Assembly: GCF_900115755.1 (NCBI RefSeq) | Contig: NZ_FOXQ01000002.1 | Location: 124,001-188,000 of the forward strand | Length of the DNA stretch: 64,000 bases | DNA from: Parafilimonas terrae | GTDB taxonomy: Bacteria; Bacteroidota; Bacteroidia; Chitinophagales; Chitinophagaceae | Direction: 5' to 3' | Translations under genes and position numbers: made by a program | The notes under the pieces: generated by a model | Seen by the model: the letters and a program-made list of their open reading frames with translations, nothing else | What the model was told of the DNA's origin: nothing | Databases searched by the model: none | In this document: in pieces, positions 1 to 64,000 of the stretch | How the letters are laid out: each line of letters begins with the position of its first letter | Numbering within the stretch: the first letter of the stretch is position 1

Positions 1-1
1 C

Positions 2-298
2 TGCGATCATTGTAAAGAGTTTACTCAAGCGATGCTGAAGCGTATGGATAAATTACAGGACAAACAGTTTGTAATGATTTCTTATGAAAATTTAAAAGCA
101 GTAAAAGCCTTTGATGACATGTATAAATTATCCGGTCATCAAAATATAAAAGTCGGTTCAGAAGGTTACACGTTTGTTGTACAGAAATATTATAACATTC
201 AGCGCTTTCCTTTTGTTGCGGAATATGATAAAACAGGCAGGCTTAAAAAAATGATACGCGATAATTTAGATCCGGAAGATATAGCCAGCCGGTTATAG
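2..298 (+). CDS. Thioredoxin-like protein, C-terminal part
   Basis: The gene enters from the left edge; the reading frame is open from base 2 and stops at 298, so only the last 98 residues are visible. It opens directly on a CDHC motif (CxxC), the redox pair of the thioredoxin fold, followed by a helix-rich stretch and a strand with a cis-proline-like RFPF segment near residue 75. This is what thiol-disulfide or thioredoxin-family lipoproteins of Bacteroidota look like. The N-terminus and signal peptide are outside the window, so cell location cannot be told. It ends 46 bases before the LacI gene and is probably unrelated to the sugar locus. Confidence 0.7.
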   Translation, partial: CDHCKEFTQAMLKRMDKLQDKQFVMISYENLKAVKAFDDMYKLSGHQNIKVGSEGYTFVVQKYYNIQRFPFVAEYDKTGRLKKMIRDNLDPEDIASRL

Positions 299-344
299 AA
301 AGCTTTGAGCTTTTAATTATAAGATCAGACCTAATACTCATATA

Positions 345-1367
345 GTGGAAAAGAAGGTAGCACTTAAAGACGTAGCGCAACATATTGGCGTATCGGTAGC
401 ATTGGTTTCTTATGTATTGAATGGAAAAGAAAAAGAGGCAAGGGTAGGTGCAGACATGGCAAATAAAATACGGAAAGCGGCTGCTGAATTGAATTACCAG
501 CCAAACCTTATTGCCAAAAGCCTTAAAATGGGCAAAACAAAAACAATTGGGTTGATTGTAGCTGATATCTCAAACCCCTTCTTTTCAACTATAGCAAGAA
601 TTGTAGAAGATGAAGCAAAAAAACACGGGTATGTGGTAATCTTTGGCAGCAGTGATGAAAGCGCAGAAAAGCAGCTTGATTTGATTGACGTATTTTCCAC
701 AAGGCTTGTTGACGCTTTTATTATTGCGCCTGCATCGGGTACAGAAAAACAAATTGAAACCATTGTAAAAAGAGGCATACCTGTTGTTTTAATGGACCGT
801 TTTTTTCCAGGGCTAAAAGTTGATTGTGTTCATATCAACAATTTTAATGCAGCAGGCAAGGCTGTAAAACAACTTATTAAAAATAACCGCAAGAGAATAG
901 GCATGGTGGCTTATGATACAATGCAGTCGCACATGCAGGATAGAAAGCAGGGATATAAAGCGGCATTAAAAGAAAATAGCATCCGTTTTAAAAAACAATG
1001 GCTTGTTGAAGCCAGCTATCAGAATATTGAAAAAGATGTGGCCGCAAAGTTAAAAGCATTACTTAAGCCTTTGCAGGTTGATGCTTTGTTCTTTGCCACC
1101 AACTCGCTGGCTGTTGCAGGTTTAAAAGAAATAAATAAACTGGGCATTAAAGTGCCGGATGATTTAGCTATTATTTCTTTTGATGAAAGTGATGCTTTCG
1201 ATTTTTTCTATTCGCCGGTTACTTATGTGAGCCAGTCGCTTGTTGATATTGGCAAAGAAGCCGTAAAACTTATTTTAAACAGGCTGCATAATAAAAGCAA
1301 AAAAAATGCTGATGTTATTGTAGAAGCCAGGTTGATCGTTCGTGAAAGTTGCGGCAGCAAGCTATGA
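345..1367 (+). CDS. LacI-family transcriptional repressor of the sugar locus
   Basis: A 340-residue LacI/GalR-type regulator starting at GTG. Residues about 4-50 form the LacI helix-turn-helix (VALKDVAQHIGVS, then the hinge helix around NYQPNLIAKSLKMG), followed by a periplasmic-binding-protein-like effector domain starting at TIGLIVADISNPFF. LacI proteins bind near-palindromic operators with a central CG and release on binding a sugar or sugar phosphate. Three identical operator-like sites with a central CG (1464-1478, 8279-8293, 8319-8333) lie downstream in the same locus, so this is most likely their repressor. The effector is inferred to be a product of the pathway (D-arabinose or L-fucose related). 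No operator copy lies in front of its own gene. Confidence 0.93.
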   Translation: MEKKVALKDVAQHIGVSVALVSYVLNGKEKEARVGADMANKIRKAAAELNYQPNLIAKSLKMGKTKTIGLIVADISNPFFSTIARIVEDEAKKHGYVVIFGSSDESAEKQLDLIDVFSTRLVDAFIIAPASGTEKQIETIVKRGIPVVLMDRFFPGLKVDCVHINNFNAAGKAVKQLIKNNRKRIGMVAYDTMQSHMQDRKQGYKAALKENSIRFKKQWLVEASYQNIEKDVAAKLKALLKPLQVDALFFATNSLAVAGLKEINKLGIKVPDDLAIISFDESDAFDFFYSPVTYVSQSLVDIGKEAVKLILNRLHNKSKKNADVIVEARLIVRESCGSKL

Positions 1368-1463
1368 TTGCAGCAGTTCAGGAATGAATTATGAATTCAG
1401 GGAGTAAATGTCAGGGGCTGCCCGCCATTCACAACTAACAACTCAAATTATTTTTTATAGTAA

Positions 1464-1478
1464 GCTTAAACGATTAAA
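1464..1478 (+). promoter_or_regulatory. LacI-type operator O1
   Basis: GCTTAAACGATTAAA, an imperfect palindrome around a central CG as in LacI-family operators. It is identical to the two sites before susC. It ends 44 bases before the preferred ATG (1523) of the DUF6786 lipoprotein, which supports that start over the one at 1481. Confidence 0.8.
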
Positions 1479-1522
1479 ATATGATCAGGAAACGATTGCA
1501 GGTTTATTCATTAAACTATTGT

Positions 1523-2773
1523 ATGAAACTATTTTTTAAAACCTTAATCATTGGGCAGTTTATGATGTTCGCATCTTCGTGTAATAATTCAACTGATAAA
1601 ACGCAAACGGCAGAAGCAAATGATTCATCAAAATATGCGCAGGGAACATTTGGTTACGATTTAAATTTTTTGCAGCAGCATGATAGTGTTATTGTATTAA
1701 AATCAGGTGATAATGCACAGGTAATCGTATCGCCTAAATACCAGGCAAAAGTTTTTACATCAACTGTTGATGGGGAAAACGGTTTTAGTTTCGGCTGGGT
1801 AAATTACAAAGCTTTCAGCGGCCCCGAAGATGCGCACATGAATGCTTATGGCGGCGAAAACCGTTTATGGCTTGGCCCTGAAGGCGGCCGCTTTTCTTTA
1901 TTCTTTAACCCCGGCGATTCAATGGTTTTTGATCATTGGAAAACACCGGCCGCATTCGATACGGAAGTATGGAAAGTAACAGCGCAAACTGACAATAGCG
2001 TTACCATGCAGAAGGATATGCAACTCACCAATTACCATAACACGCCATTGCAATTATCGGTTACCAGGGCGGTTGCTATTTTAAATAATGATGAAATACA
2101 ATCCGGCACCGGCATAACACTGGAAACAGGCGTTAAGGCTGTGGCTTATGAAACAATAAACACATTGACCAACACAGGCAAAGACGCCTGGACAGAAGCA
2201 ACAGGCATGCCTTGTATATGGATATTGGATATGATGAAGAATACGCCGTCAACCGTGATTGTTGTGCCGTATAAAAATGCAAAGGGTGTAAAATTTGAAG
2301 ATGTGGCCACAACAAACTATTTCGGTGAAATACCTGCCGATAGATTAAAGCATGATGATGATAAACTTTTCTTTAAAGCTGATGGTAAAAGCCGTGGTAA
2401 ACTTGGTATTAAACCAAAATATGCAAAACCCGCTATTGGTAGCTATGATCCTGAAAATAAAGTATTGACAATTGCAATGTTTGAGCCCGATGCATCAGCC
2501 AAATATTTAAACCAGGAATGGAATACAATAAAGCCGCCATTTTCCGGCGATGCAGTAAATGCTTATAACGACGGGCCTTTGGCCGATGGTTCGCAAATGG
2601 GCCCTTTCTATGAAATTGAAAGCGTGTCGCCTGCTGCTTTCCTGCAGCCTGATCAATCACTCGTGCATAAACAATCGGTGTATCATTTCACCGGCGATGA
2701 AAAAGCATTAGATGCAATCAGCCAGAAAGTATTAGGCGTGTCTTTGAATGAAATACAAACAGCATTTAAATAA
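1523..2773 (+). CDS. DUF6786-type lipoprotein
   Basis: A secreted lipoprotein of about 416 residues. I start it at the ATG giving MKLFFKTLIIGQFMMFASSC, a lipoprotein signal peptide whose lipobox ends at Cys; an upstream ATG at 1481 would put the operator almost on the start codon and spoil the signal. The body (ENRLWLGPEGGRFSLFF, NPGDSMVFDHW) resembles the Bacteroidota family DUF6786, predicted beta-sandwich proteins with a mutarotase-like look. No catalytic function is established that I know of. Its own LacI operator and its position first in the locus suggest a role in sugar capture or epimerisation in the periplasm; that is inference. Confidence 0.75.
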   Translation: MKLFFKTLIIGQFMMFASSCNNSTDKTQTAEANDSSKYAQGTFGYDLNFLQQHDSVIVLKSGDNAQVIVSPKYQAKVFTSTVDGENGFSFGWVNYKAFSGPEDAHMNAYGGENRLWLGPEGGRFSLFFNPGDSMVFDHWKTPAAFDTEVWKVTAQTDNSVTMQKDMQLTNYHNTPLQLSVTRAVAILNNDEIQSGTGITLETGVKAVAYETINTLTNTGKDAWTEATGMPCIWILDMMKNTPSTVIVVPYKNAKGVKFEDVATTNYFGEIPADRLKHDDDKLFFKADGKSRGKLGIKPKYAKPAIGSYDPENKVLTIAMFEPDASAKYLNQEWNTIKPPFSGDAVNAYNDGPLADGSQMGPFYEIESVSPAAFLQPDQSLVHKQSVYHFTGDEKALDAISQKVLGVSLNEIQTAFK

Positions 2774-2956
2774 GTGAGAGCAAATGGTAATCAATATAAA
2801 TTACCCTGCACTAATTAGTAATGTTTAATGCGCAATACTCAATTAAAAAGAACCTGGATATTGAGTGTTTCTTTAAAATAAACAAGATTGAATTGTAATT
2901 AATTGTTCGGGGTTTCATCACTTACTATTCACAACTCACAACTCACAAATAAGATT

Positions 2957-4732
2957 ATGAATAAACAAACAGATTATCCAAAGATTGGCATTCGCCCTAT
3001 TATTGACGGGCGGTTAGGTGGCATTCGTGAATCACTGGAAGAAACTACCATGAAGATGGCGCAGCATGTTGCTGCATTTTACACAAGCGAATTGCGTTAT
3101 CCCGATGGTTCGCCTGTGCAATGTGTGATAGCAGATACCTGCATTGGCGGTGTGCATGAAGCAGCACAATGCGCAAAGAAATTTGAGCGTAATAATGTCG
3201 GCGTGTCATTATCTGTCACTCCCTGCTGGTGTTACGGAAGTGAAACGATGGATATGAGCCCTCATTTGCCAAAAGCTATATGGGGCTTTAACGGAACGGA
3301 AAGGCCAGGCGCTGTTTATCTTGCTGCAACGCTGGCAGCACATAACCAGTTTGGTTTGCCGGCATTTGGAATTTATGGAAGGGATGTGCAGGATTTAGGA
3401 GATGAAACAATTCCTGAAGACGTAAAAGAGCGCTTGCTGAATTTTGCACAGGCAGGTTTGGCGGTGGCCATTATGCGTGGCAAATCTTATCTCGCCATTG
3501 GTTCTGTATGCATGGGTATTGCAGGCTCAATTGTAGTGCCCGATTTCTTCAGGGAATACCTCGGTATGCGTAATGAATATGTTGATTCAACTGAAGTATT
3601 ACGCCGTATAGAAAAGAAAATTTATGATGAACCGGAATTTGAAAAAGCATTGGCATGGGTAAAGAAAAGTTGCAAGGAAGGCGATGATTTAGCAAATGAA
3701 GAAGGCAAACAATCATCAAGAGAACAAAAAGATAAAGACTGGGAATTTGTTGTAAAAATGACCATGATAATACGTGACCTTATGCAGGGTAACCCGCATT
3801 TAAAAGATAAAGGTTTTGGCGAAGAAGCATTAGGCCATAATGCAATCGTATCTGGCTTCCAGGGCCAGCGGCAATGGACGGATTTTTTACCGAACGGTGA
3901 TTTTTCTGAAGCCATATTAAATTCATCATTTGACTGGAACGGCATTCGTGCGCCTTATACAGTGGCAACAGAAAATGATTGCTTTAATGGTGTGAGCATG
4001 TTGTTTGGATACCTGCTTACCAACACTGCACAAATATTTGCTGATGTAAGAACTTACTGGAGCCCGGAGGCCGTTGAACGCGTAACGGGGTGGAGGCCTG
4101 AAGCTTCAGCGGCCAATGGTTTCATTCATCTTATTAATTCCGGTTCTGCAACACTGGATGGAACAGGGCAACAACAAAAAAATGGCAAACCAGCCATGAA
4201 ACCGTTCTGGGAAATTAATGATGAAGATGCTGATGCATGCTTAAAAGCAACCACCTGGTATCCTGGTGATAAAGGTTATTTCAGGGGTGGCGGCTACTCT
4301 TCAAAATTTGTAACCAAAGGCGGCATGCCGGTAACCATGTGCCGTATTAATTTGGTGAGAGGACAAGGCCCCGTATTGCAGATAGCAGAAGGTGAAACAA
4401 TCGACCTGCCTCAGCATGTTCATGATACATTGGATAACCGTACAAACATCACCTGGCCCACAACCTGGTTTGTGCCACGCATAACAGGCAAAGGTGCATT
4501 TACCGATGTGTATAATGTAATGCTGCATTGGGGCTCTAACCATGGCGCTATAAGTTATGGTCATATTGGCCATAAATTAATAACATTGGCTTCTATGTTG
4601 CGTATTCCGGTTTGTATGCATAATATTGACGAAGAAAGAATTTTCAGGCCCTCCGCATGGAATGCCTTTGGTTCTGAAACGGAAGGCGCCGATTATCGTG
4701 CCTGTGGTAATTACGGGCCTCTTTATAAATAA
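2957..4732 (+). CDS. fucI: L-fucose / D-arabinose isomerase
   Basis: A 591-residue cytoplasmic ketol isomerase, the usual FucI length. It converts L-fucose to L-fuculose, and in the known family equally D-arabinose to D-ribulose, using Mn2+. The N-terminus [20 protein letters not shown] is diagnostic; the motifs [21 protein letters not shown] and [10 protein letters not shown] match the segments holding the Glu, Asp and His metal ligands. The start at 2957 ([11 protein letters not shown]) is preferred over 2903, whose extra residues come from an intergenic CTCACAA repeat. Next to a ribulokinase-type enzyme and GH172/GH116 genes, and with no fuculose-phosphate aldolase nearby, D-arabinose is the likelier substrate (inference). 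Confidence 0.95.
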
Positions 4733-4746
4733 AAAGTAATTGTATT

Positions 4747-4784
4747 AAAATACCCGTGAAAAATATTTTTTGCGGGTATTTTAT
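4747..4784 (+). terminator. Hairpin between fucI and the permease gene
   Basis: Ten-base perfect inverted repeat (AAAATACCCG / CGGGTATTTT) with an A/T-rich loop that is itself self-complementary, 14 bases after the fucI stop. It probably ends or attenuates transcription between fucI and the permease. Confidence 0.7.
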
Positions 4785-4814
4785 AAACGCCATTGAAAAA
4801 ACAAATTTGTACGA

Positions 4815-6104
4815 ATGAAAAATAACAAACCATCACTTTTTGTAAAAGACGGCATTAATTATCTCGGCCCTTTCGCTGCCATCAGCGCTTTGTTTTTTTT
4901 ATGGGGAATAGCGCACGGCATGCTCGACACGCTGGATAAAAACTTCCAGATGATGCTGCATTTGCAAAAATGGGAATCCAGCTTTATCCAGTTTTCCTTG
5001 TATGGCGCTTATTTTGGCATGGCTATACCTGCAGGCATGTTTATAAAAAAATACGGGTATAAAAAGGGCATTATTTTCGGGCTTTCCCTTTTTGCTGCGG
5101 GCGCCCTCATAGCTGCCGGCACAGCCAGTTTTCAATCTTTTGTTTTGTTTTTAATTTGCCTGCTCATTATAGGTGCAGGGCTTGCAACACTTGAAACAGC
5201 GGCTAATCCTTACACAACAAAACTGGGCCCCCCCGAAACGGCAGAACGCCGCATTAATTTTTCCCAGTCTTTCAACGGGCTTGCGTGGATGATAGGCCCA
5301 CTGATCGCCTTATACATTTATGGCAACCAAAGCCACGTGGAAGGTGAAAAAATGATTTCAATCATTCTGCCCTTTGCTATAATAGGGTTGGTTGTTTTAG
5401 CCATCGCATTCGTTTTTATGCGCATAAAATTGCCTGAAATAACAGAGGCGGATGAAATTGCTGCACACGGTGGTGTGGTAACGCAAACTTCAGAAACCGG
5501 TATCGTAACAAGTGTTGACGACCCGGCTTATATATCTCCCAAACCATTATGGAAAAACCGCCATTTCACAATGGGCTTTGCTGCACAGGCATGTTATGTG
5601 GCGGCACAAACAGGCGTTTTTAGTTACCTGATAAATTTTGTTACCGATCACGACATGCACCCGCGTTTTGATGTGGAATATGCACCTTACTTTTTATCGC
5701 TTGGCTTTTTGTTATTTATGATCGGCCGTTTTTCGGGCAGCGCTATGATGAAGTTTTTTAAGCCAACAAAAATGCTGGCGCTTTATACACTTGCGGTTTG
5801 CATTCTTTTACCCATAGTATCGTTTGAAATGGGCTGGGTTTCTCTGATTGCGCTTTACGGTGTTTTCTTTTTTATGTCGATTATGTTTCCTACCATATTT
5901 GCGCTTGCTATAAAATCGCTTGGTCATAATACCAAGGAAGCTTCTTCTTACCTGGTAATGGCAGTGGCTGGCGGCGCAGTGTTTCCGCCGATTATGGGCG
6001 CTGTAGCTGATAACTACGGCATGGCAACAGGTTTTCTTGTGCCCATACCGCTATTCCTGTTTATATTATATTATGCCATTAAAGGGCATAAGGTGTTGGC
6101 ATAA
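4815..6104 (+). CDS. fucP: FucP-type sugar:H+ symporter (MFS)
   Basis: A 429-residue inner-membrane permease of the major facilitator superfamily with about twelve hydrophobic segments. The FucP signature region is clear: FFLWGIAHGMLDTLDKNFQ near residues 27-45, the GxxxGxxxxKKYGYKKG loop near 75-90, and LETAANPY near 125. The E. coli relative imports L-fucose and also D-arabinose and L-galactose with protons. Here it would take up the monosaccharide released in the periplasm by the GH172 and GH116 enzymes. It lies between fucI and the GH172 gene, all in one direction. Confidence 0.93.
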   Translation: MKNNKPSLFVKDGINYLGPFAAISALFFLWGIAHGMLDTLDKNFQMMLHLQKWESSFIQFSLYGAYFGMAIPAGMFIKKYGYKKGIIFGLSLFAAGALIAAGTASFQSFVLFLICLLIIGAGLATLETAANPYTTKLGPPETAERRINFSQSFNGLAWMIGPLIALYIYGNQSHVEGEKMISIILPFAIIGLVVLAIAFVFMRIKLPEITEADEIAAHGGVVTQTSETGIVTSVDDPAYISPKPLWKNRHFTMGFAAQACYVAAQTGVFSYLINFVTDHDMHPRFDVEYAPYFLSLGFLLFMIGRFSGSAMMKFFKPTKMLALYTLAVCILLPIVSFEMGWVSLIALYGVFFFMSIMFPTIFALAIKSLGHNTKEASSYLVMAVAGGAVFPPIMGAVADNYGMATGFLVPIPLFLFILYYAIKGHKVLA

Positions 6105-6195
6105 TTGTACAACAATCTTTGGAAGATTTAAACCTTCCAAAAGTTGATTACATACTGAAATCAGAATAAAATTTTTACAAATAATAATCACCATA

Positions 6196-8142
6196 ATGAG
6201 GTTAATCTTTTTATGTAGTTTGTTATGTGCTGCAACAGGGTTATGTGCACAAAAAACGGTTACCGCTGTTGATGAGTTGAAGCAATTTTATAATATTAAT
6301 GAATTGCCGGCATATCGCTCAAACACTTATGCAGCGCAGGTTTCAACGTATGATACCACTGGTGGTAACAATGATGGTTTTGGCGGGCAATATTCTTTTA
6401 TAAGAAGAAATGCAGACAGCAGCCTTGTGATTTTTGACGTTAAAGGAACAGGTGTTGTTAACCGCATCTGGACGCCAACACCAACTACAGATACACTTGA
6501 TTTTTATATTGATGATGCAAAACAGCCAACACTCTCCATTAATTATATGGATCTTTTCTCTGGTAAGGTTTACCCGTTTGTGCAGCCGCTTTGTGGTAAC
6601 CAGGTTGGAGGTTATTACTGTTACTTTCCTATTCTCTTTCAAAAACATTGTGTGATTGTTAGCAGGGGAAAGAAAATGATGTTTCATCAAATTGGTTACA
6701 GGTTGTATAATAAAGGAACTATTGTTGAACCTTTCACCACGAACATTGGTGATGATGTGAAAAATGCATTGAATGCAATCAGCGGTTTATGGAACAGTAA
6801 CGAAGTGCATAAAGCAAAAGCAATTGCAGCCAGCAATGCCGGTACAAAAATTACTGATACGTCTTTTTCCATCAAGCCCGGCGATACAAGACAGGTATTT
6901 GCATTGAATACCGGCGGCAGAATTACAGGTATTGAAATCAGTCCTTCCAGCAGTTTTGCATCACTGTATAAAAACATCATTATGCGTGTGTTTTGGGATG
7001 ATGAAAAACTGCCGGCTATTGATTGCCCCGTTGCAGATTTCTTTGGCTTTGCATTTGGGAAGCCTTCCATGCAAAGTTTGCTGGCCGGTTCAGAAAATAA
7101 TATTTGTTACAGTTTTATTCCAATGCCTTTTGATAAAAAAGCGCGTATTGAATTTAGTTATGTGAATGCAAAAGACAGTGCGTTAGCAAGCGTTGGCCTG
7201 CACGCAAAAATTTATTATACACTTCAGCCGCGGAAAGCTGATAAGGAAGGAAAATTTTATGCATATAGAAACAGTGAAAAAACAAAAGATGGGCAACCGC
7301 ATGTTTTTTTAAACATACAAGGCAAAGGGCATTATATAGGCACTGTATTACAGGCACAAGGCTTACATACAGGTATGACCATTTTTTTTGAAGGTGACGA
7401 TTCTACAGTTATCGATAATACCATGCGTTTTCATGGCACTGGTTCCGAAGATTATTTTAATGGCGGCTGGTATGCATTGTTAAACCGCTGGGATTCAAAA
7501 ATGAGTTTGCCATTGCATGGCGCTTTGGATTATTCACTGGCTTTTGCAAGAACGGGCGGCTATAGGTTTTATTTCACAGATAAAATGTCGTTTGAAAAAA
7601 ATATTTATCACAGCATAGAACATGGTGGCGAACACAATGCGGTGCCCGGCTTATATACTTCTGTAAGTTATTTCTATTGCGACAGGCCACAGCAGTTATC
7701 ATCATCCATTACGAATGAAAATACGAAGGTTTACATACCTGATACCATCAATATCTACCCGCAATTTTCCAGTGTTGAAATAGGTTCAGACATGAATATT
7801 AAAACAGTGTGGGATAATAATGATATAGGACAGAGTTTTGATATAACAGCGCCTGACAACGGCATGCTGAAAGTGAACCTGGGTGATATACCTGCGGGTT
7901 ATTATAAACTTTTTATTTCTTATGCAAAGCAACCGGGAGGCTGTGATTTTTCTATCTGGCAGCGCCAAACACAAATTGCAGGCTGGCATTCATCTTCAGC
8001 AAATGACAAACAAAAAGTAAAAGACATGTTTGCAGGCGATATTCATATAACAGAATTGAATAACGCTGCAACTATTCAGTTTAAGACGGCAGGCGAAGCA
8101 AATAAGTTTTTATGGATTAAAATGATGTTGGTAAAAAAATAA
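6196..8142 (+). CDS. GH172 (DUF2961) glycosidase, secreted
   Basis: A 648-residue secreted protein with a Sec signal peptide (MRLIFLCSLLCAATGLCAQ). Residues about 60-400 show the DUF2961/GH172 fold signatures: GTGVVNRIWTPTPTTDTLDFYID, YCYFPILFQKHC, and MRFHGTGSEDYFNGGWY near residue 415. GH172 includes difructose-anhydride enzymes and exo-alpha-D-arabinofuranosidases that act on mycobacterial arabinan. With FucI (D-arabinose isomerase activity), a ribulokinase and two GH116 enzymes in the same locus, alpha-D-arabinofuranosidase is my favoured activity. A C-terminal beta-rich domain (about residues 510-648) may bind carbohydrate. Difructose-anhydride or inulobiose hydrolysis is the alternative. 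Confidence 0.88.
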   Translation: MRLIFLCSLLCAATGLCAQKTVTAVDELKQFYNINELPAYRSNTYAAQVSTYDTTGGNNDGFGGQYSFIRRNADSSLVIFDVKGTGVVNRIWTPTPTTDTLDFYIDDAKQPTLSINYMDLFSGKVYPFVQPLCGNQVGGYYCYFPILFQKHCVIVSRGKKMMFHQIGYRLYNKGTIVEPFTTNIGDDVKNALNAISGLWNSNEVHKAKAIAASNAGTKITDTSFSIKPGDTRQVFALNTGGRITGIEISPSSSFASLYKNIIMRVFWDDEKLPAIDCPVADFFGFAFGKPSMQSLLAGSENNICYSFIPMPFDKKARIEFSYVNAKDSALASVGLHAKIYYTLQPRKADKEGKFYAYRNSEKTKDGQPHVFLNIQGKGHYIGTVLQAQGLHTGMTIFFEGDDSTVIDNTMRFHGTGSEDYFNGGWYALLNRWDSKMSLPLHGALDYSLAFARTGGYRFYFTDKMSFEKNIYHSIEHGGEHNAVPGLYTSVSYFYCDRPQQLSSSITNENTKVYIPDTINIYPQFSSVEIGSDMNIKTVWDNNDIGQSFDITAPDNGMLKVNLGDIPAGYYKLFISYAKQPGGCDFSIWQRQTQIAGWHSSSANDKQKVKDMFAGDIHITELNNAATIQFKTAGEANKFLWIKMMLVKK

Positions 8143-8275
8143 TGCATTGTAATTAATGGCGCCGTTGTTACCGCCTGTTTACTACTTCATAAGAATTGTT
8201 TTCAGACGTAAGCATTGTGCTGCGTAAGTACTCAAAAAAGAATACTATAACTGGGTTTAAAAAAACTAAAGAAAG

Positions 8276-8307
8276 TTTGCTTAAACGATTAAATTAATAT
8301 AAGTTTG
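8276..8307 (+). promoter_or_regulatory. Bacteroidota promoter of susC
   Basis: TTTG at 8276-8279, a 20-base spacer, then TAAGTTTG at 8300-8307, matching the Bacteroidota -33/-7 consensus (TTTG, TAnnTTTG). Operator O2 fills the spacer and O3 starts 12 bases past the -7 box, so bound repressor would block initiation. The predicted leader to the susC ATG is about 230 bases. Confidence 0.8.
8279..8293 (+). promoter_or_regulatory. LacI-type operator O2
   Basis: GCTTAAACGATTAAA, identical to O1 and O3. It lies between the -33 and -7 elements of the susC promoter. Confidence 0.85.
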
Positions 8308-8318
8308 AGGTATATTTT

Positions 8319-8333
8319 GCTTAAACGATTAAA
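8319..8333 (+). promoter_or_regulatory. LacI-type operator O3
   Basis: Third identical GCTTAAACGATTAAA, exactly 40 bases from O2 (about four helical turns, same DNA face), at or just after the expected transcription start. Confidence 0.85.
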
Positions 8334-8544
8334 CGCCATGCCTCATGAAATTTTACCTGTTGATTATTTAGCGGAAGGTCTTGCTGAAAATTATTTCCCT
8401 GATTCGGTGGATTATAATAAAGAAAGGATTTAATTCTCTGCAAATAGGTTAGGCTTCGCTTTAAATATGCATAGTTCAATAACTGTGTACAGTAGTTCTT
8501 TTGCTTTATCATTTTATATTTTCTTTAAAACAAAAAACAACGCT

Positions 8545-11500
8545 ATGGGTTCTCTTTTAAAAATGCAGCCAATGTTTCTGCAATGCTTATTGCACTTCGG
8601 AACGGCCATAAAAAAAACATTTTTTATAGCCGTTTCGCTTGTCTGTTTTCAATCTTTTCTTTTCGCACAGCAATCTACGGTTACCGGGAAAGTAACAGAT
8701 GAAAATGCTGCTCCGCTGGCAGGGGCTACTGTTAAAGTGTCCGGCAGTAACACCGCTGTTGCCACAAATGCTGATGGCACTTTTTCTATCAGTGCATCCA
8801 AAGGCCAAACACTGGAAATAACTTATGTGGGTAAGATGGATGAGCAAGTGACAATTGGTGATAATCGTTCACTTAATATTACATTAAAAGATTATACAGA
8901 CACTGGCTTGAATGATGTGGTTGTAGTAGGATATGGCACACAGGCAAAAAAAGATTTGACCGGGTCTATCGGGGTAGTATCTCAAGCAAAGATGGAAAAC
9001 CAGGCAACGGTGGGCATTGGGCAAAACCTCCAGGGTAAACTGGCCGGAGTTCAGATAATTCAAAATAATGGAACCCCTTACAGCGGCACTCAAATCAGAA
9101 TAAGGGGAACAGGTTCTTTTGGAGCATCAAGTAATCCGCTTATCGTAATTGATGGTATGATCACCAATGATGGATTAGCAAATCTTAACCCGAATGATGT
9201 TGAAAACATAACAGTTCTTAAGGATGCTGCTTCTGCTGCTATATATGGTTCAAGAGGTGCGAACGGCGTTGTGATTGTAACAACCAAGAAAGGCAATTTT
9301 GAAGCGCCTATGAAAGTTAATTTCTCTGCTTATGCAGGAGTTGACCAGGTTCGTTATAAAATACCTACATTAACTGCAAAGCAATATGCCGTTCAGGTAA
9401 ATGATTATTATGGGGCAGCAAATTTGCCTCAGCCTTTTACACAGGAAGAAATCAGTTCATATGGGAAAGGCACCAACTGGGTTGATGAAATAACGCAATC
9501 AGGCTTCAAGCAAGATTACTCTCTGTCAATCTATGGAGGAACAAAAAATAATGCTTACGCAATAGCTGTAGATTATTTTGATGGCCAGGGAGTAATTAAG
9601 AATACAAATTTTAAACGCGGTAATATTAAAATAAGTGATGATAGCCGCATCTTGCCCAATTTAAAATTAGGCATAAGTCTGAACGTAAATTATGGCGTAT
9701 CGAACAATACAGATTGGGGCCAGGCAATTGACCGCGCTTTGATATTTCCGCCTACAGAACCGGTTTATGACGCAAACGGAGATTACAGTGCCGCCATACA
9801 TAACGGAGAACCTGTAACCATGCTGAACCCGTTAATAGCAGTGAACTTATGGAAGTATAAACAAACATGGAAGAAATTGCTGGGAACAACATATTTGGAG
9901 TGGGATATTTTTAAAGACCTGAAATTCAAAACTTCGCTTAATGCGGAATATTATGGATGGAACCAGGACCACTTTATTCCTGCTTACACATTTGGCCCGG
10001 CAGGATTAATAGGCGACCATCCGATTGCAGAGCTTTATGAAGATCAAAATGAGAATATTAACTATGAAATTGATAATATCCTTACTTATACCAAGCGCAT
10101 AAACCAGGATCATAATTTAACAGTTATGGCTGGTTATACCTTTCAGCAAACGAACGGATCTAATTTAAGTGCATCAAGAAATGATTTTTTGAACAACGAT
10201 CCAAACATGCAGGTAATAGATGCCGGCAACAGCAATATCAGTAATGGAGGCAATAAATATGCATGGGCTATTCAGTCTTATCTTGGCCGAATAAACTATG
10301 CATATAAAGACAAATATTTATTGAGCAGCAGTTTAAGAATTGACCAGACGTCACGCATTGCTTCCAATCACAGAAGAGGTGTGTTTCCCGGAGCATCAGC
10401 CGGCTGGGTTATTTCAAAAGAGAAGTTTTTTGAAAATGTATCTGCTGTAAATAATTTAAAGCTTCGTGCAAGCTGGGGTATTTTGGGTAACCAGGATATT
10501 GGAACATATCCATATCAAACCACGCTTAACTCTACCGGGTTATATTATCCATTTGGCGCAGGCGGCGATGGCACCACATATACCGGTGTTGGCCCAACCA
10601 GCCTGGGCAACCCTAATATTCGTTGGGAAAAAACATCAACTTATGGTGCGGGCCTGGAAGCTTCTTTTTTGAATAACAGGTTGTCCTTTATAGCAGATTA
10701 TTATAAAAGAAACACTTCTGATATTCTTGTTCAGATTCCTTTGCTTGCAACTTCCGGCGTTGATAATGCGCCTTATCAGAATGCCGGCAGCGTATCAAAC
10801 ACAGGCATTGAGTTAACATTAGGTTACTCCGACCAGATCGGCAAATCTTTTAAATACGATGTGAGCATTAACTGGACGCATAATAAAAATATTGTTACAA
10901 AAGTTCCGTCGCCCATAGTTAATGACTTTAGCCAAACTACAATAGGCAATTCTATTAATGAATGGTATGGTTATGTGCAGCAGGGCATTTTCCAAACACA
11001 GGATGAAATTGATAAAGCGCCAACGCAACCTAATGCTGCTCCCGGCGACATAAGGTTTAAGGATTTAAATAATGATGGTGTAATTAATGCCAGCGACAGA
11101 ACATTTTTAGGATTTGCCGTAGCACCTAACACGTATGGTGGCAGTATTTCTATGTCTTATAAAGGGTTTGATTTGGTTACAAGCTTTTATGGGCAAAGCG
11201 GAGCGGTCAGAAGTATAGACCAGGTTGGTTTTGCAATAACAAGAGGCGGCGAACAAACTTCTGCATGGATGTATAACCAAAGATGGACAGGCGAGGGAAC
11301 AAGCAATTATGTGCCAAGGGTAGTAGCGGGTGATCCGAATGATAACTATCGCAGATCTACTTTCTGGTTAAGGTCATCTGATTTTTTCAGGCTTCAAAAC
11401 CTGCAGATTGGTTATGATTTTACAGGTTTATTAGACAGCAAAGCAGCTAACGTAATTCATAAGCTGCGCTTTTATATTGCAGCGCAAAACCTGTTCTGCA

Positions 11501-11595
11501 TTAATACTTATCCGGGATGGGACCCTGAACAAAGTATTAATGGCGGATATCCGATGCCTCGATCTTTTTATGGTGGTATTAATGTGCAATTCTAA
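8545..11595 (+). CDS. SusC/RagA TonB-dependent glycan importer
   Basis: A 1016-residue outer-membrane transporter of the SusC type. After the signal peptide (hydrophobic stretch ending FLFAQ) come a carboxypeptidase-like beta-sandwich domain (STVTGKVTDENAAPLAGATVKV), a TonB-box region (DVVVVGYGTQ), the plug (LAGVQIIQNNG, RIRGTGSFG, LKDAASAAIYGSRGANGVVIVTTKKG) and a long beta-barrel. It imports oligosaccharides bound by its SusD partner using TonB energy. I choose the ATG at 8545, which still gives a long n-region; an in-frame ATG at 8467 would lengthen it implausibly. Controlled by the O2/O3 operators. The substrate is inferred to be the locus glycan (D-arabinan-like). Confidence 0.95.
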   Translation: MGSLLKMQPMFLQCLLHFGTAIKKTFFIAVSLVCFQSFLFAQQSTVTGKVTDENAAPLAGATVKVSGSNTAVATNADGTFSISASKGQTLEITYVGKMDEQVTIGDNRSLNITLKDYTDTGLNDVVVVGYGTQAKKDLTGSIGVVSQAKMENQATVGIGQNLQGKLAGVQIIQNNGTPYSGTQIRIRGTGSFGASSNPLIVIDGMITNDGLANLNPNDVENITVLKDAASAAIYGSRGANGVVIVTTKKGNFEAPMKVNFSAYAGVDQVRYKIPTLTAKQYAVQVNDYYGAANLPQPFTQEEISSYGKGTNWVDEITQSGFKQDYSLSIYGGTKNNAYAIAVDYFDGQGVIKNTNFKRGNIKISDDSRILPNLKLGISLNVNYGVSNNTDWGQAIDRALIFPPTEPVYDANGDYSAAIHNGEPVTMLNPLIAVNLWKYKQTWKKLLGTTYLEWDIFKDLKFKTSLNAEYYGWNQDHFIPAYTFGPAGLIGDHPIAELYEDQNENINYEIDNILTYTKRINQDHNLTVMAGYTFQQTNGSNLSASRNDFLNNDPNMQVIDAGNSNISNGGNKYAWAIQSYLGRINYAYKDKYLLSSSLRIDQTSRIASNHRRGVFPGASAGWVISKEKFFENVSAVNNLKLRASWGILGNQDIGTYPYQTTLNSTGLYYPFGAGGDGTTYTGVGPTSLGNPNIRWEKTSTYGAGLEASFLNNRLSFIADYYKRNTSDILVQIPLLATSGVDNAPYQNAGSVSNTGIELTLGYSDQIGKSFKYDVSINWTHNKNIVTKVPSPIVNDFSQTTIGNSINEWYGYVQQGIFQTQDEIDKAPTQPNAAPGDIRFKDLNNDGVINASDRTFLGFAVAPNTYGGSISMSYKGFDLVTSFYGQSGAVRSIDQVGFAITRGGEQTSAWMYNQRWTGEGTSNYVPRVVAGDPNDNYRRSTFWLRSSDFFRLQNLQIGYDFTGLLDSKAANVIHKLRFYIAAQNLFCINTYPGWDPEQSINGGYPMPRSFYGGINVQF

Positions 11596-11614
11596 ACAGA
11601 GTAAAATAATAATC

Positions 11615-13210
11615 ATGAAAAAAGCAATTTTCTTTTTTATATCTCTTTTAACCTTCGCTGCTTGTAATAAGCAATTAGATAAAATGCCGTATGGTGTTGT
11701 ATCAACTGATAATTTTTATAAAACCGCTGATGACGCTGAAATGGCGGTAACAGCCGCGTATAAATCATTCCAGTTATTAGATGGACAAAACGGCTGGAAC
11801 ACCCAGGCTGGTTATACGCCCATGGGAGATATAACAGGCCCTGATGTGCAGGCCCACCCGGATCTTGTTGTTTATTATCAAATACAGCAGTCCATTATTT
11901 CAGCAAGTTCAGACCAGATGGAGATGTTATACCAGCGTTGTTATAAAGCGCTTTTACTGGCTAATGAAGCAATAGAAAAAATACCGGCAATTGAGATGGA
12001 TGAAACATTGAAGTCCAGGTACATGGGTGAGCTCTATTTCATAAGAGGTTTTTGGCTATTTCGTTTAGGGTATATGTTTGGTACAGCGCCATTGGTTACC
12101 ACTCCTTTAGGTATATCTGAATTAAATGTTCCTAATTCCGTAAGAACGGCTGAATTTGACAACAGCAAAAAAGTAAATAATTATACAATTACAAAAAGCG
12201 ATTTGTTTGACCAGGCTGAAGCTGATTTTAAATTGGCTTTGCAATCATCTATAGCAGACAGGAATACAGGCGATTTAATGGGAAGGGCAGATAAAGGTGC
12301 AGTGAAAGCATATCTTGCCCGGATATATTTATACGAGCACAAGTGGAATGATGCCAAAGTTTTATTGGAAGATATAATGTCTTATGGCTATGCATTGCTC
12401 CCTGATTATAACGATATATTTAACGGTACGCACGATAATAGCACAGAAGCAGTTTTTGAAGTTCAATACACAGCATTAAATCAAAAAGGCACAGATAATT
12501 TTGGAACAGTGCTTAATGCGCCAAATGGAGAAGGATATGTTGCCGGTGGCGGCTGGGGATGGACACGCCCTACGCAGGATTTGGAATGGGAATATGAGGC
12601 AGGAGATCCACGCTTAACAGCCTCTATTTTCCGTAAAGGCAAAGACGATTTTTTCGGCCAGGTTTTTATGGATAAAGTAAACGGAACGGGCCTGGGCATC
12701 AGGAAATGGTGTATTGGTAATCCTCCCAATAATAATGGTGTTACAGTTGACCAGGTTAGCTGGAATAATTCAAGCAACTACACTTTGGTTAGGTATGCTG
12801 AAGTATTGTTGTGGTATGCTGAAGTGATGAATGAATTAGGTGATCGTGCAAAAGCTGCGGAATATGTAAATAAAGTAAGGGCACGTACGGGTACAACAAC
12901 AGATCCTAATACAGTTAATAAAAATGATATAAAACAATTATCGCCAATATCTTCAACACTAAGCTATGAAGATATGTTTTGGGCAATTGTACATGAGCGC
13001 AGGGTTGAGTTTGCTTTTGAAGGAAAATTTGGATGGGATTTAAGAAGATGGGGCGTTGCAAGCGATTATCTTACTAATCCTGATAGATGGCAAAACCAGG
13101 TAACGCCCGGGTATTTTAAATATAAAATCGGGAAGGATGAAGTTTTCCCCATACCACAAATTGAAATTGACAGGTCTGGTGGTGTTCTAACGCAGAATCC
13201 TGGTTATTAA
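11615..13210 (+). CDS. SusD/RagB glycan-binding lipoprotein
   Basis: A 531-residue surface lipoprotein, 19 bases after susC and surely co-transcribed. The start at 11615 gives MKKAIFFFISLLTFAACNK, a signal peptide with lipobox FAAC; an upstream in-frame start inside susC would bury it. SusD features are visible: the TPR-like helical region (YKALLLANEAIEKIPAIE, YLARIYLYEHKWNDAKVLLEDI), the C-terminal LRRWG segment, and the ending VFPIPQIEIDRSGGVLTQNPGY. It forms the lid of the SusC channel and captures oligosaccharides at the cell surface. Confidence 0.95.
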   Translation: MKKAIFFFISLLTFAACNKQLDKMPYGVVSTDNFYKTADDAEMAVTAAYKSFQLLDGQNGWNTQAGYTPMGDITGPDVQAHPDLVVYYQIQQSIISASSDQMEMLYQRCYKALLLANEAIEKIPAIEMDETLKSRYMGELYFIRGFWLFRLGYMFGTAPLVTTPLGISELNVPNSVRTAEFDNSKKVNNYTITKSDLFDQAEADFKLALQSSIADRNTGDLMGRADKGAVKAYLARIYLYEHKWNDAKVLLEDIMSYGYALLPDYNDIFNGTHDNSTEAVFEVQYTALNQKGTDNFGTVLNAPNGEGYVAGGGWGWTRPTQDLEWEYEAGDPRLTASIFRKGKDDFFGQVFMDKVNGTGLGIRKWCIGNPPNNNGVTVDQVSWNNSSNYTLVRYAEVLLWYAEVMNELGDRAKAAEYVNKVRARTGTTTDPNTVNKNDIKQLSPISSTLSYEDMFWAIVHERRVEFAFEGKFGWDLRRWGVASDYLTNPDRWQNQVTPGYFKYKIGKDEVFPIPQIEIDRSGGVLTQNPGY

Positions 13211-13532
13211 TATAACAATAAGTTTCAATGCTGAAGCGCCGGAACTTTATTACTAACAAAAATAATAGGCAGCTTAAGTTAAGCTTAAGATCGTTCGGTT
13301 TAAATACAAGCAGCTCAACTCTAAAAACTTAAAAAACAAGCAGGGTTAATGGTTTATTCTTCGTTGAGGACTTTTTCAAAGGCCAGGTTTTACAAGGAGC
13401 AATCTTCAGGTTGCTCCTTTCATTCGAAGAAATCATCAGCCTGTTACTAATTTATTTAATTGGAAAAGATTTGATAATAGCGATTGGTTATTTCTCACAT
13501 CATGCTAAGTATATCAATGTAAAAAATTAGGT
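13211..13532. other. Intergenic gap between susD and the first GH116 gene
   Basis: About 320 bases without a gene. It contains CTTAAG-rich sequence near 13271-13290 and a short hairpin at 13394-13420. I see no intact copy of the LacI operator and no good TAnnTTTG element here. Confidence 0.6.
13394..13420 (+). terminator. Hairpin after susD
   Basis: AAGGAGCAA / TTGCTCCTT, a nine-base perfect stem with an 8-base loop, followed by only a short T run. It may partly separate susCD from the downstream enzymes. Confidence 0.55.
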
Positions 13533-16500
13533 ATGAAACACATCTTTTTAATTATCTGTTTTTTTTCTATTGCAGCCATTACATTTTCGCAGCCTGTTGA
13601 TCCATCGCATCATGTTCCTGAAAATAAAAACCTGCCTGCATCATGGAAAACGTCTTTATATAACAATCAGAAAAAGGTTTTTAAAGGTGATGAATTGCTT
13701 ACTATTGGTATGCCCTGCGGCGGTATTGCAGCAGGCCAGTTATATGTAAGGGGTGATGGAACATTGGCTAATTGGTGGATATATAACAATGCTTATAATA
13801 CAGGCTATGGCATAGACTCGCTTACCCATTTTAATACAGCGCTCGGCCCATGGACAGTTTGTTATAAAACGTTTGAACCCAAGAGCTATATTGACCAGGG
13901 ATTTAATATAAAAATTACACAGGATGGCAAAACCACAAACGTCAATTTAAACAAAAAGGATTTTGATGATATATCGTTTGTCGGTGAATATCCAATCGCA
14001 ACTATAAACTATAATTCAACAACAAAAAAATTACCGGTTGCTGTTTCATCAGAAGTGTATTCGCCGTTTATTCCTATGAATGCGAAAGAGTCTGCAACAC
14101 CCGGTACAATTTTAAAATACACTGTAAAGAATAATTCTTCAAAACCAGTGCAGGTAAGCCTCTCAGGCTGGTTGCAAAATTTTGTGTGCCTCGATATTGC
14201 AAAAGATATTCTTGCTAACAGGCGCAACGCCATTGTTCGTAACGATGGCATTACTTCACTTGTAATGGGCCTTACCAGGGCAGAAAAAACAGGCGCGGAA
14301 AAAAAGCCAACAATAAAGTTGTTTGATGATTTTGAAAATGGCTATGGCAAATGGAAAGTTACGGGAGATGCTTTTGGCAGCGCACCCACAAATGGCAGTT
14401 TTGAAAACCAGGGCAGGATTGTTGGCTTCAATGGTAAAGGAGTTGTAAATTCTTATATTGATGAAGATAAGACAACCGGCAAAATGGTATCAGAAACATT
14501 TACGGTTAATGATGATTATATCGTTTTTAAAATTGGAGGCGGCAGGCATGCAACAACCACTTGTATTAATCTTATAGTTGATGGTAATATAGTGCGTACG
14601 GCAACGGGTGCAAATACTGAACTCATGAGCGATAAATATTGGGATGTAAAAGAACTGAAGGGCAGGCAGGCACATTTTGAAATTGTGGATGAAGATAAAG
14701 GCGGATGGGGCCATGTTACACTGGATGATATTGGCTTCAGCGATATGCCGGTTACAAAAGAAAAATATTATCCCGAGCATCATCCGTATTTTGGTAATGT
14801 ATCATTAAGCATTTTATCAAACAATGCTTTTGGCGATGCTGATTACAAGGATTTTAATGATAATACAAAATCAGCAACTGCATCAGCAACTGCTATTGAT
14901 AAAATTAATGGCAGTGTTGGCGAATCATTCAGTTTGCAACCAGGCCAGTCAAAAGAAGTTATATTTCTTCTTACATGGTATTTTCCTAATCGCCCTTCTT
15001 ATTATTTTGGCAGCGATCTTACTGATATTCTGCCTAACGACTGGAATGAAGCTTTACCAACAGATGGTGCTACCATCATTGGAAATATGTACAGCAATTG
15101 GTTTAATAACTCGCATGATGTGGCTTTATATCTTCAGAAAAATTATAGCCGCCTCTCCAAATTAACTCATCTTTTTCACGATACTTATTATAACAATACA
15201 ACCATTCCTTACTGGTTAAATCAGCGTTTGCTGATGCCACTTTCAACATTGGCAACAGAAACCTGTCAGTGGTGGGCAAACGATAAATTCTGGGCATGGG
15301 AAGGTGTTGGTTCCTGTGTTGGTACTTGTACGCATGTCTGGAATTATGAACAGGCTTTGGCACATTTCTTTCCTGAGCTTGAAAGAAATATACGGGAACG
15401 CACAGATTTTGATGTGTCTTTTCAAAAGGATGGCAGTGTGCTTGCCCGTAATGGCTGGGGTGGTGTTTTAATTGATGGTCATGCCGGCGCTATTTTAAAA
15501 GCGTATCGCGAATACCTGAATTCAAAAAATAATCTCTTTCTAAACCGTAACTGGGACAGGATAAAACGCGCAACAGAATTCATAATTAACGAAGACGGTA
15601 ATGAAGATGGCTTAATTGAAAAAGTGCAGGCCAATACTTATGATATTGCTTTTTATGGTGCCAATACTTATGTGGGCTCATTATATCTTGCTGCATTAAA
15701 AGCTGCTGCAGCAATGGCTTCCGTTATGAATGATACAGCATTTGCACAACGTTGCTCCACAATTGCGCAGGCAGGAGAAAATAACACGGTAAAAAGATTA
15801 TGGAACGGTGAGTATTTTGTTCAGGATGTTGATTTAAAAGCACATCCTGAATATCAGTATAAAGATGGTTGTTTGAGCGACCAGTTGTTTGGTCAAACAT
15901 GGAATCATTTAAATAATCTTGGTTATATCTATCCAAAAGAAAAGGTGAAACAAACACTGGAATCTATATGGAAATATAATTGGGCGCCGGATGTTGCAGT
16001 GCAAAATAAAATTCATCCGCCGGAAAGAACCTATGCAAGTTTTGGCGAACCGGGCTTACTTGTTTGTACCTGGCCCAAAAGTGAGCACATGGGTGAAAAA
16101 GGTGTGCGCTACCGCGATGAAGTATGGACGGGTATTGAATACCAGGTTGCCACCAACATGATTTATGATAACATGGTGGATGAAGCTTTATCAATTGTAA
16201 AAGCAGTTGATAAAAGGTACAGCCCGGAAAAGCACAATCCATGGAATGAAATTGAATGTGGCGATCACTATGCCAGGGCCATGGCTTCATGGGGCGTGAT
16301 GCTGGCGCTGGAAGATTATTATTATAATGGCCCGCAGGGTGTTATCAGTTTCAATCCTAAAATTCAGCCATCACATTTTGAAGGATTTTTTACAACAGCC
16401 GAAGCCTGGGGAAATATCAAACAGGATATACAAAATAACCAACAAAAAAATTCAATAGTTTTAAAGTATGGCAATCTGGCATTGCAACAAATACAGTTGC

Positions 16501-16652
16501 ATTGTGATAAAAAACCTGCTGTTATAAAAATGCTTATTAATGGCAAGCCTGTTAAAAATAGTTTTTCATACGAAGAAAATACAGCTTCTGTCAGGTTTGA
16601 TAATATTTCATTGCAGGCTGATGATAATGTTGATATATTGATCTCTTATTAA
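13533..16652 (+). CDS. GH116-family glycosidase, Sec-secreted, with inserted lectin-like module
   Basis: A 1039-residue enzyme with a Sec signal peptide (MKHIFLIICFFSIAAITFSQ). The N-terminal beta domain shows PCGGIAAGQLYVRGDGTLANWW; the helical catalytic domain ends with VWTGIEYQVA and NEIECGDHYARAMASWG. By family comparison the nucleophile is Glu590 (WAWEG) and the acid/base Asp704 (NTYD); both are present. Just after Glu590 lies a CxGTCTH motif. Residues about 263-405 are an extra module (FENGYGKWKVTG, IGGGRHATTTCINLIVDG, GWGHVTLDDIGF) like the lectin-like domains attached to many GH32 enzymes. GH116 covers beta-glucosidase, beta-xylosidase and exo-beta-D-arabinofuranosidase activities; context favours the last. 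Confidence 0.88.
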   Translation: MKHIFLIICFFSIAAITFSQPVDPSHHVPENKNLPASWKTSLYNNQKKVFKGDELLTIGMPCGGIAAGQLYVRGDGTLANWWIYNNAYNTGYGIDSLTHFNTALGPWTVCYKTFEPKSYIDQGFNIKITQDGKTTNVNLNKKDFDDISFVGEYPIATINYNSTTKKLPVAVSSEVYSPFIPMNAKESATPGTILKYTVKNNSSKPVQVSLSGWLQNFVCLDIAKDILANRRNAIVRNDGITSLVMGLTRAEKTGAEKKPTIKLFDDFENGYGKWKVTGDAFGSAPTNGSFENQGRIVGFNGKGVVNSYIDEDKTTGKMVSETFTVNDDYIVFKIGGGRHATTTCINLIVDGNIVRTATGANTELMSDKYWDVKELKGRQAHFEIVDEDKGGWGHVTLDDIGFSDMPVTKEKYYPEHHPYFGNVSLSILSNNAFGDADYKDFNDNTKSATASATAIDKINGSVGESFSLQPGQSKEVIFLLTWYFPNRPSYYFGSDLTDILPNDWNEALPTDGATIIGNMYSNWFNNSHDVALYLQKNYSRLSKLTHLFHDTYYNNTTIPYWLNQRLLMPLSTLATETCQWWANDKFWAWEGVGSCVGTCTHVWNYEQALAHFFPELERNIRERTDFDVSFQKDGSVLARNGWGGVLIDGHAGAILKAYREYLNSKNNLFLNRNWDRIKRATEFIINEDGNEDGLIEKVQANTYDIAFYGANTYVGSLYLAALKAAAAMASVMNDTAFAQRCSTIAQAGENNTVKRLWNGEYFVQDVDLKAHPEYQYKDGCLSDQLFGQTWNHLNNLGYIYPKEKVKQTLESIWKYNWAPDVAVQNKIHPPERTYASFGEPGLLVCTWPKSEHMGEKGVRYRDEVWTGIEYQVATNMIYDNMVDEALSIVKAVDKRYSPEKHNPWNEIECGDHYARAMASWGVMLALEDYYYNGPQGVISFNPKIQPSHFEGFFTTAEAWGNIKQDIQNNQQKNSIVLKYGNLALQQIQLHCDKKPAVIKMLINGKPVKNSFSYEENTASVRFDNISLQADDNVDILISY

Positions 16653-16684
16653 AAGGAAATTTATTAGCTGTTAATATTTTGCTT

Positions 16685-18337
16685 ATGAATAAAGCTTATG
16701 TTATTGGTGTTGATTATGGAACGGATTCGGTGCGTACCATAATCGTAGATGCATATAACGGTGCTGAAATTGCCGCTTCAACATTTGAATATCCGCGATG
16801 GAAAAAACAACTCTATTGTAATGCAGCCATCAATGAGTTCCGGCAACATCCGCTGGATTATATTGAAGGTTTGGAATTTACAATAAAAGAATGCCTGCAA
16901 AAAGCAGGCGATGATGTTCCTAACAATATCAAAGCTATTTCAATAGACACTACAGGTTCTTCTCCCATCGCCGTTGACGAATCAGGAACGCCGCTGGCAT
17001 TGCATGAAAACTTTGCAAACGATCCTGATGCCATGTTTGTTTTATGGAAAGATCATTCATCTGCACCGGAAGCAGAGGAGATTAATCAACATGCAAAAGA
17101 ATTCAATATTAATTACCTGAAATATGTTGGCGGCATTTATTCATCTGAATGGTACTGGAGTAAACTGCTGCATATTTTACGGGTGAATAAAAAAGTAAAA
17201 GATGCATGCTATAGCTGGGTGGAACATGCTGACTGGATGCCTTTCTTATTAACCGGCGGCAAACATATCAGCGAAATGAAACGCGGCGTTTGCACCGCCG
17301 GTCATAAAGGCTTGTGGGCGGAAGAATGGAATGGTTTTCCTCCGGAAGAATTTTTCACGTCGTTAGACCCGCTGTTGGCTGGTTATGTTTCCAGGCTTCC
17401 ATCAACAACTTATACCGCAGATAAACCTGCGGGTAATTTGTCAAAAGAATGGGCTGCTGCATTAGGTTTATCAACCAATGTAATTGTGGGCATTGGTGCA
17501 ATGGATGCACACATGGGCGCTGTGGGTGGGCAAATAGAGCCTTATTATTTAAGCAAGGTAATGGGCACTTCCACCTGCGATATGCTAGTGGCGCCTGTTA
17601 AAGACATGCAGGGCAAATTTGTACAAGGTATTTGCGGATTGGTAAATGGTTCTGTTATTCCCGGCATGATTGGTATGGAAGCAGGACAGTCTGCATTTGG
17701 CGATGTGTATGCATGGTTCAAAAATTTATTGTCGTGGCCTTTGCAGCATCTTGCAGAAGATGTATTGAATGAAAGCGCCATAAAATCAATCACCGATAAA
17801 ATAATCCCTGCATTAAGCAAACAGGCATCTGTGATGCCTTTGCATGAACACAATGAATTAAGCCTCGATTGGTTTAATGGCCGCCGTACACCAAATGCGA
17901 ATGCGTTATTAACAAGTACCATCACCGGTTTGGATTTAGGCAGTGATGCAGTAAAAATATTTCATTCTTTAGCCGAAGCTACCTGCTTTGGCGCGAAGGC
18001 AATTGTTGAATGTTTTATTAATCAAAATATTCCTGTTAAAGGATTGATAGGCATTGGCGGCGTTGCAAAAAAATCGCCATTCATTATGCAAATGATGGCC
18101 GATGTGATGAACATGCCTATCAAAATAAATAAATCGGGGCAAACATGTGCTTTGGGTGCGGCTATGTTTGCAGCTACTGTTGCCGGCATTTATAATAAAG
18201 TTGAAGATGCTATGCAGGCAATGGGGCAGGGATTTGATGTTGAATATTATCCTGATAAAAATAAAGTTGACATCTATCAGCATCGCTATAAAAAATACCT
18301 TGAATTAGGTGGTTACGTGGAAAAAAATATTGCATAA
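16685..18337 (+). CDS. AraB-type FGGY ribulokinase
   Basis: A 550-residue cytoplasmic kinase of the FGGY family. The N-terminal phosphate-binding segment (YVIGVDYGTDSVRTIIVDAYNG), the AraB-specific insert (KDHSSAPEAEEIN, SSEWYWSKLLHILR) and the C-terminal GIGGVAKKSPFIMQMMADV motif identify the ribulokinase branch, not the L-fuculokinase or xylulokinase branches. It should phosphorylate L- or D-ribulose on O5. With FucI making D-ribulose from D-arabinose, the product would be D-ribulose 5-phosphate, which enters the pentose phosphate pathway with no aldolase or epimerase. I start at the ATG 16685 rather than the TTG six bases earlier. It lies between the two GH116 genes. Confidence 0.88.
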   Translation: MNKAYVIGVDYGTDSVRTIIVDAYNGAEIAASTFEYPRWKKQLYCNAAINEFRQHPLDYIEGLEFTIKECLQKAGDDVPNNIKAISIDTTGSSPIAVDESGTPLALHENFANDPDAMFVLWKDHSSAPEAEEINQHAKEFNINYLKYVGGIYSSEWYWSKLLHILRVNKKVKDACYSWVEHADWMPFLLTGGKHISEMKRGVCTAGHKGLWAEEWNGFPPEEFFTSLDPLLAGYVSRLPSTTYTADKPAGNLSKEWAAALGLSTNVIVGIGAMDAHMGAVGGQIEPYYLSKVMGTSTCDMLVAPVKDMQGKFVQGICGLVNGSVIPGMIGMEAGQSAFGDVYAWFKNLLSWPLQHLAEDVLNESAIKSITDKIIPALSKQASVMPLHEHNELSLDWFNGRRTPNANALLTSTITGLDLGSDAVKIFHSLAEATCFGAKAIVECFINQNIPVKGLIGIGGVAKKSPFIMQMMADVMNMPIKINKSGQTCALGAAMFAATVAGIYNKVEDAMQAMGQGFDVEYYPDKNKVDIYQHRYKKYLELGGYVEKNIA

Positions 18338-18364
18338 TTCATAATAACATTAAAATCATTCTGT

Positions 18365-20992
18365 ATGGACAAGTTTCAAAAACGCCGCTCGTTTCTAAAA
18401 TCTGTTGTGCTTGGTGGAACAGGCATTGCCGTTAGCCCGGGTATAATAAGAGCAGAAGATACAACTGCTGAAATATCCCATAACGTTGAACAAAAAAATA
18501 TTCCTGCACCTGCAAGAAAATATAATACGCCATATACAGGTGAATATTTAAACCGTATTGCTTTTCCGATTGGGGGCTTAGGCGCAGGCATGTTTTGCCT
18601 CGAAGGCACCGGCGCTATTTCGCACATGAGCATTCGTAACAGGCCGGAGATTTATAACGAGCCCTCTTTATTTTCTGCTATTGCCATTAAAGGTTTAAAG
18701 AATGGTGTTAAAGTATTGGAAGGCCAGGTGCCAGACTGGAAGATGTTTGGTGCAAGAGGAACAGGCAACGGCGCAGCAGGTACCACGTATGGCTTGCCGC
18801 GTTTTCAAAATGCAGAATTTAAAACACATTTTCCTTTTGCGACTATCCAGTTGCAGGATGATGATATTCCTTTGCAGGTTTCCGTTAAAGGCTGGAGCCC
18901 TTTTATTCCAACAGATGAAGACAACAGCAGCCTGCCTGCGGGCGCCTTGGAATACACTTTCACCAATAAAACAACGCAAAGTTTTGAAGCTGTTTTTTCA
19001 TTCAATACAAAAAATTTTTTAGCGAATGCGGATACTGCAGTTAATAAAATTACTGGCATTACTAATGGGTTTGTATTGAAACAGGACGCTGCAAAAGATA
19101 AGCCCGAAACAGAAGGCAGCTTTGCTGTGTTTGCAGATGATGATAAAACAATTGTTGACCATTGCTGGTTTCGCGGTGGCTGGTGGGATCCGTTAACGAT
19201 GGCGTGGAATACAGTGCACGATGTGAAAACAAGGGCCGCTGATGTTGTTGAAAAAGATGCGCCGGGTGCATCATTATTTGTGCCTTTTACATTGGCAGCG
19301 GGGGCGTCTAAAACAATTAAGTTAATGATGACGTGGTATATCCCGGAAACAGCGATGCATATTGGTGAAATTGTTTTGGATGAAAAGAAAGATTGCAGCT
19401 CTGAAAGCGGATGTTGTGCGGCGCCTGAAGATTTAGGCGTAACGAATGGAAAGAAAAACCCTTCATCAAATTATAAACCCTGGTATAGCAGCCGTTTTGC
19501 AAATGTTGAAGAAGTGGCCGATTACTGGAAAAAGAATTACAGTGATCTGCATTCAAAATCAAAATTATTTTCTGATGCTTTTTATGCAAGCACGCTTCCG
19601 CCTGAAGTAATGGAAGCTGTTGCGGCCAATCTTACTATATTAAAATCACCAACTGTTTTGCGTCAATATGATGGCAGGTTGTGGGCATGGGAAGGTTGCG
19701 GTGATGATGGCGGTTGCTGTCATGGTTCCTGCACGCATGTTTGGAATTATGCGCAGGCTATGTGCCATCTTTTTCCAACGTTGGAAAGATCATTGCGCAA
19801 TACAGAATTTTGCGAGAACCAAAATAAAGTCGGTCACCAGGGTTTCAGGGCTAATCTCCCAATCAGCCCTTTAAAACATGATTTTCATGCGGCATCAGAC
19901 GGGCAGTTGGGCGGCATCATGAAAGTGTACAGGGAATGGCGCATAAGCGGCGATAATGATTGGCTGCGCAGAATATATCCCGTTGTAAAAACAAGCATGG
20001 ATTATTGCATTGCAACGTGGGACCCTGCAGGCAAAGGCGTGGTTGAAGAACCGCACCATAATACGTATGATATAGAATTTTGGGGGCCTGATGGCATGAT
20101 AACATCTTTTTATCTTGGCGCATTAACTGCCATTGTTTTAATGGGTAAACATCTAAATAAAGATGTAAGCAAATATGAAGATTTGTATAAGAAAGGTAAG
20201 GTGCAGCTTGAAACAAATTTGTTTGATGGAGAATATTTTTTCCAGGATATTGAATATAAAAACCTGAAAGCGGAGAACCCGGCAACAGCGCAATCGTTTG
20301 GCGGTAATTATTCTGCTGAGGCAATAGAAATTTTAAAACAGGAAGGCCCGAAATATCAATACGGCAAAGGCTGTTTGAGTGATGGTATTTTAGGCGCCTG
20401 GATTGGCAGCATGTGTGCATTGCCAACGTTTGTTGATGATAAAAAAGTAAGCAGTCATTTACTGGCTATTCATAAATACAATTTAAAAACTTCGTTGAAA
20501 GAACATGCTAACCCGCAGCGGCCTGCGTATGCTTTAGGCGATGAAGGCGGCCTGCTTTTATGTACATGGCCGAAAGGTGGTAAGCTGTCATTGCCGTTTG
20601 TTTACAGCGATGAAGTATGGACGGGTATTGAATACCAGGTGGCAGCACATCTTATGGAAATGGGCCACGTGCAGCAGGGTTTGGATGTGGTACAACTATG
20701 CCGCAGCCGTTACGATGGTAAGGTGCGTAATCCTTTCAACGAATATGAATGCGGCCATTGGTATGCGCGTGCCATGAGTAGCTATGGCATGTTGCAGGCT
20801 TTAACCGGTGTGCGTTATGATGCGGTTGATAAAACATTGTATGTTGATTCAAAGATTGGTGACTTTACTTCTTTCCTTTCAACGGCAACAGGTTTTGGAA
20901 CGGTGAGTTTTAAAGCGGGCAAGGCTTCTGTGAAAGTTTTGTATGGAAAAATTGATATTGATAAAACGGTTGTTGGCAATAAAAAAGCTTAA
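18365..20992 (+). CDS. GH116-family glycosidase, Tat-exported
   Basis: An 875-residue paralogue of the enzyme at 13533. The N-terminus has a twin-arginine motif (RRSFLK, residues 7-12) followed by a hydrophobic stretch, so it is probably exported folded through Tat. Family signatures: IAFPIGGLGAGMFCLEGTG, VWTGIEYQVAAHLME, NEYECGHWYARAMSSYG. Expected nucleophile Glu443 (WAWEG) and acid/base Asp569 (NTYD) are present. The site is rich in cysteine (GCGDDGGCCHGSCTHVW), and there is another cluster, DCSSESGCCA, near residues 345-354. The last base overlaps the first base of the SlyD-like gene, showing one transcript. Activity inferred as exo-beta-D-arabinofuranosidase or another beta-glycosidase. 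Confidence 0.87.
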   Translation: MDKFQKRRSFLKSVVLGGTGIAVSPGIIRAEDTTAEISHNVEQKNIPAPARKYNTPYTGEYLNRIAFPIGGLGAGMFCLEGTGAISHMSIRNRPEIYNEPSLFSAIAIKGLKNGVKVLEGQVPDWKMFGARGTGNGAAGTTYGLPRFQNAEFKTHFPFATIQLQDDDIPLQVSVKGWSPFIPTDEDNSSLPAGALEYTFTNKTTQSFEAVFSFNTKNFLANADTAVNKITGITNGFVLKQDAAKDKPETEGSFAVFADDDKTIVDHCWFRGGWWDPLTMAWNTVHDVKTRAADVVEKDAPGASLFVPFTLAAGASKTIKLMMTWYIPETAMHIGEIVLDEKKDCSSESGCCAAPEDLGVTNGKKNPSSNYKPWYSSRFANVEEVADYWKKNYSDLHSKSKLFSDAFYASTLPPEVMEAVAANLTILKSPTVLRQYDGRLWAWEGCGDDGGCCHGSCTHVWNYAQAMCHLFPTLERSLRNTEFCENQNKVGHQGFRANLPISPLKHDFHAASDGQLGGIMKVYREWRISGDNDWLRRIYPVVKTSMDYCIATWDPAGKGVVEEPHHNTYDIEFWGPDGMITSFYLGALTAIVLMGKHLNKDVSKYEDLYKKGKVQLETNLFDGEYFFQDIEYKNLKAENPATAQSFGGNYSAEAIEILKQEGPKYQYGKGCLSDGILGAWIGSMCALPTFVDDKKVSSHLLAIHKYNLKTSLKEHANPQRPAYALGDEGGLLLCTWPKGGKLSLPFVYSDEVWTGIEYQVAAHLMEMGHVQQGLDVVQLCRSRYDGKVRNPFNEYECGHWYARAMSSYGMLQALTGVRYDAVDKTLYVDSKIGDFTSFLSTATGFGTVSFKAGKASVKVLYGKIDIDKTVVGNKKA

Positions 20993-21348
20993 TGGAAAAT
21001 TTGTGTGCAGATAAAAACAGGGTAGTGGCTTTACGGTACATTATGCGCAATGGAAATGGTGAAATACTGGAAGATACCATGCAAACATTGCCGGTAAATT
21101 ATTTGCATGGTTCAGGAGGGATTTTATCCGCACTTCAGCAACAAATAAAAGGATTAAAGACTGGTGATAAAAAGAAAATATATCTTTTTAAAGAAAGCAG
21201 TGACGCAGATGATGATTTTGAATTTGATGTAATTATTGATGATGTGCGGGAAGCGCTTGCTGAAGAAATTATTTTAGGTTATCCTCTCCAGATAACAACT
21301 GAAATTTGTAATGATGATTGTAATTGTTACGAGGTAAGTAAAAAGTAA
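20992..21348 (+). CDS. SlyD-like FKBP protein, divergent
   Basis: A 118-residue cytoplasmic protein whose ATG overlaps the stop of the GH116 gene (TAATG), so it is translationally coupled. VVALRYIMRNGNGEILEDT, then LPVNYLHGSGGILSALQQQIKGLKTGDKKKIYL matches the FKBP/SlyD peptidyl-prolyl isomerase core, and the C-terminus is acidic with cysteines (CNDDCNCY), recalling the metal-binding tail of SlyD. It is shorter than typical SlyD and may lack isomerase activity. SlyD proteins are known to work with G3E GTPases such as HypB in metal delivery, and the next gene is a G3E GTPase, so a metallochaperone role is plausible. Confidence 0.7.
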   Translation: MENLCADKNRVVALRYIMRNGNGEILEDTMQTLPVNYLHGSGGILSALQQQIKGLKTGDKKKIYLFKESSDADDDFEFDVIIDDVREALAEEIILGYPLQITTEICNDDCNCYEVSKK

Positions 21349-21409
21349 AATTCAAAAGAAGAAACCCTTTAATTGAAGCAGCCTTTTTACTTTTAAATTT
21401 TGAATTGAT

Positions 21410-22474
21410 ATGAAAGTGCATTTAATAAGTGGTTTTCTTGGCAGCGGCAAAACAACAGCTATTCAAACTGCCTGCAAAGTACTGATGGCAGAAGGATTGA
21501 ACGTTGGCGTTATTACAAACGACCAGGGTATAAAACTGGTGGATACTGGCTTTTTCGAAAGCCATTCTATTCCAAACCGGCAGGTTATCAACGGATGTTT
21601 CTGCTGCAATTATAATGCGCTGGATGAAAATATTCAATCGCTTATTCAAACCAATAGCCCTGATGTAATTTTTGCAGAATCAGTTGGCTCATGTACAGAT
21701 ATTGTTGCAACTGTAATGAAACCTTTATTGCAATTCAGGAACGATGTAACAGTAACAGTTTCCACCTTTGTTGATGTGCAATTGCTCCACATGCTTTTTG
21801 TTGAAAAGAAGCATGTATTTAATGAAGAAGTGCAATACATCTATCAAAAGCAACTGGAAGAGGCAGAAGTGATTGTTGTTTCAAAAATTGATCTCGCAGA
21901 TGAAAAAACATTGAGCAGTGTCCGGTATTTTTTGAAAGATCAATTTCAGGACAAACAGGTTATTTATGTAAATGGCACTGATGATGAAAGTACAACAGAA
22001 TGGTTAGATGTTATAACCAGCAAAACAAATCATTTTATTCCATCTTCACTTGATATTGATTATCCCACTTATGGCGCCGGGGAAGCAATGCTGGCCTGGC
22101 TGGATGCGGAATTAAAAATCGACAGTAACATTAACAGCGCGCAACAAACAGCCATACAACTTGCGAAACAGATTTATAAAAATGTACAGAATGAAAAATT
22201 AACCATTGGGCATTTAAAATTTTTGATTGATGATGTAATTAAAATAAGTTATACCGCTTCAGGTAATGAAACTATAGTAAGCGAGGCCTGTAATGCAGGC
22301 GCAGCCTCCATTTTGATAAATGCCCGTATTCAAACAACACCGGTATTTCTAAGTTCTCTTATTAACAGGGCAATTGAGCAAACAGAAAAAGAAAATAACT
22401 GTATTGTGGTTAAAGAAAAATTTACAGCATTCCAGCCCGGTTATCCAGCGCCAACACACAGAATTATGGTTTAA
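21410..22474 (+). CDS. G3E (COG0523/CobW-like) metal-chaperone GTPase
   Basis: A 354-residue cytoplasmic GTPase. Walker A is GFLGSGKTT (residues 8-16), the G3E metal motif CxCC is C63-F64-C65-C66 (NGCFCCNY), the Walker B/ES-x-G region is DVIFAESVGSC, and the base-recognition motif is SKID in place of NKxD. COG0523 proteins deliver Zn, Co, Ni or Mn to target enzymes. It sits in the sugar locus between the SlyD-like gene and the SDR gene; plausible clients are the Mn-dependent FucI or the cysteine-rich exported enzymes, though folding in the cytoplasm before export is clear only for the Tat enzyme. The client is inference. Confidence 0.87.
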   Translation: MKVHLISGFLGSGKTTAIQTACKVLMAEGLNVGVITNDQGIKLVDTGFFESHSIPNRQVINGCFCCNYNALDENIQSLIQTNSPDVIFAESVGSCTDIVATVMKPLLQFRNDVTVTVSTFVDVQLLHMLFVEKKHVFNEEVQYIYQKQLEEAEVIVVSKIDLADEKTLSSVRYFLKDQFQDKQVIYVNGTDDESTTEWLDVITSKTNHFIPSSLDIDYPTYGAGEAMLAWLDAELKIDSNINSAQQTAIQLAKQIYKNVQNEKLTIGHLKFLIDDVIKISYTASGNETIVSEACNAGAASILINARIQTTPVFLSSLINRAIEQTEKENNCIVVKEKFTAFQPGYPAPTHRIMV

Positions 22475-22519
22475 AGTTGCTGCAAACAGTCAAACTGTTA
22501 TCTTGCATTTTTTTTTACT

Positions 22520-23299
22520 ATGGAGCTTGATTTAAACAGTAAAATAATAATCGTTACCGGCGGCGCAAGAGGTATTGGTGAAAGCATTGTAAGAAAACTT
22601 GCTGATGAGAATGCTATTCCATGTATCATTGATATAAACCGGCAACTGGCTGATGAACTTGCAAATGCTTTGCAGCAGGAAGGTAAAAATTGTTTTGTTG
22701 CTATTGCAGACTTAACAAATCCAGGGCAATGCAAAAAAGCTATTGATGACATTATTAATGAGTTTGGGCATATTGACGGTGTTGTGAACAATGCCGGTTT
22801 AAATGATGGCGTGAGCCTTGAAAACGGCACGTATGAAAAATTTATACAATCGCTGAAAGTGAATGCTGCCCACTATTTCAGCATTACACAATGTGCATTA
22901 GATGCTTTAAAAACAAGTAAAGGAAGTGTTGTAAATATCTGTTCAAAAGTGGCGCAAACAGGGCAGGGCGGCACATCGGGTTATGCTGCTGCCAATGGCG
23001 TTCGGTTTGGGTTAACAACACAATGGGCGAAGGAACTTGCATCTTTTGATATTCGTGTAAATGCAATTGTAGTGGCAGAATGTTATACACCGCAATATGA
23101 CTGGTGGATTAAACAACAGCCTAATCCTGAAGCATCACTTAATGCCATTATATCCAAAATTCCCTTTGAACAAAGAATGACATTGCCGGATGAAATTGCG
23201 GATACTGCTATCTTTTTATTATCGTCAAAATCAAACCCAATTAACGGAGAATTTTTTTATGTTGATGGCGGGTATGTTCATTTAGACAGAAGAGTATAA
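22520..23299 (+). CDS. SDR-family sugar dehydrogenase-like protein
   Basis: A 259-residue short-chain dehydrogenase/reductase. The cofactor site TGGARGIGES (residues 13-22), NNAG near residue 90 and the catalytic-region Ser (NICSK) are present. The usual YxxxK is YAAAN, so the catalytic lysine position is Asn; the segment TGQGGTSGYAAANG recalls a branch related to L-fucose/D-arabinose dehydrogenases. The likely role is oxidation of a pentose or 6-deoxyhexose, or a side path in the same sugar catabolism. It is the last gene of the plus-strand locus, followed by a hairpin at 23312. Confidence 0.8.
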   Translation: MELDLNSKIIIVTGGARGIGESIVRKLADENAIPCIIDINRQLADELANALQQEGKNCFVAIADLTNPGQCKKAIDDIINEFGHIDGVVNNAGLNDGVSLENGTYEKFIQSLKVNAAHYFSITQCALDALKTSKGSVVNICSKVAQTGQGGTSGYAAANGVRFGLTTQWAKELASFDIRVNAIVVAECYTPQYDWWIKQQPNPEASLNAIISKIPFEQRMTLPDEIADTAIFLLSSKSNPINGEFFYVDGGYVHLDRRV

Positions 23300-23311
23300 C
23301 ATCTTTCTTCC

Positions 23312-23342
23312 AAAAAAATTGGGTTGCATTAGCAACCCAATT
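23312..23342 (-). terminator. Rho-independent terminator between convergent genes
   Basis: AATTGGGTTGC / GCAACCCAATT, a perfect 11-base stem with a 4-base loop. Seven A's on its left side are a T run for minus-strand transcripts, so it mainly terminates the M28 peptidase gene; it may also stop the plus-strand sugar operon. Confidence 0.88.
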
Positions 23343-23378
23343 GAATTAAATCCTTTGAATTTATAGATCTATTTCCTG

Positions 23379-24851
23379 TTATCTTTTTTCTGCGTTTAAA
23401 GGCAGATCTCTTTTCAGCATAGCATCACGGTTGGCCATATCCCAGGCTGTATAAAAAACAAGCTTTACACGCTTTGCCATAAGGCCAAAATTTATTTTAT
23501 CAATTGTGTCTGTAGGCCTGTGATAGTCGGCATGCACACCATTAAAATAAAAGATGATAGGAACGCCTTTATCTGCAAAATTGTAATGGTCGCTTCTGTA
23601 ATAAAAACGGTTAGGATCGTTGGGGTCATTAAACTTTCGGTCCAGCTCAAGATGCGTATAGGTGTTATTAATGCTATCTGAAATGCGCATCAGGTCGCTG
23701 CTCAGTTTATCTTCACCAATAGGATAAACATAATTGGTTGAATCACCGTAATTCCTATCGGGATCAATTCTTCCAACCATATCAATATTCAAATCAACTG
23801 AAGTTGAATCAAGATTAAACAATGGATGATCTGTATAATATTCGCTTCCCCACAAACCTTTTTCTTCGCCTGAAACTGTCATAAAAACAATTGTTCGCCT
23901 TGGATTATGGCCTTTATCACGTGCCTTCGCAAAAGCTTCTGCCATTTGCAATACACTGGTAGTGCCGCTTCCATCATCATCAGCGCCATAATAAATTACA
24001 GAGTCCTGTTTGCCCAGGTGGTCATAATGTGCCGTAATAAAAACATACTGGCTTTTTTTATCTGTTCCGGGTAACACACCAATTACATTGGTGCTTTGCA
24101 GGTTGTTGATGTGTTTTGAAATCTGTAATTGCGCCGTTGTTGAATAATTTTTGCGCGCTGTATTTTCATTAATACCTGTATTTATCAACGCTTCAGCCAA
24201 CTGCTTTGAAACAAAAAACAGAGGCGTTTTTACCTGGGAAGGTTTAAGGTACATGCGTCCTTTATAAACAGAATTGTCTTTCGGAAAATTATCTGAAACA
24301 ATCAAAACGCCTGCCGCGCCGGATTGTGCTGCTGCAATTATTCTCCTGTAAAAACTGCGAAAACTTTTTTCTTCTTCAGCAGATACGGTAATCATTACCC
24401 ATTGTTGTTTCGTATCGAGACTGTCGTAGTCGTTATGTGTTGAATCTTTTATGCCTTTACCTGCAAAAGCAATATTACCGATAGTAAAAGTGCCTTGCGG
24501 AATACCGCTGCCTGCAATTGAAAAGTCGGTTGCAAAGGCAAATTTTTTGCCTGACACATCAAATGCTGCATCCGTTATGGAATCCTGGTAAACGGGATAA
24601 GGCATTTGATATTTCCCTGAATCTCCGGGCAATAATTTTAATTTTTTGAAATGATCTTCAATATACGCCGCAGCTTTACGCTGGCCTTCCGTAGCAGTTT
24701 CGCGGCCTTCCATTTCTGCGCCGGCTATTACACTGAGTTTTGTCTTTAACGCTTCGGGCGTGATGGCGGCGGCAAATTTCTCTGCGGTTTTATTTTGTGC
24801 AGATGCATTTAGTGATGCAGCAATCAGCAATAAGGGTAACAATTTTTTCAT
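23379..24851 (-). CDS. Secreted M28-family zinc peptidase
   Basis: A 490-residue exported metallopeptidase. The start at 24851 gives a clean signal peptide (MKKLLPLLLIAASLNASAQ). A PA-like insert covers about residues 110-250; the M28 catalytic domain follows with the two-zinc ligand motifs HYDHLG, GADDDGSGTT, GEEKGLWGS and NIDMVGRID, and a late His in YFNGVHADYH. Such enzymes act as aminopeptidases in the periplasm or outside the cell. It stands alone, convergent with the sugar locus. Confidence 0.92.
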   Translation of the reverse strand: MKKLLPLLLIAASLNASAQNKTAEKFAAAITPEALKTKLSVIAGAEMEGRETATEGQRKAAAYIEDHFKKLKLLPGDSGKYQMPYPVYQDSITDAAFDVSGKKFAFATDFSIAGSGIPQGTFTIGNIAFAGKGIKDSTHNDYDSLDTKQQWVMITVSAEEEKSFRSFYRRIIAAAQSGAAGVLIVSDNFPKDNSVYKGRMYLKPSQVKTPLFFVSKQLAEALINTGINENTARKNYSTTAQLQISKHINNLQSTNVIGVLPGTDKKSQYVFITAHYDHLGKQDSVIYYGADDDGSGTTSVLQMAEAFAKARDKGHNPRRTIVFMTVSGEEKGLWGSEYYTDHPLFNLDSTSVDLNIDMVGRIDPDRNYGDSTNYVYPIGEDKLSSDLMRISDSINNTYTHLELDRKFNDPNDPNRFYYRSDHYNFADKGVPIIFYFNGVHADYHRPTDTIDKINFGLMAKRVKLVFYTAWDMANRDAMLKRDLPLNAEKR

Positions 24852-25056
24852 GGTGCGCAATATGATGAAAATTGTGCAAAACAAAAAAGTGAAATTTGGA
24901 TGAAAGGAGGTTAATTAATAGAATTGGGAATTAGGAATTTGTTTCTTGCGGCTTGCTGCCTGTGGCTTACAGCACTCTGCGTCTGCGAATGTTTTTTTCC
25001 CTAATATTGAAAAGAAAACACGTTATTTCAGTATCATCTATTAATTAAAAGATTAC
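24852..25056. other. Intergenic with degenerate word repeats
   Basis: Divergent spacer between the M28 and nhaA genes. It contains the short-period words GAATTGGGAATTAGGAATTTG and CTTGCGGCTTGCTGCCTGTGG, a kind of degenerate intergenic repeat that recurs elsewhere in this window. Confidence 0.5.
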
Positions 25057-26211
25057 ATGCAGTTAACACGGTTGTTCAATGAATTTTTTAACAGCGAAAA
25101 AGCTTCCGGGATAATCTTAATTTTTGTTACAATACTTTCTATAGCCATCGCCAATTCTTCTTTGCAAATACCTTATATAAATTTTTGGCATACAGATATA
25201 GGAGGGCATGATATTGTTCATTGGATCAACGATGGCCTGATGACAATTTTCTTCTTATTAATCGGCCTGGAACTTGAACGGGAGATTTATCATGGTGAAT
25301 TATCAAATTTCAGAACAGCATCATTACCCATTTTTGCAGCCATAGGCGGTATGTTTATGCCGGCTGCTATTTATTTATTATTCAATTATGGAACGGAAAC
25401 ACGGGCAGGCGCAGGCATTCCTATGGCTACCGATATTGCTTTTGCAATTGGCATACTTTCATTATTAGGCCGCAGGGTAAACCCTTCACTTAAAATATTC
25501 CTGACTGCCCTGGCCGTAATAGACGATCTTGGCGCCATTATCATCATCGCCATATTTTATACTCAAACCATTGCATGGCTTAATCTGTTGATTGCGTTGG
25601 CAATCTTTATTGTGTTACTTATTTTAAACCGTTTAAAGGTGCATAATCTTATACCCTATATTCTTGGCGGTATTTTAATGTGGTGGTTTATGCTGCATTC
25701 CGGTGTTCATGCCACCATTTCCGGTGTGCTGCTGGCTTTTACCATTCCATTTAAAAATGGCGATGAAAAATCACCGTCGTATAAATTGCAGCATTTTCTT
25801 CATAAGCCCGTTTCCTTTTTCATACTCCCGTTATTTGCAATTGCCAACACTTGTATTGCTATTCCGGCCAATTGGGTAGAAGGGCTTGCACAGGCAAGCA
25901 GCATAGGCGTAATTACCGGGCTTGTAATTGGTAAACCTTTAGGCATATCATTGTTTTCATTTGCTGCCGTTAAAACAGGTTTGTGTCAACTGCCCTCACA
26001 GGTTAGCTGGAAAAATATTATAGGTGCAGGCATGCTGGCCGGCATAGGCTTTACCATGTCCATATTTATCACGATGCTGGCTTTTAAAGATGAGGATACT
26101 ATAAACAATGCAAAAATTGCTATTCTTATGGGTTCTGTCATTTCAGGTATCGCCGGGCTTTTGTGGCTAAGAATAACGTTGCGAAAACAAAGTATAACGC
26201 CTGGCCAATAG
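25057..26211 (+). CDS. nhaA: Na+/H+ antiporter NhaA
   Basis: A 384-residue inner-membrane antiporter of the NhaA family with about eleven to twelve hydrophobic segments. Diagnostic segments are NDGLMTIFFLLIGLELEREI, the paired-aspartate region TALAVIDDLGAIIIIA (ion-binding Asp-Asp near residues 163-164), GIPMATDIAFAIG and the late GIGFTMSIFI motif. It exchanges internal Na+ for external protons to control pH and salt. It begins 205 bases after the divergent M28 start and is monocistronic as far as can be seen. Confidence 0.96.
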   Translation: MQLTRLFNEFFNSEKASGIILIFVTILSIAIANSSLQIPYINFWHTDIGGHDIVHWINDGLMTIFFLLIGLELEREIYHGELSNFRTASLPIFAAIGGMFMPAAIYLLFNYGTETRAGAGIPMATDIAFAIGILSLLGRRVNPSLKIFLTALAVIDDLGAIIIIAIFYTQTIAWLNLLIALAIFIVLLILNRLKVHNLIPYILGGILMWWFMLHSGVHATISGVLLAFTIPFKNGDEKSPSYKLQHFLHKPVSFFILPLFAIANTCIAIPANWVEGLAQASSIGVITGLVIGKPLGISLFSFAAVKTGLCQLPSQVSWKNIIGAGMLAGIGFTMSIFITMLAFKDEDTINNAKIAILMGSVISGIAGLLWLRITLRKQSITPGQ

Positions 26212-26273
26212 CGGGCTTGTAAAATGTTTTAACATATATATTCAGTTAATAAACAATTCATAATTACCTAAAA

Positions 26274-26304
26274 TTGAAGAATTCCTTTTTAGCATTTACT
26301 TTCG
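26274..26304 (+). promoter_or_regulatory. Likely promoter of lpdA
   Basis: TTG at 26274-26276, a 20-base spacer, then TACTTTCG at 26297-26304 (one mismatch to TAnnTTTG), 41 bases before the ATG. Confidence 0.5.
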
Positions 26305-26345
26305 CATGATTGGAATTGCTAATTCAATCAGAAAAATAAAATATT

Positions 26346-27755
26346 ATGGCATACGATGTAATCGTTATTGGCAGCGGCCCCGGTGGTTATCCGGCAGCTA
26401 TACGCGCCTCTCAGTTAGGGTTTAAAACAGCAATTATAGAAAAAGAAAGCCTCGGCGGCATTTGTTTAAACTGGGGTTGCATTCCAACCAAAGCATTAAT
26501 TAAAAGCGCTCAGGTATATGATTATATGAAGCACAGCAGCAACTATGGTTTGTCTGCCACTGATGTAAAGCAGGATTTTGGCGCTGTGGTGAAACGCAGC
26601 AGGGGTGTGGCTGATAAAATGAGCAAAGGTGTTGCATTTCTGATGCGCAAGAATAAGATTGATGTGATAATGGGTTATGCAAAAATTACAGGCAAAGGCA
26701 AGATTGAAGTAACTGCCGCCGATAATTCGAAGCAAACGCTTGAAGCAAAAAATATTGTTATAGCAACCGGCGGCAGAAGCCGTGAATTACCAAACCTTAA
26801 ACAGGATGGCAAAAAAATAATCGGCTACCGCGAAGCGCTGGTATTGCCGCAGCAACCTAAAAGTATGATCATTGTTGGCAGCGGCGCCATCGGCTCTGAG
26901 TTTGCTTATTTCTACAACAGCATGGGCACGAAAGTTACCATTGTAGAATTTATGCCGAGAATTGTTCCGGTAGAAGATGAGGAAATTTCAAAAGAGCTCG
27001 AAAAGCAATATAAAAAACAGGGCATTGATATTATGACGAATGCTTCTGTTGAAAAAGCCGACACTGCCGGCAACGGCGTTCGTGCCACTGTGAAAAAACA
27101 GGATGGCAGCACCGTAACACTTGAAGCAGATATTTTATTAAGCGCTGTTGGTGTTGTGGCGAATGTTGAAAACATCGGCCTTGAAACGGTTGGCATTAAA
27201 ACAGACCGCGGTAAGGTTGTTACCGATAAATATTTGCAAACAAACGTTCCCGGCTTTTATGCCATCGGCGATTGTACGCCAAACCAGGCCCTGGCGCATA
27301 AAGCAAGCCGTGAGGGCATTGTAGCCGCAGAACATATTGCCTATACAGAAAAGAAAACTACGCATTTGCCTGAGCCGTTGGATTATGGCAATATTCCGGG
27401 TTGTACCTATTGTGTGCCCGAAGTATCAAGCGTAGGCATGACGGAGAAGGCTGCAAAGGAAGCCGGTTATAATATTAAAGTAGGCAAGTTCCCGTTCATG
27501 GCAAGCGGTAAAGCTACTGCTGCCGGTGCAACAGAAGGTTTTGTAAAGATAATCTACGACGCTAAGTACGGCGAACTGCTCGGTGCGCACATGATTGGAT
27601 TTAATGTAACAGAAATGATTGCCGAAGTGGTTACAGCACGTAAGCTCGAAACAACCGGGCATGAAATTCTTACAGCCGTGCACCCGCACCCAACCATGAG
27701 CGAAGCTGTGAAAGAAGCAACGGCTGTAGCTTATGGTGAAGCGACAGATATTTAA
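26346..27755 (+). CDS. lpdA: Dihydrolipoyl dehydrogenase (E3)
   Basis: A 469-residue flavoprotein disulfide reductase. It shows the FAD site GSGPGGYPAAIRASQLG, the redox-active pair in GGICLNWGCIPTKAL (CxxxxC), the NAD site IIVGSGAIGSEFAYF, the second FAD motif YAIGDC, and the C-terminal His-Glu pair HPHPTMSE. It reoxidises dihydrolipoamide of pyruvate, 2-oxoglutarate or branched-chain dehydrogenase complexes. The partner E1/E2 genes are not adjacent. It is followed by a strong hairpin terminator. Confidence 0.95.
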   Translation: MAYDVIVIGSGPGGYPAAIRASQLGFKTAIIEKESLGGICLNWGCIPTKALIKSAQVYDYMKHSSNYGLSATDVKQDFGAVVKRSRGVADKMSKGVAFLMRKNKIDVIMGYAKITGKGKIEVTAADNSKQTLEAKNIVIATGGRSRELPNLKQDGKKIIGYREALVLPQQPKSMIIVGSGAIGSEFAYFYNSMGTKVTIVEFMPRIVPVEDEEISKELEKQYKKQGIDIMTNASVEKADTAGNGVRATVKKQDGSTVTLEADILLSAVGVVANVENIGLETVGIKTDRGKVVTDKYLQTNVPGFYAIGDCTPNQALAHKASREGIVAAEHIAYTEKKTTHLPEPLDYGNIPGCTYCVPEVSSVGMTEKAAKEAGYNIKVGKFPFMASGKATAAGATEGFVKIIYDAKYGELLGAHMIGFNVTEMIAEVVTARKLETTGHEILTAVHPHPTMSEAVKEATAVAYGEATDI

Positions 27756-27796
27756 GCTGTTTGTTTTTAATTTATTGCATCAACGAACCTCTATAT

Positions 27797-27836
27797 AAAC
27801 CGGTTCAGCCGCAAGGTTGGCCGGTTTTATTTTTGT
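27797..27836 (+). terminator. Terminator after lpdA
   Basis: Stem AAACCGG / CCGGTTT with an inner CAGCC-GCAA-GGTTG hairpin, then TATTTTTG; a typical intrinsic terminator 41 bases after the stop. Confidence 0.8.
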
Positions 27837-27900
27837 TTATGTACGATTATACACATTCTTAAAGGGTTTTCTATCGTACAGCGTGAATCTATACTGGCAG

Positions 27901-27908
27901 TATTTTTG
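27901..27908 (+). promoter_or_regulatory. Possible -7 element of the response regulator gene
   Basis: TATTTTTG fits TAnnTTTG, 38 bases before the ATG. I see no matching -33 TTTG at the usual spacing. Confidence 0.45.
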
Positions 27909-27946
27909 GTAAGACTATTGCTATATATTCCAAAAACAAAAAATTT

Positions 27947-28330
27947 ATGTTGAATACTAAACTGCCGCCTGCCCAAACGAAAAAAATTTTTATTGTTGAA
28001 GATGAAGGCGATATGTGCCTTTTACTGAACATTATGTTACAGGAAAAATCTATTGAACTGGAACATGTAAAAACAATTGCCGCTGCACAGGAGTATTTAA
28101 AAAAGGAAGAACCTTCTGTGATTATACTGGATAATAAATTGCCCGATGGGCTTGGAGTAGACTTTATAAGTTATATCAAGCAAAACCATCCAGATGTGAA
28201 AGTGGTAATGATTTCCGGTTATACCCCGGAAGCAAAAGATATTGCGCTTGAGAACGGCGCCGACCTTTTTCTTGAAAAACCATTTACAAGAGAACAATTA
28301 TATTCTTCAATAAAAGAATTGCTGAATTAA
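27947..28330 (+). CDS. Single-domain response regulator (CheY-like)
   Basis: A 127-residue receiver domain with no output domain. The acidic pocket is VEDEGD (residues 17-22), the phosphoryl acceptor is Asp62 (ILDNKLPDG), the Thr/Ser position is in MISGYTP, and the conserved Lys is in FLEKPF. It probably passes phosphate to another protein or acts by protein contact. No histidine kinase lies next to it. It stands alone between two terminators. Confidence 0.88.
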   Translation: MLNTKLPPAQTKKIFIVEDEGDMCLLLNIMLQEKSIELEHVKTIAAAQEYLKKEEPSVIILDNKLPDGLGVDFISYIKQNHPDVKVVMISGYTPEAKDIALENGADLFLEKPFTREQLYSSIKELLN

Positions 28331-28352
28331 TTCAGTTCTCTAAAAAATCAAG

Positions 28353-28385
28353 GGCCGGAGATTTGAATGTCTCCGGCCTTTTATA
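28353..28385 (+). terminator. Terminator after the response regulator gene
   Basis: GGCCGGAGA / TCTCCGGCC, a nine-base G+C-rich stem with an 8-base loop, followed by TTTTATATTT. Confidence 0.88.
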
Positions 28386-28410
28386 TTTATGCAATTATTT
28401 TTTACGGTTA

Positions 28411-28827
28411 TTAAAAACCGGTTGCGATCATTCTTTTAAAAAACGTTCCGGTATTACTGAAAAACTCTGTAAGCGTTTCCTGTAATGAATATTCTTTCAC
28501 ATCCGGCATACCTGCACTTTCTATATATAGTACTTTAAACTGAACGGTAAATTCGTTGTTGTTATTGAACCATGCAGTACCGTGTATATTCATGCTGAAT
28601 GGCACGCCTTTCTTATAAAAATAAAGTTCGGCGCCAAATACATTCCATATATTTTCCAATACAGGGAAATGCGATACAGAAAACTCAAGCGTGCTGTTAT
28701 TTACAATTTTTACGTTGCTTACAACGCCAACAGCCATTCGCTCGGAGGATTGATTAATGCAATAAAAGACTGCATGTTCAAAACGGCTGATATTTTCAAG
28801 ATTGGTTATGGGTAGCGTATTTATCAT
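28411..28827 (-). CDS. Hypothetical protein
   Basis: A 138-residue soluble protein, probably cytoplasmic (no signal peptide or membrane segment). The alternation of hydrophobic strands (VFYCINQSSERMAVGVVSNVKIVNNSTLEFSV as two strands, then LYFYKKGVPFSMNI) suggests a beta-barrel such as the FMN-binding split-barrel fold of small stress proteins, but I see no diagnostic residues and do not assign a function. It is convergent with the response regulator gene and has about 300 bases of upstream spacer. Confidence 0.65.
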   Translation of the reverse strand: MINTLPITNLENISRFEHAVFYCINQSSERMAVGVVSNVKIVNNSTLEFSVSHFPVLENIWNVFGAELYFYKKGVPFSMNIHGTAWFNNNNEFTVQFKVLYIESAGMPDVKEYSLQETLTEFFSNTGTFFKRMIATGF

Positions 28828-29129
28828 ATATAAAATTTAAGACAGGTTTTCCAGATTTTTAGCTGCTTTTTATGCAGTAAATCAATAATTTTTTTTAGAT
28901 GAAAATCAAACATTGTGCCTTTGTGAAATAGAGAATTTTCTGCGCTTTTTCACAGGCTTAATCGTTGAAAATGTGGCAGCAGAAAACATAAATACCCCGT
29001 AATGGGGAATTTTTAAAATAAAATCTATTTTGATGTACTTGGCTAAATTTTTTTTAACGGATTAAACCCTATAAACTTTTACCTGCATGAAATACCTTTG
29101 GCCGAAACATATTTTAAATTAAAAATTTG
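28828..29129. other. Intergenic region upstream of galK
   Basis: About 300 bases, A+T-rich, between divergent genes. It holds a TACCTTTG -7 element at 29093-29100. A weak look-alike of the LacI operator (GCTTAATCGTTGAAA at 28956) departs in several positions and I do not count it. Confidence 0.5.
29093..29100 (+). promoter_or_regulatory. Likely -7 element of galK
   Basis: TACCTTTG fits TAnnTTTG, 29 bases before the galK ATG. No good -33 TTTG is visible at the usual spacing. Confidence 0.5.
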
Positions 29130-30308
29130 ATGGAAAGCAAAATTGCTGATCAGTTTGTAAAAATTTACCCGGCTGCAGGAGATATGCTTATTGTTCGGTC
29201 GCCAGGCAGGATAAATATCATAGGAGAGCATACAGATTATAACGAAGGCTTTGTGTTGCCTGCTGCTATTGACAAAGCGGTTTACGTGGCTGTATCCAGG
29301 CGCAACGATGATGAAATTCATTTGTATGCCGGCGATTATAATGAAAGCCATATCACAAATACAAATGCCGTTGAAATAAGCGACAAGCATTGGCCCAACT
29401 ATATTTTAGGTGTCGTTGACCAATTGCAGAAAAAGGAGTTTTACATTGGTGGTTTTAATTTATTAATTGACGGCGATGTGCCGCTTGGTGCAGGCTTATC
29501 ATCTTCCGCTGCAGTTGAGTGCGCAACAGCTTTTGCTTTAAACGAATTATTCGGGCTTGGCTTATCAAAGCTGCAAATGGTGCAAACAGCGCAAAAGGCT
29601 GAACACACATTTGCCGGTGTAATGTGCGGCATTATGGATCAGTTTGCATCTATGTTTGGTAAGAAAGATCATGTAATACAGTTAGATTGCCGTTCCATTG
29701 AATATGAATATGTGCCATTTGAATTAAAAGACTGCAAAATTTTATTGCTGAATACCAATGTAAAACATTCACTTTCTTCTTCTGCATATAACGAGCGCAG
29801 GCAACAATGCGAACAAGGTGTTGCGTGGGTAAAGGCGCATCATCCTGAGGTGTTGAGCTTAAGAGATGTTACCGTGCAAATGCTGGATGAATACGTATTA
29901 CCAAAAGATGAACTTATTTATAAAAGATGTAAATATATAGTAGAAGAAATTCAGCGTTTGCTGTTGGGCTGCGCCGATTTGCAGCAAGGCGATATAAATG
30001 CATTAGGTAAAAAAATGTTCCGCACACACGAGGGCTTAAGCAGGGAGTATGAAGTGAGTTGTGAAGAGCTTGATTTTTTGGTAGATGCGGTAAAAGACAA
30101 TCCTGGTGTTATAGGAGCGAGGATGATGGGCGGTGGTTTTGGCGGCTGCACCATCAATATTATTAAAGAAGATGCAATTGATGAGCTTGTGCGGAGATTA
30201 AAACCTTTGTATAAGCAGGCATTCAATAAAGAATTGGATTACTATATTGCAAGCATCGAAAATGGAACATCGCTGGTTGCTCAAACTGTTGCTGCATCAA
30301 ACGCTTAA
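29130..30308 (+). CDS. galK: Galactokinase
   Basis: A 392-residue GHMP-family kinase that phosphorylates alpha-D-galactose at C1 (first committed Leloir step). Signatures are SPGRINIIGEHTDYNEGFVLPAAID (galactokinase signature, residues about 25-50), the ATP loop PLGAGLSSSAAVE, CGIMDQFAS with the catalytic Asp, and MMGGGFGGCTINI. I choose the ATG at 29130 over the TTG one codon before. It is followed by a secreted GH2 beta-galactosidase 175 bases downstream, which would supply galactose. Confidence 0.95.
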   Translation: MESKIADQFVKIYPAAGDMLIVRSPGRINIIGEHTDYNEGFVLPAAIDKAVYVAVSRRNDDEIHLYAGDYNESHITNTNAVEISDKHWPNYILGVVDQLQKKEFYIGGFNLLIDGDVPLGAGLSSSAAVECATAFALNELFGLGLSKLQMVQTAQKAEHTFAGVMCGIMDQFASMFGKKDHVIQLDCRSIEYEYVPFELKDCKILLLNTNVKHSLSSSAYNERRQQCEQGVAWVKAHHPEVLSLRDVTVQMLDEYVLPKDELIYKRCKYIVEEIQRLLLGCADLQQGDINALGKKMFRTHEGLSREYEVSCEELDFLVDAVKDNPGVIGARMMGGGFGGCTINIIKEDAIDELVRRLKPLYKQAFNKELDYYIASIENGTSLVAQTVAASNA

Positions 30309-30483
30309 CTGCACGGCATAAGCAAGCTAAATAATACCGGGGGTATTGTTAAACGAAAATTATATTCTCCTGAAATAATTTTGATGACACATGTTAAGAG
30401 TGCTTTTTAAATAATGGAATATTGTTGCAGGAGTGATGAAAGACTAAAATCATTAAACACAATTATTATACTGATAAAATTAA

Positions 30484-33654
<3,171 letters not shown>

Positions 33655-33709
33655 TGCTGTAACAATTTTATTGAAAGATTATCGACAGAAATGTCAGTGC
33701 AGGTTTGTA

Positions 33710-34492
33710 TTAATCATCCAGGAATTCATTTAATATATCAACAATGTACTGCTGTGTCCATTTGCCATTATCCAGGTATTCCATAGCGCCAATATAAACT
33801 CCGTGTTTGCCAGGAAGAATAACGAGTTGCGCGTTAGGCATGATGCGATACATTTCTACGGCATGCTCTACAGTGCCAACATCATTATTACCATTAATAA
33901 TTAAGGCAGGTGCTGTAATTGACTGTATTTGTTCTTTACCCCAACCCTTAAAGTTTTTCATTCTTTGCACATCTTTATTAAACATGTTCAGCAGGGCCTT
34001 TTCATCATTATTTACTTTTAAAAAACCGTCTTTTAATGATGTGGGCATAACATCAATCGTTGCATGATCAAACCCTTCCCAAAATTGGGGCGTTGTTGCG
34101 CTGCGGTTATAAAATGCTGAGGCAATAATCATCTTGTCAACTATAGCTGTATGCCTGAGTGCAATTTCAATTAATGTTTGCCCGCCATTACTATAACCCA
34201 AAAAATCAGCTTTGGCAATATTTAAATTGTTCAGGAGCATTGCCACATCATCCGCATCCTGCTCAAAGCTCAGGCTGCCTGCACGGTCGCCGGTGCGGCC
34301 ATGCGCCTGTAAATCCATAGCAATAACCTGCCTGTGTTTTGAAAGCAGTGGAATAATGTTGCTGTAGGTAGTTTGAATGGTTGACCCGCCGCCATGAATT
34401 AAAACAATGGGCTTGCCTTCGCCATAAATTTCATAATACATTTTAAGCCCGTTGACTTCAGAATAGCCGCTTTGAAAACTGATCTTACTCAT
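33710..34492 (-). CDS. Alpha/beta hydrolase
   Basis: A 260-residue cytoplasmic alpha/beta-hydrolase-fold protein. The oxyanion region HGGG (VLIHGGGST), the nucleophile elbow GYSNGG (Ser in GxSxG), an Asp in NGNNDVG and a late His in PGKHGVYIG are in the expected order. The family includes esterases and peroxidases, and the substrate cannot be told. It converges with the beta-galactosidase gene and reads away from the NAGK-like gene's terminus. Confidence 0.85.
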   Translation of the reverse strand: MSKISFQSGYSEVNGLKMYYEIYGEGKPIVLIHGGGSTIQTTYSNIIPLLSKHRQVIAMDLQAHGRTGDRAGSLSFEQDADDVAMLLNNLNIAKADFLGYSNGGQTLIEIALRHTAIVDKMIIASAFYNRSATTPQFWEGFDHATIDVMPTSLKDGFLKVNNDEKALLNMFNKDVQRMKNFKGWGKEQIQSITAPALIINGNNDVGTVEHAVEMYRIMPNAQLVILPGKHGVYIGAMEYLDNGKWTQQYIVDILNEFLDD

Positions 34493-34720
34493 ATTAATGT
34501 GTTTAGAAGATATCTAACAACAAAGATGATTGCAATGTTTAATTTTTACAGGCAGTACGTACGTCAATTTAGGGGGTATTTACGACGCGGCTCGCACAGG
34601 AAGCAGGCATATAGTTTTTATAATTTATACATATTTTATAAAAAAGATTATTGCCAGGCTGCAACAGCACATTTATATTATTTGTTTAGCCGCCGTATAA
34701 CTGTACCTGCTGCAGCAATA

Positions 34721-35563
34721 TTATTTTGAATGATATTTCACTAATCCATCCATAGGATGCTTCAGCACAATGCCCATTTCCATTTCATAGCTATGGCATA
34801 AATTTTTCAGCACGTCTTTAAATCCATGCGAAATACTTCCTGCAAAATGAACGGGGTACAGCCAGCTTTCCGTGTATTTAGAAAGATGTGTAAAAAAGAA
34901 ATCATTAAGCCCGTCTTCAATAATATTTTCTACCATGTAATGGCCGCGGTTCTCTGCAAGAAACAATGCATAAGAAGCGAGATAACGGTTTGGCTGCGGC
35001 TTTGTATAAACGTTCATAATAATTTCATCGGCATTGGTATTATATTTTTCATTGAAAGCAAACATGAGCTCTTCGTCGAACGTGTTATATAAAAAATATT
35101 GTATCACCTTTTTACCAAGATAAGCGCCGCTGCCTTCATCGCCTAAAATGTAACCAATGCCCGGGCTGTTCTTTATAATTTTTTTGCCGTTGTAATAGCA
35201 GGAATTAGAACCTGTGCCCAATATGCAGCACACGCCTTTTTCATTAAGGCTTAAAGCTCTTGCCGCGCCAAATAAATCTGTCTGTACTTCTACCGTTGTG
35301 CCAGGAAAAACTTTTTTCAGCACAGTTTTAATCAGTCTTTTGTTAGCATCATCTTTCAGGCCTGTGCCATAATAAAACACTTCATCAATTACTGCATTTT
35401 TAATTTTCGGAACCAATTCTTTTTCTAATAAGAGTTGTATTTGACCGGCGCTCAAAAAATAGGGGCTTATACCGGTTGTAAAAATCTTTTTGCTTTTTCC
35501 TTCATTCAGCAGCCTCCACTCACATTTGGTGGAGCCACTGTCTGCAATTAAAACTGTTGCCAT
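34721..35563 (-). CDS. BadF/NAGK-type sugar kinase
   Basis: A 280-residue ASKHA-fold ATPase. The N-terminal phosphate loop VLIADSGSTKCEWRLL, the second motif CCILGTGSNSCYYNG and the GYILGDEGSGAYLGKKVI segment match the BadF/BadG and N-acetylglucosamine-kinase family as found in Bacteroidota. It would phosphorylate N-acetylglucosamine or a similar hexosamine recycled from peptidoglycan or chitin. I choose the ATG at 35563. It is divergent from the S41 peptidase gene, with only 77 bases between their starts. Confidence 0.82.
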   Translation of the reverse strand: MATVLIADSGSTKCEWRLLNEGKSKKIFTTGISPYFLSAGQIQLLLEKELVPKIKNAVIDEVFYYGTGLKDDANKRLIKTVLKKVFPGTTVEVQTDLFGAARALSLNEKGVCCILGTGSNSCYYNGKKIIKNSPGIGYILGDEGSGAYLGKKVIQYFLYNTFDEELMFAFNEKYNTNADEIIMNVYTKPQPNRYLASYALFLAENRGHYMVENIIEDGLNDFFFTHLSKYTESWLYPVHFAGSISHGFKDVLKNLCHSYEMEMGIVLKHPMDGLVKYHSK

Positions 35564-35640
35564 ATTTACGTTTAACAAGAAACAATTAATACTAATTGCG
35601 ATATTCGCGCTTTCAATTCAAGATACAAAGAGAAAATCTT

Positions 35641-37257
35641 ATGGCGCGAAAAAAACTGCAGGTTTGGCTTCCACTTATATTTTCAGTTGTTATGATTATT
35701 GGTATGATGATAGGTTACCAGCTTCGTGCAAAAACCACAGGCGGCAATTCTTTCCTGCAGAATACTATTTCATCGCCGCTGCAGGAAGTAATAAGCCTTA
35801 TTAAAAACAAATACGTGGATAATGTAAATATGGACAGCCTTGAAGAGCCTGCTATTACAGGCGTGCTTGAAAGGCTTGACCCGCATTCTGTTTTTATTCC
35901 GGCGCAGGACCTGCAGGCTTTGAACGAAGATCTGCAGGGCAATTTCCAGGGCATTGGTATAGAATTTCAAATGATCAGGGATACTGTAAATGTTATGAAC
36001 GTTATTCCCGATGGCCCTTCATTCAAAGCCGGTATTCAGATTGGCGATAAGATTGTAAGCGTTAATGATACGGTGAATTTAACCGGAAAGGATGTTAGCA
36101 CAACTGTTATACGCAGGGAGTTAAGAGGCGAGTATGGTTCTGTTGTAACAGTTGGCGTTTTGCGTGACAAGGAATTGAAAAAAATAAAAATTACCCGTGG
36201 CATTATTCCTTTGTATTCGCTGGATGCCGCTTATATGTTAGACAGCGCTACCGGCTATATAAAGCTGAACAAATTTGCAGAAACCACTTACCGTGAGTTT
36301 ATGCAGGCCATGGAAAAATTGCAGGCGCAGCACATGCAGCAACTGGTGCTCGACCTTCGTGAAAACGGCGGCGGCATTATGCAGCAGGCTATTGATATTG
36401 CCGATGAATTTCTAAATGAAAATAAATTGATCGTTTATACAAAAGGCGAACATTCTCCAAGGGCCGATTATCGTTGCAGCAAGGATGGTGTTTTTGAAAA
36501 AGGAAAGCTGGTGGTATTGGTTGATGAAACTTCTGCATCAGCGAGTGAGATAGTTGCCGGCGCTTTGCAGGATTGGGACAGGGCAACTATTGTGGGCAGA
36601 AGAACTTTTGGCAAAGGCCTGGTGCAGCAGCAGTTTAACCTGAGCGACAGGTCGGCGGTGCGCCTTACCGTAGCGCGTTATTATACACCCCTTGGGCGGA
36701 ATATTCAAAAGCCTTATGATAAAGGCCGCGAACAATACCAGGAAGAATTAATGAACCGTTATCATGATGGCGAACTTGTTGTTGGCGATACATCAAAGCC
36801 CAAAGGCCAGGCATATAAAACGCCTTCGGGTCATTTGGTATATGGCGGCGGTGGCATTATGCCCGATATTTTTGTGGCTTATGATACCACTTCGCAGCCA
36901 AGGAAAGTAATTGAATTATTTACAAGAGGCACGCTTAGAAATTTTATTTACAACTATTATATAGAACACAGGGCCCAGTTAGAACAGTTTAAATCGCCCG
37001 GTGAATTAATGAAGAAATATACGGTGGGTGAAGATGAATGGAAGCTGTTGCAAAATTTTGCTATAAGAGATTCTTTGGATATAAAAAGCTTTGATGCATC
37101 TGCTAAAACCTTTGTAATGCAGCAAATGCAGAATTTACTGGCGAGACAAATCTGGCGAAGTGAAGGTTATTATGAATTTGCCAATACAACCGACCCCATG
37201 ATTAAAAAGGCATTGGAAGTATTGAAGCAAGAGCCATCGCCGGAACTATCTAAGTGA
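35641..37257 (+). CDS. S41-family C-terminal processing peptidase
   Basis: A 538-residue protein anchored by an N-terminal membrane segment (VWLPLIFSVVMIIGMMIGYQL) and facing the periplasm. A PDZ domain (about 85-165, GIGIEFQMIRDTVNVMNVIPDGPSFKAGI) precedes the S41 protease core with LVLDLRENGGG, the catalytic Ser in DETSASASEIVAGAL and Lys in GRRTFGKGLVQ. It is typical of Bacteroidota CtpA-like tail-specific proteases that process or degrade envelope proteins. The ATG at 35641 is preferred; an earlier in-frame start would add an unlikely basic leader. Confidence 0.93.
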   Translation: MARKKLQVWLPLIFSVVMIIGMMIGYQLRAKTTGGNSFLQNTISSPLQEVISLIKNKYVDNVNMDSLEEPAITGVLERLDPHSVFIPAQDLQALNEDLQGNFQGIGIEFQMIRDTVNVMNVIPDGPSFKAGIQIGDKIVSVNDTVNLTGKDVSTTVIRRELRGEYGSVVTVGVLRDKELKKIKITRGIIPLYSLDAAYMLDSATGYIKLNKFAETTYREFMQAMEKLQAQHMQQLVLDLRENGGGIMQQAIDIADEFLNENKLIVYTKGEHSPRADYRCSKDGVFEKGKLVVLVDETSASASEIVAGALQDWDRATIVGRRTFGKGLVQQQFNLSDRSAVRLTVARYYTPLGRNIQKPYDKGREQYQEELMNRYHDGELVVGDTSKPKGQAYKTPSGHLVYGGGGIMPDIFVAYDTTSQPRKVIELFTRGTLRNFIYNYYIEHRAQLEQFKSPGELMKKYTVGEDEWKLLQNFAIRDSLDIKSFDASAKTFVMQQMQNLLARQIWRSEGYYEFANTTDPMIKKALEVLKQEPSPELSK

Positions 37258-37294
37258 GTTATAAATGATAAACAGGCAAACGAATAGAACGTTC

Positions 37295-37327
37295 AATCTT
37301 CAATAAATAATTTCGAAGATTTTTTAT
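37295..37327 (+). terminator. Terminator after the S41 peptidase gene
   Basis: AATCTTC / GAAGATT stem with a 13-base loop followed by TTTTTATT. Confidence 0.6.
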
Positions 37328-37358
37328 TAAACCTTAACCTCTCAATGAGTGCGTATTA

Positions 37359-39221
37359 TTACTTCACTATTGGTAACACCAGCTTTGAAGCATTGTTTGA
37401 ATCGTGGTAAACCTTTATATCGCACTTTATGAAATCACTGTCTTTTGCATGATAGATATCAAGAAATTGCTGTGGGTTTCTGTCAACCAAAGGAAACCAG
37501 GAGCTTTGTATTTGCACCATTATTTTATGGCCTTTTTTAAACGTGTGCGCCACATCGGGCAGTTCATATTTTACCCGTGTTATTTTACCCGGTACAAATG
37601 GTTCAGGCTTTTCAAGGCTATTGCGAAATTTGCCCCGCATAATTTCAGCACGCACAAGCATTTGGTAGCCGTTCATTAAATACGTATCGGTATCGCTGTA
37701 TTTAAAATCGTCGGGAAAAACATCTATCAGTTTTACAACAAAATCAGCGTCGGTGGTTGAAAGGCTTACCATTAAATCTGCTATAACAGGCCCGGCCAGC
37801 GTTACATCTTCTGTTAATGTATTTGTTTCAAAACTCAGCACATCGGTTCTGCGGGATACAAAGCGCTGATCATCGGTCATATATTCCCTTGTGCGATGGC
37901 TCAATTCTCCTTCAGCATACGGAACGGGATGCGCCGGATCGCTTATATATTCAGAAAAGCTTTGTTTGGCAGCAGTGGGTTTACTGAATGAAAGCTGTTT
38001 GTTATCATCCAAATAAATATCCGTCATTTTAACGCCTGCCGGTGGCCAGTTTGCCAGTTTATGCCATTCGTTTTCGCCGGTGAAAAAAATGGTTGCTTTG
38101 TTCAGGCTGTCAACAGAACCTTTCCCTTTTAAATAATAATTGAAGAAAGGGAATTCAATATTTTGCTCATACCATTCTGCTGTATTGCTGCCAAACTGCA
38201 CATTGCCTAAATTGAACCCTTTTTTACTGGCCCACTGGCCATGATACCACGGGCCTTCCACAATTCTAAGGTTGGTTGAAGGGCTTTGTTTTTCTATGGC
38301 TTTAAAAGTTTGCCATGCACCAAAACAATCTTCTGCATCAAACAAACCGCCCACTACCATTACGGCAGGTTTTACGTTATAACAGCCAACCCTTGCATTG
38401 CGTGCTTTCCAGAATGCATCGTAAGTTGGATGATTCATTACCGTATCCCAAAACCAAACGCTGTCTGCTTTTGCAACGGCAGTTAAATTAGGTAAAGCGC
38501 CGGTCTTCAAATAATAGTCATATTTATTGTTCGTAAAAAACTGCTTTGCTTTCGGCCCCACGGTTGTGGGGTTTGGCCTTGGTTTACCAAAACCTCTGCC
38601 AATATAAAATTCATAAGCATCCATGGCAAAGAATGCGCCGTTATGATGAAAATCATCGCCTGCAAACCAATCTGTAACCGGCGCCTGCGGGCTAACTGCT
38701 TTTAATGCAGGATGACCGCTTAAAGCCGCTTCTGTTGAATAAAAGCCCGGATAAGAAATGCCCATTACACCAACGTTTCCATTGTTGCCCGGAATATTTT
38801 TTATCATCCAGTCAATGGCATCGTACGTATCACTGGCTTCATCAATTTCTTTACCTTTTTTATTGGCATTGAATGGACGAACATTGGCAAAATCGCCTTC
38901 GCTCATCCAGCGCCCACGCACATCCTGGGTTACAAATATGTAACCTTCATTTATGTATTGTGTGAAATAACTAAGCCAGTACTTTTTATAGTTACTCTCA
39001 CCATAAGGCGAACAGGAGTAAGGCGTGCGTGTTAACAGTATCGGGTGCTTTTCAGAACTGTCATTCGGAATATAAAAAGAAGTGAACAGCTTAACACCAT
39101 CACGCATGGGTATGTAAATTTCTTTCTTGGTATAATGCGTAACAAACCAGGTTGAATCGATTGTTTGAGCGAACAGGTTGCTGCATACAAACAATAAAAC
39201 AATAAGAATACATTTTTTCAT
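37359..39221 (-). CDS. CocE/NonD-family (X-Pro dipeptidyl-peptidase-like) hydrolase, secreted
   Basis: A 620-residue exported serine hydrolase with signal peptide MKKCILIVLLFVCSNLFAQ. The alpha/beta hydrolase core shows IPMRDGVKLFTSFYIP, RTPYSCSPYG, VTQDVRGRWMSEG and the nucleophile elbow GISYPGFYS (GxSYxG); Asp in GLFDAEDCFG and His in EGPWYHGQW complete a triad. The C-terminal jelly-roll (DFVVKLIDVFPDDF, HKIMVQIQSSWFP) is typical of the CocE/PepX group. It probably cleaves peptides or acyl esters in the periplasm. Confidence 0.92.
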   Translation of the reverse strand: MKKCILIVLLFVCSNLFAQTIDSTWFVTHYTKKEIYIPMRDGVKLFTSFYIPNDSSEKHPILLTRTPYSCSPYGESNYKKYWLSYFTQYINEGYIFVTQDVRGRWMSEGDFANVRPFNANKKGKEIDEASDTYDAIDWMIKNIPGNNGNVGVMGISYPGFYSTEAALSGHPALKAVSPQAPVTDWFAGDDFHHNGAFFAMDAYEFYIGRGFGKPRPNPTTVGPKAKQFFTNNKYDYYLKTGALPNLTAVAKADSVWFWDTVMNHPTYDAFWKARNARVGCYNVKPAVMVVGGLFDAEDCFGAWQTFKAIEKQSPSTNLRIVEGPWYHGQWASKKGFNLGNVQFGSNTAEWYEQNIEFPFFNYYLKGKGSVDSLNKATIFFTGENEWHKLANWPPAGVKMTDIYLDDNKQLSFSKPTAAKQSFSEYISDPAHPVPYAEGELSHRTREYMTDDQRFVSRRTDVLSFETNTLTEDVTLAGPVIADLMVSLSTTDADFVVKLIDVFPDDFKYSDTDTYLMNGYQMLVRAEIMRGKFRNSLEKPEPFVPGKITRVKYELPDVAHTFKKGHKIMVQIQSSWFPLVDRNPQQFLDIYHAKDSDFIKCDIKVYHDSNNASKLVLPIVK

Positions 39222-39251
39222 GATACTGATTTAGCGTGATTAAGTATGCAT

Positions 39252-39259
39252 CAAAAATA
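39252..39259 (-). promoter_or_regulatory. Possible -7 element of the CocE-type gene
   Basis: TATTTTTG on the minus strand, about 30 bases before the start codon; no -33 match at the usual spacing. Confidence 0.4.
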
Positions 39260-39435
39260 TTGAATATGATGTATTGAAAGCTATTTGCAATGGTTGTTTT
39301 GTATCTTGAACATATTTAAGCTTTTGAATAAACTATACGTTTAAAATGAATCTGAGCAACTTCATTAATAGTTCAAAAAGAAACATCAATCAACAAAATT
39401 TCATTTAACATTGTTGTCATTTTAATCAATATATC

Positions 39436-39810
39436 ATGAAAAAAATTACATTGCTTGTATTATCCACCATTTTAGTATCAGGTATGTCTATGGCACAATC
39501 ATCAACAAAAATGCTAAAGCATGTTGTTTTATTTGGATGGAAAGAAGGAGCAGATTCTGCAGCAGTTGATAATGTTGTAAAAGCGTTTGTGGCATTGCCC
39601 GGCAAAATAAGTTCTGTTAAAGCTTTTGAATGGGGCACCAACAACAGTCCTGAAAAATTAAACCAGGGATTAACGCATTGCTTTGTACTAAGCTTTAGCA
39701 GTGAAGAAGACCGTAATGCCTATCTTACCAATCCCGATCATGTTGCTTTTACCAAAATGCTTCCGCCTGTATTGGATAAAGTAACGGTTTTCGATTACTG
39801 GGCGCAGTAA
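39436..39810 (+). CDS. Secreted Dabb (stress-responsive A/B barrel) protein
   Basis: A 124-residue protein with a Sec signal peptide (MKKITLLVLSTILVSGMSMAQ) followed by a Dabb domain: MLKHVVLFGWKEGADSAAVDNVVKAF, the central FEWGTNNSPEKLNQGLTHCFVLSF and the C-terminal HVAFTKMLPPVLDKVTVFDYW. These small ferredoxin-like barrels dimerise; their role is poorly known. It is followed by degenerate intergenic repeats. Confidence 0.88.
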   Translation: MKKITLLVLSTILVSGMSMAQSSTKMLKHVVLFGWKEGADSAAVDNVVKAFVALPGKISSVKAFEWGTNNSPEKLNQGLTHCFVLSFSSEEDRNAYLTNPDHVAFTKMLPPVLDKVTVFDYWAQ

Positions 39811-39886
39811 GTTGGGAATTAGTAATGTGGTATTTGGAATTTGGGTAAACCAGTGAACTTTTAAGCTAATCGGAAAGCCTGTTCAC

Positions 39887-40498
39887 CTATTTTTCATATT
39901 TCCAGTTGCGGCTTTTGCCTTCAGCAATCCATTCAACAGCCGTTTCTATTCTTTTTAGTTTTGTGGGCTCCGTTTTGGCTTCTATGATCCAGAGAATATA
40001 ATCTTTTCTTTTACCCGGCGGAAAATTGTCAAACACAGTTTGCGCCTGTTTATTCTTTTTTAAAGCAGCGGCAAAATCAACAGGCATTTCCAAATTAACG
40101 GGCGCTGCTTTCTTTGGCTTAGCTATTTTAATATTCTCTTCATTCAGTTTCATGGCTTCTTTTATATAAGCCGTCAATATTTTTTCAGAAGGAATGTTTT
40201 TTACTGATGTTATCCTGCCGAAATTTCCCATGCCATCTCTTTCTGAAACCTGCATGATACCTTCCGGATCTTTTAATAACCTTGCTTTCCAAAACATAAA
40301 TGAACAATGTTCTTTAAACGCAGCCATAGCACACATTGTACTGCCTTTATAATCAAAAAAAGGCATGCCCCATTTTATGGTTTCTTCAACATCAGGGCAG
40401 GCTTTATGAACAATTTTTCTTAACTGGTTTAAAACAGGTTTTGCAAAAGCCGCTTTCTTTTCAATGTAAGCATCAATGCGTATATCAATGGCAGGCAT
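39887..40498 (-). CDS. YdeI/DUF1801-type protein
   Basis: A 203-residue cytoplasmic protein joining two small families. The N-terminal DUF1801 part (about 15-125) shows PDVEETIKWGMPFFDYKGSTMCAMAAFKEHCSF; the C-terminal part (about 130-203) shows FDNFPPGKRKDYILWIIEAKTEPTKLKRIETAV, the YdeI/OmpD-associated helical repeat. Such proteins are annotated in bacteriocin protection or iron-chaperone contexts, but the function here is unproven. No operon partner is evident. Confidence 0.82.
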   Translation of the reverse strand: MPAIDIRIDAYIEKKAAFAKPVLNQLRKIVHKACPDVEETIKWGMPFFDYKGSTMCAMAAFKEHCSFMFWKARLLKDPEGIMQVSERDGMGNFGRITSVKNIPSEKILTAYIKEAMKLNEENIKIAKPKKAAPVNLEMPVDFAAALKKNKQAQTVFDNFPPGKRKDYILWIIEAKTEPTKLKRIETAVEWIAEGKSRNWKYEK

Positions 40499-40846
40499 AT
40501 AGAAAATTTATAATCAAATTTATGGAAAGGAGTTGATTGGTTGAGAAGCTGAAAGGTTGAGGAATTGGGAATTTGTAATTGGGAATCGGTAATTAGGGAA
40601 AACCCGTGAACTTGTAAACAAGTGAACTGTTATTGAACTAATCATGAATTGAAAACAGCCTGTTTTATTTATACTACATTTGTTATCAGAAAATGATGCA
40701 TGCCCTTCTTTAGAAATTTTATATACTGGATTGATAAGCGCCGCTGGAAATATTTTTTCCTGCTTGCCTCACTTGAATTATCCTCTCTTTAGACTGCCTC
40801 TGTTATTGATAGTTCATCTTATTTGCAATCTTTTAAAAAAACTTTT
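40499..40846. other. Intergenic region with degenerate word repeats
   Basis: About 350 bases between divergent genes. Bases 40540-40640 consist of short repeated words (GGAATTGGGAATTTG, GGGAATCGGTAATTAGGG, GTGAACTTGTAAACAAGTGAAC), similar to those after the Dabb gene at 39812-39880. No gene is recognised here. Confidence 0.6.
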
Positions 40847-42004
40847 ATGCCTTACTATTATACGCTCGGAAATATTCCGCATAAGCGCCATACACAATTC
40901 CGTAAACCCGATGGCGGTTTATATTCAGAACAATTGTTCAGCACAGAAGGATTTAGTAACGACTATGCTTTGCTGTATCACGTGCATCCGCCAACGCGCA
41001 TTATCCAAACCGATGAAGCCATTGATGTAACGCCAAAAATTGCTGAAGAAAAAATGTTAAAGCACCGCAGTTTTGAAGGCTTTAATATCAAACCTCAAAA
41101 TGATTTTCTTAAAAGCCGAAAGCCTGTGTTAACAAACAATGATTGTACAATTGTTTTGGCTGCACCGCAAATTGGCACCAAGGATTATTTTTATAAAAAT
41201 GCAGATGCAGATGAAGTGATTTTTGTGCATGAAGGCGGTGGCTCTGTTTACACGCAATACGGTGAGTTGCCTTTTAGTTATGGCGATTATATTGTTCTAC
41301 CAAGGGGAACTATTTATCAAATACAATTTACCCATGAGCATAACAGGTTATTTATTGTTGAATCACATCATCCAATACGTTTCCCCAAAAAATATTTAAG
41401 CAGGAATGGCCAGTTGATGGAACATTCGCCCTACTGTGAACGCGATATACGCCCGCCGCAAAATTTAAAAACTTATGATGAGCCCGGTGATTTTATTATT
41501 AAAACAAAAAAGCAAAACCAATTATACGGCATTCATTATGGCCATCATCCTTTTGATGTAGTGGGATGGGACGGATGTTGTTACCCATTCATTTTTTCCA
41601 TACATGATTTTGAACCTATAACGGGCCGTGTGCATCAGCCACCGCCGGTGCATGAAACCTTTGAAACGAATGCTTTAGTATTGTGCAGCTTTGTTCCGCG
41701 GTTATTTGACTATCATCCTCAAAGCATTCCGGCGCCCTATAATCACAGTAATATAGACAGTGATGAAGTAATTTATTATGTTGATGGTGATTTTATGAGC
41801 CGTAAGAATGTTACACGGGGCATGATAACATTACATCCTGCAGGTATTCCCCACGGGCCGCATCCCGGCGCTGTTGAAAAAAGCATCGGCGCAAAGGAAA
41901 CAAAAGAGCTGGCGGTTATGGTTGATACATTCAGGCCATTAATGCTTACACAGGCTGCGCTTGAAATTGAAAACCCCGGCTATATTATGAGCTGGGCAGA
42001 ATAA
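40847..42004 (+). CDS. hmgA: Homogentisate 1,2-dioxygenase
   Basis: A 385-residue cupin-fold dioxygenase that opens the ring of homogentisate to maleylacetoacetate in tyrosine/phenylalanine breakdown, using Fe(II). Recognisable are LGNIPHKRHTQFRKPDGGLYSEQLFSTEGFS at the N-terminus, DADEVIFVHEGGGSV, GDYIVLPRGTIYQ, and the C-terminal metal-site region with HNHSNI-like NHSNIDSDEVIYYVDGDFMSR and HPAGIPHGPHPG. The length is that of the shorter bacterial form. I take the ATG at 40847. The other catabolic genes of the pathway are not adjacent. Confidence 0.93.
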   Translation: MPYYYTLGNIPHKRHTQFRKPDGGLYSEQLFSTEGFSNDYALLYHVHPPTRIIQTDEAIDVTPKIAEEKMLKHRSFEGFNIKPQNDFLKSRKPVLTNNDCTIVLAAPQIGTKDYFYKNADADEVIFVHEGGGSVYTQYGELPFSYGDYIVLPRGTIYQIQFTHEHNRLFIVESHHPIRFPKKYLSRNGQLMEHSPYCERDIRPPQNLKTYDEPGDFIIKTKKQNQLYGIHYGHHPFDVVGWDGCCYPFIFSIHDFEPITGRVHQPPPVHETFETNALVLCSFVPRLFDYHPQSIPAPYNHSNIDSDEVIYYVDGDFMSRKNVTRGMITLHPAGIPHGPHPGAVEKSIGAKETKELAVMVDTFRPLMLTQAALEIENPGYIMSWAE

Positions 42005-42022
42005 TGATGGCTAATAAATAAA

Positions 42023-42059
42023 TTTAGACTTATTTAAAATATTTTTAGATTTGTCTAAA
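42023..42059 (+). promoter_or_regulatory. Promoter overlapped by two TTTAGA-type palindromes
   Basis: Two tandem 16-base 6-4-6 palindromes: TTTAGACTTATTTAAA (42023-42038, one mismatch) and TTTAGATTTGTCTAAA (42044-42059, perfect). The -7 element TAGATTTG (42046-42053) lies inside the second and a TTTA at the -33 position inside the first. The geometry resembles operators of DtxR/MntR-type metal-dependent repressors. The ATG follows 14 bases later. Confidence 0.65.
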
Positions 42060-42073
42060 TTTATATAAAATAT

Positions 42074-42835
42074 ATGCCTAAATATATTTGGCTGGGTATA
42101 ATTATACTCCTGCTTAGTTACATCAATGTTTTTTCACAGGAAAGGATTGCTGCCGACAGGCCCGATCAAACAGAAACCGCAGCACTTGTTCCCAAAAGTT
42201 ACTTCCAGGGGGAATTTGGTTTTGGAAAAATAACATTGCATGATAATGATTATACGCTCGTTTATCCAACGGCTTTGCTTAAATACGGCCTCACACAAAA
42301 TTTTGAATTAAGGCTTGAAGGAAATCTTATTACGGAATATAAGCAACTGATACCGCAACCTAAAACCACTTCAGGGCTTGAGCCTTTGCAAATTGGTTTT
42401 AAGACAGCACTTTTTGAGGGTAAAAGTATCATTCCCAAAACTTCACTTATAACACACTTTGCCTTGCCTTTTCTTGCAACAAAGGAATTTAAAGCACAAC
42501 ATATTGCACCTTCTTTTGTGCTTGTGATGGATAATGATATTACCAAAACAACAGATATCGGCTATAATTTCGGGGCAGCATGGGACGGGTTCTCAACCAC
42601 ACCTGAATGGGGTTACACTATTTCTTTTGGTTTCGATATAACCAAAAAGTTTTCAGGTTATACTGAAGCATTTGGCCTTTTTAAAAAGGATGAACCTGCA
42701 AAACACAGCATTGATGGTGGTTTGTGTTATTATGTAAGTAACGACGTAAAGCTGGACACATACGCAGGTTTTGGTGTTTCCAAACATGCAGACGATAATT
42801 TTTTTGGCATCGGAATTTCATTCAGGTTTAAATAA
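42074..42835 (+). CDS. Outer-membrane transporter-like beta-barrel protein
   Basis: A 253-residue outer-membrane protein with signal peptide (hydrophobic IWLGIIILLLSYINVFSQ). IAADRPDQTETAALVPKSYFQGEFGF and LKYGLTQNFELRLEGNL, with alternating strands to a C-terminal GIGISFRFK, match the PF13557-type 'transporter' family of small barrels. The substrate is unknown. It has its own promoter buried in two palindromes that look like metal-repressor operators, suggesting metal-responsive expression independent of hmgA, which ends 69 bases upstream. Confidence 0.78.
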   Translation: MPKYIWLGIIILLLSYINVFSQERIAADRPDQTETAALVPKSYFQGEFGFGKITLHDNDYTLVYPTALLKYGLTQNFELRLEGNLITEYKQLIPQPKTTSGLEPLQIGFKTALFEGKSIIPKTSLITHFALPFLATKEFKAQHIAPSFVLVMDNDITKTTDIGYNFGAAWDGFSTTPEWGYTISFGFDITKKFSGYTEAFGLFKKDEPAKHSIDGGLCYYVSNDVKLDTYAGFGVSKHADDNFFGIGISFRFK

Positions 42836-42879
42836 ATCTGAATGAAATTTTTTCAATTAGGTTCAATGAATTTAGCGGC

Positions 42880-44409
42880 TCAAGCTTCGTCAGGCTTACG
42901 CTCAGGCCTCATTTGCGGAAAAAATAAAACATCCTGTATAGAAGGCTGGTTCGTCATCAGCATGCATAAACGATCAATGCCAATGCCAATGCCACTTGTG
43001 GGCGGCATGCCATATTCCAGCGCACGCAAAAAATCTTCATCAATATACATAGCTTCATCATCGCCGCGTTCCATTAAACGGCTTTGTTCTTCAAAACGTT
43101 CACGCTGATCAACAGGATCATTTAATTCTGTATAAGCATTAGCCAGTTCTTTGCCATTAACCATCAATTCAAATCTTTCAACTAATCCTGGTTTGCTGCG
43201 GTGCTTTTTGGTAAGCGGGCTCATTTCAACAGGGTAATCAATAATAAATGTTGGCTGAATGAAATTACCTTCTGCTTTTTCACCAAAAATGGTGTCAACC
43301 AGTTTGCCTTTGCCCATACTTTTATCCACTTCAAGATGCAATTGTTTACACACTTCATACAATTGTTCTTCATTCATTTCGCTTACATCAAAACCGGTGT
43401 ATTCTTTAATGGCATCGTAAATGCTGATGCGTTTAAAAGGCGCTTTAAAACTGATGATGTTATCGCCAACTTTTACTTCTGTTGTGCCATGCAATGCCAA
43501 AGCAATTTGTTCAAACAACTGCTCGGTTGTTTCCATCATCCAGAAATAATCTTTGTAAGCCGTGTACCATTCAAGAATGGTGAATTCAGGATTATGCGTT
43601 CTGTCCATGCCTTCATTCCTGAAGTCGCGGCTAAATTCATACACCCAGTCAAACCCGCCAACAATCAATCTTTTTAAATATAATTCATTAGCAATGCGCA
43701 TATACAAAGGAATATCCAATGCATTATGATGTGTAACAAACGGCCTTGCCGCAGCGCCGCCTGGAATTGGTTGCAGCACCGGTGTTTCCACTTCAAACGC
43801 GCCACGTTCATTTAAAAAATGACGAATAGTATTAATGAGTTTGGTGCGTTTTACAAATGTGTTTTTTATTTCAGGCTGAACAATAAGGTGCGCATAACGC
43901 TGGCGGTAACGGAACTCAGGATCTGTTACTTCATCATATACATTGCCTTCATCGTCGCGTTTTACAACCGGCAATGGTTTCAGTGATTTGGAAAGCAGCG
44001 TAAAACTTTTTGCATGAACAGAAATTTCACCTGTTCGCGTTACAAACACAAAACCAGTAACACCGATGATATCACCCAAGTCAATTAAATGTTTTATTAC
44101 TTCATCAAACAAGGTTTTGTTTTCGCCGGGGCAAACGTCGTCTTTGCGCACATACAATTGAATAATGCCTTTGCTGTCCTGTATCTTAATAAAAAATACC
44201 TTGCCTTTATCGTTAATGCTCATTATCCTGCCGGCAATGCATACATCAGCAAACTGTTCTTTTGTTTCTTCTGTAAAAGCATTTTTTATATCGGTAGAAT
44301 AATGTGTTACAGGATAAAGCGGTGCAGGGTAGGGGTTAATGCCCAACGCTTCAAGTTTTTCTAATTTATTTCTGCGGATAATTTCCTGTTCAGACAATTG
44401 CGCACTCAT
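42880..44409 (-). CDS. lysS: Lysyl-tRNA synthetase, class II
   Basis: A 509-residue class II aminoacyl-tRNA synthetase charging tRNA-Lys. The N-terminal OB-fold anticodon domain (about 55-165, VCIAGRIMSINDKGKVFFIKIQD) precedes the catalytic domain with motif 1 around FLNERGAFEVETPVLQPIPGGAAARPF, motif 2 YEFSRDFRNEGMDRTHNPEFTILEWY and motif 3 GMPPTSGIGIGIDRLCML. Full length for the family. It converges with the outer-membrane protein gene. Confidence 0.97.
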   Translation of the reverse strand: MSAQLSEQEIIRRNKLEKLEALGINPYPAPLYPVTHYSTDIKNAFTEETKEQFADVCIAGRIMSINDKGKVFFIKIQDSKGIIQLYVRKDDVCPGENKTLFDEVIKHLIDLGDIIGVTGFVFVTRTGEISVHAKSFTLLSKSLKPLPVVKRDDEGNVYDEVTDPEFRYRQRYAHLIVQPEIKNTFVKRTKLINTIRHFLNERGAFEVETPVLQPIPGGAAARPFVTHHNALDIPLYMRIANELYLKRLIVGGFDWVYEFSRDFRNEGMDRTHNPEFTILEWYTAYKDYFWMMETTEQLFEQIALALHGTTEVKVGDNIISFKAPFKRISIYDAIKEYTGFDVSEMNEEQLYEVCKQLHLEVDKSMGKGKLVDTIFGEKAEGNFIQPTFIIDYPVEMSPLTKKHRSKPGLVERFELMVNGKELANAYTELNDPVDQRERFEEQSRLMERGDDEAMYIDEDFLRALEYGMPPTSGIGIGIDRLCMLMTNQPSIQDVLFFPQMRPERKPDEA

Positions 44410-44464
44410 TGATATATGATTTCTGAATTTATTATTTATGATAAGCGGTTACTTAACCGGGCGG

Positions 44465-44472
44465 CAAATATA
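44465..44472 (-). promoter_or_regulatory. -7 element of lysS
   Basis: TATATTTG on the minus strand, fitting TAnnTTTG, about 55 bases before the lysS ATG. The -33 element is not obvious. Confidence 0.5.
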
Positions 44473-44532
44473 AGCCAACAAAAATGTATTACTTATTGCA
44501 GAATGAATCGCCTTTCCTGATTACAGCCAATA

Positions 44533-44560
44533 AAAAATCCCGTTGGTAACGGGATTTTTC
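44533..44560 (-). terminator. Terminator upstream of lysS, after the small barrel gene
   Basis: AAAAATCCCG / CGGGATTTTT, a ten-base stem with a 7-base loop; on the minus strand it ends in a T run, closing the gene that stops at 44581. Confidence 0.88.
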
Positions 44561-44580
44561 TTATTCGTTTAAGATAATGT

Positions 44581-45171
44581 TTACATACCCTCCTGTGATT
44601 TAACCTTATTCACGGTACCTTTTCCGGGCAGGTAAATCTGGAACCCGAAATTGAGGCTTAAATTGTTCTGATAAGTTTGATTACCAAATCCAACCAATCC
44701 ATTATATTTTAATAAAGTTTCTAACCCAATATTTGGTGTGATAAAATAAGCATACCCGGGACCAAACCCTAAACCTAAGCCATTGGTATTTCCACCGCCC
44801 TTTGATACATTTCTGCCTTCAATTCCTACATTGGCTTCACCAAACCAGCGGCCATGTTTTAAAAGATTCAGGTTTGGCTTATTTACATAATACCTGCCCA
44901 TAGGCCCTATGCCATAAGTTGTAACGGTGGCCGAAGCATCGTTTTGTTTACTTATACCAAGTGTTGCATAACCGCCTATTGCGATATTATCATTTATAAA
45001 CCACGCGCCTTTAGGAGACAGGTTTATATCAAACCCCGCATTTTTATTGAGGCCAAGATCAAACTTTGCCAAATCTGTACCCACTAAAACATTTCCTTTT
45101 TCGAGCTGGGCATGAATCTTTTGAGTACAAAGCAGCGATAAAATGGTTAATACTGCCAAAGTCTTTTTCAT
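44581..45171 (-). CDS. Small outer-membrane beta-barrel protein
   Basis: A 196-residue secreted protein with signal peptide MKKTLAVLTILSLLCTQKIHAQ (start at 45171). The rest is alternating beta-strands rich in Gly, Asn and Tyr (VLVGTDLAKFDLGLN, NIAIGGYATLGISK, GLGFGPGYAYFITPNIGLETLLKYNG, LSLNFGFQIYLPGKG), as in OmpW/OmpX-like eight-stranded barrels. The function is unknown. It is monocistronic with its own terminator. Confidence 0.78.
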   Translation of the reverse strand: MKKTLAVLTILSLLCTQKIHAQLEKGNVLVGTDLAKFDLGLNKNAGFDINLSPKGAWFINDNIAIGGYATLGISKQNDASATVTTYGIGPMGRYYVNKPNLNLLKHGRWFGEANVGIEGRNVSKGGGNTNGLGLGFGPGYAYFITPNIGLETLLKYNGLVGFGNQTYQNNLSLNFGFQIYLPGKGTVNKVKSQEGM

Positions 45172-45283
45172 AAAATAATTTTTTGTTTTCAATTTTTATT
45201 TTGTTTGTAGTCTTTGCACCCACATTCAGAAATATCATGCCAACTACTTCCAAATCAAAATAAATATTTGAAAAAGTGTAATA

Positions 45284-46540
45284 TCAAATTAACAGATTAC
45301 CATTATCATCATCTTCCAGGAGATTGAGGTTTATGGCATCGCTGCCGGCAATACCTTCAACGGAGCCTTTTATATGCGCCGCATTCAGCAATACTTTCTC
45401 AAGCTGTTTTTCCCTTACTTTCCATAATTTCTCCATAGCATCGCGTTCTTTCTGTATGCTTAATTTCATGTTTAAAAAGCCTTCACGAATGGCATTCCAT
45501 TGTTCACTAAATTCATGGCTGGTTAAATAATTATACAGCATGTGCATTTTATCGCCTTTATTTTCCTGGCTTTTGGTAAGCTGAAAAACTTTTAAAATAC
45601 TGGTACGTAAAACAGAGGCAAGGCTTCTTACTTCAGTAAAAGTGCACACATATACACCATCTTTTTCCCCAAAACGTTCCATGTCTTTTGGCAAAGTTTG
45701 GGTAACAATTACCGCAATATCTGCGCCCTGGCTGCGCATATCAGCTTTTAATTTGTCAATCCAGTCGGCGCCAAAGCTTGCAGTGCGCTTACTTTCATAA
45801 ATAATTTTGCCACATTCATTACCAAACGGGTTGCAAACAACCTGTATGCAATCCGCGCCGCGAACACCTTTTCCAACCGGTAAAATTTTATCATGCGGAA
45901 ATGTATTATGCAAAATATTTTCGAGCAACAGTTCCTGCACTTCTCCCTGCAGTTGCATGCTGCCCTGTTCTGCCTTGCGCTTCATTTCCTCCGCCAGCTT
46001 TTTCTGATCTTCAAGCTGCTTTTCTTTTTCGGCAAGCTTTAATTTATAATCATTCTCTAACTGTTCTTTTTTCTGATCTTCAATCTTTCTTATCTCAATA
46101 GCCAGCAGTTCTCTTTCTTCAATTAATTTTTTCTGAACATTCAATTCAAGCTCTTCTTCTTTAAGTTTTAACTGCTTCTCTTTTTGCATGTATTCAAGCT
46201 CTTTGCGACGGGCATCTTTCAGTTTCTCTTCATTTTCTGCAACAGATTGCTGCAATATTTTCATTTGATTTTCATAATCCGCGTTTAAAGATTTTCTGAG
46301 AGATTGCTCAAGATCAGCCTGCAACTTTTTCTTTTCATCTGCAAGTCGCTTATTCATCTCATCGTCCTTTGCCGATAATTGTTTCTGAAATTCCGATTCT
46401 TTTTTCCTGAAATCTTCTTCTTTCTTTAATTGCCAGTCCTTCATTTTAGACCTCAGCTCATTTTCAATTTGTTCCCTTATTATATTATTAGGCTCAAATT
46501 CATGTCCGCACGAAGGGCAGGTTAACATTGTTATTGCCAT
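45284..46540 (-). CDS. DUF2130 protein with zinc ribbon and coiled coil
   Basis: A 418-residue cytoplasmic protein. A zinc-ribbon-like CPSCGHEF opens it, then residues about 20-210 form a long charged coiled coil (many Lys/Glu heptads), followed by the conserved DUF2130 domain (ENILHNTFPHDKILPVGKGVRGADCIQVV, GKIIYESKRTASFGADWIDKLKADM, ADIAVIVTQTLPKDMERFGEKDGVYVC). The DUF2130 core, with its Glu-x-Lys after a strand, resembles restriction-endonuclease-like folds, so nucleic-acid binding is possible; that is inference. I take the ATG at 46540. Confidence 0.87.
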   Translation of the reverse strand: MAITMLTCPSCGHEFEPNNIIREQIENELRSKMKDWQLKKEEDFRKKESEFQKQLSAKDDEMNKRLADEKKKLQADLEQSLRKSLNADYENQMKILQQSVAENEEKLKDARRKELEYMQKEKQLKLKEEELELNVQKKLIEERELLAIEIRKIEDQKKEQLENDYKLKLAEKEKQLEDQKKLAEEMKRKAEQGSMQLQGEVQELLLENILHNTFPHDKILPVGKGVRGADCIQVVCNPFGNECGKIIYESKRTASFGADWIDKLKADMRSQGADIAVIVTQTLPKDMERFGEKDGVYVCTFTEVRSLASVLRTSILKVFQLTKSQENKGDKMHMLYNYLTSHEFSEQWNAIREGFLNMKLSIQKERDAMEKLWKVREKQLEKVLLNAAHIKGSVEGIAGSDAINLNLLEDDDNGNLLI

Positions 46541-46617
46541 ATACAAATCAATTATGGCATAAAGATAATGCTAAGAAATTTGGTATATGCTAATTGATGA
46601 AGGCCGGCTGAGGCGAA

Positions 46618-47292
46618 TTATTTAATGGTAAAGCTGTTAATGTCTGTATTAGTAGCGGGGCCTGCAGGCAATACTTGTTTCGAAACATTTTTTATAACCC
46701 CTACGCCTTTCGCAACATAATAGTCCTGTTTATACACAACGATATAAAAAAATGTAATGGGTTTTCGTATTTCAACATAGCTATGGATAACATTATTGTA
46801 GGTTTTGCCATTTACTTTAAGGGTAATATCTTTCTGAAGAATTTTTCCATAGCATTTTAATTTAATGCCATTGGCAGAACCTGCTTTTTGCTGCCATGTT
46901 TTGCCAACAGCCAGGTTATCATCCAAAAACAAAATTTCAAGATCTAAGGCATCGGCATCACCGGTATCTTCCTTTGTGTATATGTAATATTTATGTGAAG
47001 TCTGGTTATAATAAATTGTATCATTTTTTTTATCCTTATAGGTATTAACAGCCGTATAAGATTTGCCGTTAAAAGTTTTTTTCCGGTTAAGCACTGTGAG
47101 TTTGGATTGATCGGCAACACCGCCTGTTGTATTTGTATATGACCAGATGGTGCCTGCTGTAAGAGGAAGATAAGTGTCTGTTGTTGCGGTTGCATTGCTT
47201 ATTTCATTATCTGCAGCTACAACAGGTTTTGTATTTATTTCTTTGGAACATCCTGCAATAAGGATAGAAGCAGCTAGTAAAAATTTTCTCAT
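46618..47292 (-). CDS. Hypothetical lipoprotein
   Basis: A 224-residue lipoprotein. The start at 47292 gives MRKFLLAASILIAGCSKE with lipobox IAGC; a longer frame upstream lacks a signal. The mature part (TYLPLTAGTIWSYTNTTGG, then repeated Tyr/Lys-rich strands) looks like an all-beta domain of the kind found in many Bacteroidota lipoproteins. No function is assigned. It faces divergently from the DUF2911 gene. Confidence 0.72.
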   Translation of the reverse strand: MRKFLLAASILIAGCSKEINTKPVVAADNEISNATATTDTYLPLTAGTIWSYTNTTGGVADQSKLTVLNRKKTFNGKSYTAVNTYKDKKNDTIYYNQTSHKYYIYTKEDTGDADALDLEILFLDDNLAVGKTWQQKAGSANGIKLKCYGKILQKDITLKVNGKTYNNVIHSYVEIRKPITFFYIVVYKQDYYVAKGVGVIKNVSKQVLPAGPATNTDINSFTIK

Positions 47293-47484
47293 GAGTACGG
47301 TTTTTTTAGTGTCCCGCAGACAGCCAAAATCAGGCCAGCTTAAAAACTGTAAGAAACTTTTTATGCAGAAAAGGTTATTGAAACCTGCCATTTAGAATAA
47401 AATTTTACCAGGCTATCATCTTTTCTTTTATTTCACATGTTTTTGCTTAATTTTTGCTGATAAATTCTCACTAAAAACATCAAT

Positions 47485-48006
47485 ATGAAAAAACTGTTAT
47501 CGCTTGCCTTAGTTTCAGGCATACTACTTATGGGTGCAAACGCCAAAGCACAGGATAAAAAACCACCTGCCAGTCCGCCCGCAACTGCTTCCGCCACCAC
47601 ATCCAACGGTGTTGAAATTAAAATCAATTATAGCCAGCCTTCCGTTAAGGGCAGGGAAATTGGTAAAGAAGTAGAACCTATGCAGGGCAAGGTTTGGCGA
47701 ACTGGCGCCAATGATGCTACCGTGTTTGAAATAAATAAAGACGTTACTATTAATGGCAAGAATTTGCCGGCAGGTAAATACGGCCTTTTTTCAATATGGA
47801 ACGGCGATACCTGGACGATTATCTTTAATAAAACATGGAAACAATGGGGCGCTTTTAACTACAAAGATGCCGATGATATTTTACGGGTAGATGTTCCGAA
47901 TGTTGCGCAGCAAACACCTTCTGAGAAAATGACCTTTACCGTTGGTACAGATGGGAAGGTTTCATTAGCGTGGGGAAATGTTGGTTTTAGTTTTACGGTG
48001 CAATAG
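47485..48006 (+). CDS. DUF2911 secreted protein
   Basis: A 173-residue secreted protein with signal peptide MKKLLSLALVSGILLMGANAKAQ. The DUF2911 hallmark is clear: VEIKINYSQPSVKGREIGKEV, VWRTGANDATVFEINKDVTINGKNLPAGKYGLFSIW and WTIIFNKTWKQWGAFNYKDADDILRV. The family is common in Bacteroidota, forms a beta-sandwich, and its function is not known to me. It ends 18 bases before a bidirectional terminator. Confidence 0.9.
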   Translation: MKKLLSLALVSGILLMGANAKAQDKKPPASPPATASATTSNGVEIKINYSQPSVKGREIGKEVEPMQGKVWRTGANDATVFEINKDVTINGKNLPAGKYGLFSIWNGDTWTIIFNKTWKQWGAFNYKDADDILRVDVPNVAQQTPSEKMTFTVGTDGKVSLAWGNVGFSFTVQ

Positions 48007-48024
48007 TTTAGCCCGAAATGAAAT

Positions 48025-48058
48025 AAAAAAACTGCCGGCTTTAAACCGGCAGTTTTTT
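48025..48058. terminator. Bidirectional terminator
   Basis: AAAAAACTGCCGG / CCGGCAGTTTTTT around a 7-base loop, between convergent DUF2911 and NIPSNAP genes; A and T runs serve both strands. Confidence 0.92.
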
Positions 48059-48059
48059 A

Positions 48060-48830
48060 TTAGTAATCAGAATAAGAAGCAGCATGCATTAAAATAATAT
48101 CAGCCTTAGATACATTGTTTTTATATTCTTCCAGTGTGGTTAATTTTTTCCATTCCGCATTATCCCGGAAGCTTTCCCAGTGTGCATCCCTGTCAGCCAT
48201 ATTTTCATAACTGGTTAAATACATTAAGTTGGGCATGCGGCTGCCTGTAATTACATCGCCATAAAATATAGCATTAGCATTTATATTCTTAAATATGGTA
48301 ACCTCGCCACCCTGGTTAAACATTTTCACCTTGCTTTTATGATAGTTTTCAGTTGGGCTTTCATAGCTCCTCAGTTCATAAATATGTTCTGCCTTTGGCG
48401 ATTTGAGATTGGGTAATGTTAATTGCTGCGCCATAGGAAATGCTGTAAGCATTATTGTTTCCATTCGTTTATAAGGCGGGTTTTTATAATCTGCATTTAA
48501 ATAAGAAGCGGCTGCCGTTTTATAAAGATTATCAGTCATTAAACGGGCCGGTAAGTTCACAAACTCATCAAAAGATTTATAGGGAACAATTACATAAATA
48601 ATCTTGTCGGCAACCGTGTCATTTGCTATCGGTTTAAATACGCCCACGTTTTTTATAGCCTTTCGGTGAAGCGCCGGCAGGTATGCCGTTTGCAGGTAAG
48701 TATCTAATGCCGTTTCCTGCGAAGCATCGGTAAAATGATATACAGTTATTGCGTAAATATCACCGGCAAAACTTTGGAATGAAAATGCAACGCAGAAAAA
48801 CGCTGCAAAAAATGTAATCCTTTTTTTCAT
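48060..48830 (-). CDS. Secreted NIPSNAP-family protein
   Basis: A 256-residue exported protein (signal MKKRITFFAAFFCVAFSFQSFA) with two NIPSNAP ferredoxin-like domains. The first covers about 25-130 (YAITVYHFTDASQETALDTYLQTAYLPALHRKAI), the second about 140-256 (AEHIYELRSYESPTENYHKSKVKMFNQGGEVTIFKNI, MPNLMYLTSYENMADRDAHWESFRDNAEWKKL). This is the standard Bacteroidota arrangement. The biochemical role is not established. Confidence 0.92.
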   Translation of the reverse strand: MKKRITFFAAFFCVAFSFQSFAGDIYAITVYHFTDASQETALDTYLQTAYLPALHRKAIKNVGVFKPIANDTVADKIIYVIVPYKSFDEFVNLPARLMTDNLYKTAAASYLNADYKNPPYKRMETIMLTAFPMAQQLTLPNLKSPKAEHIYELRSYESPTENYHKSKVKMFNQGGEVTIFKNINANAIFYGDVITGSRMPNLMYLTSYENMADRDAHWESFRDNAEWKKLTTLEEYKNNVSKADIILMHAASYSDY

Positions 48831-48916
48831 GCTGTTAATTTAGGCAGCTAAGTTAAACCGCATATATTAAATATAACGTTCACATTATGTTGAACCTATT
48901 AATCTTTTTGAATAAC

Positions 48917-48924
48917 TATTTTTG
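48917..48924 (+). promoter_or_regulatory. Likely -7 element of aguB
   Basis: TATTTTTG fits TAnnTTTG, 18 bases before the ATG at 48943. The nearest -33 TTG candidate has a 24-base spacer. Confidence 0.5.
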
Positions 48925-48942
48925 CAACTTAAATTTTTTCAC

Positions 48943-49806
48943 ATGATAAAAGTGGCTGGCATACAAATGAGCTGTACGGCAGACAAACAGGCTAACCTTG
49001 AAAAAATGACAGGAAAAATAAGAGAAGCGGCGGCGAAAGGTGCGCAGGTTATTTGTTCGCAGGAATTATTCACTTCACTGTATTTCTGCGATGAGGAGAA
49101 TTACGATAATTTCAAACTGGCGGAAGCCATTCCCGGCGAAACCACTGATGCGCTTTGTGTACTGGCGAAAGAACTGAATGTGGTAATTATTGCTTCGCTG
49201 TTTGAAAAAAGGGCTCAGGGTATTTATCACAATACGACAGCGGTTATTGATGCAGATGGAACTTATCTTGGCAAATACCGCAAAATGCATATTCCCGATG
49301 ACCCTGCTTATTACGAGAAATTTTATTTCACGCCGGGTGATTTAGGCTACAAGGTTTGGAAAACAAAATACGGCACTTTTGGCGTATTGATATGCTGGGA
49401 TCAATGGTACCCAGAAGCAGCCCGCATAACATCGTTAATGGGCGCTGAAATTTTATTTTATCCAACTGCCATTGGCTGGGCCACAGACCAGGATGGAGCA
49501 ACCAATGATGAACAATATAATGCATGGCAAACTATTCAGCGCAGCCATGCGGTTGCAAATGGCGTGCACGTGGTAAGCGTGAACAGGGTAGGGCTGGAGC
49601 AGGATGGAAGAATGAAATTCTGGGGCGGTTCATTTGTTTCAAATCCGTTTGGCAATCTCATTTATAAAGCTTCGCATGAAGATGAAGAAGTGTTTGTGGT
49701 GGATATTGATACAAAGAAAACTGATCAGTACAGAACGCATTGGCCTTTTATGCGGGACAGACGGATTGATTCTTACGAACAGATAACGAAAAGGTTTATT
49801 GATTAG
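48943..49806 (+). CDS. aguB: N-carbamoylputrescine amidase
   Basis: A 287-residue nitrilase-superfamily enzyme that converts N-carbamoylputrescine to putrescine, CO2 and ammonia. The Glu-Lys-Cys triad is visible in QELFTSLYFC, KYRKMHIPDDP and GVLICWDQWYPEAARI; the plant/bacterial AguB signature AIGWATDQDGATNDEQYNAWQTIQRSHAVANG and the ending THWPFMRDRRIDSY fix the assignment. Its partner, agmatine deiminase, lies 463 bases downstream, separated by an inserted four-helix-bundle gene. I use the ATG at 48943. Confidence 0.95.
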   Translation: MIKVAGIQMSCTADKQANLEKMTGKIREAAAKGAQVICSQELFTSLYFCDEENYDNFKLAEAIPGETTDALCVLAKELNVVIIASLFEKRAQGIYHNTTAVIDADGTYLGKYRKMHIPDDPAYYEKFYFTPGDLGYKVWKTKYGTFGVLICWDQWYPEAARITSLMGAEILFYPTAIGWATDQDGATNDEQYNAWQTIQRSHAVANGVHVVSVNRVGLEQDGRMKFWGGSFVSNPFGNLIYKASHEDEEVFVVDIDTKKTDQYRTHWPFMRDRRIDSYEQITKRFID

Positions 49807-49842
49807 AGTCTGGAAGTTGGAAAAGTCCGAAAGTCCGGAAGA
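49807..49842 (+). repeat. Degenerate GTCCGGAAG-word repeat, left flank
   Basis: Short-period words (AGTCTGGAAGTTGG, AAGTCCGAAAGTCCGGAAGA) directly after aguB. Similar words occur inverted at 50271-50330, on the other side of the four-helix-bundle gene. Confidence 0.55.
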
Positions 49843-49898
49843 ATGTTCGTGAAATTATAAAGTACTTTTAATAATCTAACCCTTAAATAAAAAATGCT

Positions 49899-50252
49899 AT
49901 GCCGTTTAAATTCGAGAAGCTTATTGTTTGGCAAAAAGCTTTAGACCTGGCAACGATTGTTGATGAGACATCGAAAAAGTTTCCAAGAGAAGAGTTGTAT
50001 GTTCTGGCTTCTCAAATTAAAAGGGCTGCTGATTCCATTTCATTAAATATTGCTGAAGGTTCAACCGGTCAGTTAAATGCAGAGTTTAAACGGTTCCTTG
50101 GTATAGCATTACGGTCAGATATTGAAGTAGTTGGTTGTATTTATTTAGCTAAACGAAGGAATATTATTAATGAAGAGGATTTTAATAAAATTTATAAATC
50201 CTGCGAAGAAATTTTAGTAATGATTAATGCACTAAGAAATTCACTTGGATAA
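49899..50252 (+). CDS. Four-helix-bundle protein (S23 / 23S-rRNA IVP family)
   Basis: A 117-residue all-helical cytoplasmic protein. FEKLIVWQKALDLATIVDETSKKFP, then LASQIKRAADSISLNIAEGSTGQ and FKRFLGIALRSDIEVVGCIYLAKR, is the signature of the four-helix-bundle family first seen in 23S rRNA intervening sequences and related to the Avd accessory proteins of diversity-generating retroelements. The function of stand-alone copies is unknown. It splits the aguB-aguA pair and is flanked by inverted degenerate repeats, suggesting insertion. Confidence 0.92.
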   Translation: MPFKFEKLIVWQKALDLATIVDETSKKFPREELYVLASQIKRAADSISLNIAEGSTGQLNAEFKRFLGIALRSDIEVVGCIYLAKRRNIINEEDFNKIYKSCEEILVMINALRNSLG

Positions 50253-50268
50253 ATTCAATAATAAACGT

Positions 50269-51351
50269 ATGTCTAAAAGTCTTTCTGACTTACCGTCTTC
50301 CGGTCTTCCGAACTCCCGTACTCCCCGCCAAATCGGCCTTCACTTTCCCGCCGAATTTGGCCCGCAGGAAGCTATGTGGCTGAGCTGGCCGCATAAAGAA
50401 GCTTCATGGCCGGGAAAAATTGAAACAATTTACAAACCCTATTCACAATTTATAAAAGCGGTTTCGGCAGGGCAGAAGGTGTGCATTAATGTAGTGGATG
50501 AAGAAATGAAAACTTTTGCTGAGCAGGTATTATTAAAGGAAGACGTAAACCTGCAGCAGGTGAAGTTTTTTCTGCACCCGACAAACGATGCCTGGTGCCG
50601 TGACCATGGCCCCGCATTTGTGGTAAATACAGAGAAGAAAGAAAAAGCTATTGTTGACTGGGGTTATAACGCCTGGGGCAATAAATATCCTCCTTATGAT
50701 CTTGATGATGTAATACCTACTTTAATTGCAAGAGCGTTGAAATTACCCGTGTTTTATCCGGGTATTGTAATGGAAGGCGGGTCGGTTGAATTTAATGGTA
50801 AAGGAACATTGCTTACTTCAACAGCCTGCCTGTTAAACCCAAACAGGAACCCGCAATTAAACCAGCAGCAGATAGAAAATTATTTGCGCGAATATTATGG
50901 TGTGGAACAAATTCTTTGGGTGGACGAAGGCATTGTTGGCGATGATACTGACGGCCATATTGATGATACCGTTCGGTTTGTGAATGAGGACACGGTGATT
51001 ACTGTAGTAGAAGAAAATAAATCTGATGAGAATTATGAACTGCTGCAGCATAATTTGAAACAGCTCAAAGCCATGCGGTTGCTAAATGGCAGGCAGCTAA
51101 ATATAGTTGAACTGCCTATGCCTGATGCTGTGATTTATGAAGACCAGCGCCTGCCTGCATCCTATGCCAATTTTTATATAGGAAATGATGTTGTGGTTGT
51201 ACCTGTTTTTGCATGCGATAAAGATGAAAAAGCATTAGAGATTATTCAACAGCAATTTCCAACGAGAAAGGTGGTTGGAATAAATTCAGTTGATATTATT
51301 TGGGGGTTAGGCAGCTTTCATTGTTTAAGCCAGCAGGAACCGGCTGTGTAA
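50269..51351 (+). CDS. aguA: Agmatine deiminase
   Basis: A 360-residue guanidino-group-modifying enzyme converting agmatine to N-carbamoylputrescine. FPAEFGPQEAMWLSWPHKEASWPG, the WCRDHGPAFVV catalytic-loop motif, EGGSVEFNGKGTLLTS, DDTDGHIDDTVRF and the terminal nucleophile Cys in GLGSFHCLSQQEP identify it. The first 24 or so residues (Ser/Pro/Leu-rich) are encoded by a degenerate GTCTTCCG repeat and are not part of the usual family start; no later ATG precedes the conserved core, so the start seems supplied by the repeat. The TTG at 50245 is an alternative start. Confidence 0.93.
   Translation: MSKSLSDLPSSGLPNSRTPRQIGLHFPAEFGPQEAMWLSWPHKEASWPGKIETIYKPYSQFIKAVSAGQKVCINVVDEEMKTFAEQVLLKEDVNLQQVKFFLHPTNDAWCRDHGPAFVVNTEKKEKAIVDWGYNAWGNKYPPYDLDDVIPTLIARALKLPVFYPGIVMEGGSVEFNGKGTLLTSTACLLNPNRNPQLNQQQIENYLREYYGVEQILWVDEGIVGDDTDGHIDDTVRFVNEDTVITVVEENKSDENYELLQHNLKQLKAMRLLNGRQLNIVELPMPDAVIYEDQRLPASYANFYIGNDVVVVPVFACDKDEKALEIIQQQFPTRKVVGINSVDIIWGLGSFHCLSQQEPAV
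50271..50330 (-). repeat. Degenerate GTCCGGAAG-word repeat, right flank (inside aguA start)
   Basis: Words such as GTCTTCCGGTCTTCCG, roughly the inverse of the words at 49807-49842. They encode the atypical N-terminus of agmatine deiminase. Confidence 0.55.
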
Positions 51352-51546
51352 AGCTATTTGTAGTACTGGCATACCGCTAAATCTATATTGCCTGACTGCA
51401 ATTCACCCGCTGAATGGCTGCGGGATGGAGCGAATATCCCGCTGAAGATTTGGGCGATAGCTATGTGGCGGAATAGCAGCGACAGCCCGGGCTGCAGTTG
51501 CCAACTTTCATGCTGCTGACAGCCCCAATGAAAGCATTGAAAAATT

Positions 51547-52524
51547 TTATCCTATTTCCTGCCAATGCCCCATTTTGCCAAACTTTTCAATACGTAGCTG
51601 AGTGCGGCGCTCAGGCGTTAAATCCCTTACTTCGTTGAGTGCTTTTTTAATATGGTCTTTTAGTATGGATGCAGATAAATCGTAATCCCAATGAGCGCCA
51701 CCATCCGGCTCGGGCACTATATCATCAACCAAATCAAAACCCTTCATATCTGTGGCTGTAAGTTTTAATTGCTCGGCCGCCACTTCTTTTTTCTCCCAGC
51801 TTCTCCATAAAATAGTGCTGCAGTTTTCAGGGGAAATAACGGTGTACCAGGCATTTTCCATCATTAAAATGCGGTCGCCCACGCCAATACCCAAAGCGCC
51901 GCCACTGGCGCCCTCGCCAATAATACAGCAGATGATAGGAACCCGCAGGCGTATCATTTCGTAAATGTTACGTGCAATGGCTTCGCCCTGGCCGCGCTCT
52001 TCAGCTTCCATACCGGGATAAGCGCCGGGCGTATCAATTAAAGTAATAACAGGTTTATTAAATTTTTCGGCGATTCTCATTAAGCGCAGCGCCTTGCGAT
52101 AACCTTCCGGGTTTGCCATACCAAAATTGCGCAATTGGCGGGTTTTGGTATTTATGCCTTTTTGCTGGCCTATAACCATTACCGTTTCGCCATCAAGTTC
52201 GCCCAGGCCGCCTACCATAGCTTTATCATCTCTTACATTACGGTCGCCATGTATCTCGATAAAATTGGTAAGCATTTTATCAATATATTTCATGGTATAG
52301 GGCCTATCCGGATGACGGCTTAACTGAACGCGCTGCCAGGGTGTAAGATGTGCTGTAATATTTTTTCTTCTTTCAAAAACCGAATTCTCTAATTGCTCGA
52401 TGGTTTGAGAATAATCTATTTTGGAATTTTTTTCTGCAAGTTTTTTTGTTTGATCAATTTGCTCATATAGTTCTTTAATCGGCTGTTCAAAATCCAGGAA
52501 CTGCCTGTTGGGATACTGCGGCAT
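51547..52524 (-). CDS. accA: Acetyl-CoA carboxylase carboxyltransferase subunit alpha
   Basis: A 325-residue subunit of the carboxyltransferase that makes malonyl-CoA for fatty-acid synthesis. The N-terminal [22 protein letters not shown] helix, [80 protein letters not shown] and [30 protein letters not shown] are the family core. Complete in length. accD and accBC are not adjacent, as is common in the phylum. Confidence 0.97.
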
Positions 52525-53147
52525 ATTGTTAAATTGTTGGGCGGTAAAAGTAAGAGAGAATTTTTAAATCAACTGATGTTTAAAATAGTATTCCAATAAG
52601 AAGGAGTGAAATATGGGCGCTATTTTTTATAGAATGTCAAAGTAATACTTTCAATTAAACCTGTTTGTAAAAATAATGGGTACGCCGTAATGGTACCAGC
52701 ATTATTTTTATTCAGTATCGTAAAATTTGATTAATACGGGAATTTATATTCATCAATCATGTTGGAACAGAAAAATATAACCGTGTTAGTTCTACATTGT
52801 CTGAACAATATGGAAACGTTGCCAGCGTCAATTATCGAATAATTTTTCCGAAAATTCTGTTGTGTCTCTTTTCGCTGATATTTCCTATCAAGAGGGATAT
52901 TGAAAATCTACAGAAACAGAGTTTTGTCTTGAATACTCAGAATAAACAAATAACTGATTAGTTTATTTGAAACCACTACTGCAACAGTTTCAAATAGGCT
53001 CACAGGTGTGGCCATCTCATTCTCGTTTCACCAAACATTTTCAAATATAATTGATTGCTTATAGTTATATCGCTAACCATGCCATACAGGTAAACTTTTG
53101 ATTCTGCGTTCTCAGCAATACACGTTTGGCAATAGTTTATGTTTTAC
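52525..53147. other. Long intergenic region between accA and the KAP-like NTPase gene
   Basis: About 620 A+T-rich bases. I see no RNA gene or clear terminator. A frame open for about 80 codons runs without an ATG and ends at the stop near 52960 (it reads HVGTEKYNRVSSTLSEQYG in part), perhaps a decayed coding remnant; I recognise no family. The region may mark the edge of the accessory segment that follows. Confidence 0.4.
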
Positions 53148-56100
53148 TTAACTGCATTTATTTATTCTATCCGTAAACAAATTATTTATCATAAAATATC
53201 TGTCTAAAGCTGCTCCAAAATGGTATGCATTGTCATTAAAATCATCTTCTAAATATATCATTTCATCAAGGCTCTTATTATATTCATCGCCTGTTGAGTG
53301 TAATTGTAAAGCCTTTTCATAATTTAATTTTGCCATGCTGAAATAGTATGATGCATCATATAATGAATAAGAATATTCATCTCCAAAAAGATCTTTCAAT
53401 CCTTCATTTACTTTTTTCAATGATTTCCTATCAACATATTTATTATAAAACTTACCAATTTTATAATAAATAGTAGCTTGATGGCTAAACCCTAGCATGT
53501 AATCAGAGCCATAAAAATTTAGTATTCTTATATTATTTACTAAAGCAGATATATATCCTATCATGTGCGTTATTTTATCTTCTTCCTTACTCTCATTTTC
53601 TAACCGCAGCCTACATATAAAAGCATAATATTCAAGCTCCATAATACGGCAATGCTGCGTTGCTATAGCGTTATAGGAATTTATTATATCCTCGTAATTA
53701 TTATAAGCATTGCCTCCTAATTTTTTTGCTATGTAATTATATAATAAATAAATTTCTCTTACTTCCGGATGGTTTGACAGATTACATCTAAAGTATTCAT
53801 TTGGTGGGAGTGTACTTTGGTCTTTTTTCTCTTTTTTAATTTGATCTATGATTTTTTGCTCAAATTTTTTAGCCATGTGGTTTTCAGTATTTTCAGCATT
53901 TTTATTTGCAAATTCCAACAATGGCTTTATGAAATATACCCGAAGAATTTCTAGAAAATAAATAACGGTATCTTCAGTATCAGTTAATGATTCAGCTTTC
54001 TCTATTGGTGTCACCTGGCTTTTATCATATAATACAGCTTTTAACAGAATTAAAATTTTTCTTAACTGAAAGCTGGCTGATAATGACCTTCCCCTTCTTA
54101 CAAAATAAAAAGCAGATAAATAATAATACTTAATTACAAGTACAAGTGAGGGCTTTGGTGATGAATTTAATAAGTTCAAAAATTTTAGGTCAATTCCATT
54201 GACACATAAACTACCGGAATAATCAGATATTAAATCAGAAGGTCTTATTTTTTTAAAATTATCTTCTTTAAGAGATGCCAAAATACTATCACCGATTGAA
54301 GAAAGTAAGATCGCCAGATACCGAAAATGAAACTTTGTAAACCTTTGTTCCAGCCTAAAGCTATCATTAGTTGTTTTCAAAACGTCTACAATATTTGTCA
54401 AATTATACTTACCCCAGTCATATATAAATTCCTTATCGTTCTTATCATGACCAAAAATATTTTTTGATAGTAGCAGCTGCTGCAAAGCTGTAAAATAAAG
54501 AGCCAGTGCGAAAACCGGAAAACGGTGTTTGTTATTGTTACTGCTTAACTGCCCCCCATAAATAGTTCTTATTTGTCGCAGATTTTCTTCGATTCTTGAG
54601 AATGTACCAGTGGGTAATAAGCCTTCTTCGGGTAAAACAATAGAGTTTCTATAATAGAATAAATTTCCTACGACCAAATAAGTATTCGTTTTTACCAAAT
54701 ACGTTTGATCGTTAATTCCTTTAATCTGTTTTTTGCTTATCTGTTCAATAAGATCAAAAAACTTTCCAACTGAATTGGGAAGTTTTGCAGCAGAATTGCT
54801 TTCAATACTCATTTTTTCTTCAGCAACAGCCATAGCAAGAAAAGCCTGATTAGAAACTTGCAACAACTCGATAATTGCAGCTGAAGATATTGTGTTTGTC
54901 ATTGCAATGTTATGATTTTCATTAGTGGTTAAACTCGCTTTATGAAGCAAGAATTTAATAGCATATTCTGAGGCATCTGAATACCAGGCTAATGCCTGCT
55001 CATAAGCAACTATTTTTTCATAGCATAATCCGATTTTCAGCATTGATATTGAGAGCGTAATAAAATCCTGGTATAAAAAATCTTTTATATCCTTATTCCC
55101 CAAAGGTTTAATGGCATCAGAATAGGCGACGATAGAGTCATCATATTCCTGATCAAAAAAATGAAGGTCTCCCAAGATATTGTTCATAAGGGCTATTGAA
55201 TGTACTTGATTGTTTTCTTGAGAAGAATTTTCATTAAACTTTGCATATATACTTCTAAGTTCTTTTATCTTGTTGCGAACATGTGTTTTAATCAGAAAAC
55301 TTTCATCTAAAGTAAAATTGAATGCTGCTGATTCAGCCTCAAAAAGCTTAGACTGATAACTCAACTCATTCAATGTTCTGTTATAAAATTTATAATTGAA
55401 TAATCCAACTTCAGTTTCCTTAACATGGCTGTTTTTCAAATATTCCACAACTGCTTTCAAGTGCTCTTTTGTTGTAGGTGTTTTATTTGTTGACAAAACT
55501 TCCGGGATTAACTCGAGGCTCGAAATATTAAAGCCAAAAGGATGAAACTTTAATAAATGATCAAATAAATAAGATGTAGATACTATAATATTATCACTGT
55601 ATTGCTTAAAATTTCTTCCGTATTTAATGAGAAAAGGCCGGTACAAATAGTTTATAAAGCCAATCTTATATTGTGTGTGGTAATTAAAATATAAATACCT
55701 CTTTTTTTCATTACTGATATGCTTTGATTTGAAAACAATTGTTCTTCCTTTACCTTCTTCTTCAACTGGGACATCTTTTCTTATGAATTCATGAATAGTT
55801 TTAATTAACTTCTTCGGGGATCCGTTGGTTCTATAAGTTAAATAAATAATGAAGTTTTGAAGCAAAAGGCCAATTTTATAAGTTTCACAAGCACTATTAT
55901 CATTATCTATAACACATTTAAAAAGATCTTTTTCTTTTTTACGGTCGATTTCAGCGCCGAAAATAAGCCCGCATAAATATCTTTCAATTGTTTTACTCAA
56001 TGAGGTAGTATTAACATCCCTATCTTTCAAAAAACTATCAACATTAAAAACATAATTAAAAATGCTGCCCAATGACGACTGACGATCTGCAACGTCTGCT

Positions 56101-57203
56101 AAAGATGCGTCAAACATTTCTCTCCCCGCGATAAAAACAAAACTTGCTTCTGCAGTAGTTATGAAATTTTTTAAGCCTGCAACTAAATTTATTACTGCCT
56201 GTTTCCTGTTTCTTTGTGATTGCAGGTAGTTATTATTCCAGTTTTCATTTTTTGTAAAATCAATTTCCTGATAATAAGAAGTTGTTGGCGTTGGCGGATC
56301 TATTTTGTCTAATTCGTCAAAAACAAACATGAAATTGAACCGTCCCTTTAATTTTTTTATAATATTGGATAACGCGTATTCAATTTCCTTTGAAGTGGCA
56401 GCGGGCAGCGTTTCCGACCTTTTCTTTGATCTTCCAGCATATGGGAGATTGAATAAAGTAAATAAAAATTCATTTGAATGCGCTTTTTCTGAGGTAACAG
56501 AAGCATAACAACGTTTATTTAAAAAGGTTAATTTATCTTCCAAATCCGAGTTGAAATTCTCAACCTCATCTTTTCTTTCATTAAAGGATTTTTTTTTGAA
56601 CAGAAAAAAATATCTGCGAAAAATCAAGATAAGTATAAGCCAACAGGCAGCTTTCAAACTTATTTCTAATAAATCAATAAAAAGAGAAGGTTCAAACGGA
56701 ATAATAAAAAAGTTCTTTATTAAGGTTGGTTTCCAGATGCCTATAATAAGTAGCCCTAAAAATATAATTGTTAGCGTATTCCAAAACTTGTTCTTTCTTG
56801 CTTTAACCCTCTTTATAAAATTTTCATTCTTTTTCTCATCAGAATCAAAATATTTGTCATTTACCTGTGCTACCATAATTCTCAAAACATCTATTTCAGT
56901 CAGTAGGGATTGAGCGAGGTTTAAAAAAACCGGTACTATTTTTTTTGAAGATCCTGGTCCATTATATTTTTTTATTACTCTATTTACAAAACTGGTTTTA
57001 CCGCTCCCGCGGTATCCGGTAACAAGGTATGCCCCCTTATTATTGTTAAGAAATTCCAGGAATTTACTCTCCATTTCTTCTCGTTCAAAATACATTTTAA
57101 ACTTGTCTGAACTATCTTCGTAAGAGTAAGGTGTATTTGTTAACTCGTAGTCATCATTAATAGGGATACGAACGTTCTTTATAAAAAAGTCAGGTACAGG
57201 CAT
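53148..57203 (-). CDS. KAP-like membrane P-loop NTPase with TPR-like C-terminus
   Basis: A 1351-residue protein, visibly more A+T-rich than its neighbours. Walker A is GYRGSGKTS (residues 63-71) and Walker B is FMFVFDELDKID (about 291-302). Two hydrophobic segments (about 143-157 and 184-202) lie between them, the arrangement of KAP-family NTPases that sit on the inner membrane. Residues about 670-790 contain TPR-like helix pairs (LGDLHFFDQEYDDSIVAYSDAI, KIGLCYEKIVAYEQALAWYSDA), and the rest is helical. It stands alone between housekeeping and accessory genes and about 5.4 kb from a CRISPR array. A role in phage defence or stress sensing is plausible but unproven. Confidence 0.8.
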   Translation of the reverse strand: MPVPDFFIKNVRIPINDDYELTNTPYSYEDSSDKFKMYFEREEMESKFLEFLNNNKGAYLVTGYRGSGKTSFVNRVIKKYNGPGSSKKIVPVFLNLAQSLLTEIDVLRIMVAQVNDKYFDSDEKKNENFIKRVKARKNKFWNTLTIIFLGLLIIGIWKPTLIKNFFIIPFEPSLFIDLLEISLKAACWLILILIFRRYFFLFKKKSFNERKDEVENFNSDLEDKLTFLNKRCYASVTSEKAHSNEFLFTLFNLPYAGRSKKRSETLPAATSKEIEYALSNIIKKLKGRFNFMFVFDELDKIDPPTPTTSYYQEIDFTKNENWNNNYLQSQRNRKQAVINLVAGLKNFITTAEASFVFIAGREMFDASLADVADRQSSLGSIFNYVFNVDSFLKDRDVNTTSLSKTIERYLCGLIFGAEIDRKKEKDLFKCVIDNDNSACETYKIGLLLQNFIIYLTYRTNGSPKKLIKTIHEFIRKDVPVEEEGKGRTIVFKSKHISNEKKRYLYFNYHTQYKIGFINYLYRPFLIKYGRNFKQYSDNIIVSTSYLFDHLLKFHPFGFNISSLELIPEVLSTNKTPTTKEHLKAVVEYLKNSHVKETEVGLFNYKFYNRTLNELSYQSKLFEAESAAFNFTLDESFLIKTHVRNKIKELRSIYAKFNENSSQENNQVHSIALMNNILGDLHFFDQEYDDSIVAYSDAIKPLGNKDIKDFLYQDFITLSISMLKIGLCYEKIVAYEQALAWYSDASEYAIKFLLHKASLTTNENHNIAMTNTISSAAIIELLQVSNQAFLAMAVAEEKMSIESNSAAKLPNSVGKFFDLIEQISKKQIKGINDQTYLVKTNTYLVVGNLFYYRNSIVLPEEGLLPTGTFSRIEENLRQIRTIYGGQLSSNNNKHRFPVFALALYFTALQQLLLSKNIFGHDKNDKEFIYDWGKYNLTNIVDVLKTTNDSFRLEQRFTKFHFRYLAILLSSIGDSILASLKEDNFKKIRPSDLISDYSGSLCVNGIDLKFLNLLNSSPKPSLVLVIKYYYLSAFYFVRRGRSLSASFQLRKILILLKAVLYDKSQVTPIEKAESLTDTEDTVIYFLEILRVYFIKPLLEFANKNAENTENHMAKKFEQKIIDQIKKEKKDQSTLPPNEYFRCNLSNHPEVREIYLLYNYIAKKLGGNAYNNYEDIINSYNAIATQHCRIMELEYYAFICRLRLENESKEEDKITHMIGYISALVNNIRILNFYGSDYMLGFSHQATIYYKIGKFYNKYVDRKSLKKVNEGLKDLFGDEYSYSLYDASYYFSMAKLNYEKALQLHSTGDEYNKSLDEMIYLEDDFNDNAYHFGAALDRYFMINNLFTDRINKCS

Positions 57204-57431
57204 AGCATTAGTTTTTAGTTATAAATAGGTTTAGCAAACAATATATCAGCAGTAGTATTAAATTCAATAAGCGACGTGTCGCAGTGATGAATTACTAAAA
57301 ATAAAAAGTTTTATCAATTTATTCCTTTTTAGCAGTGCTTTATTTTTGTATGTCATTTTTCCTTTCAAGATTGAATTGTCCCTAATTGCATTTGCCGAAC
57401 AGCTAAATTCATTTCTTTTCATATAAAGAAA

Positions 57432-57456
57432 GGCTGCCTCTGTATTTTGGGCAGCC
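57432..57456 (-). terminator. Terminator after the small barrel gene
   Basis: GGCTGCC / GGCAGCC stem; on the minus strand the stem is followed by TTTCTTTAT. It closes the gene ending at 57491; a T run also follows on the plus strand. Confidence 0.65.
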
Positions 57457-57490
57457 CGTTTTTTAAAAGGGCGGTATGGGCTTAGTAAGT

Positions 57491-58027
57491 TTAAAAATTA
57501 AATCCTAACCGTATTAGTCCGGCCGATAAAGAGCTGCCTGATAATGCAGTAGATTCATATCTTACTCCTATCTCGAAAGAACCGAATTGGGCACCCACGG
57601 CCGGGGCATACGTAAAGCCGCTTTGATTAACACTTACAAGCCCCCCATCGTAATCTTCAAAATAATATTTCATGGTGGAAAACCCCAATTCCCCCATAAC
57701 AAAAAAATGTTCGGCAAATACATATTTGTATCCTGCCTTAACAGGTATTTGAAGCCCTGCTTTAAGGTCTTCATCATCGAAATTTTTTGGCAGGAATGCA
57801 ATACCACCCGAAGTTAATGTGACAAAACCGGGCCCAAGTTTATAGGAGGCACGTGCAGTAATGCCGGCAGCGAAATTGTACACGTCCTTAAAATCTCCGG
57901 TTAAAAGGCCTGCTTCCAGCCCAAAACCGAAGCTTAGTTTTTCGTCGCTCTTTTGTGCATGTGCATTGTTGGTATTTAGAATTAATAATGCAGTTATAAA
58001 CGTGAAGAAGAAAATATGTTTATTCAT
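57491..58027 (-). CDS. Outer-membrane beta-barrel protein
   Basis: A 178-residue exported protein. The start at 58027 gives the signal peptide MNKHIFFFTFITALLILNTNNAHAQ. The mature part is made of amphipathic strands (LSFGFGLEAGLLTGDFKDVYNFAAGITARASY, HFFVMGELGFSTMKYYF, GFTYAPAVGAQFGSFEIGVRYESTAL) and ends in an aromatic residue (LIRLGFNF), as usual for assembly of outer-membrane barrels. The function is unknown. Confidence 0.8.
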   Translation of the reverse strand: MNKHIFFFTFITALLILNTNNAHAQKSDEKLSFGFGLEAGLLTGDFKDVYNFAAGITARASYKLGPGFVTLTSGGIAFLPKNFDDEDLKAGLQIPVKAGYKYVFAEHFFVMGELGFSTMKYYFEDYDGGLVSVNQSGFTYAPAVGAQFGSFEIGVRYESTALSGSSLSAGLIRLGFNF

Positions 58028-58103
58028 TTTTCTGTATTTTAAATTGTTAGTTTGATATAACATTAAGTTGCTCAACAGGATAGAAGACAGCCAATTTGCA
58101 TTA

Positions 58104-58661
58104 TTAATTATTAGCAGTAATCGTTGTATCTGCCGGTGTTGTTTCAGCCTTTAGTTTTGCGTTTTTCATATTGGGTATAGCTGTTCCAATAAGATATTTG
58201 GTATAACTAATGCAATACTGGATAGCCTTACGTGCTTCGTTTAAATTTTTAAGTGCGGTGGGAATTTTGAGAACAGGCACATGCAGGTCTTTTATGTTGG
58301 CAATCATATCAGCTACATTTTCCGCCAGGTCAGGCGCAGTTGAACCCACGATGCCTATTGCGTTTGAGCATTCATCAATTTGCGTTAAAAGCATTGAAGG
58401 GTCTGGTATGGAGCCTTGCAACTGGCCCTGGATGCCTTGTACCTTTGTATCAATTTCATCAACGCTTTTTAATAAAGTAAAGCTTGATGCAACAACACCA
58501 TCAATAGTGCTTACATTAACATTGTGAAGATTGGTAGAAAATTTTGGCCGCTGGGGCGCCTGTGAAACTTTACTGGTTTCCTGTGCATTTACTGTAATCA
58601 TTAAAAAAGAGAATACCATCAACTGGCTAAATAATTTTGAAAGGTTTTTAATCGTTGCCAT
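58104..58661 (-). CDS. Secreted helical hypothetical protein
   Basis: A 185-residue exported protein with a signal segment (LFSQLMVFSFLMITVNAQ). The mature part appears mainly helical (IDGVVASSFTLLKSVDEIDTKVQGI, DECSNAIGIVGSTAPDLAENVADMIANI, TALKNLNEARKAIQYCISYTKYLIG) and ends in a Thr/Ala-rich tail. I recognise no family. It lies upstream, same direction, of the barrel gene, with 76 bases between them, so the two may be co-transcribed. Confidence 0.65.
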   Translation of the reverse strand: MATIKNLSKLFSQLMVFSFLMITVNAQETSKVSQAPQRPKFSTNLHNVNVSTIDGVVASSFTLLKSVDEIDTKVQGIQGQLQGSIPDPSMLLTQIDECSNAIGIVGSTAPDLAENVADMIANIKDLHVPVLKIPTALKNLNEARKAIQYCISYTKYLIGTAIPNMKNAKLKAETTPADTTITANN

Positions 58662-58869
58662 AAAATAGTTTTTAAGTTTGTAAAATCAGTTTAAAGAATT
58701 GGTTGATGATTTTGGATTTGCTTAATCATCCATCAATCTTTAACAAAACTATTTTTGACAAACACCCTTTCCTATACCCACTAACCCTGATATTTTTACT
58801 GTTTTATATATTCAGTTATAGAATATTAAATTATAAGAATTAAAACATAAATAGGCGCAGGGGTTCTAT

Positions 58870-59391
58870 TTAATTATTAAAATGATAGCAGCAGCAAAAC
58901 AGTAACATCAAAATAACATCCCAAACAAATACAGAAAGTAAAAACCACCCCAAAGCCCATCTGTGTTTTTTTACATGTTCCATCAATAGTATTTTGGACC
59001 CGCCTTGTCGCACACTTGAATAGATGTATTTAAAAAAATCATTTTTAACAAATACATCCGGGATAATAATTGGGACCTTGAAGGATTGTAAAAACTCAAA
59101 ATCTTTTACCCTTATCCTGTGCAAAGGGAAAAGGCATTTATAACAATACCATACAAATTCAATACAACTGAAAGAATCGAAGTTTTCAAAATCAAATTTT
59201 AAATCGTAAGGCGTACCTATTAAAGATTTAGCCCTGTTTGTAACGGCTTTGCGATACATCTTCAGGATATCTGGGTTGCCCTCAAAATCATAAGTATTTT
59301 GAGGTTTTGCATTTTCCATCAGCGTATTAAAGATCAGTAGCTCGTTATCTAAAATATTTTTTTCATCATCAGGCCTGCACTTACCATCCAT
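58870..59391 (-). CDS. Permuted NlpC/P60-like (YiiX-type) hydrolase, C-terminal half with Cys
   Basis: A 173-residue frame starting 11 bases after the stop of the frame at 59403-59972. It holds the second half of a YiiX/YebB-like fold: AKSLIGTPYDLKFDFEN and the presumed catalytic Cys in FSCIEFVWYCYK. A C-terminal membrane segment (WALGWFLLSVFVWDVILMLLFCCCY) follows. In YiiX-type enzymes the His comes first and the Cys later on one chain, so this is half of a site. It could be a separately translated subunit, the product of a -1 frameshift, or part of a broken gene. Confidence 0.65.
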   Translation of the reverse strand: MDGKCRPDDEKNILDNELLIFNTLMENAKPQNTYDFEGNPDILKMYRKAVTNRAKSLIGTPYDLKFDFENFDSFSCIEFVWYCYKCLFPLHRIRVKDFEFLQSFKVPIIIPDVFVKNDFFKYIYSSVRQGGSKILLMEHVKKHRWALGWFLLSVFVWDVILMLLFCCCYHFNN

Positions 59392-59402
59392 TATATACTT
59401 TT

Positions 59403-59972
59403 TTATTTTTCTTCTTCAGGAGATACGCTGAATGAGAACCTGAGAACAGCTATGTCATCGCCATTGCAAAAATCATCAAGCGATGTTGCATGCACATTTC
59501 GCTGAGACGTGCAATGCAAAATCTGTGAAGTCGCGCCATTGTAGTCATCAACATAAATGCCTGCATGTGTAAAGAAACTATTTTCAGAAAAAACAAATTC
59601 ATCTATATATCTGCTATACCTTCTTAAGAATATATCGCCTGGTTGTAAATCTTTTTTGATAGTGTCAATATCAACTCTTTTCTTTCGTACAGGATGGGGC
59701 CTGTAGCTAAACCAGAAAGGAAACCAGAGCGTGTACTTACTGTGGGCCATGATGGCCCTGAAGCCTTTTTTTCCATGAGAAACACAATACAATAAAAAGC
59801 AGCCAACAGGAAATACGGCAAGTACAGACGGAATAGTATCCGGCATCTTTTTAGACAGTTGTTTTACCGAAAAAATAATGGTTAAGTGCAAGGCTGATAT
59901 AATAAAGAAGGGAAGCCATAACTTTCTCAAGTAAAATATTGCATAATCCCGGGTCTGTTTTTTAAGCAGCAT
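59403..59972 (-). CDS. Permuted NlpC/P60-like (YiiX-type) hydrolase, N-terminal half with His
   Basis: A 189-residue frame with two membrane segments near the N-terminus (LWLPFFIISALHLTIIFSV; SVLAVFPVGCFLLYCVS) followed by the first half of a YiiX-like domain: LQPGDIFLRRY, SFFTHAGIYVDD with the presumed catalytic His, and a strand ending IAVLRFSF. It stops at a GAAGAAGAAAAATAA sequence; a -1 slip at the A run would run straight into the following frame. Such hydrolases act on amide or thioester bonds in the envelope. Confidence 0.65.
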   Translation of the reverse strand: MLLKKQTRDYAIFYLRKLWLPFFIISALHLTIIFSVKQLSKKMPDTIPSVLAVFPVGCFLLYCVSHGKKGFRAIMAHSKYTLWFPFWFSYRPHPVRKKRVDIDTIKKDLQPGDIFLRRYSRYIDEFVFSENSFFTHAGIYVDDYNGATSQILHCTSQRNVHATSLDDFCNGDDIAVLRFSFSVSPEEEK

Positions 59973-60021
59973 ATCAAAAAGAATTATTTTAATAATTAAT
60001 TTTAGATAAACTAATTAGCTG

Positions 60022-61965
60022 ATGGCCTGCCCTGAAAAAAAGGTAACACTCATTTTAATACTGCTGTTCTTTCTGCATGTTGGGAATACGTTATTGGGGC
60101 AACAGATCATTTCTCATAAAAATACGGTTAAAGCTTTCAGCCTTTCATCTTTATCGTATTACCAAACCAATAATAAAAACGAAACACTCAAAAATATTGT
60201 CAGCAGTTATCGCTCCGGCCAGTTTACGGCTGTAGTTTCAAATGTACTAAATGCAGGCATACCGGGGCAATATTTCTGGGTTCATTTTACAGCTTTTAAT
60301 GCAGGGGATTCTTCGGAGGCAATGATTATTGATATTAATAATTCCAGATTGAATGAAATAGAATTGTTCAGGCTAACGCATGATACCCTGTTGTCTTTGG
60401 GCAAGCTCGGAGATTTTTACCCTTTCGCTGAACGGCCTGTGCCACATAAGGACTTTATTTATACTGACTCTTTATCCGGTAATCAAAGAAGTGAATATTT
60501 TCTTTTTATAAACCAGGTGGGCCATACATTTAATTTGCCTATTAAACTCTTTGATGTACGGGATTTCAGGTCAGCTACTTTCAAAGATTATTTGTTTGAT
60601 GGCTTTACTTATGGCGTCTTATTAGCTATTGCTATACTAAGCCTTTTTTTCTTCTTAAATTCAAAGCATTACCTGTACCTGTATTACGGCCTTTACCTTA
60701 TAACCGGGATATTATGGTTTCTAAGCTATTTTGGGCTAGGCTACGAATATATATGGGGTAATTACCCGCCTTTAAATACAGCCATGGCGCCTTCAATGGC
60801 TTCCTTCAACATCTGCCTTAACCTTCAGATATGCCAGATATTTTTAAAGTTATATAGTACAAACAGGTTACTCGATAAACTTGCCGGCTTTACAAAATAT
60901 GTGCTCCTGTTCATGGCGGTATTTCCGTTTTGCATTAACCTGAACGCATACGGCTACGTAATAAACCACACTTATCTCGTGTGTTTTCTTTTTACCATCC
61001 TGTTAGCAATGGTTATAGTGCTGATAGCTGTTGTCATTTATTCACTGCAGGGCATACTTACTGCCAGGTTCTACCTGGCCAGCAGCTTATTGAAAGCAGG
61101 AGGAATTATTAACCTGGCCTTGCTTGAACTGGGTATAACGCCTGCCGCATTTAATATGGAAGAGCTATTACAAACCGGCATTTTTATAGAAATAATTTTA
61201 TTAACCTACGCATTGGCCCTCCGGTACAGCAGGTTTAAATCCAAAACATTTATAAAGGTGATTGAAGCGCACGAGAATGAACGGCTGCTTATTTCAAAAG
61301 AGATACATGATGGAATTTCCAGCGCTTTAACAGGAATAAACTTCGGAATACAAAATTTTACAAGGGATATAACAGGGCTTACAAATGAAAATAAGGCCAG
61401 GCTGGATAAAATATTAGAAGAATTAGATAAGGTGCAGGTGGAAGCCAGGCATATTTCACATAATACAATGCCTGATTATATAGATTCCAATCCAATTGCA
61501 GTGATCGTTGAAAAATACATTGCAGGAATGCAGGAAAAATTAAAACAAAATGCAAATGGTGTATCATATATCAATATTCATTTTTCCTGCAACAGGCAGC
61601 TAAAGCCTTTTTCCGAAGCTGTGAAGTTGAATATATTCCGGATTGTGCAGGAGATTTTGAACAATATTCTAAAACATTCAAAGGCTTCAAAAGCCGATAT
61701 ACTTTTTTCATTTAATAAAAAGGAAGTGGTTATGTATGTGGAAGATGATGGCATTGGTATAACCCAGGAGAATAGTAAAAAAGGGGGAATGGGCATGAAA
61801 AACATACATACAAGGGTTACGCTGCTTAATGGAGACCTGGAAATAAAATCACCCGTGTATAAACATCATCCTGAACAGGAAGCTCCTGATTATGGCACAC
61901 TGATAAAAATACGCATTCCTTACAGGGACAATACAATAAAAACCGTAACAGGCTATGACTACTGA
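60022..61965 (+). CDS. 7TMR-DISM sensor histidine kinase
   Basis: A 647-residue inner-membrane sensor. A signal/anchor region precedes an extracytoplasmic 7TMR-DISMED2-like domain (about 40-185, GQFTAVVSNVLNAGIPGQYFWVHFTAFNAG), then a seven-helix 7TM domain (about 195-400, starting YLFDGFTYGVLLAIAILSLFFFLNS). The HisKA_3 dimerisation helix carries His429 (ISKEIHDGISSALTGI), and the ATPase domain shows the N box (IVQEILNNILKHSKAS) and EDDGIGI. It should phosphorylate the LuxR-type regulator whose start overlaps its end by 11 bases. The signal is unknown, perhaps a carbohydrate or envelope cue. Confidence 0.92.
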   Translation: MACPEKKVTLILILLFFLHVGNTLLGQQIISHKNTVKAFSLSSLSYYQTNNKNETLKNIVSSYRSGQFTAVVSNVLNAGIPGQYFWVHFTAFNAGDSSEAMIIDINNSRLNEIELFRLTHDTLLSLGKLGDFYPFAERPVPHKDFIYTDSLSGNQRSEYFLFINQVGHTFNLPIKLFDVRDFRSATFKDYLFDGFTYGVLLAIAILSLFFFLNSKHYLYLYYGLYLITGILWFLSYFGLGYEYIWGNYPPLNTAMAPSMASFNICLNLQICQIFLKLYSTNRLLDKLAGFTKYVLLFMAVFPFCINLNAYGYVINHTYLVCFLFTILLAMVIVLIAVVIYSLQGILTARFYLASSLLKAGGIINLALLELGITPAAFNMEELLQTGIFIEIILLTYALALRYSRFKSKTFIKVIEAHENERLLISKEIHDGISSALTGINFGIQNFTRDITGLTNENKARLDKILEELDKVQVEARHISHNTMPDYIDSNPIAVIVEKYIAGMQEKLKQNANGVSYINIHFSCNRQLKPFSEAVKLNIFRIVQEILNNILKHSKASKADILFSFNKKEVVMYVEDDGIGITQENSKKGGMGMKNIHTRVTLLNGDLEIKSPVYKHHPEQEAPDYGTLIKIRIPYRDNTIKTVTGYDY

Positions 61966-62593
61966 AGAAAAATATAAATTCATTGTTATTGACGACCACC
62001 CCTTTACAAGAGATGGTATTATCGGCTATGTAACTGCCCATGAAGAATTTGAATTCATTGGTGAATTTGGAGACACAAGGTCTGTTATAAACTCAACCTT
62101 TGCAGGCAGGCCCGATATAATAATTTTGGATTTAAACCTGCCCGGCATTGATGGTGCAAAATCGTGTGGCCTGCTTAAACAAAAGTTTCAGAAGTGTAAA
62201 GTTGTTGCTTTTACACAATATGAAGGAATGGAAAAAGAACTGGAAAAACTGGGCTTTGACGGTTATATAATAAAATCGGAGAAAGATTCGCTGGTTCCGG
62301 TACTGCTGGCAGTGCTTAATGGCGAAAAGTATTTTAAAACCAGCGCTAAAAAAAACGTGCATACATCTGAGAAGCTGAACAAGCTGGATGATTATTTAAA
62401 GTTTAAAGAATTAACCAGCCGGGAGATAGAAGTGGCAGAACTTTTGGCTGAAGGCTTTTCCAACAGGGAAACAGGTGAAAAGCTAACGATATCTGAAAGC
62501 ACTGTTGAAACGCATAGAAAACATATCCTTGAAAAATTAGGGGTGAAATCAAAAAGCGAGCTTTTTGCATTGTTAAAAAAACACCTTGAGTAA
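61955..62593 (+). CDS. NarL/FixJ-family response regulator
   Basis: A 212-residue two-domain regulator, translationally coupled to the kinase by an 11-base overlap. The receiver domain has the acidic pair IDDHPF (residues 12-17) and the phosphoryl acceptor Asp59 (IIILDLNLPGIDG). The C-terminal LuxR helix-turn-helix (about 145-205) reads LTSREIEVAELLAEGFSNRETGEKL, then SESTVETHRKHILEKLGV. Targets are not visible in this window. It is the last gene before the CRISPR array. Confidence 0.94.
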   Translation: MTTEEKYKFIVIDDHPFTRDGIIGYVTAHEEFEFIGEFGDTRSVINSTFAGRPDIIILDLNLPGIDGAKSCGLLKQKFQKCKVVAFTQYEGMEKELEKLGFDGYIIKSEKDSLVPVLLAVLNGEKYFKTSAKKNVHTSEKLNKLDDYLKFKELTSREIEVAELLAEGFSNRETGEKLTISESTVETHRKHILEKLGVKSKSELFALLKKHLE

Positions 62594-62629
62594 ACGGTTA
62601 ACCGTTTACAGTTAAACCGCCAACCGCCT

Positions 62630-62665
62630 GTTTCAGTCAAGGATAAATTGAAGTTACTCTCTCAC
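62630..62665 (-). CRISPR. Detached variant CRISPR repeat
   Basis: A 36-base copy of the CRISPR repeat with the internal variant GGATAAATTGAAGTT in place of GGAAGATTTGAAATT, both ends intact. It lies 120 bases left of the next repeat, too far for a normal spacer, so it is a remnant at the old end of the array. Confidence 0.75.
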
Positions 62666-62785
62666 TAAGTGGCAAGTCCATGGCCGACAGTCAACCGTCC
62701 ACGGTTAAACCATTAACTATCTGTCAGTTCATATTCAAAAATGGCTTTTATTTCTGTGTACTATGGTCTATGGACTATCAGCTTT

Positions 62786-64000
62786 CAACCAGTCAAGGAT
62801 AAATTGAAGTTACTCTATCACTTGGAGAAGTATTGGGAACCTTATTATGATTAATGGTTTCAGTCAAGGAAGATTTGAAATTACTCTCTCACGAATAATG
62901 TTCCCATTGACTATTGTCTTCAACATGTTTCAGTCAAGGAAGATTTGAAATTACTCTCTCACAGAAAATTGCGGTTAATGCAACTGTTTCCAACACTGTT
63001 TCAGTCAAGGAAGATTTGAAATTACTCTCTCACACAAGGTTGCTGCTGAACCAAAAGCAGACGTAACAAACGAACAAGTTTCAGTCAAGGAAGATTTGAA
63101 ATTACTCTCTCACTCCTGCAAAGCAGGTGGAATATGGAGTATTGGGTTTCAGTCAAGGAAGATTTGAAATTACTCTCTCACTTTATATTGCTTATCGCAC
63201 TTGGCTTTATTATATGTTTCAGTCAAGGAAGATTTGAAATTACTCTCTCACATTTAAAACCTATTGAGCCAAAAGACAAGAAAGAAGTTTCAGTCAAGGA
63301 AGATTTGAAATTACTCTCTCACCTGGATTCCGCATGCATTACCTTCGAATTGATTACGTTTCAGTCAAGGAAGATTTGAAATTACTCTCTCACTCGAGGT
63401 TTTCTTCTATAGAAAAACCTCTAAAAAGTTTCAGTCAAGGAAGATTTGAAATTACTCTCTCACAAGTTTAGAGGACCTTGACCGGCCTCTGGATTTGTTT
63501 CAGTCAAGGAAGATTTGAAATTACTCTCTCACTTTCAAAGCTGGATGTTTATGCGCGTTGCAGAACGTTTCAGTCAAGGAAGATTTGAAATTACTCTCTC
63601 ACTTGTATTACTTGCGGTATCTTATGCGGGGATTTTGTTTCAGTCAAGGAAGATTTGAAATTACTCTCTCACAAAGAGTTGGCTGCAGGTTCCAGGTTGG
63701 ACTTTGTTTCAGTCAAGGAAGATTTGAAATTACTCTCTCACGTTAATCTGGAAATTCTGGAATCCAAAATATTGTTTCAGTCAAGGAAGATTTGAAATTA
63801 CTCTCTCACAACTTTATGCAACCCCTGAATCGGATGATGCAGGTTTCAGTCAAGGAAGATTTGAAATTACTCTCTCACTGAATTGGATCAAAGTATTGGA
63901 AGACCGTTGGTTGTTTCAGTCAAGGAAGATTTGAAATTACTCTCTCACGATGCTGCCGCCGGCAGTGTTACCGCTTTAAAAGTTTCAGTCAAGGAAGATT
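62786..64000 (-). CRISPR. CRISPR array, leader-distal end, continues past the window
   Basis: A degenerate terminal repeat (62786-62821), then sixteen identical full 36-base repeats beginning at 62857, 62927, 62998, 63078, 63146, 63216, 63287, 63358, 63428, 63497, 63567, 63637, 63706, 63774, 63843 and 63913, and a cut one from 63982. The plus-strand repeat starts GTTTCAGTCAAGG and ends ACTCTCTCAC. Spacers are 32-35 bases, except one of 44 (63034-63077). Read on the minus strand the repeat ends ACTGAAAC, like the 8-base crRNA tags of type III and some type I systems; with the decayed repeat on the left, transcription should run right to left from a leader beyond the window. No cas gene is present here. 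Confidence 0.98.

Follow-up and report, generated by a model that had tools for sequence, protein, structure and literature searches.

A LacI-controlled polysaccharide utilization locus, very probably one for D-arabinofuranosyl (D-Araf) glycans, crosses the 5′ boundary of the window, by which we mean the whole 64,000-nucleotide stretch of Parafilimonas terrae DNA analyzed here. Mycobacterial cell walls contain D-arabinose, an unusual sugar. Two 2023 papers reportedly identified the endo-D-arabinanases and the dedicated exo-D-arabinofuranosidases, in few organisms. A D-arabinan function had been proposed from the sequence of the window, and comparison with characterized enzymes supports it: GH172a, encoded upstream of the window, groups with ExoMA1, and GH116b, encoded within it, groups with ExoMA2.

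Extent and regulation of the locus

The sequence-only reading had placed the locus at 345-23299. Family-model scans found all of the genes that it named there, on the + strand, but the locus is larger, starting approximately 8 kb before the window's first base on contig C28 with the run SusC1-SusD1-X373-GH172a-thioredoxin-like gene, in which X373 is an unclassified 373-aa protein. The thioredoxin-like gene, last in this run (positions 19325-19798 of L009, which is C28:104501-124500; window position equals L009 position minus 19500), starts outside the window, and its 3′ end occupies 1-298 (+). The LacI-family regulator follows (345-1367, +; PF00356/PF13377), and LacI proteins 43-88% identical to it were found in 9 of the 13 related loci examined. 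A LacI-type operator, GCTTAAACGATTAA, occurs in six exact copies in the locus and links both SusCD modules with the FucI operon. Within the window, one copy lies 5′ of the DUF6786 gene (1464-1477) and two lie upstream of SusC2 (at 8279 and 8319, together spanning 8279-8332), none with an assigned strand. A search of 411,254 bases (411 kb) of genome sequence beyond the locus, with up to one mismatch allowed, gave no match to the operator. The second transport module consists of the TonB-dependent transporter SusC2 (8467-11595, +; PF07715, PF00593) and the glycan-binding protein SusD2 (11477-13210, +; PF07980). The SusD2 ORF as listed has a TTG start at 11477 and overlaps SusC2; its true start is probably after 11595.

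Membership is uncertain at the 3′ end. The SDR, of the L-fucose dehydrogenase type (22520-23299, +; NF052481, 343.5 bits, cut-off 300), had been counted as part of the locus, but a search 5′ of it found no operator copy, and it was rejected as a regulon member; its kin do occur inside loci with the oxidative branch of D-arabinose use. The CobW-type GTPase (21410-22474, +; PF02492) likewise has no operator copy 5′, and homologues were found in 3 of 80 X373 loci. This gene and that of DUF6786 (1481-2773) are the two that the earlier reading left unnamed.

From the observed gene content, clades, conserved residues, shared operator, conserved neighborhoods, and predicted folds we infer substrates, flux, compartments, and the inducer. 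D-Araf oligosaccharides would be imported via SusC1/SusD1, outside the window, and SusC2/SusD2. In the periplasm, α-D-Araf would be removed by GH172a and β-D-Araf by GH116b with GH116a, while DUF6786, as a putative mutarotase, would help the liberated furanose to change faster into the form that is imported. The FucP-like sugar:H+ symporter, a member of the MFS (4815-6104, +; TIGR00885, 274.4 bits, slightly below the cut-off of 280.4), would import D-arabinose, FucI would convert it to D-ribulose, and the AraB-type kinase would yield D-ribulose 5-phosphate, which would enter the pentose phosphate pathway. GH172b and X373 may act on the same glycans, at steps that this scheme leaves unspecified.

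Substrate, endo-enzyme and sugar catabolism

The sequence-only reading noted that no GH183 endo-D-arabinanase lies in the locus and suggested that one might lie elsewhere. The first point stands; for the second, a profile search of the genome returned three matches, none over the cut-off, and so no dedicated copy. On whole-protein scans one of these was a GH92 protein with a DUF4185-like tail (42.8 bits, cut-off 39.5), and the two further weak matches proved to be DUF5005, not DUF4185. The same model found true GH183 proteins in genomes G502 (E 2e-97 to 1e-97) and G716 (9e-96 to 5e-96). The intact polymer may therefore not be the substrate, and fragments released by other organisms are probably scavenged, or the organism's own endo-enzyme has gone unrecognized. 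The lack of a dedicated GH183 also suits a compatible version of the D-arabinan reading, in which the substrate consists of short D-Araf decorations on the pili, LPS, or exopolysaccharide of other bacteria and no endo-enzyme would be needed. Sources of this kind exist, since the available part of one report describes D-Araf oligosaccharides on the pilin of Pseudomonas aeruginosa PA7 and in some LPS (PMC10115798). Even so, this version is rather unlikely, given that relatives of GH116 and GH172a lie near GH183 in the same-family genomes G502 and G690 and that two SusCD pairs would suggest sizeable oligosaccharides. In G716 the true GH183 is beside relatives of X373, GH172, LacI, SusC1, and SusD1; in G502 it is beside X373, SusC1, and SusD1, with GH172 and LacI absent from that stretch.

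For D-arabinose itself, the SusCD pairs, FucI, and the ribulokinase would, by family models, supply importer, isomerase, and kinase. FucI, an L-fucose/D-arabinose isomerase (2903-4732, +; NF008220, 1086 bits, cut-off 775; TIGR01089 over its cut-off), is single-copy in the genome (one PF07881 match), as one would also expect if this were a dual L-fucose/D-arabinose locus in which FucI, FucP, and the SDR mainly served L-fucose freed by GH29 enzymes and D-arabinan were secondary. That arrangement is very improbable. Six GH29 matches over the cut-off do lie elsewhere in the genome, which limits the earlier claim that fucosidase is lacking to the locus, yet models for fucosidases and fuculose-phosphate aldolase matched none of the locus proteins scanned. 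The companion claim, that the aldolase FucA is lacking, extends to the whole genome, because both of its class II aldolase matches are accounted for, as AraD and as a RhaD-SDR fusion. The SDR fits an L-fucose dehydrogenase model and a dehydratase-FAH pair on contig C32 could be an L-fuconate route, but the operator is absent both before the SDR and in 60 kb around that pair, and the genes that bear it stand with ExoMA1- and ExoMA2-type enzymes. Nor is the kinase that of a fucPIKA-type L-fucose locus: it is an AraB-type ribulokinase (16679-18337, +; NF003154, 686 bits, cut-off 428; TIGR01234, 571 bits, slightly below 583), 64% identical to a paralogue near AraD on contig C19, and scores 39 bits against the fuculokinase model TIGR02628 (cut-off 471).

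Related loci carry either FucI and a kinase or an oxidative D-arabinose set, and both together in 0 of 80. One metabolic branch seems able to stand in for the other. UxaA/GarD-type dehydratase and FAH genes, a bacterial D-arabinonate set according to the available part of PMC6336799, were found in 12 of the 80 X373 loci and in 4 of 20 further GH172a loci. The UxaA-type gene of P. terrae itself (C28:305333) was set aside as belonging to the altronate route, being beside UxaC and a mannitol-type dehydrogenase.

Exo-enzymes and their conserved partners

The GH172 of the window had been taken for a D-arabinofuranosidase, an assignment that the tree supports for its upstream counterpart. GH172a and ExoMA1 form one 20-row clade (100/100), with the difructose enzyme alphaFFase1 outside it, and GH172a matches 8ic8 at E 7.7e-131, as expected of an exo-α-D-arabinofuranosidase of the ExoMA1 clade. 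GH172b (GH172/DUF2961, 648 aa; 6196-8142, +; PF11175; PDB matches at E 1.4e-24 to 8.4e-15) forms its own clade of five rows (100/100) outside that of ExoMA1; divergent as it is, it retains the catalytic Glu and Glu-Asp motifs. Both GH116 proteins had been read as β-D-Araf enzymes. This is upheld for GH116b (18365-20992, +; twin-arginine-like N-terminus, RRSFLK, by sight), which forms one 17-row clade with the exo-β-D-arabinofuranosidase ExoMA2 (100/99), keeps all four ExoMA2 active-site residues, and is probably, judging from these comparisons, an exo-β-D-arabinofuranosidase. GH116a (13533-16652, +; signal-peptide-like N-terminus by sight) stands in a separate, more distant clade, outside that of ExoMA2 and with the GH116 proteins of two Planctomycetota X373 loci, L096 and L099 (96/99); the four ExoMA2 residues align, the Arg column next to a gap. 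A weak GH116 match at C28:297192 was a rhamnosidase-like protein instead. The trees were checked for groupings with difructose-anhydride or β-glucosidase branches, and the enzymes did not fall there. Members of GH172 and GH116 with these activities are known (alphaFFase1 and TxGH116, in the available part of PMC10509167), but it is barely conceivable that the GH172s here cut α-D-fructofuranosides and the GH116s β-glucosides, given the position of GH172a, the residue aligned with ExoMA1 Asn253 (Asp for GH172a, Tyr for GH172b, and Gly for alphaFFase1), and matches of GH116a and GH116b to ExoMA2 (8ic6) at E 1.8e-92 and 4.9e-106 versus 1.2e-25 and 1.1e-9 to β-glucosidases.

The gene set recurs in relatives. 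Four loci (L054, L062, L069, and L071) share one run, GH172a-DUF6786-FucI-FucP-kinase-GH172-X373-SusC1-SusD1, followed by GH116b in all but L069. L051, from Chitinophaga ginsengisegetis DSM 18108, carries GH172a, GH116, and X373. GH172a, X373, and GH183 are consecutive in L117. In two Actinomycetota loci, L112 and L118, the same is true of GH116, a FucI-like gene (over the Pfam cut-off in L118 only), and X373; the L118 GH116 scores 1348 bits against ExoMA2, and the L112 GH183 scores 612 bits against the solved endo-α-D-arabinanase 8hhv. Of 394 genomes from a single Bacteroidota family, 110 encode an ExoMA1-type GH172 (E 1e-60 or better), and 12 of 20 hand-picked GH172a neighborhoods from that family hold FucI or the oxidative set, so the trait may be common in the family. 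The other eight hold neither, and GH172a alone is thus no proof of a D-arabinan locus.

This probable D-arabinan locus includes two conserved, uncharacterized partners. DUF6786 (+; PF20583, 552 bits; lipoprotein-like N-terminus by sight), not named in the literature searched, is predicted to have the aldose-1-epimerase (mutarotase) fold (pLDDT 89.9); the best PDB matches of the model by Foldseek were 3k25 (E 1.8e-10) and 3nre (E 1.9e-10). Glu331, Glu333, and His355 are invariant in its alignment. While the predicted fold is that of aldose 1-epimerase/YeaD mutarotases, DUF6786 differs from them in its approximately 10% identity and lipoprotein-like export. X373 adjoins GH172 or GH116 in Bacteroidota, Actinomycetota, and Planctomycetota, and 46 of 80 copies are without such neighbors. 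Searches with 66 members gave chance-level matches in Pfam, each in at most two members, none in NCBIfam, and a best E of 0.58 against PDB profiles; five members had no match in PHROGs. In the alignment of X373, Glu69, Glu80, Glu236, Glu310, and Glu313 are invariant (numbered as in the modeled stretch of L054). A confident predicted model had no PDB match by Foldseek at E 0.001, and hhalign probabilities of 0.2-0.3 spoke against a diverged GH183, GH172, or DUF6786. N-termini were judged by sight and 9-residue hydropathy rather than SignalP, in 17 inspected loci: many Bacteroidota copies have an ordinary signal-peptide-like start, and the six actinobacterial copies have no hydrophobic N-terminal stretch, as in the adjoining GH172 and GH116. 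A SusCD surface glycan-binding role is therefore not favored, although a lipoprotein-like Cys in the X373 of L106 and L114, and perhaps in that of P. terrae, counts for it. Substitution for GH183 is disfavored because X373 also adjoins GH183, and an obligatory role was rejected, as 103 GH172a-positive genomes of the sample lack X373. Tentatively, X373 may be a new D-Araf-processing family shared by the three phyla and acting in the exo-enzyme compartment, perhaps on a cap or type of linkage out of reach of GH172, GH116, and GH183, and with DUF6786 it may allow GH183-free D-Araf use in some bacteria. Both proteins are now candidates, open to testing, for roles in the turnover of cell-wall sugars of mycobacteria and corynebacteria, and might help structural studies of arabinogalactan and lipoarabinomannan.

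Comparison with known systems

In the available part of its description, the D-arabinan locus PUL42 of Dysgonomonas gadei has two GH183 endo-D-arabinanases, whereas none was found here; its DgGH172b, at approximately 73 kDa (calculated by halving the dimer mass given there), is near the 648-aa GH172b in size (PMC10115798). The non-phosphorylative D-arabinose pathway (Route II), as far as the accessible text describes it, shares UxaA/GarD-type and FAH-type dehydratases with relatives in Chitinophaga and other Chitinophagaceae, where ALDH and SDR genes accompany them, and its D-arabinose dehydrogenase belongs to the aldo/keto reductases rather than to the SDRs (PMC6336799). The window locus instead has FucI and a kinase, and of the oxidative genes the SDR alone adjoins it. 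The D-arabinan locus of Microbacterium arabinogalactanolyticum (ExoMA1, ExoMA2, EndoMA1/2) is alike, by the part of the paper available, in its exo-α GH172, exo-β GH116 of subfamily 4, and putative isomerase and kinase, and it has a putative ABC importer, exo-enzymes described there as without signal sequence, and GH183 (PMC10509167), while the present locus has SusCD pairs and, judging from the N-termini, exo-enzymes that are probably exported.

Extent and glycosidases of the locus

The reading of window positions 345-23299 as a D-arabinan utilisation locus holds, but its extent was drawn too small, since the locus continues upstream, and several roles have been reassigned. Family models recovered all of the genes named in the sequence-only reading and added a DUF6786 gene (1481-2773) and a CobW-type GTPase gene (21410-22474). 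A search for GH172 across the genome (4,985,410 bases, 44 contigs), in which the window spans C28:124001-188000, found a second member, GH172a, at C28:122598-123755, whose end lies about 250 bases short of the window. It belongs to an upstream run, on stretch L009, of SusC1 (L009 11765-14953), SusD1 (15004-16743), X373, an unclassified 373-aa protein (16878-17999), GH172a (18098-19255) and a thioredoxin-like gene (19325-19798). Just 5′ of SusC1, L009:967-10638 (C28:105467-115138) encodes a protein of 3223 aa that has three Laminin_G_3 stretches and, scoring just under the cut-off, a type IX secretion tail.

In the same-genus genome G400 (locus L167) the order is SusC1-SusD1-GH172a-thioredoxin-LacI-DUF6786-FucI-FucP-GH172b-kinase-GH116b. 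X373 was not found in that genome, and the SusC2-SusD2-GH116a block is absent from the 20-kb L167 stretch; both may have been inserted here into an older locus, or lost in G400. Close relatives of SusC1/SusD1 (42-84%) occur in 8/13 related loci, with a partial one in L180, while SusC2 had no match above about 33% in any of the 13.

Tree placement, proposed earlier as a check, separated the two members of each family. GH172a matched the exo-alpha-D-arabinofuranosidase ExoMA1 (8ic8; PMC10509167) at E 7.7e-131 and the difructose enzyme alphaFFase1 at 1.1e-40, and in a 39-row tree with several long branches it fell in a 20-row clade (100/100) that contains ExoMA1 and excludes alphaFFase1. The window’s own GH172b instead joined copies from L062, L069, L071 and L103, loci of comparable make-up, in a separate 5-row clade (100/100); none of its rows is a characterised enzyme. 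The catalytic Glu and Glu-Asp motifs of DgGH172c (E233, E254-D255, chain numbering) are conserved in GH172a and GH172b alike, and the position of the fructofuranose-blocking Asn253 of ExoMA1 is Asp in GH172a and Tyr in GH172b. By size, GH172b resembles DgGH172b of Dysgonomonas gadei; according to PMC10115798, all three D. gadei GH172s act on arabinogalactan as arabinofuranosidases, the DgGH172b entry in its extracted table row being weak.

Both GH116 proteins matched the exo-beta-D-arabinofuranosidase ExoMA2 (8ic6) better (GH116a 1.8e-92, GH116b 4.9e-106) than any beta-glucosidase (at best 1.2e-25 and 1.1e-9). In a 22-row tree, from which eight near-copies were omitted and in which the beta-glucosidase TxGH116 is a fragment on a long branch, GH116b lay within a 17-row ExoMA2 clade (100/99), but GH116a lay outside it, grouped with Planctomycetota L096 and L099 (96/99). 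The residues Glu431, His446, Arg483 and Asp557 of ExoMA2 (published numbers mapped to the PDB chain via an offset of 4, consistent with all four letters) are matched by E, H, R and D in both window proteins; the Arg column of GH116a adjoins a gap, and TxGH116 is not comparable at the first three columns.

The endo-D-arabinanase that the sequence-only reading placed possibly elsewhere in the genome did not appear: the GH183 model (PF13810) gave three matches, all below cut-off, and the same model reached 1e-97 and 5e-96 in genomes G502 and G716. On a scan of the full-length proteins, one of the three, a GH92 mannosidase fused to a DUF4185/DUF5005-like tail (L010:9835-13167), scored 42.8 bits against a cut-off of 39.5, and the remaining two matched DUF5005. 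We read the genome as having no dedicated GH183; an unrecognised endo-enzyme may be present.

Probable D-arabinose metabolism and a shared operator

FucI, a type of enzyme that acts on D-arabinose (PMC6894278), is present in one copy. FucA was not found in the genome: of the two class II aldolase matches, one is AraD and the other a RhaD-SDR fusion. Near AraD on contig C19 lies another AraB-type kinase, sharing 64% identity with that of the locus, so the locus kinase is probably a spare paralogue, as expected for a D-ribulose kinase. The CobW-type GTPase gene adjoins the locus, and its product is perhaps, at a guess, a metal supplier for FucI.

Chitinophaga and Pseudobacter loci carry ALDH, SDR, UxaA/GarD-type dehydratase and FAH genes in place of the FucI-kinase pair; PMC6336799 assigns the D-arabinonate dehydratase role to a UxaA/GarD-type enzyme and the KDP dehydratase role to FAH-type enzymes. 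One scan of genome contigs gave 113 X373 relatives, 80 of which were kept, and genes beside them were identified by blastp, with a threshold of 1e-6 and references built in this analysis. FucI occurred in 8/80 of these loci (divergent FucI-like proteins of L112, L118 and L099, seen by Pfam only and over cut-off in L118 alone, are outside this count), the dehydratase in 12/80 (3 of the 12 being source loci of the references, or near-copies) and both in 0/80. Twenty further GH172a neighbourhoods, hand-picked out of 110 positive genomes, comprised 8 with FucI, 4 with dehydratase and FAH, and 8 with neither. At L188:6518-8511 an EcoO109I-like restriction enzyme and a C5 cytosine methylase adjoin an FAH-dehydratase pair. 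Genes 40-46% identical to the CobW-type GTPase occur in 3/80 X373 loci (L071, L072, L075).

Starting from a 12-base match common to three intergenic regions, we found six exact copies of GCTTAAACGATTAA, three in the window (1464, 8279, 8319) and three in L009 (11386, 11453, 11519). Allowing up to three mismatches, a 17-mer had 4 matches in the window vs 0.94 expected (reached in 1/100 shuffles) and 4 in L009 vs 0.24 (0/200); TTAAWCGWTTAA had 3 copies in the window vs 0.06 expected. Outside the locus, 411,254 bases of the genome held no 14-mer match at up to one mismatch and three at two, and the 12-mer had 1 match in 430,254 bases. Exact 14-mers recur in the same-genus loci L167 and L168 (4 each) and in L023 and L026 (2 each), which carry the oxidative genes; the oxidative loci L171, L172 and L173 had none at two mismatches. 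Among Bacteroidota X373 loci, the 12-mer was present in 20/26 with GH172, GH116 or GH183 in the stretch examined vs 1/25 without, this one being L108, whose SusC/SusD match SusC1/SusD1 at 42/45%; the 12-mer lay within 500 bases upstream of X373 in 0/51. The LacI protein would be the one that binds this operator.

X373, DUF6786 and comparison with known systems

GH172, GH116 or GH183 occurred in 34/80 X373 loci, spanning Bacteroidota, Actinomycetota and Planctomycetota, and in 28/54 of those of at least 20 kb. GH172 and GH116 were found together in 24/80 (some GH172 calls, namely L086, L096, L099 and the L117 x-type, rest on 27-32% identity), DUF6786 in 21/80 and GH183 in 4/80 (L069 only at 27%). 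The 46/80 loci lacking all three enzymes count against a link. Of 30 of those 46 genomes searched, 22 have a GH172a relative elsewhere (E 1e-30 or better) and 8 do not. GH59 and GH2 genes also lie near X373 in L106 and L114. On a 76-row X373 tree, from which three near-copies and all partial rows had been removed, the neighbour label needed 13 changes vs 25.2 when shuffled, a clustering that near-copies favour. In a sample of 394 genomes of the family, GH172a was present in 7/8 X373-positive vs 103/386 others (Fisher p 0.0007, relatedness ignored). In the genome of L087 (G797), an unclassified bacterium, a search with GH172a gave nine hits at E 1e-30 or better, and the Alistipes MAG contig L104 carries a tandem pair of X373 genes (1025-3205).

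A model of the L054 X373 homologue, with 66 aligned members (pLDDT 95.0, pTM 0.93), consists mainly of strands with few short helices. Foldseek found no PDB match with an E-value of 0.001 or lower; the 50 matches listed (TM ≤0.41) include copper amine oxidases as well as proteins or domains with a mutarotase-like beta-sandwich (GalM, GH38, GH92, beta-galactosidase). The residues invariant in 66/66 members include 17 that are polar or aromatic, Glu69, Glu80, Glu236, Glu310 and Glu313 among them. Because X373 seems to follow the exo-enzyme compartment, we consider an enzyme likelier than a binding protein. The model of the window’s DUF6786 protein (20 aligned members, pLDDT 89.9) matched aldose 1-epimerases (3k25, E 1.8e-10; 3nre, E 1.9e-10), and this predicted fold fits a periplasmic mutarotase. 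Such an enzyme would bridge the furanoses released by the exo-enzymes and the other forms that the transporter and isomerase probably use.

Systems of this kind have been known since 2023; new here are a version without GH183, a common operator, metabolic branches that replace one another, and DUF6786 and X373 as conserved partners.
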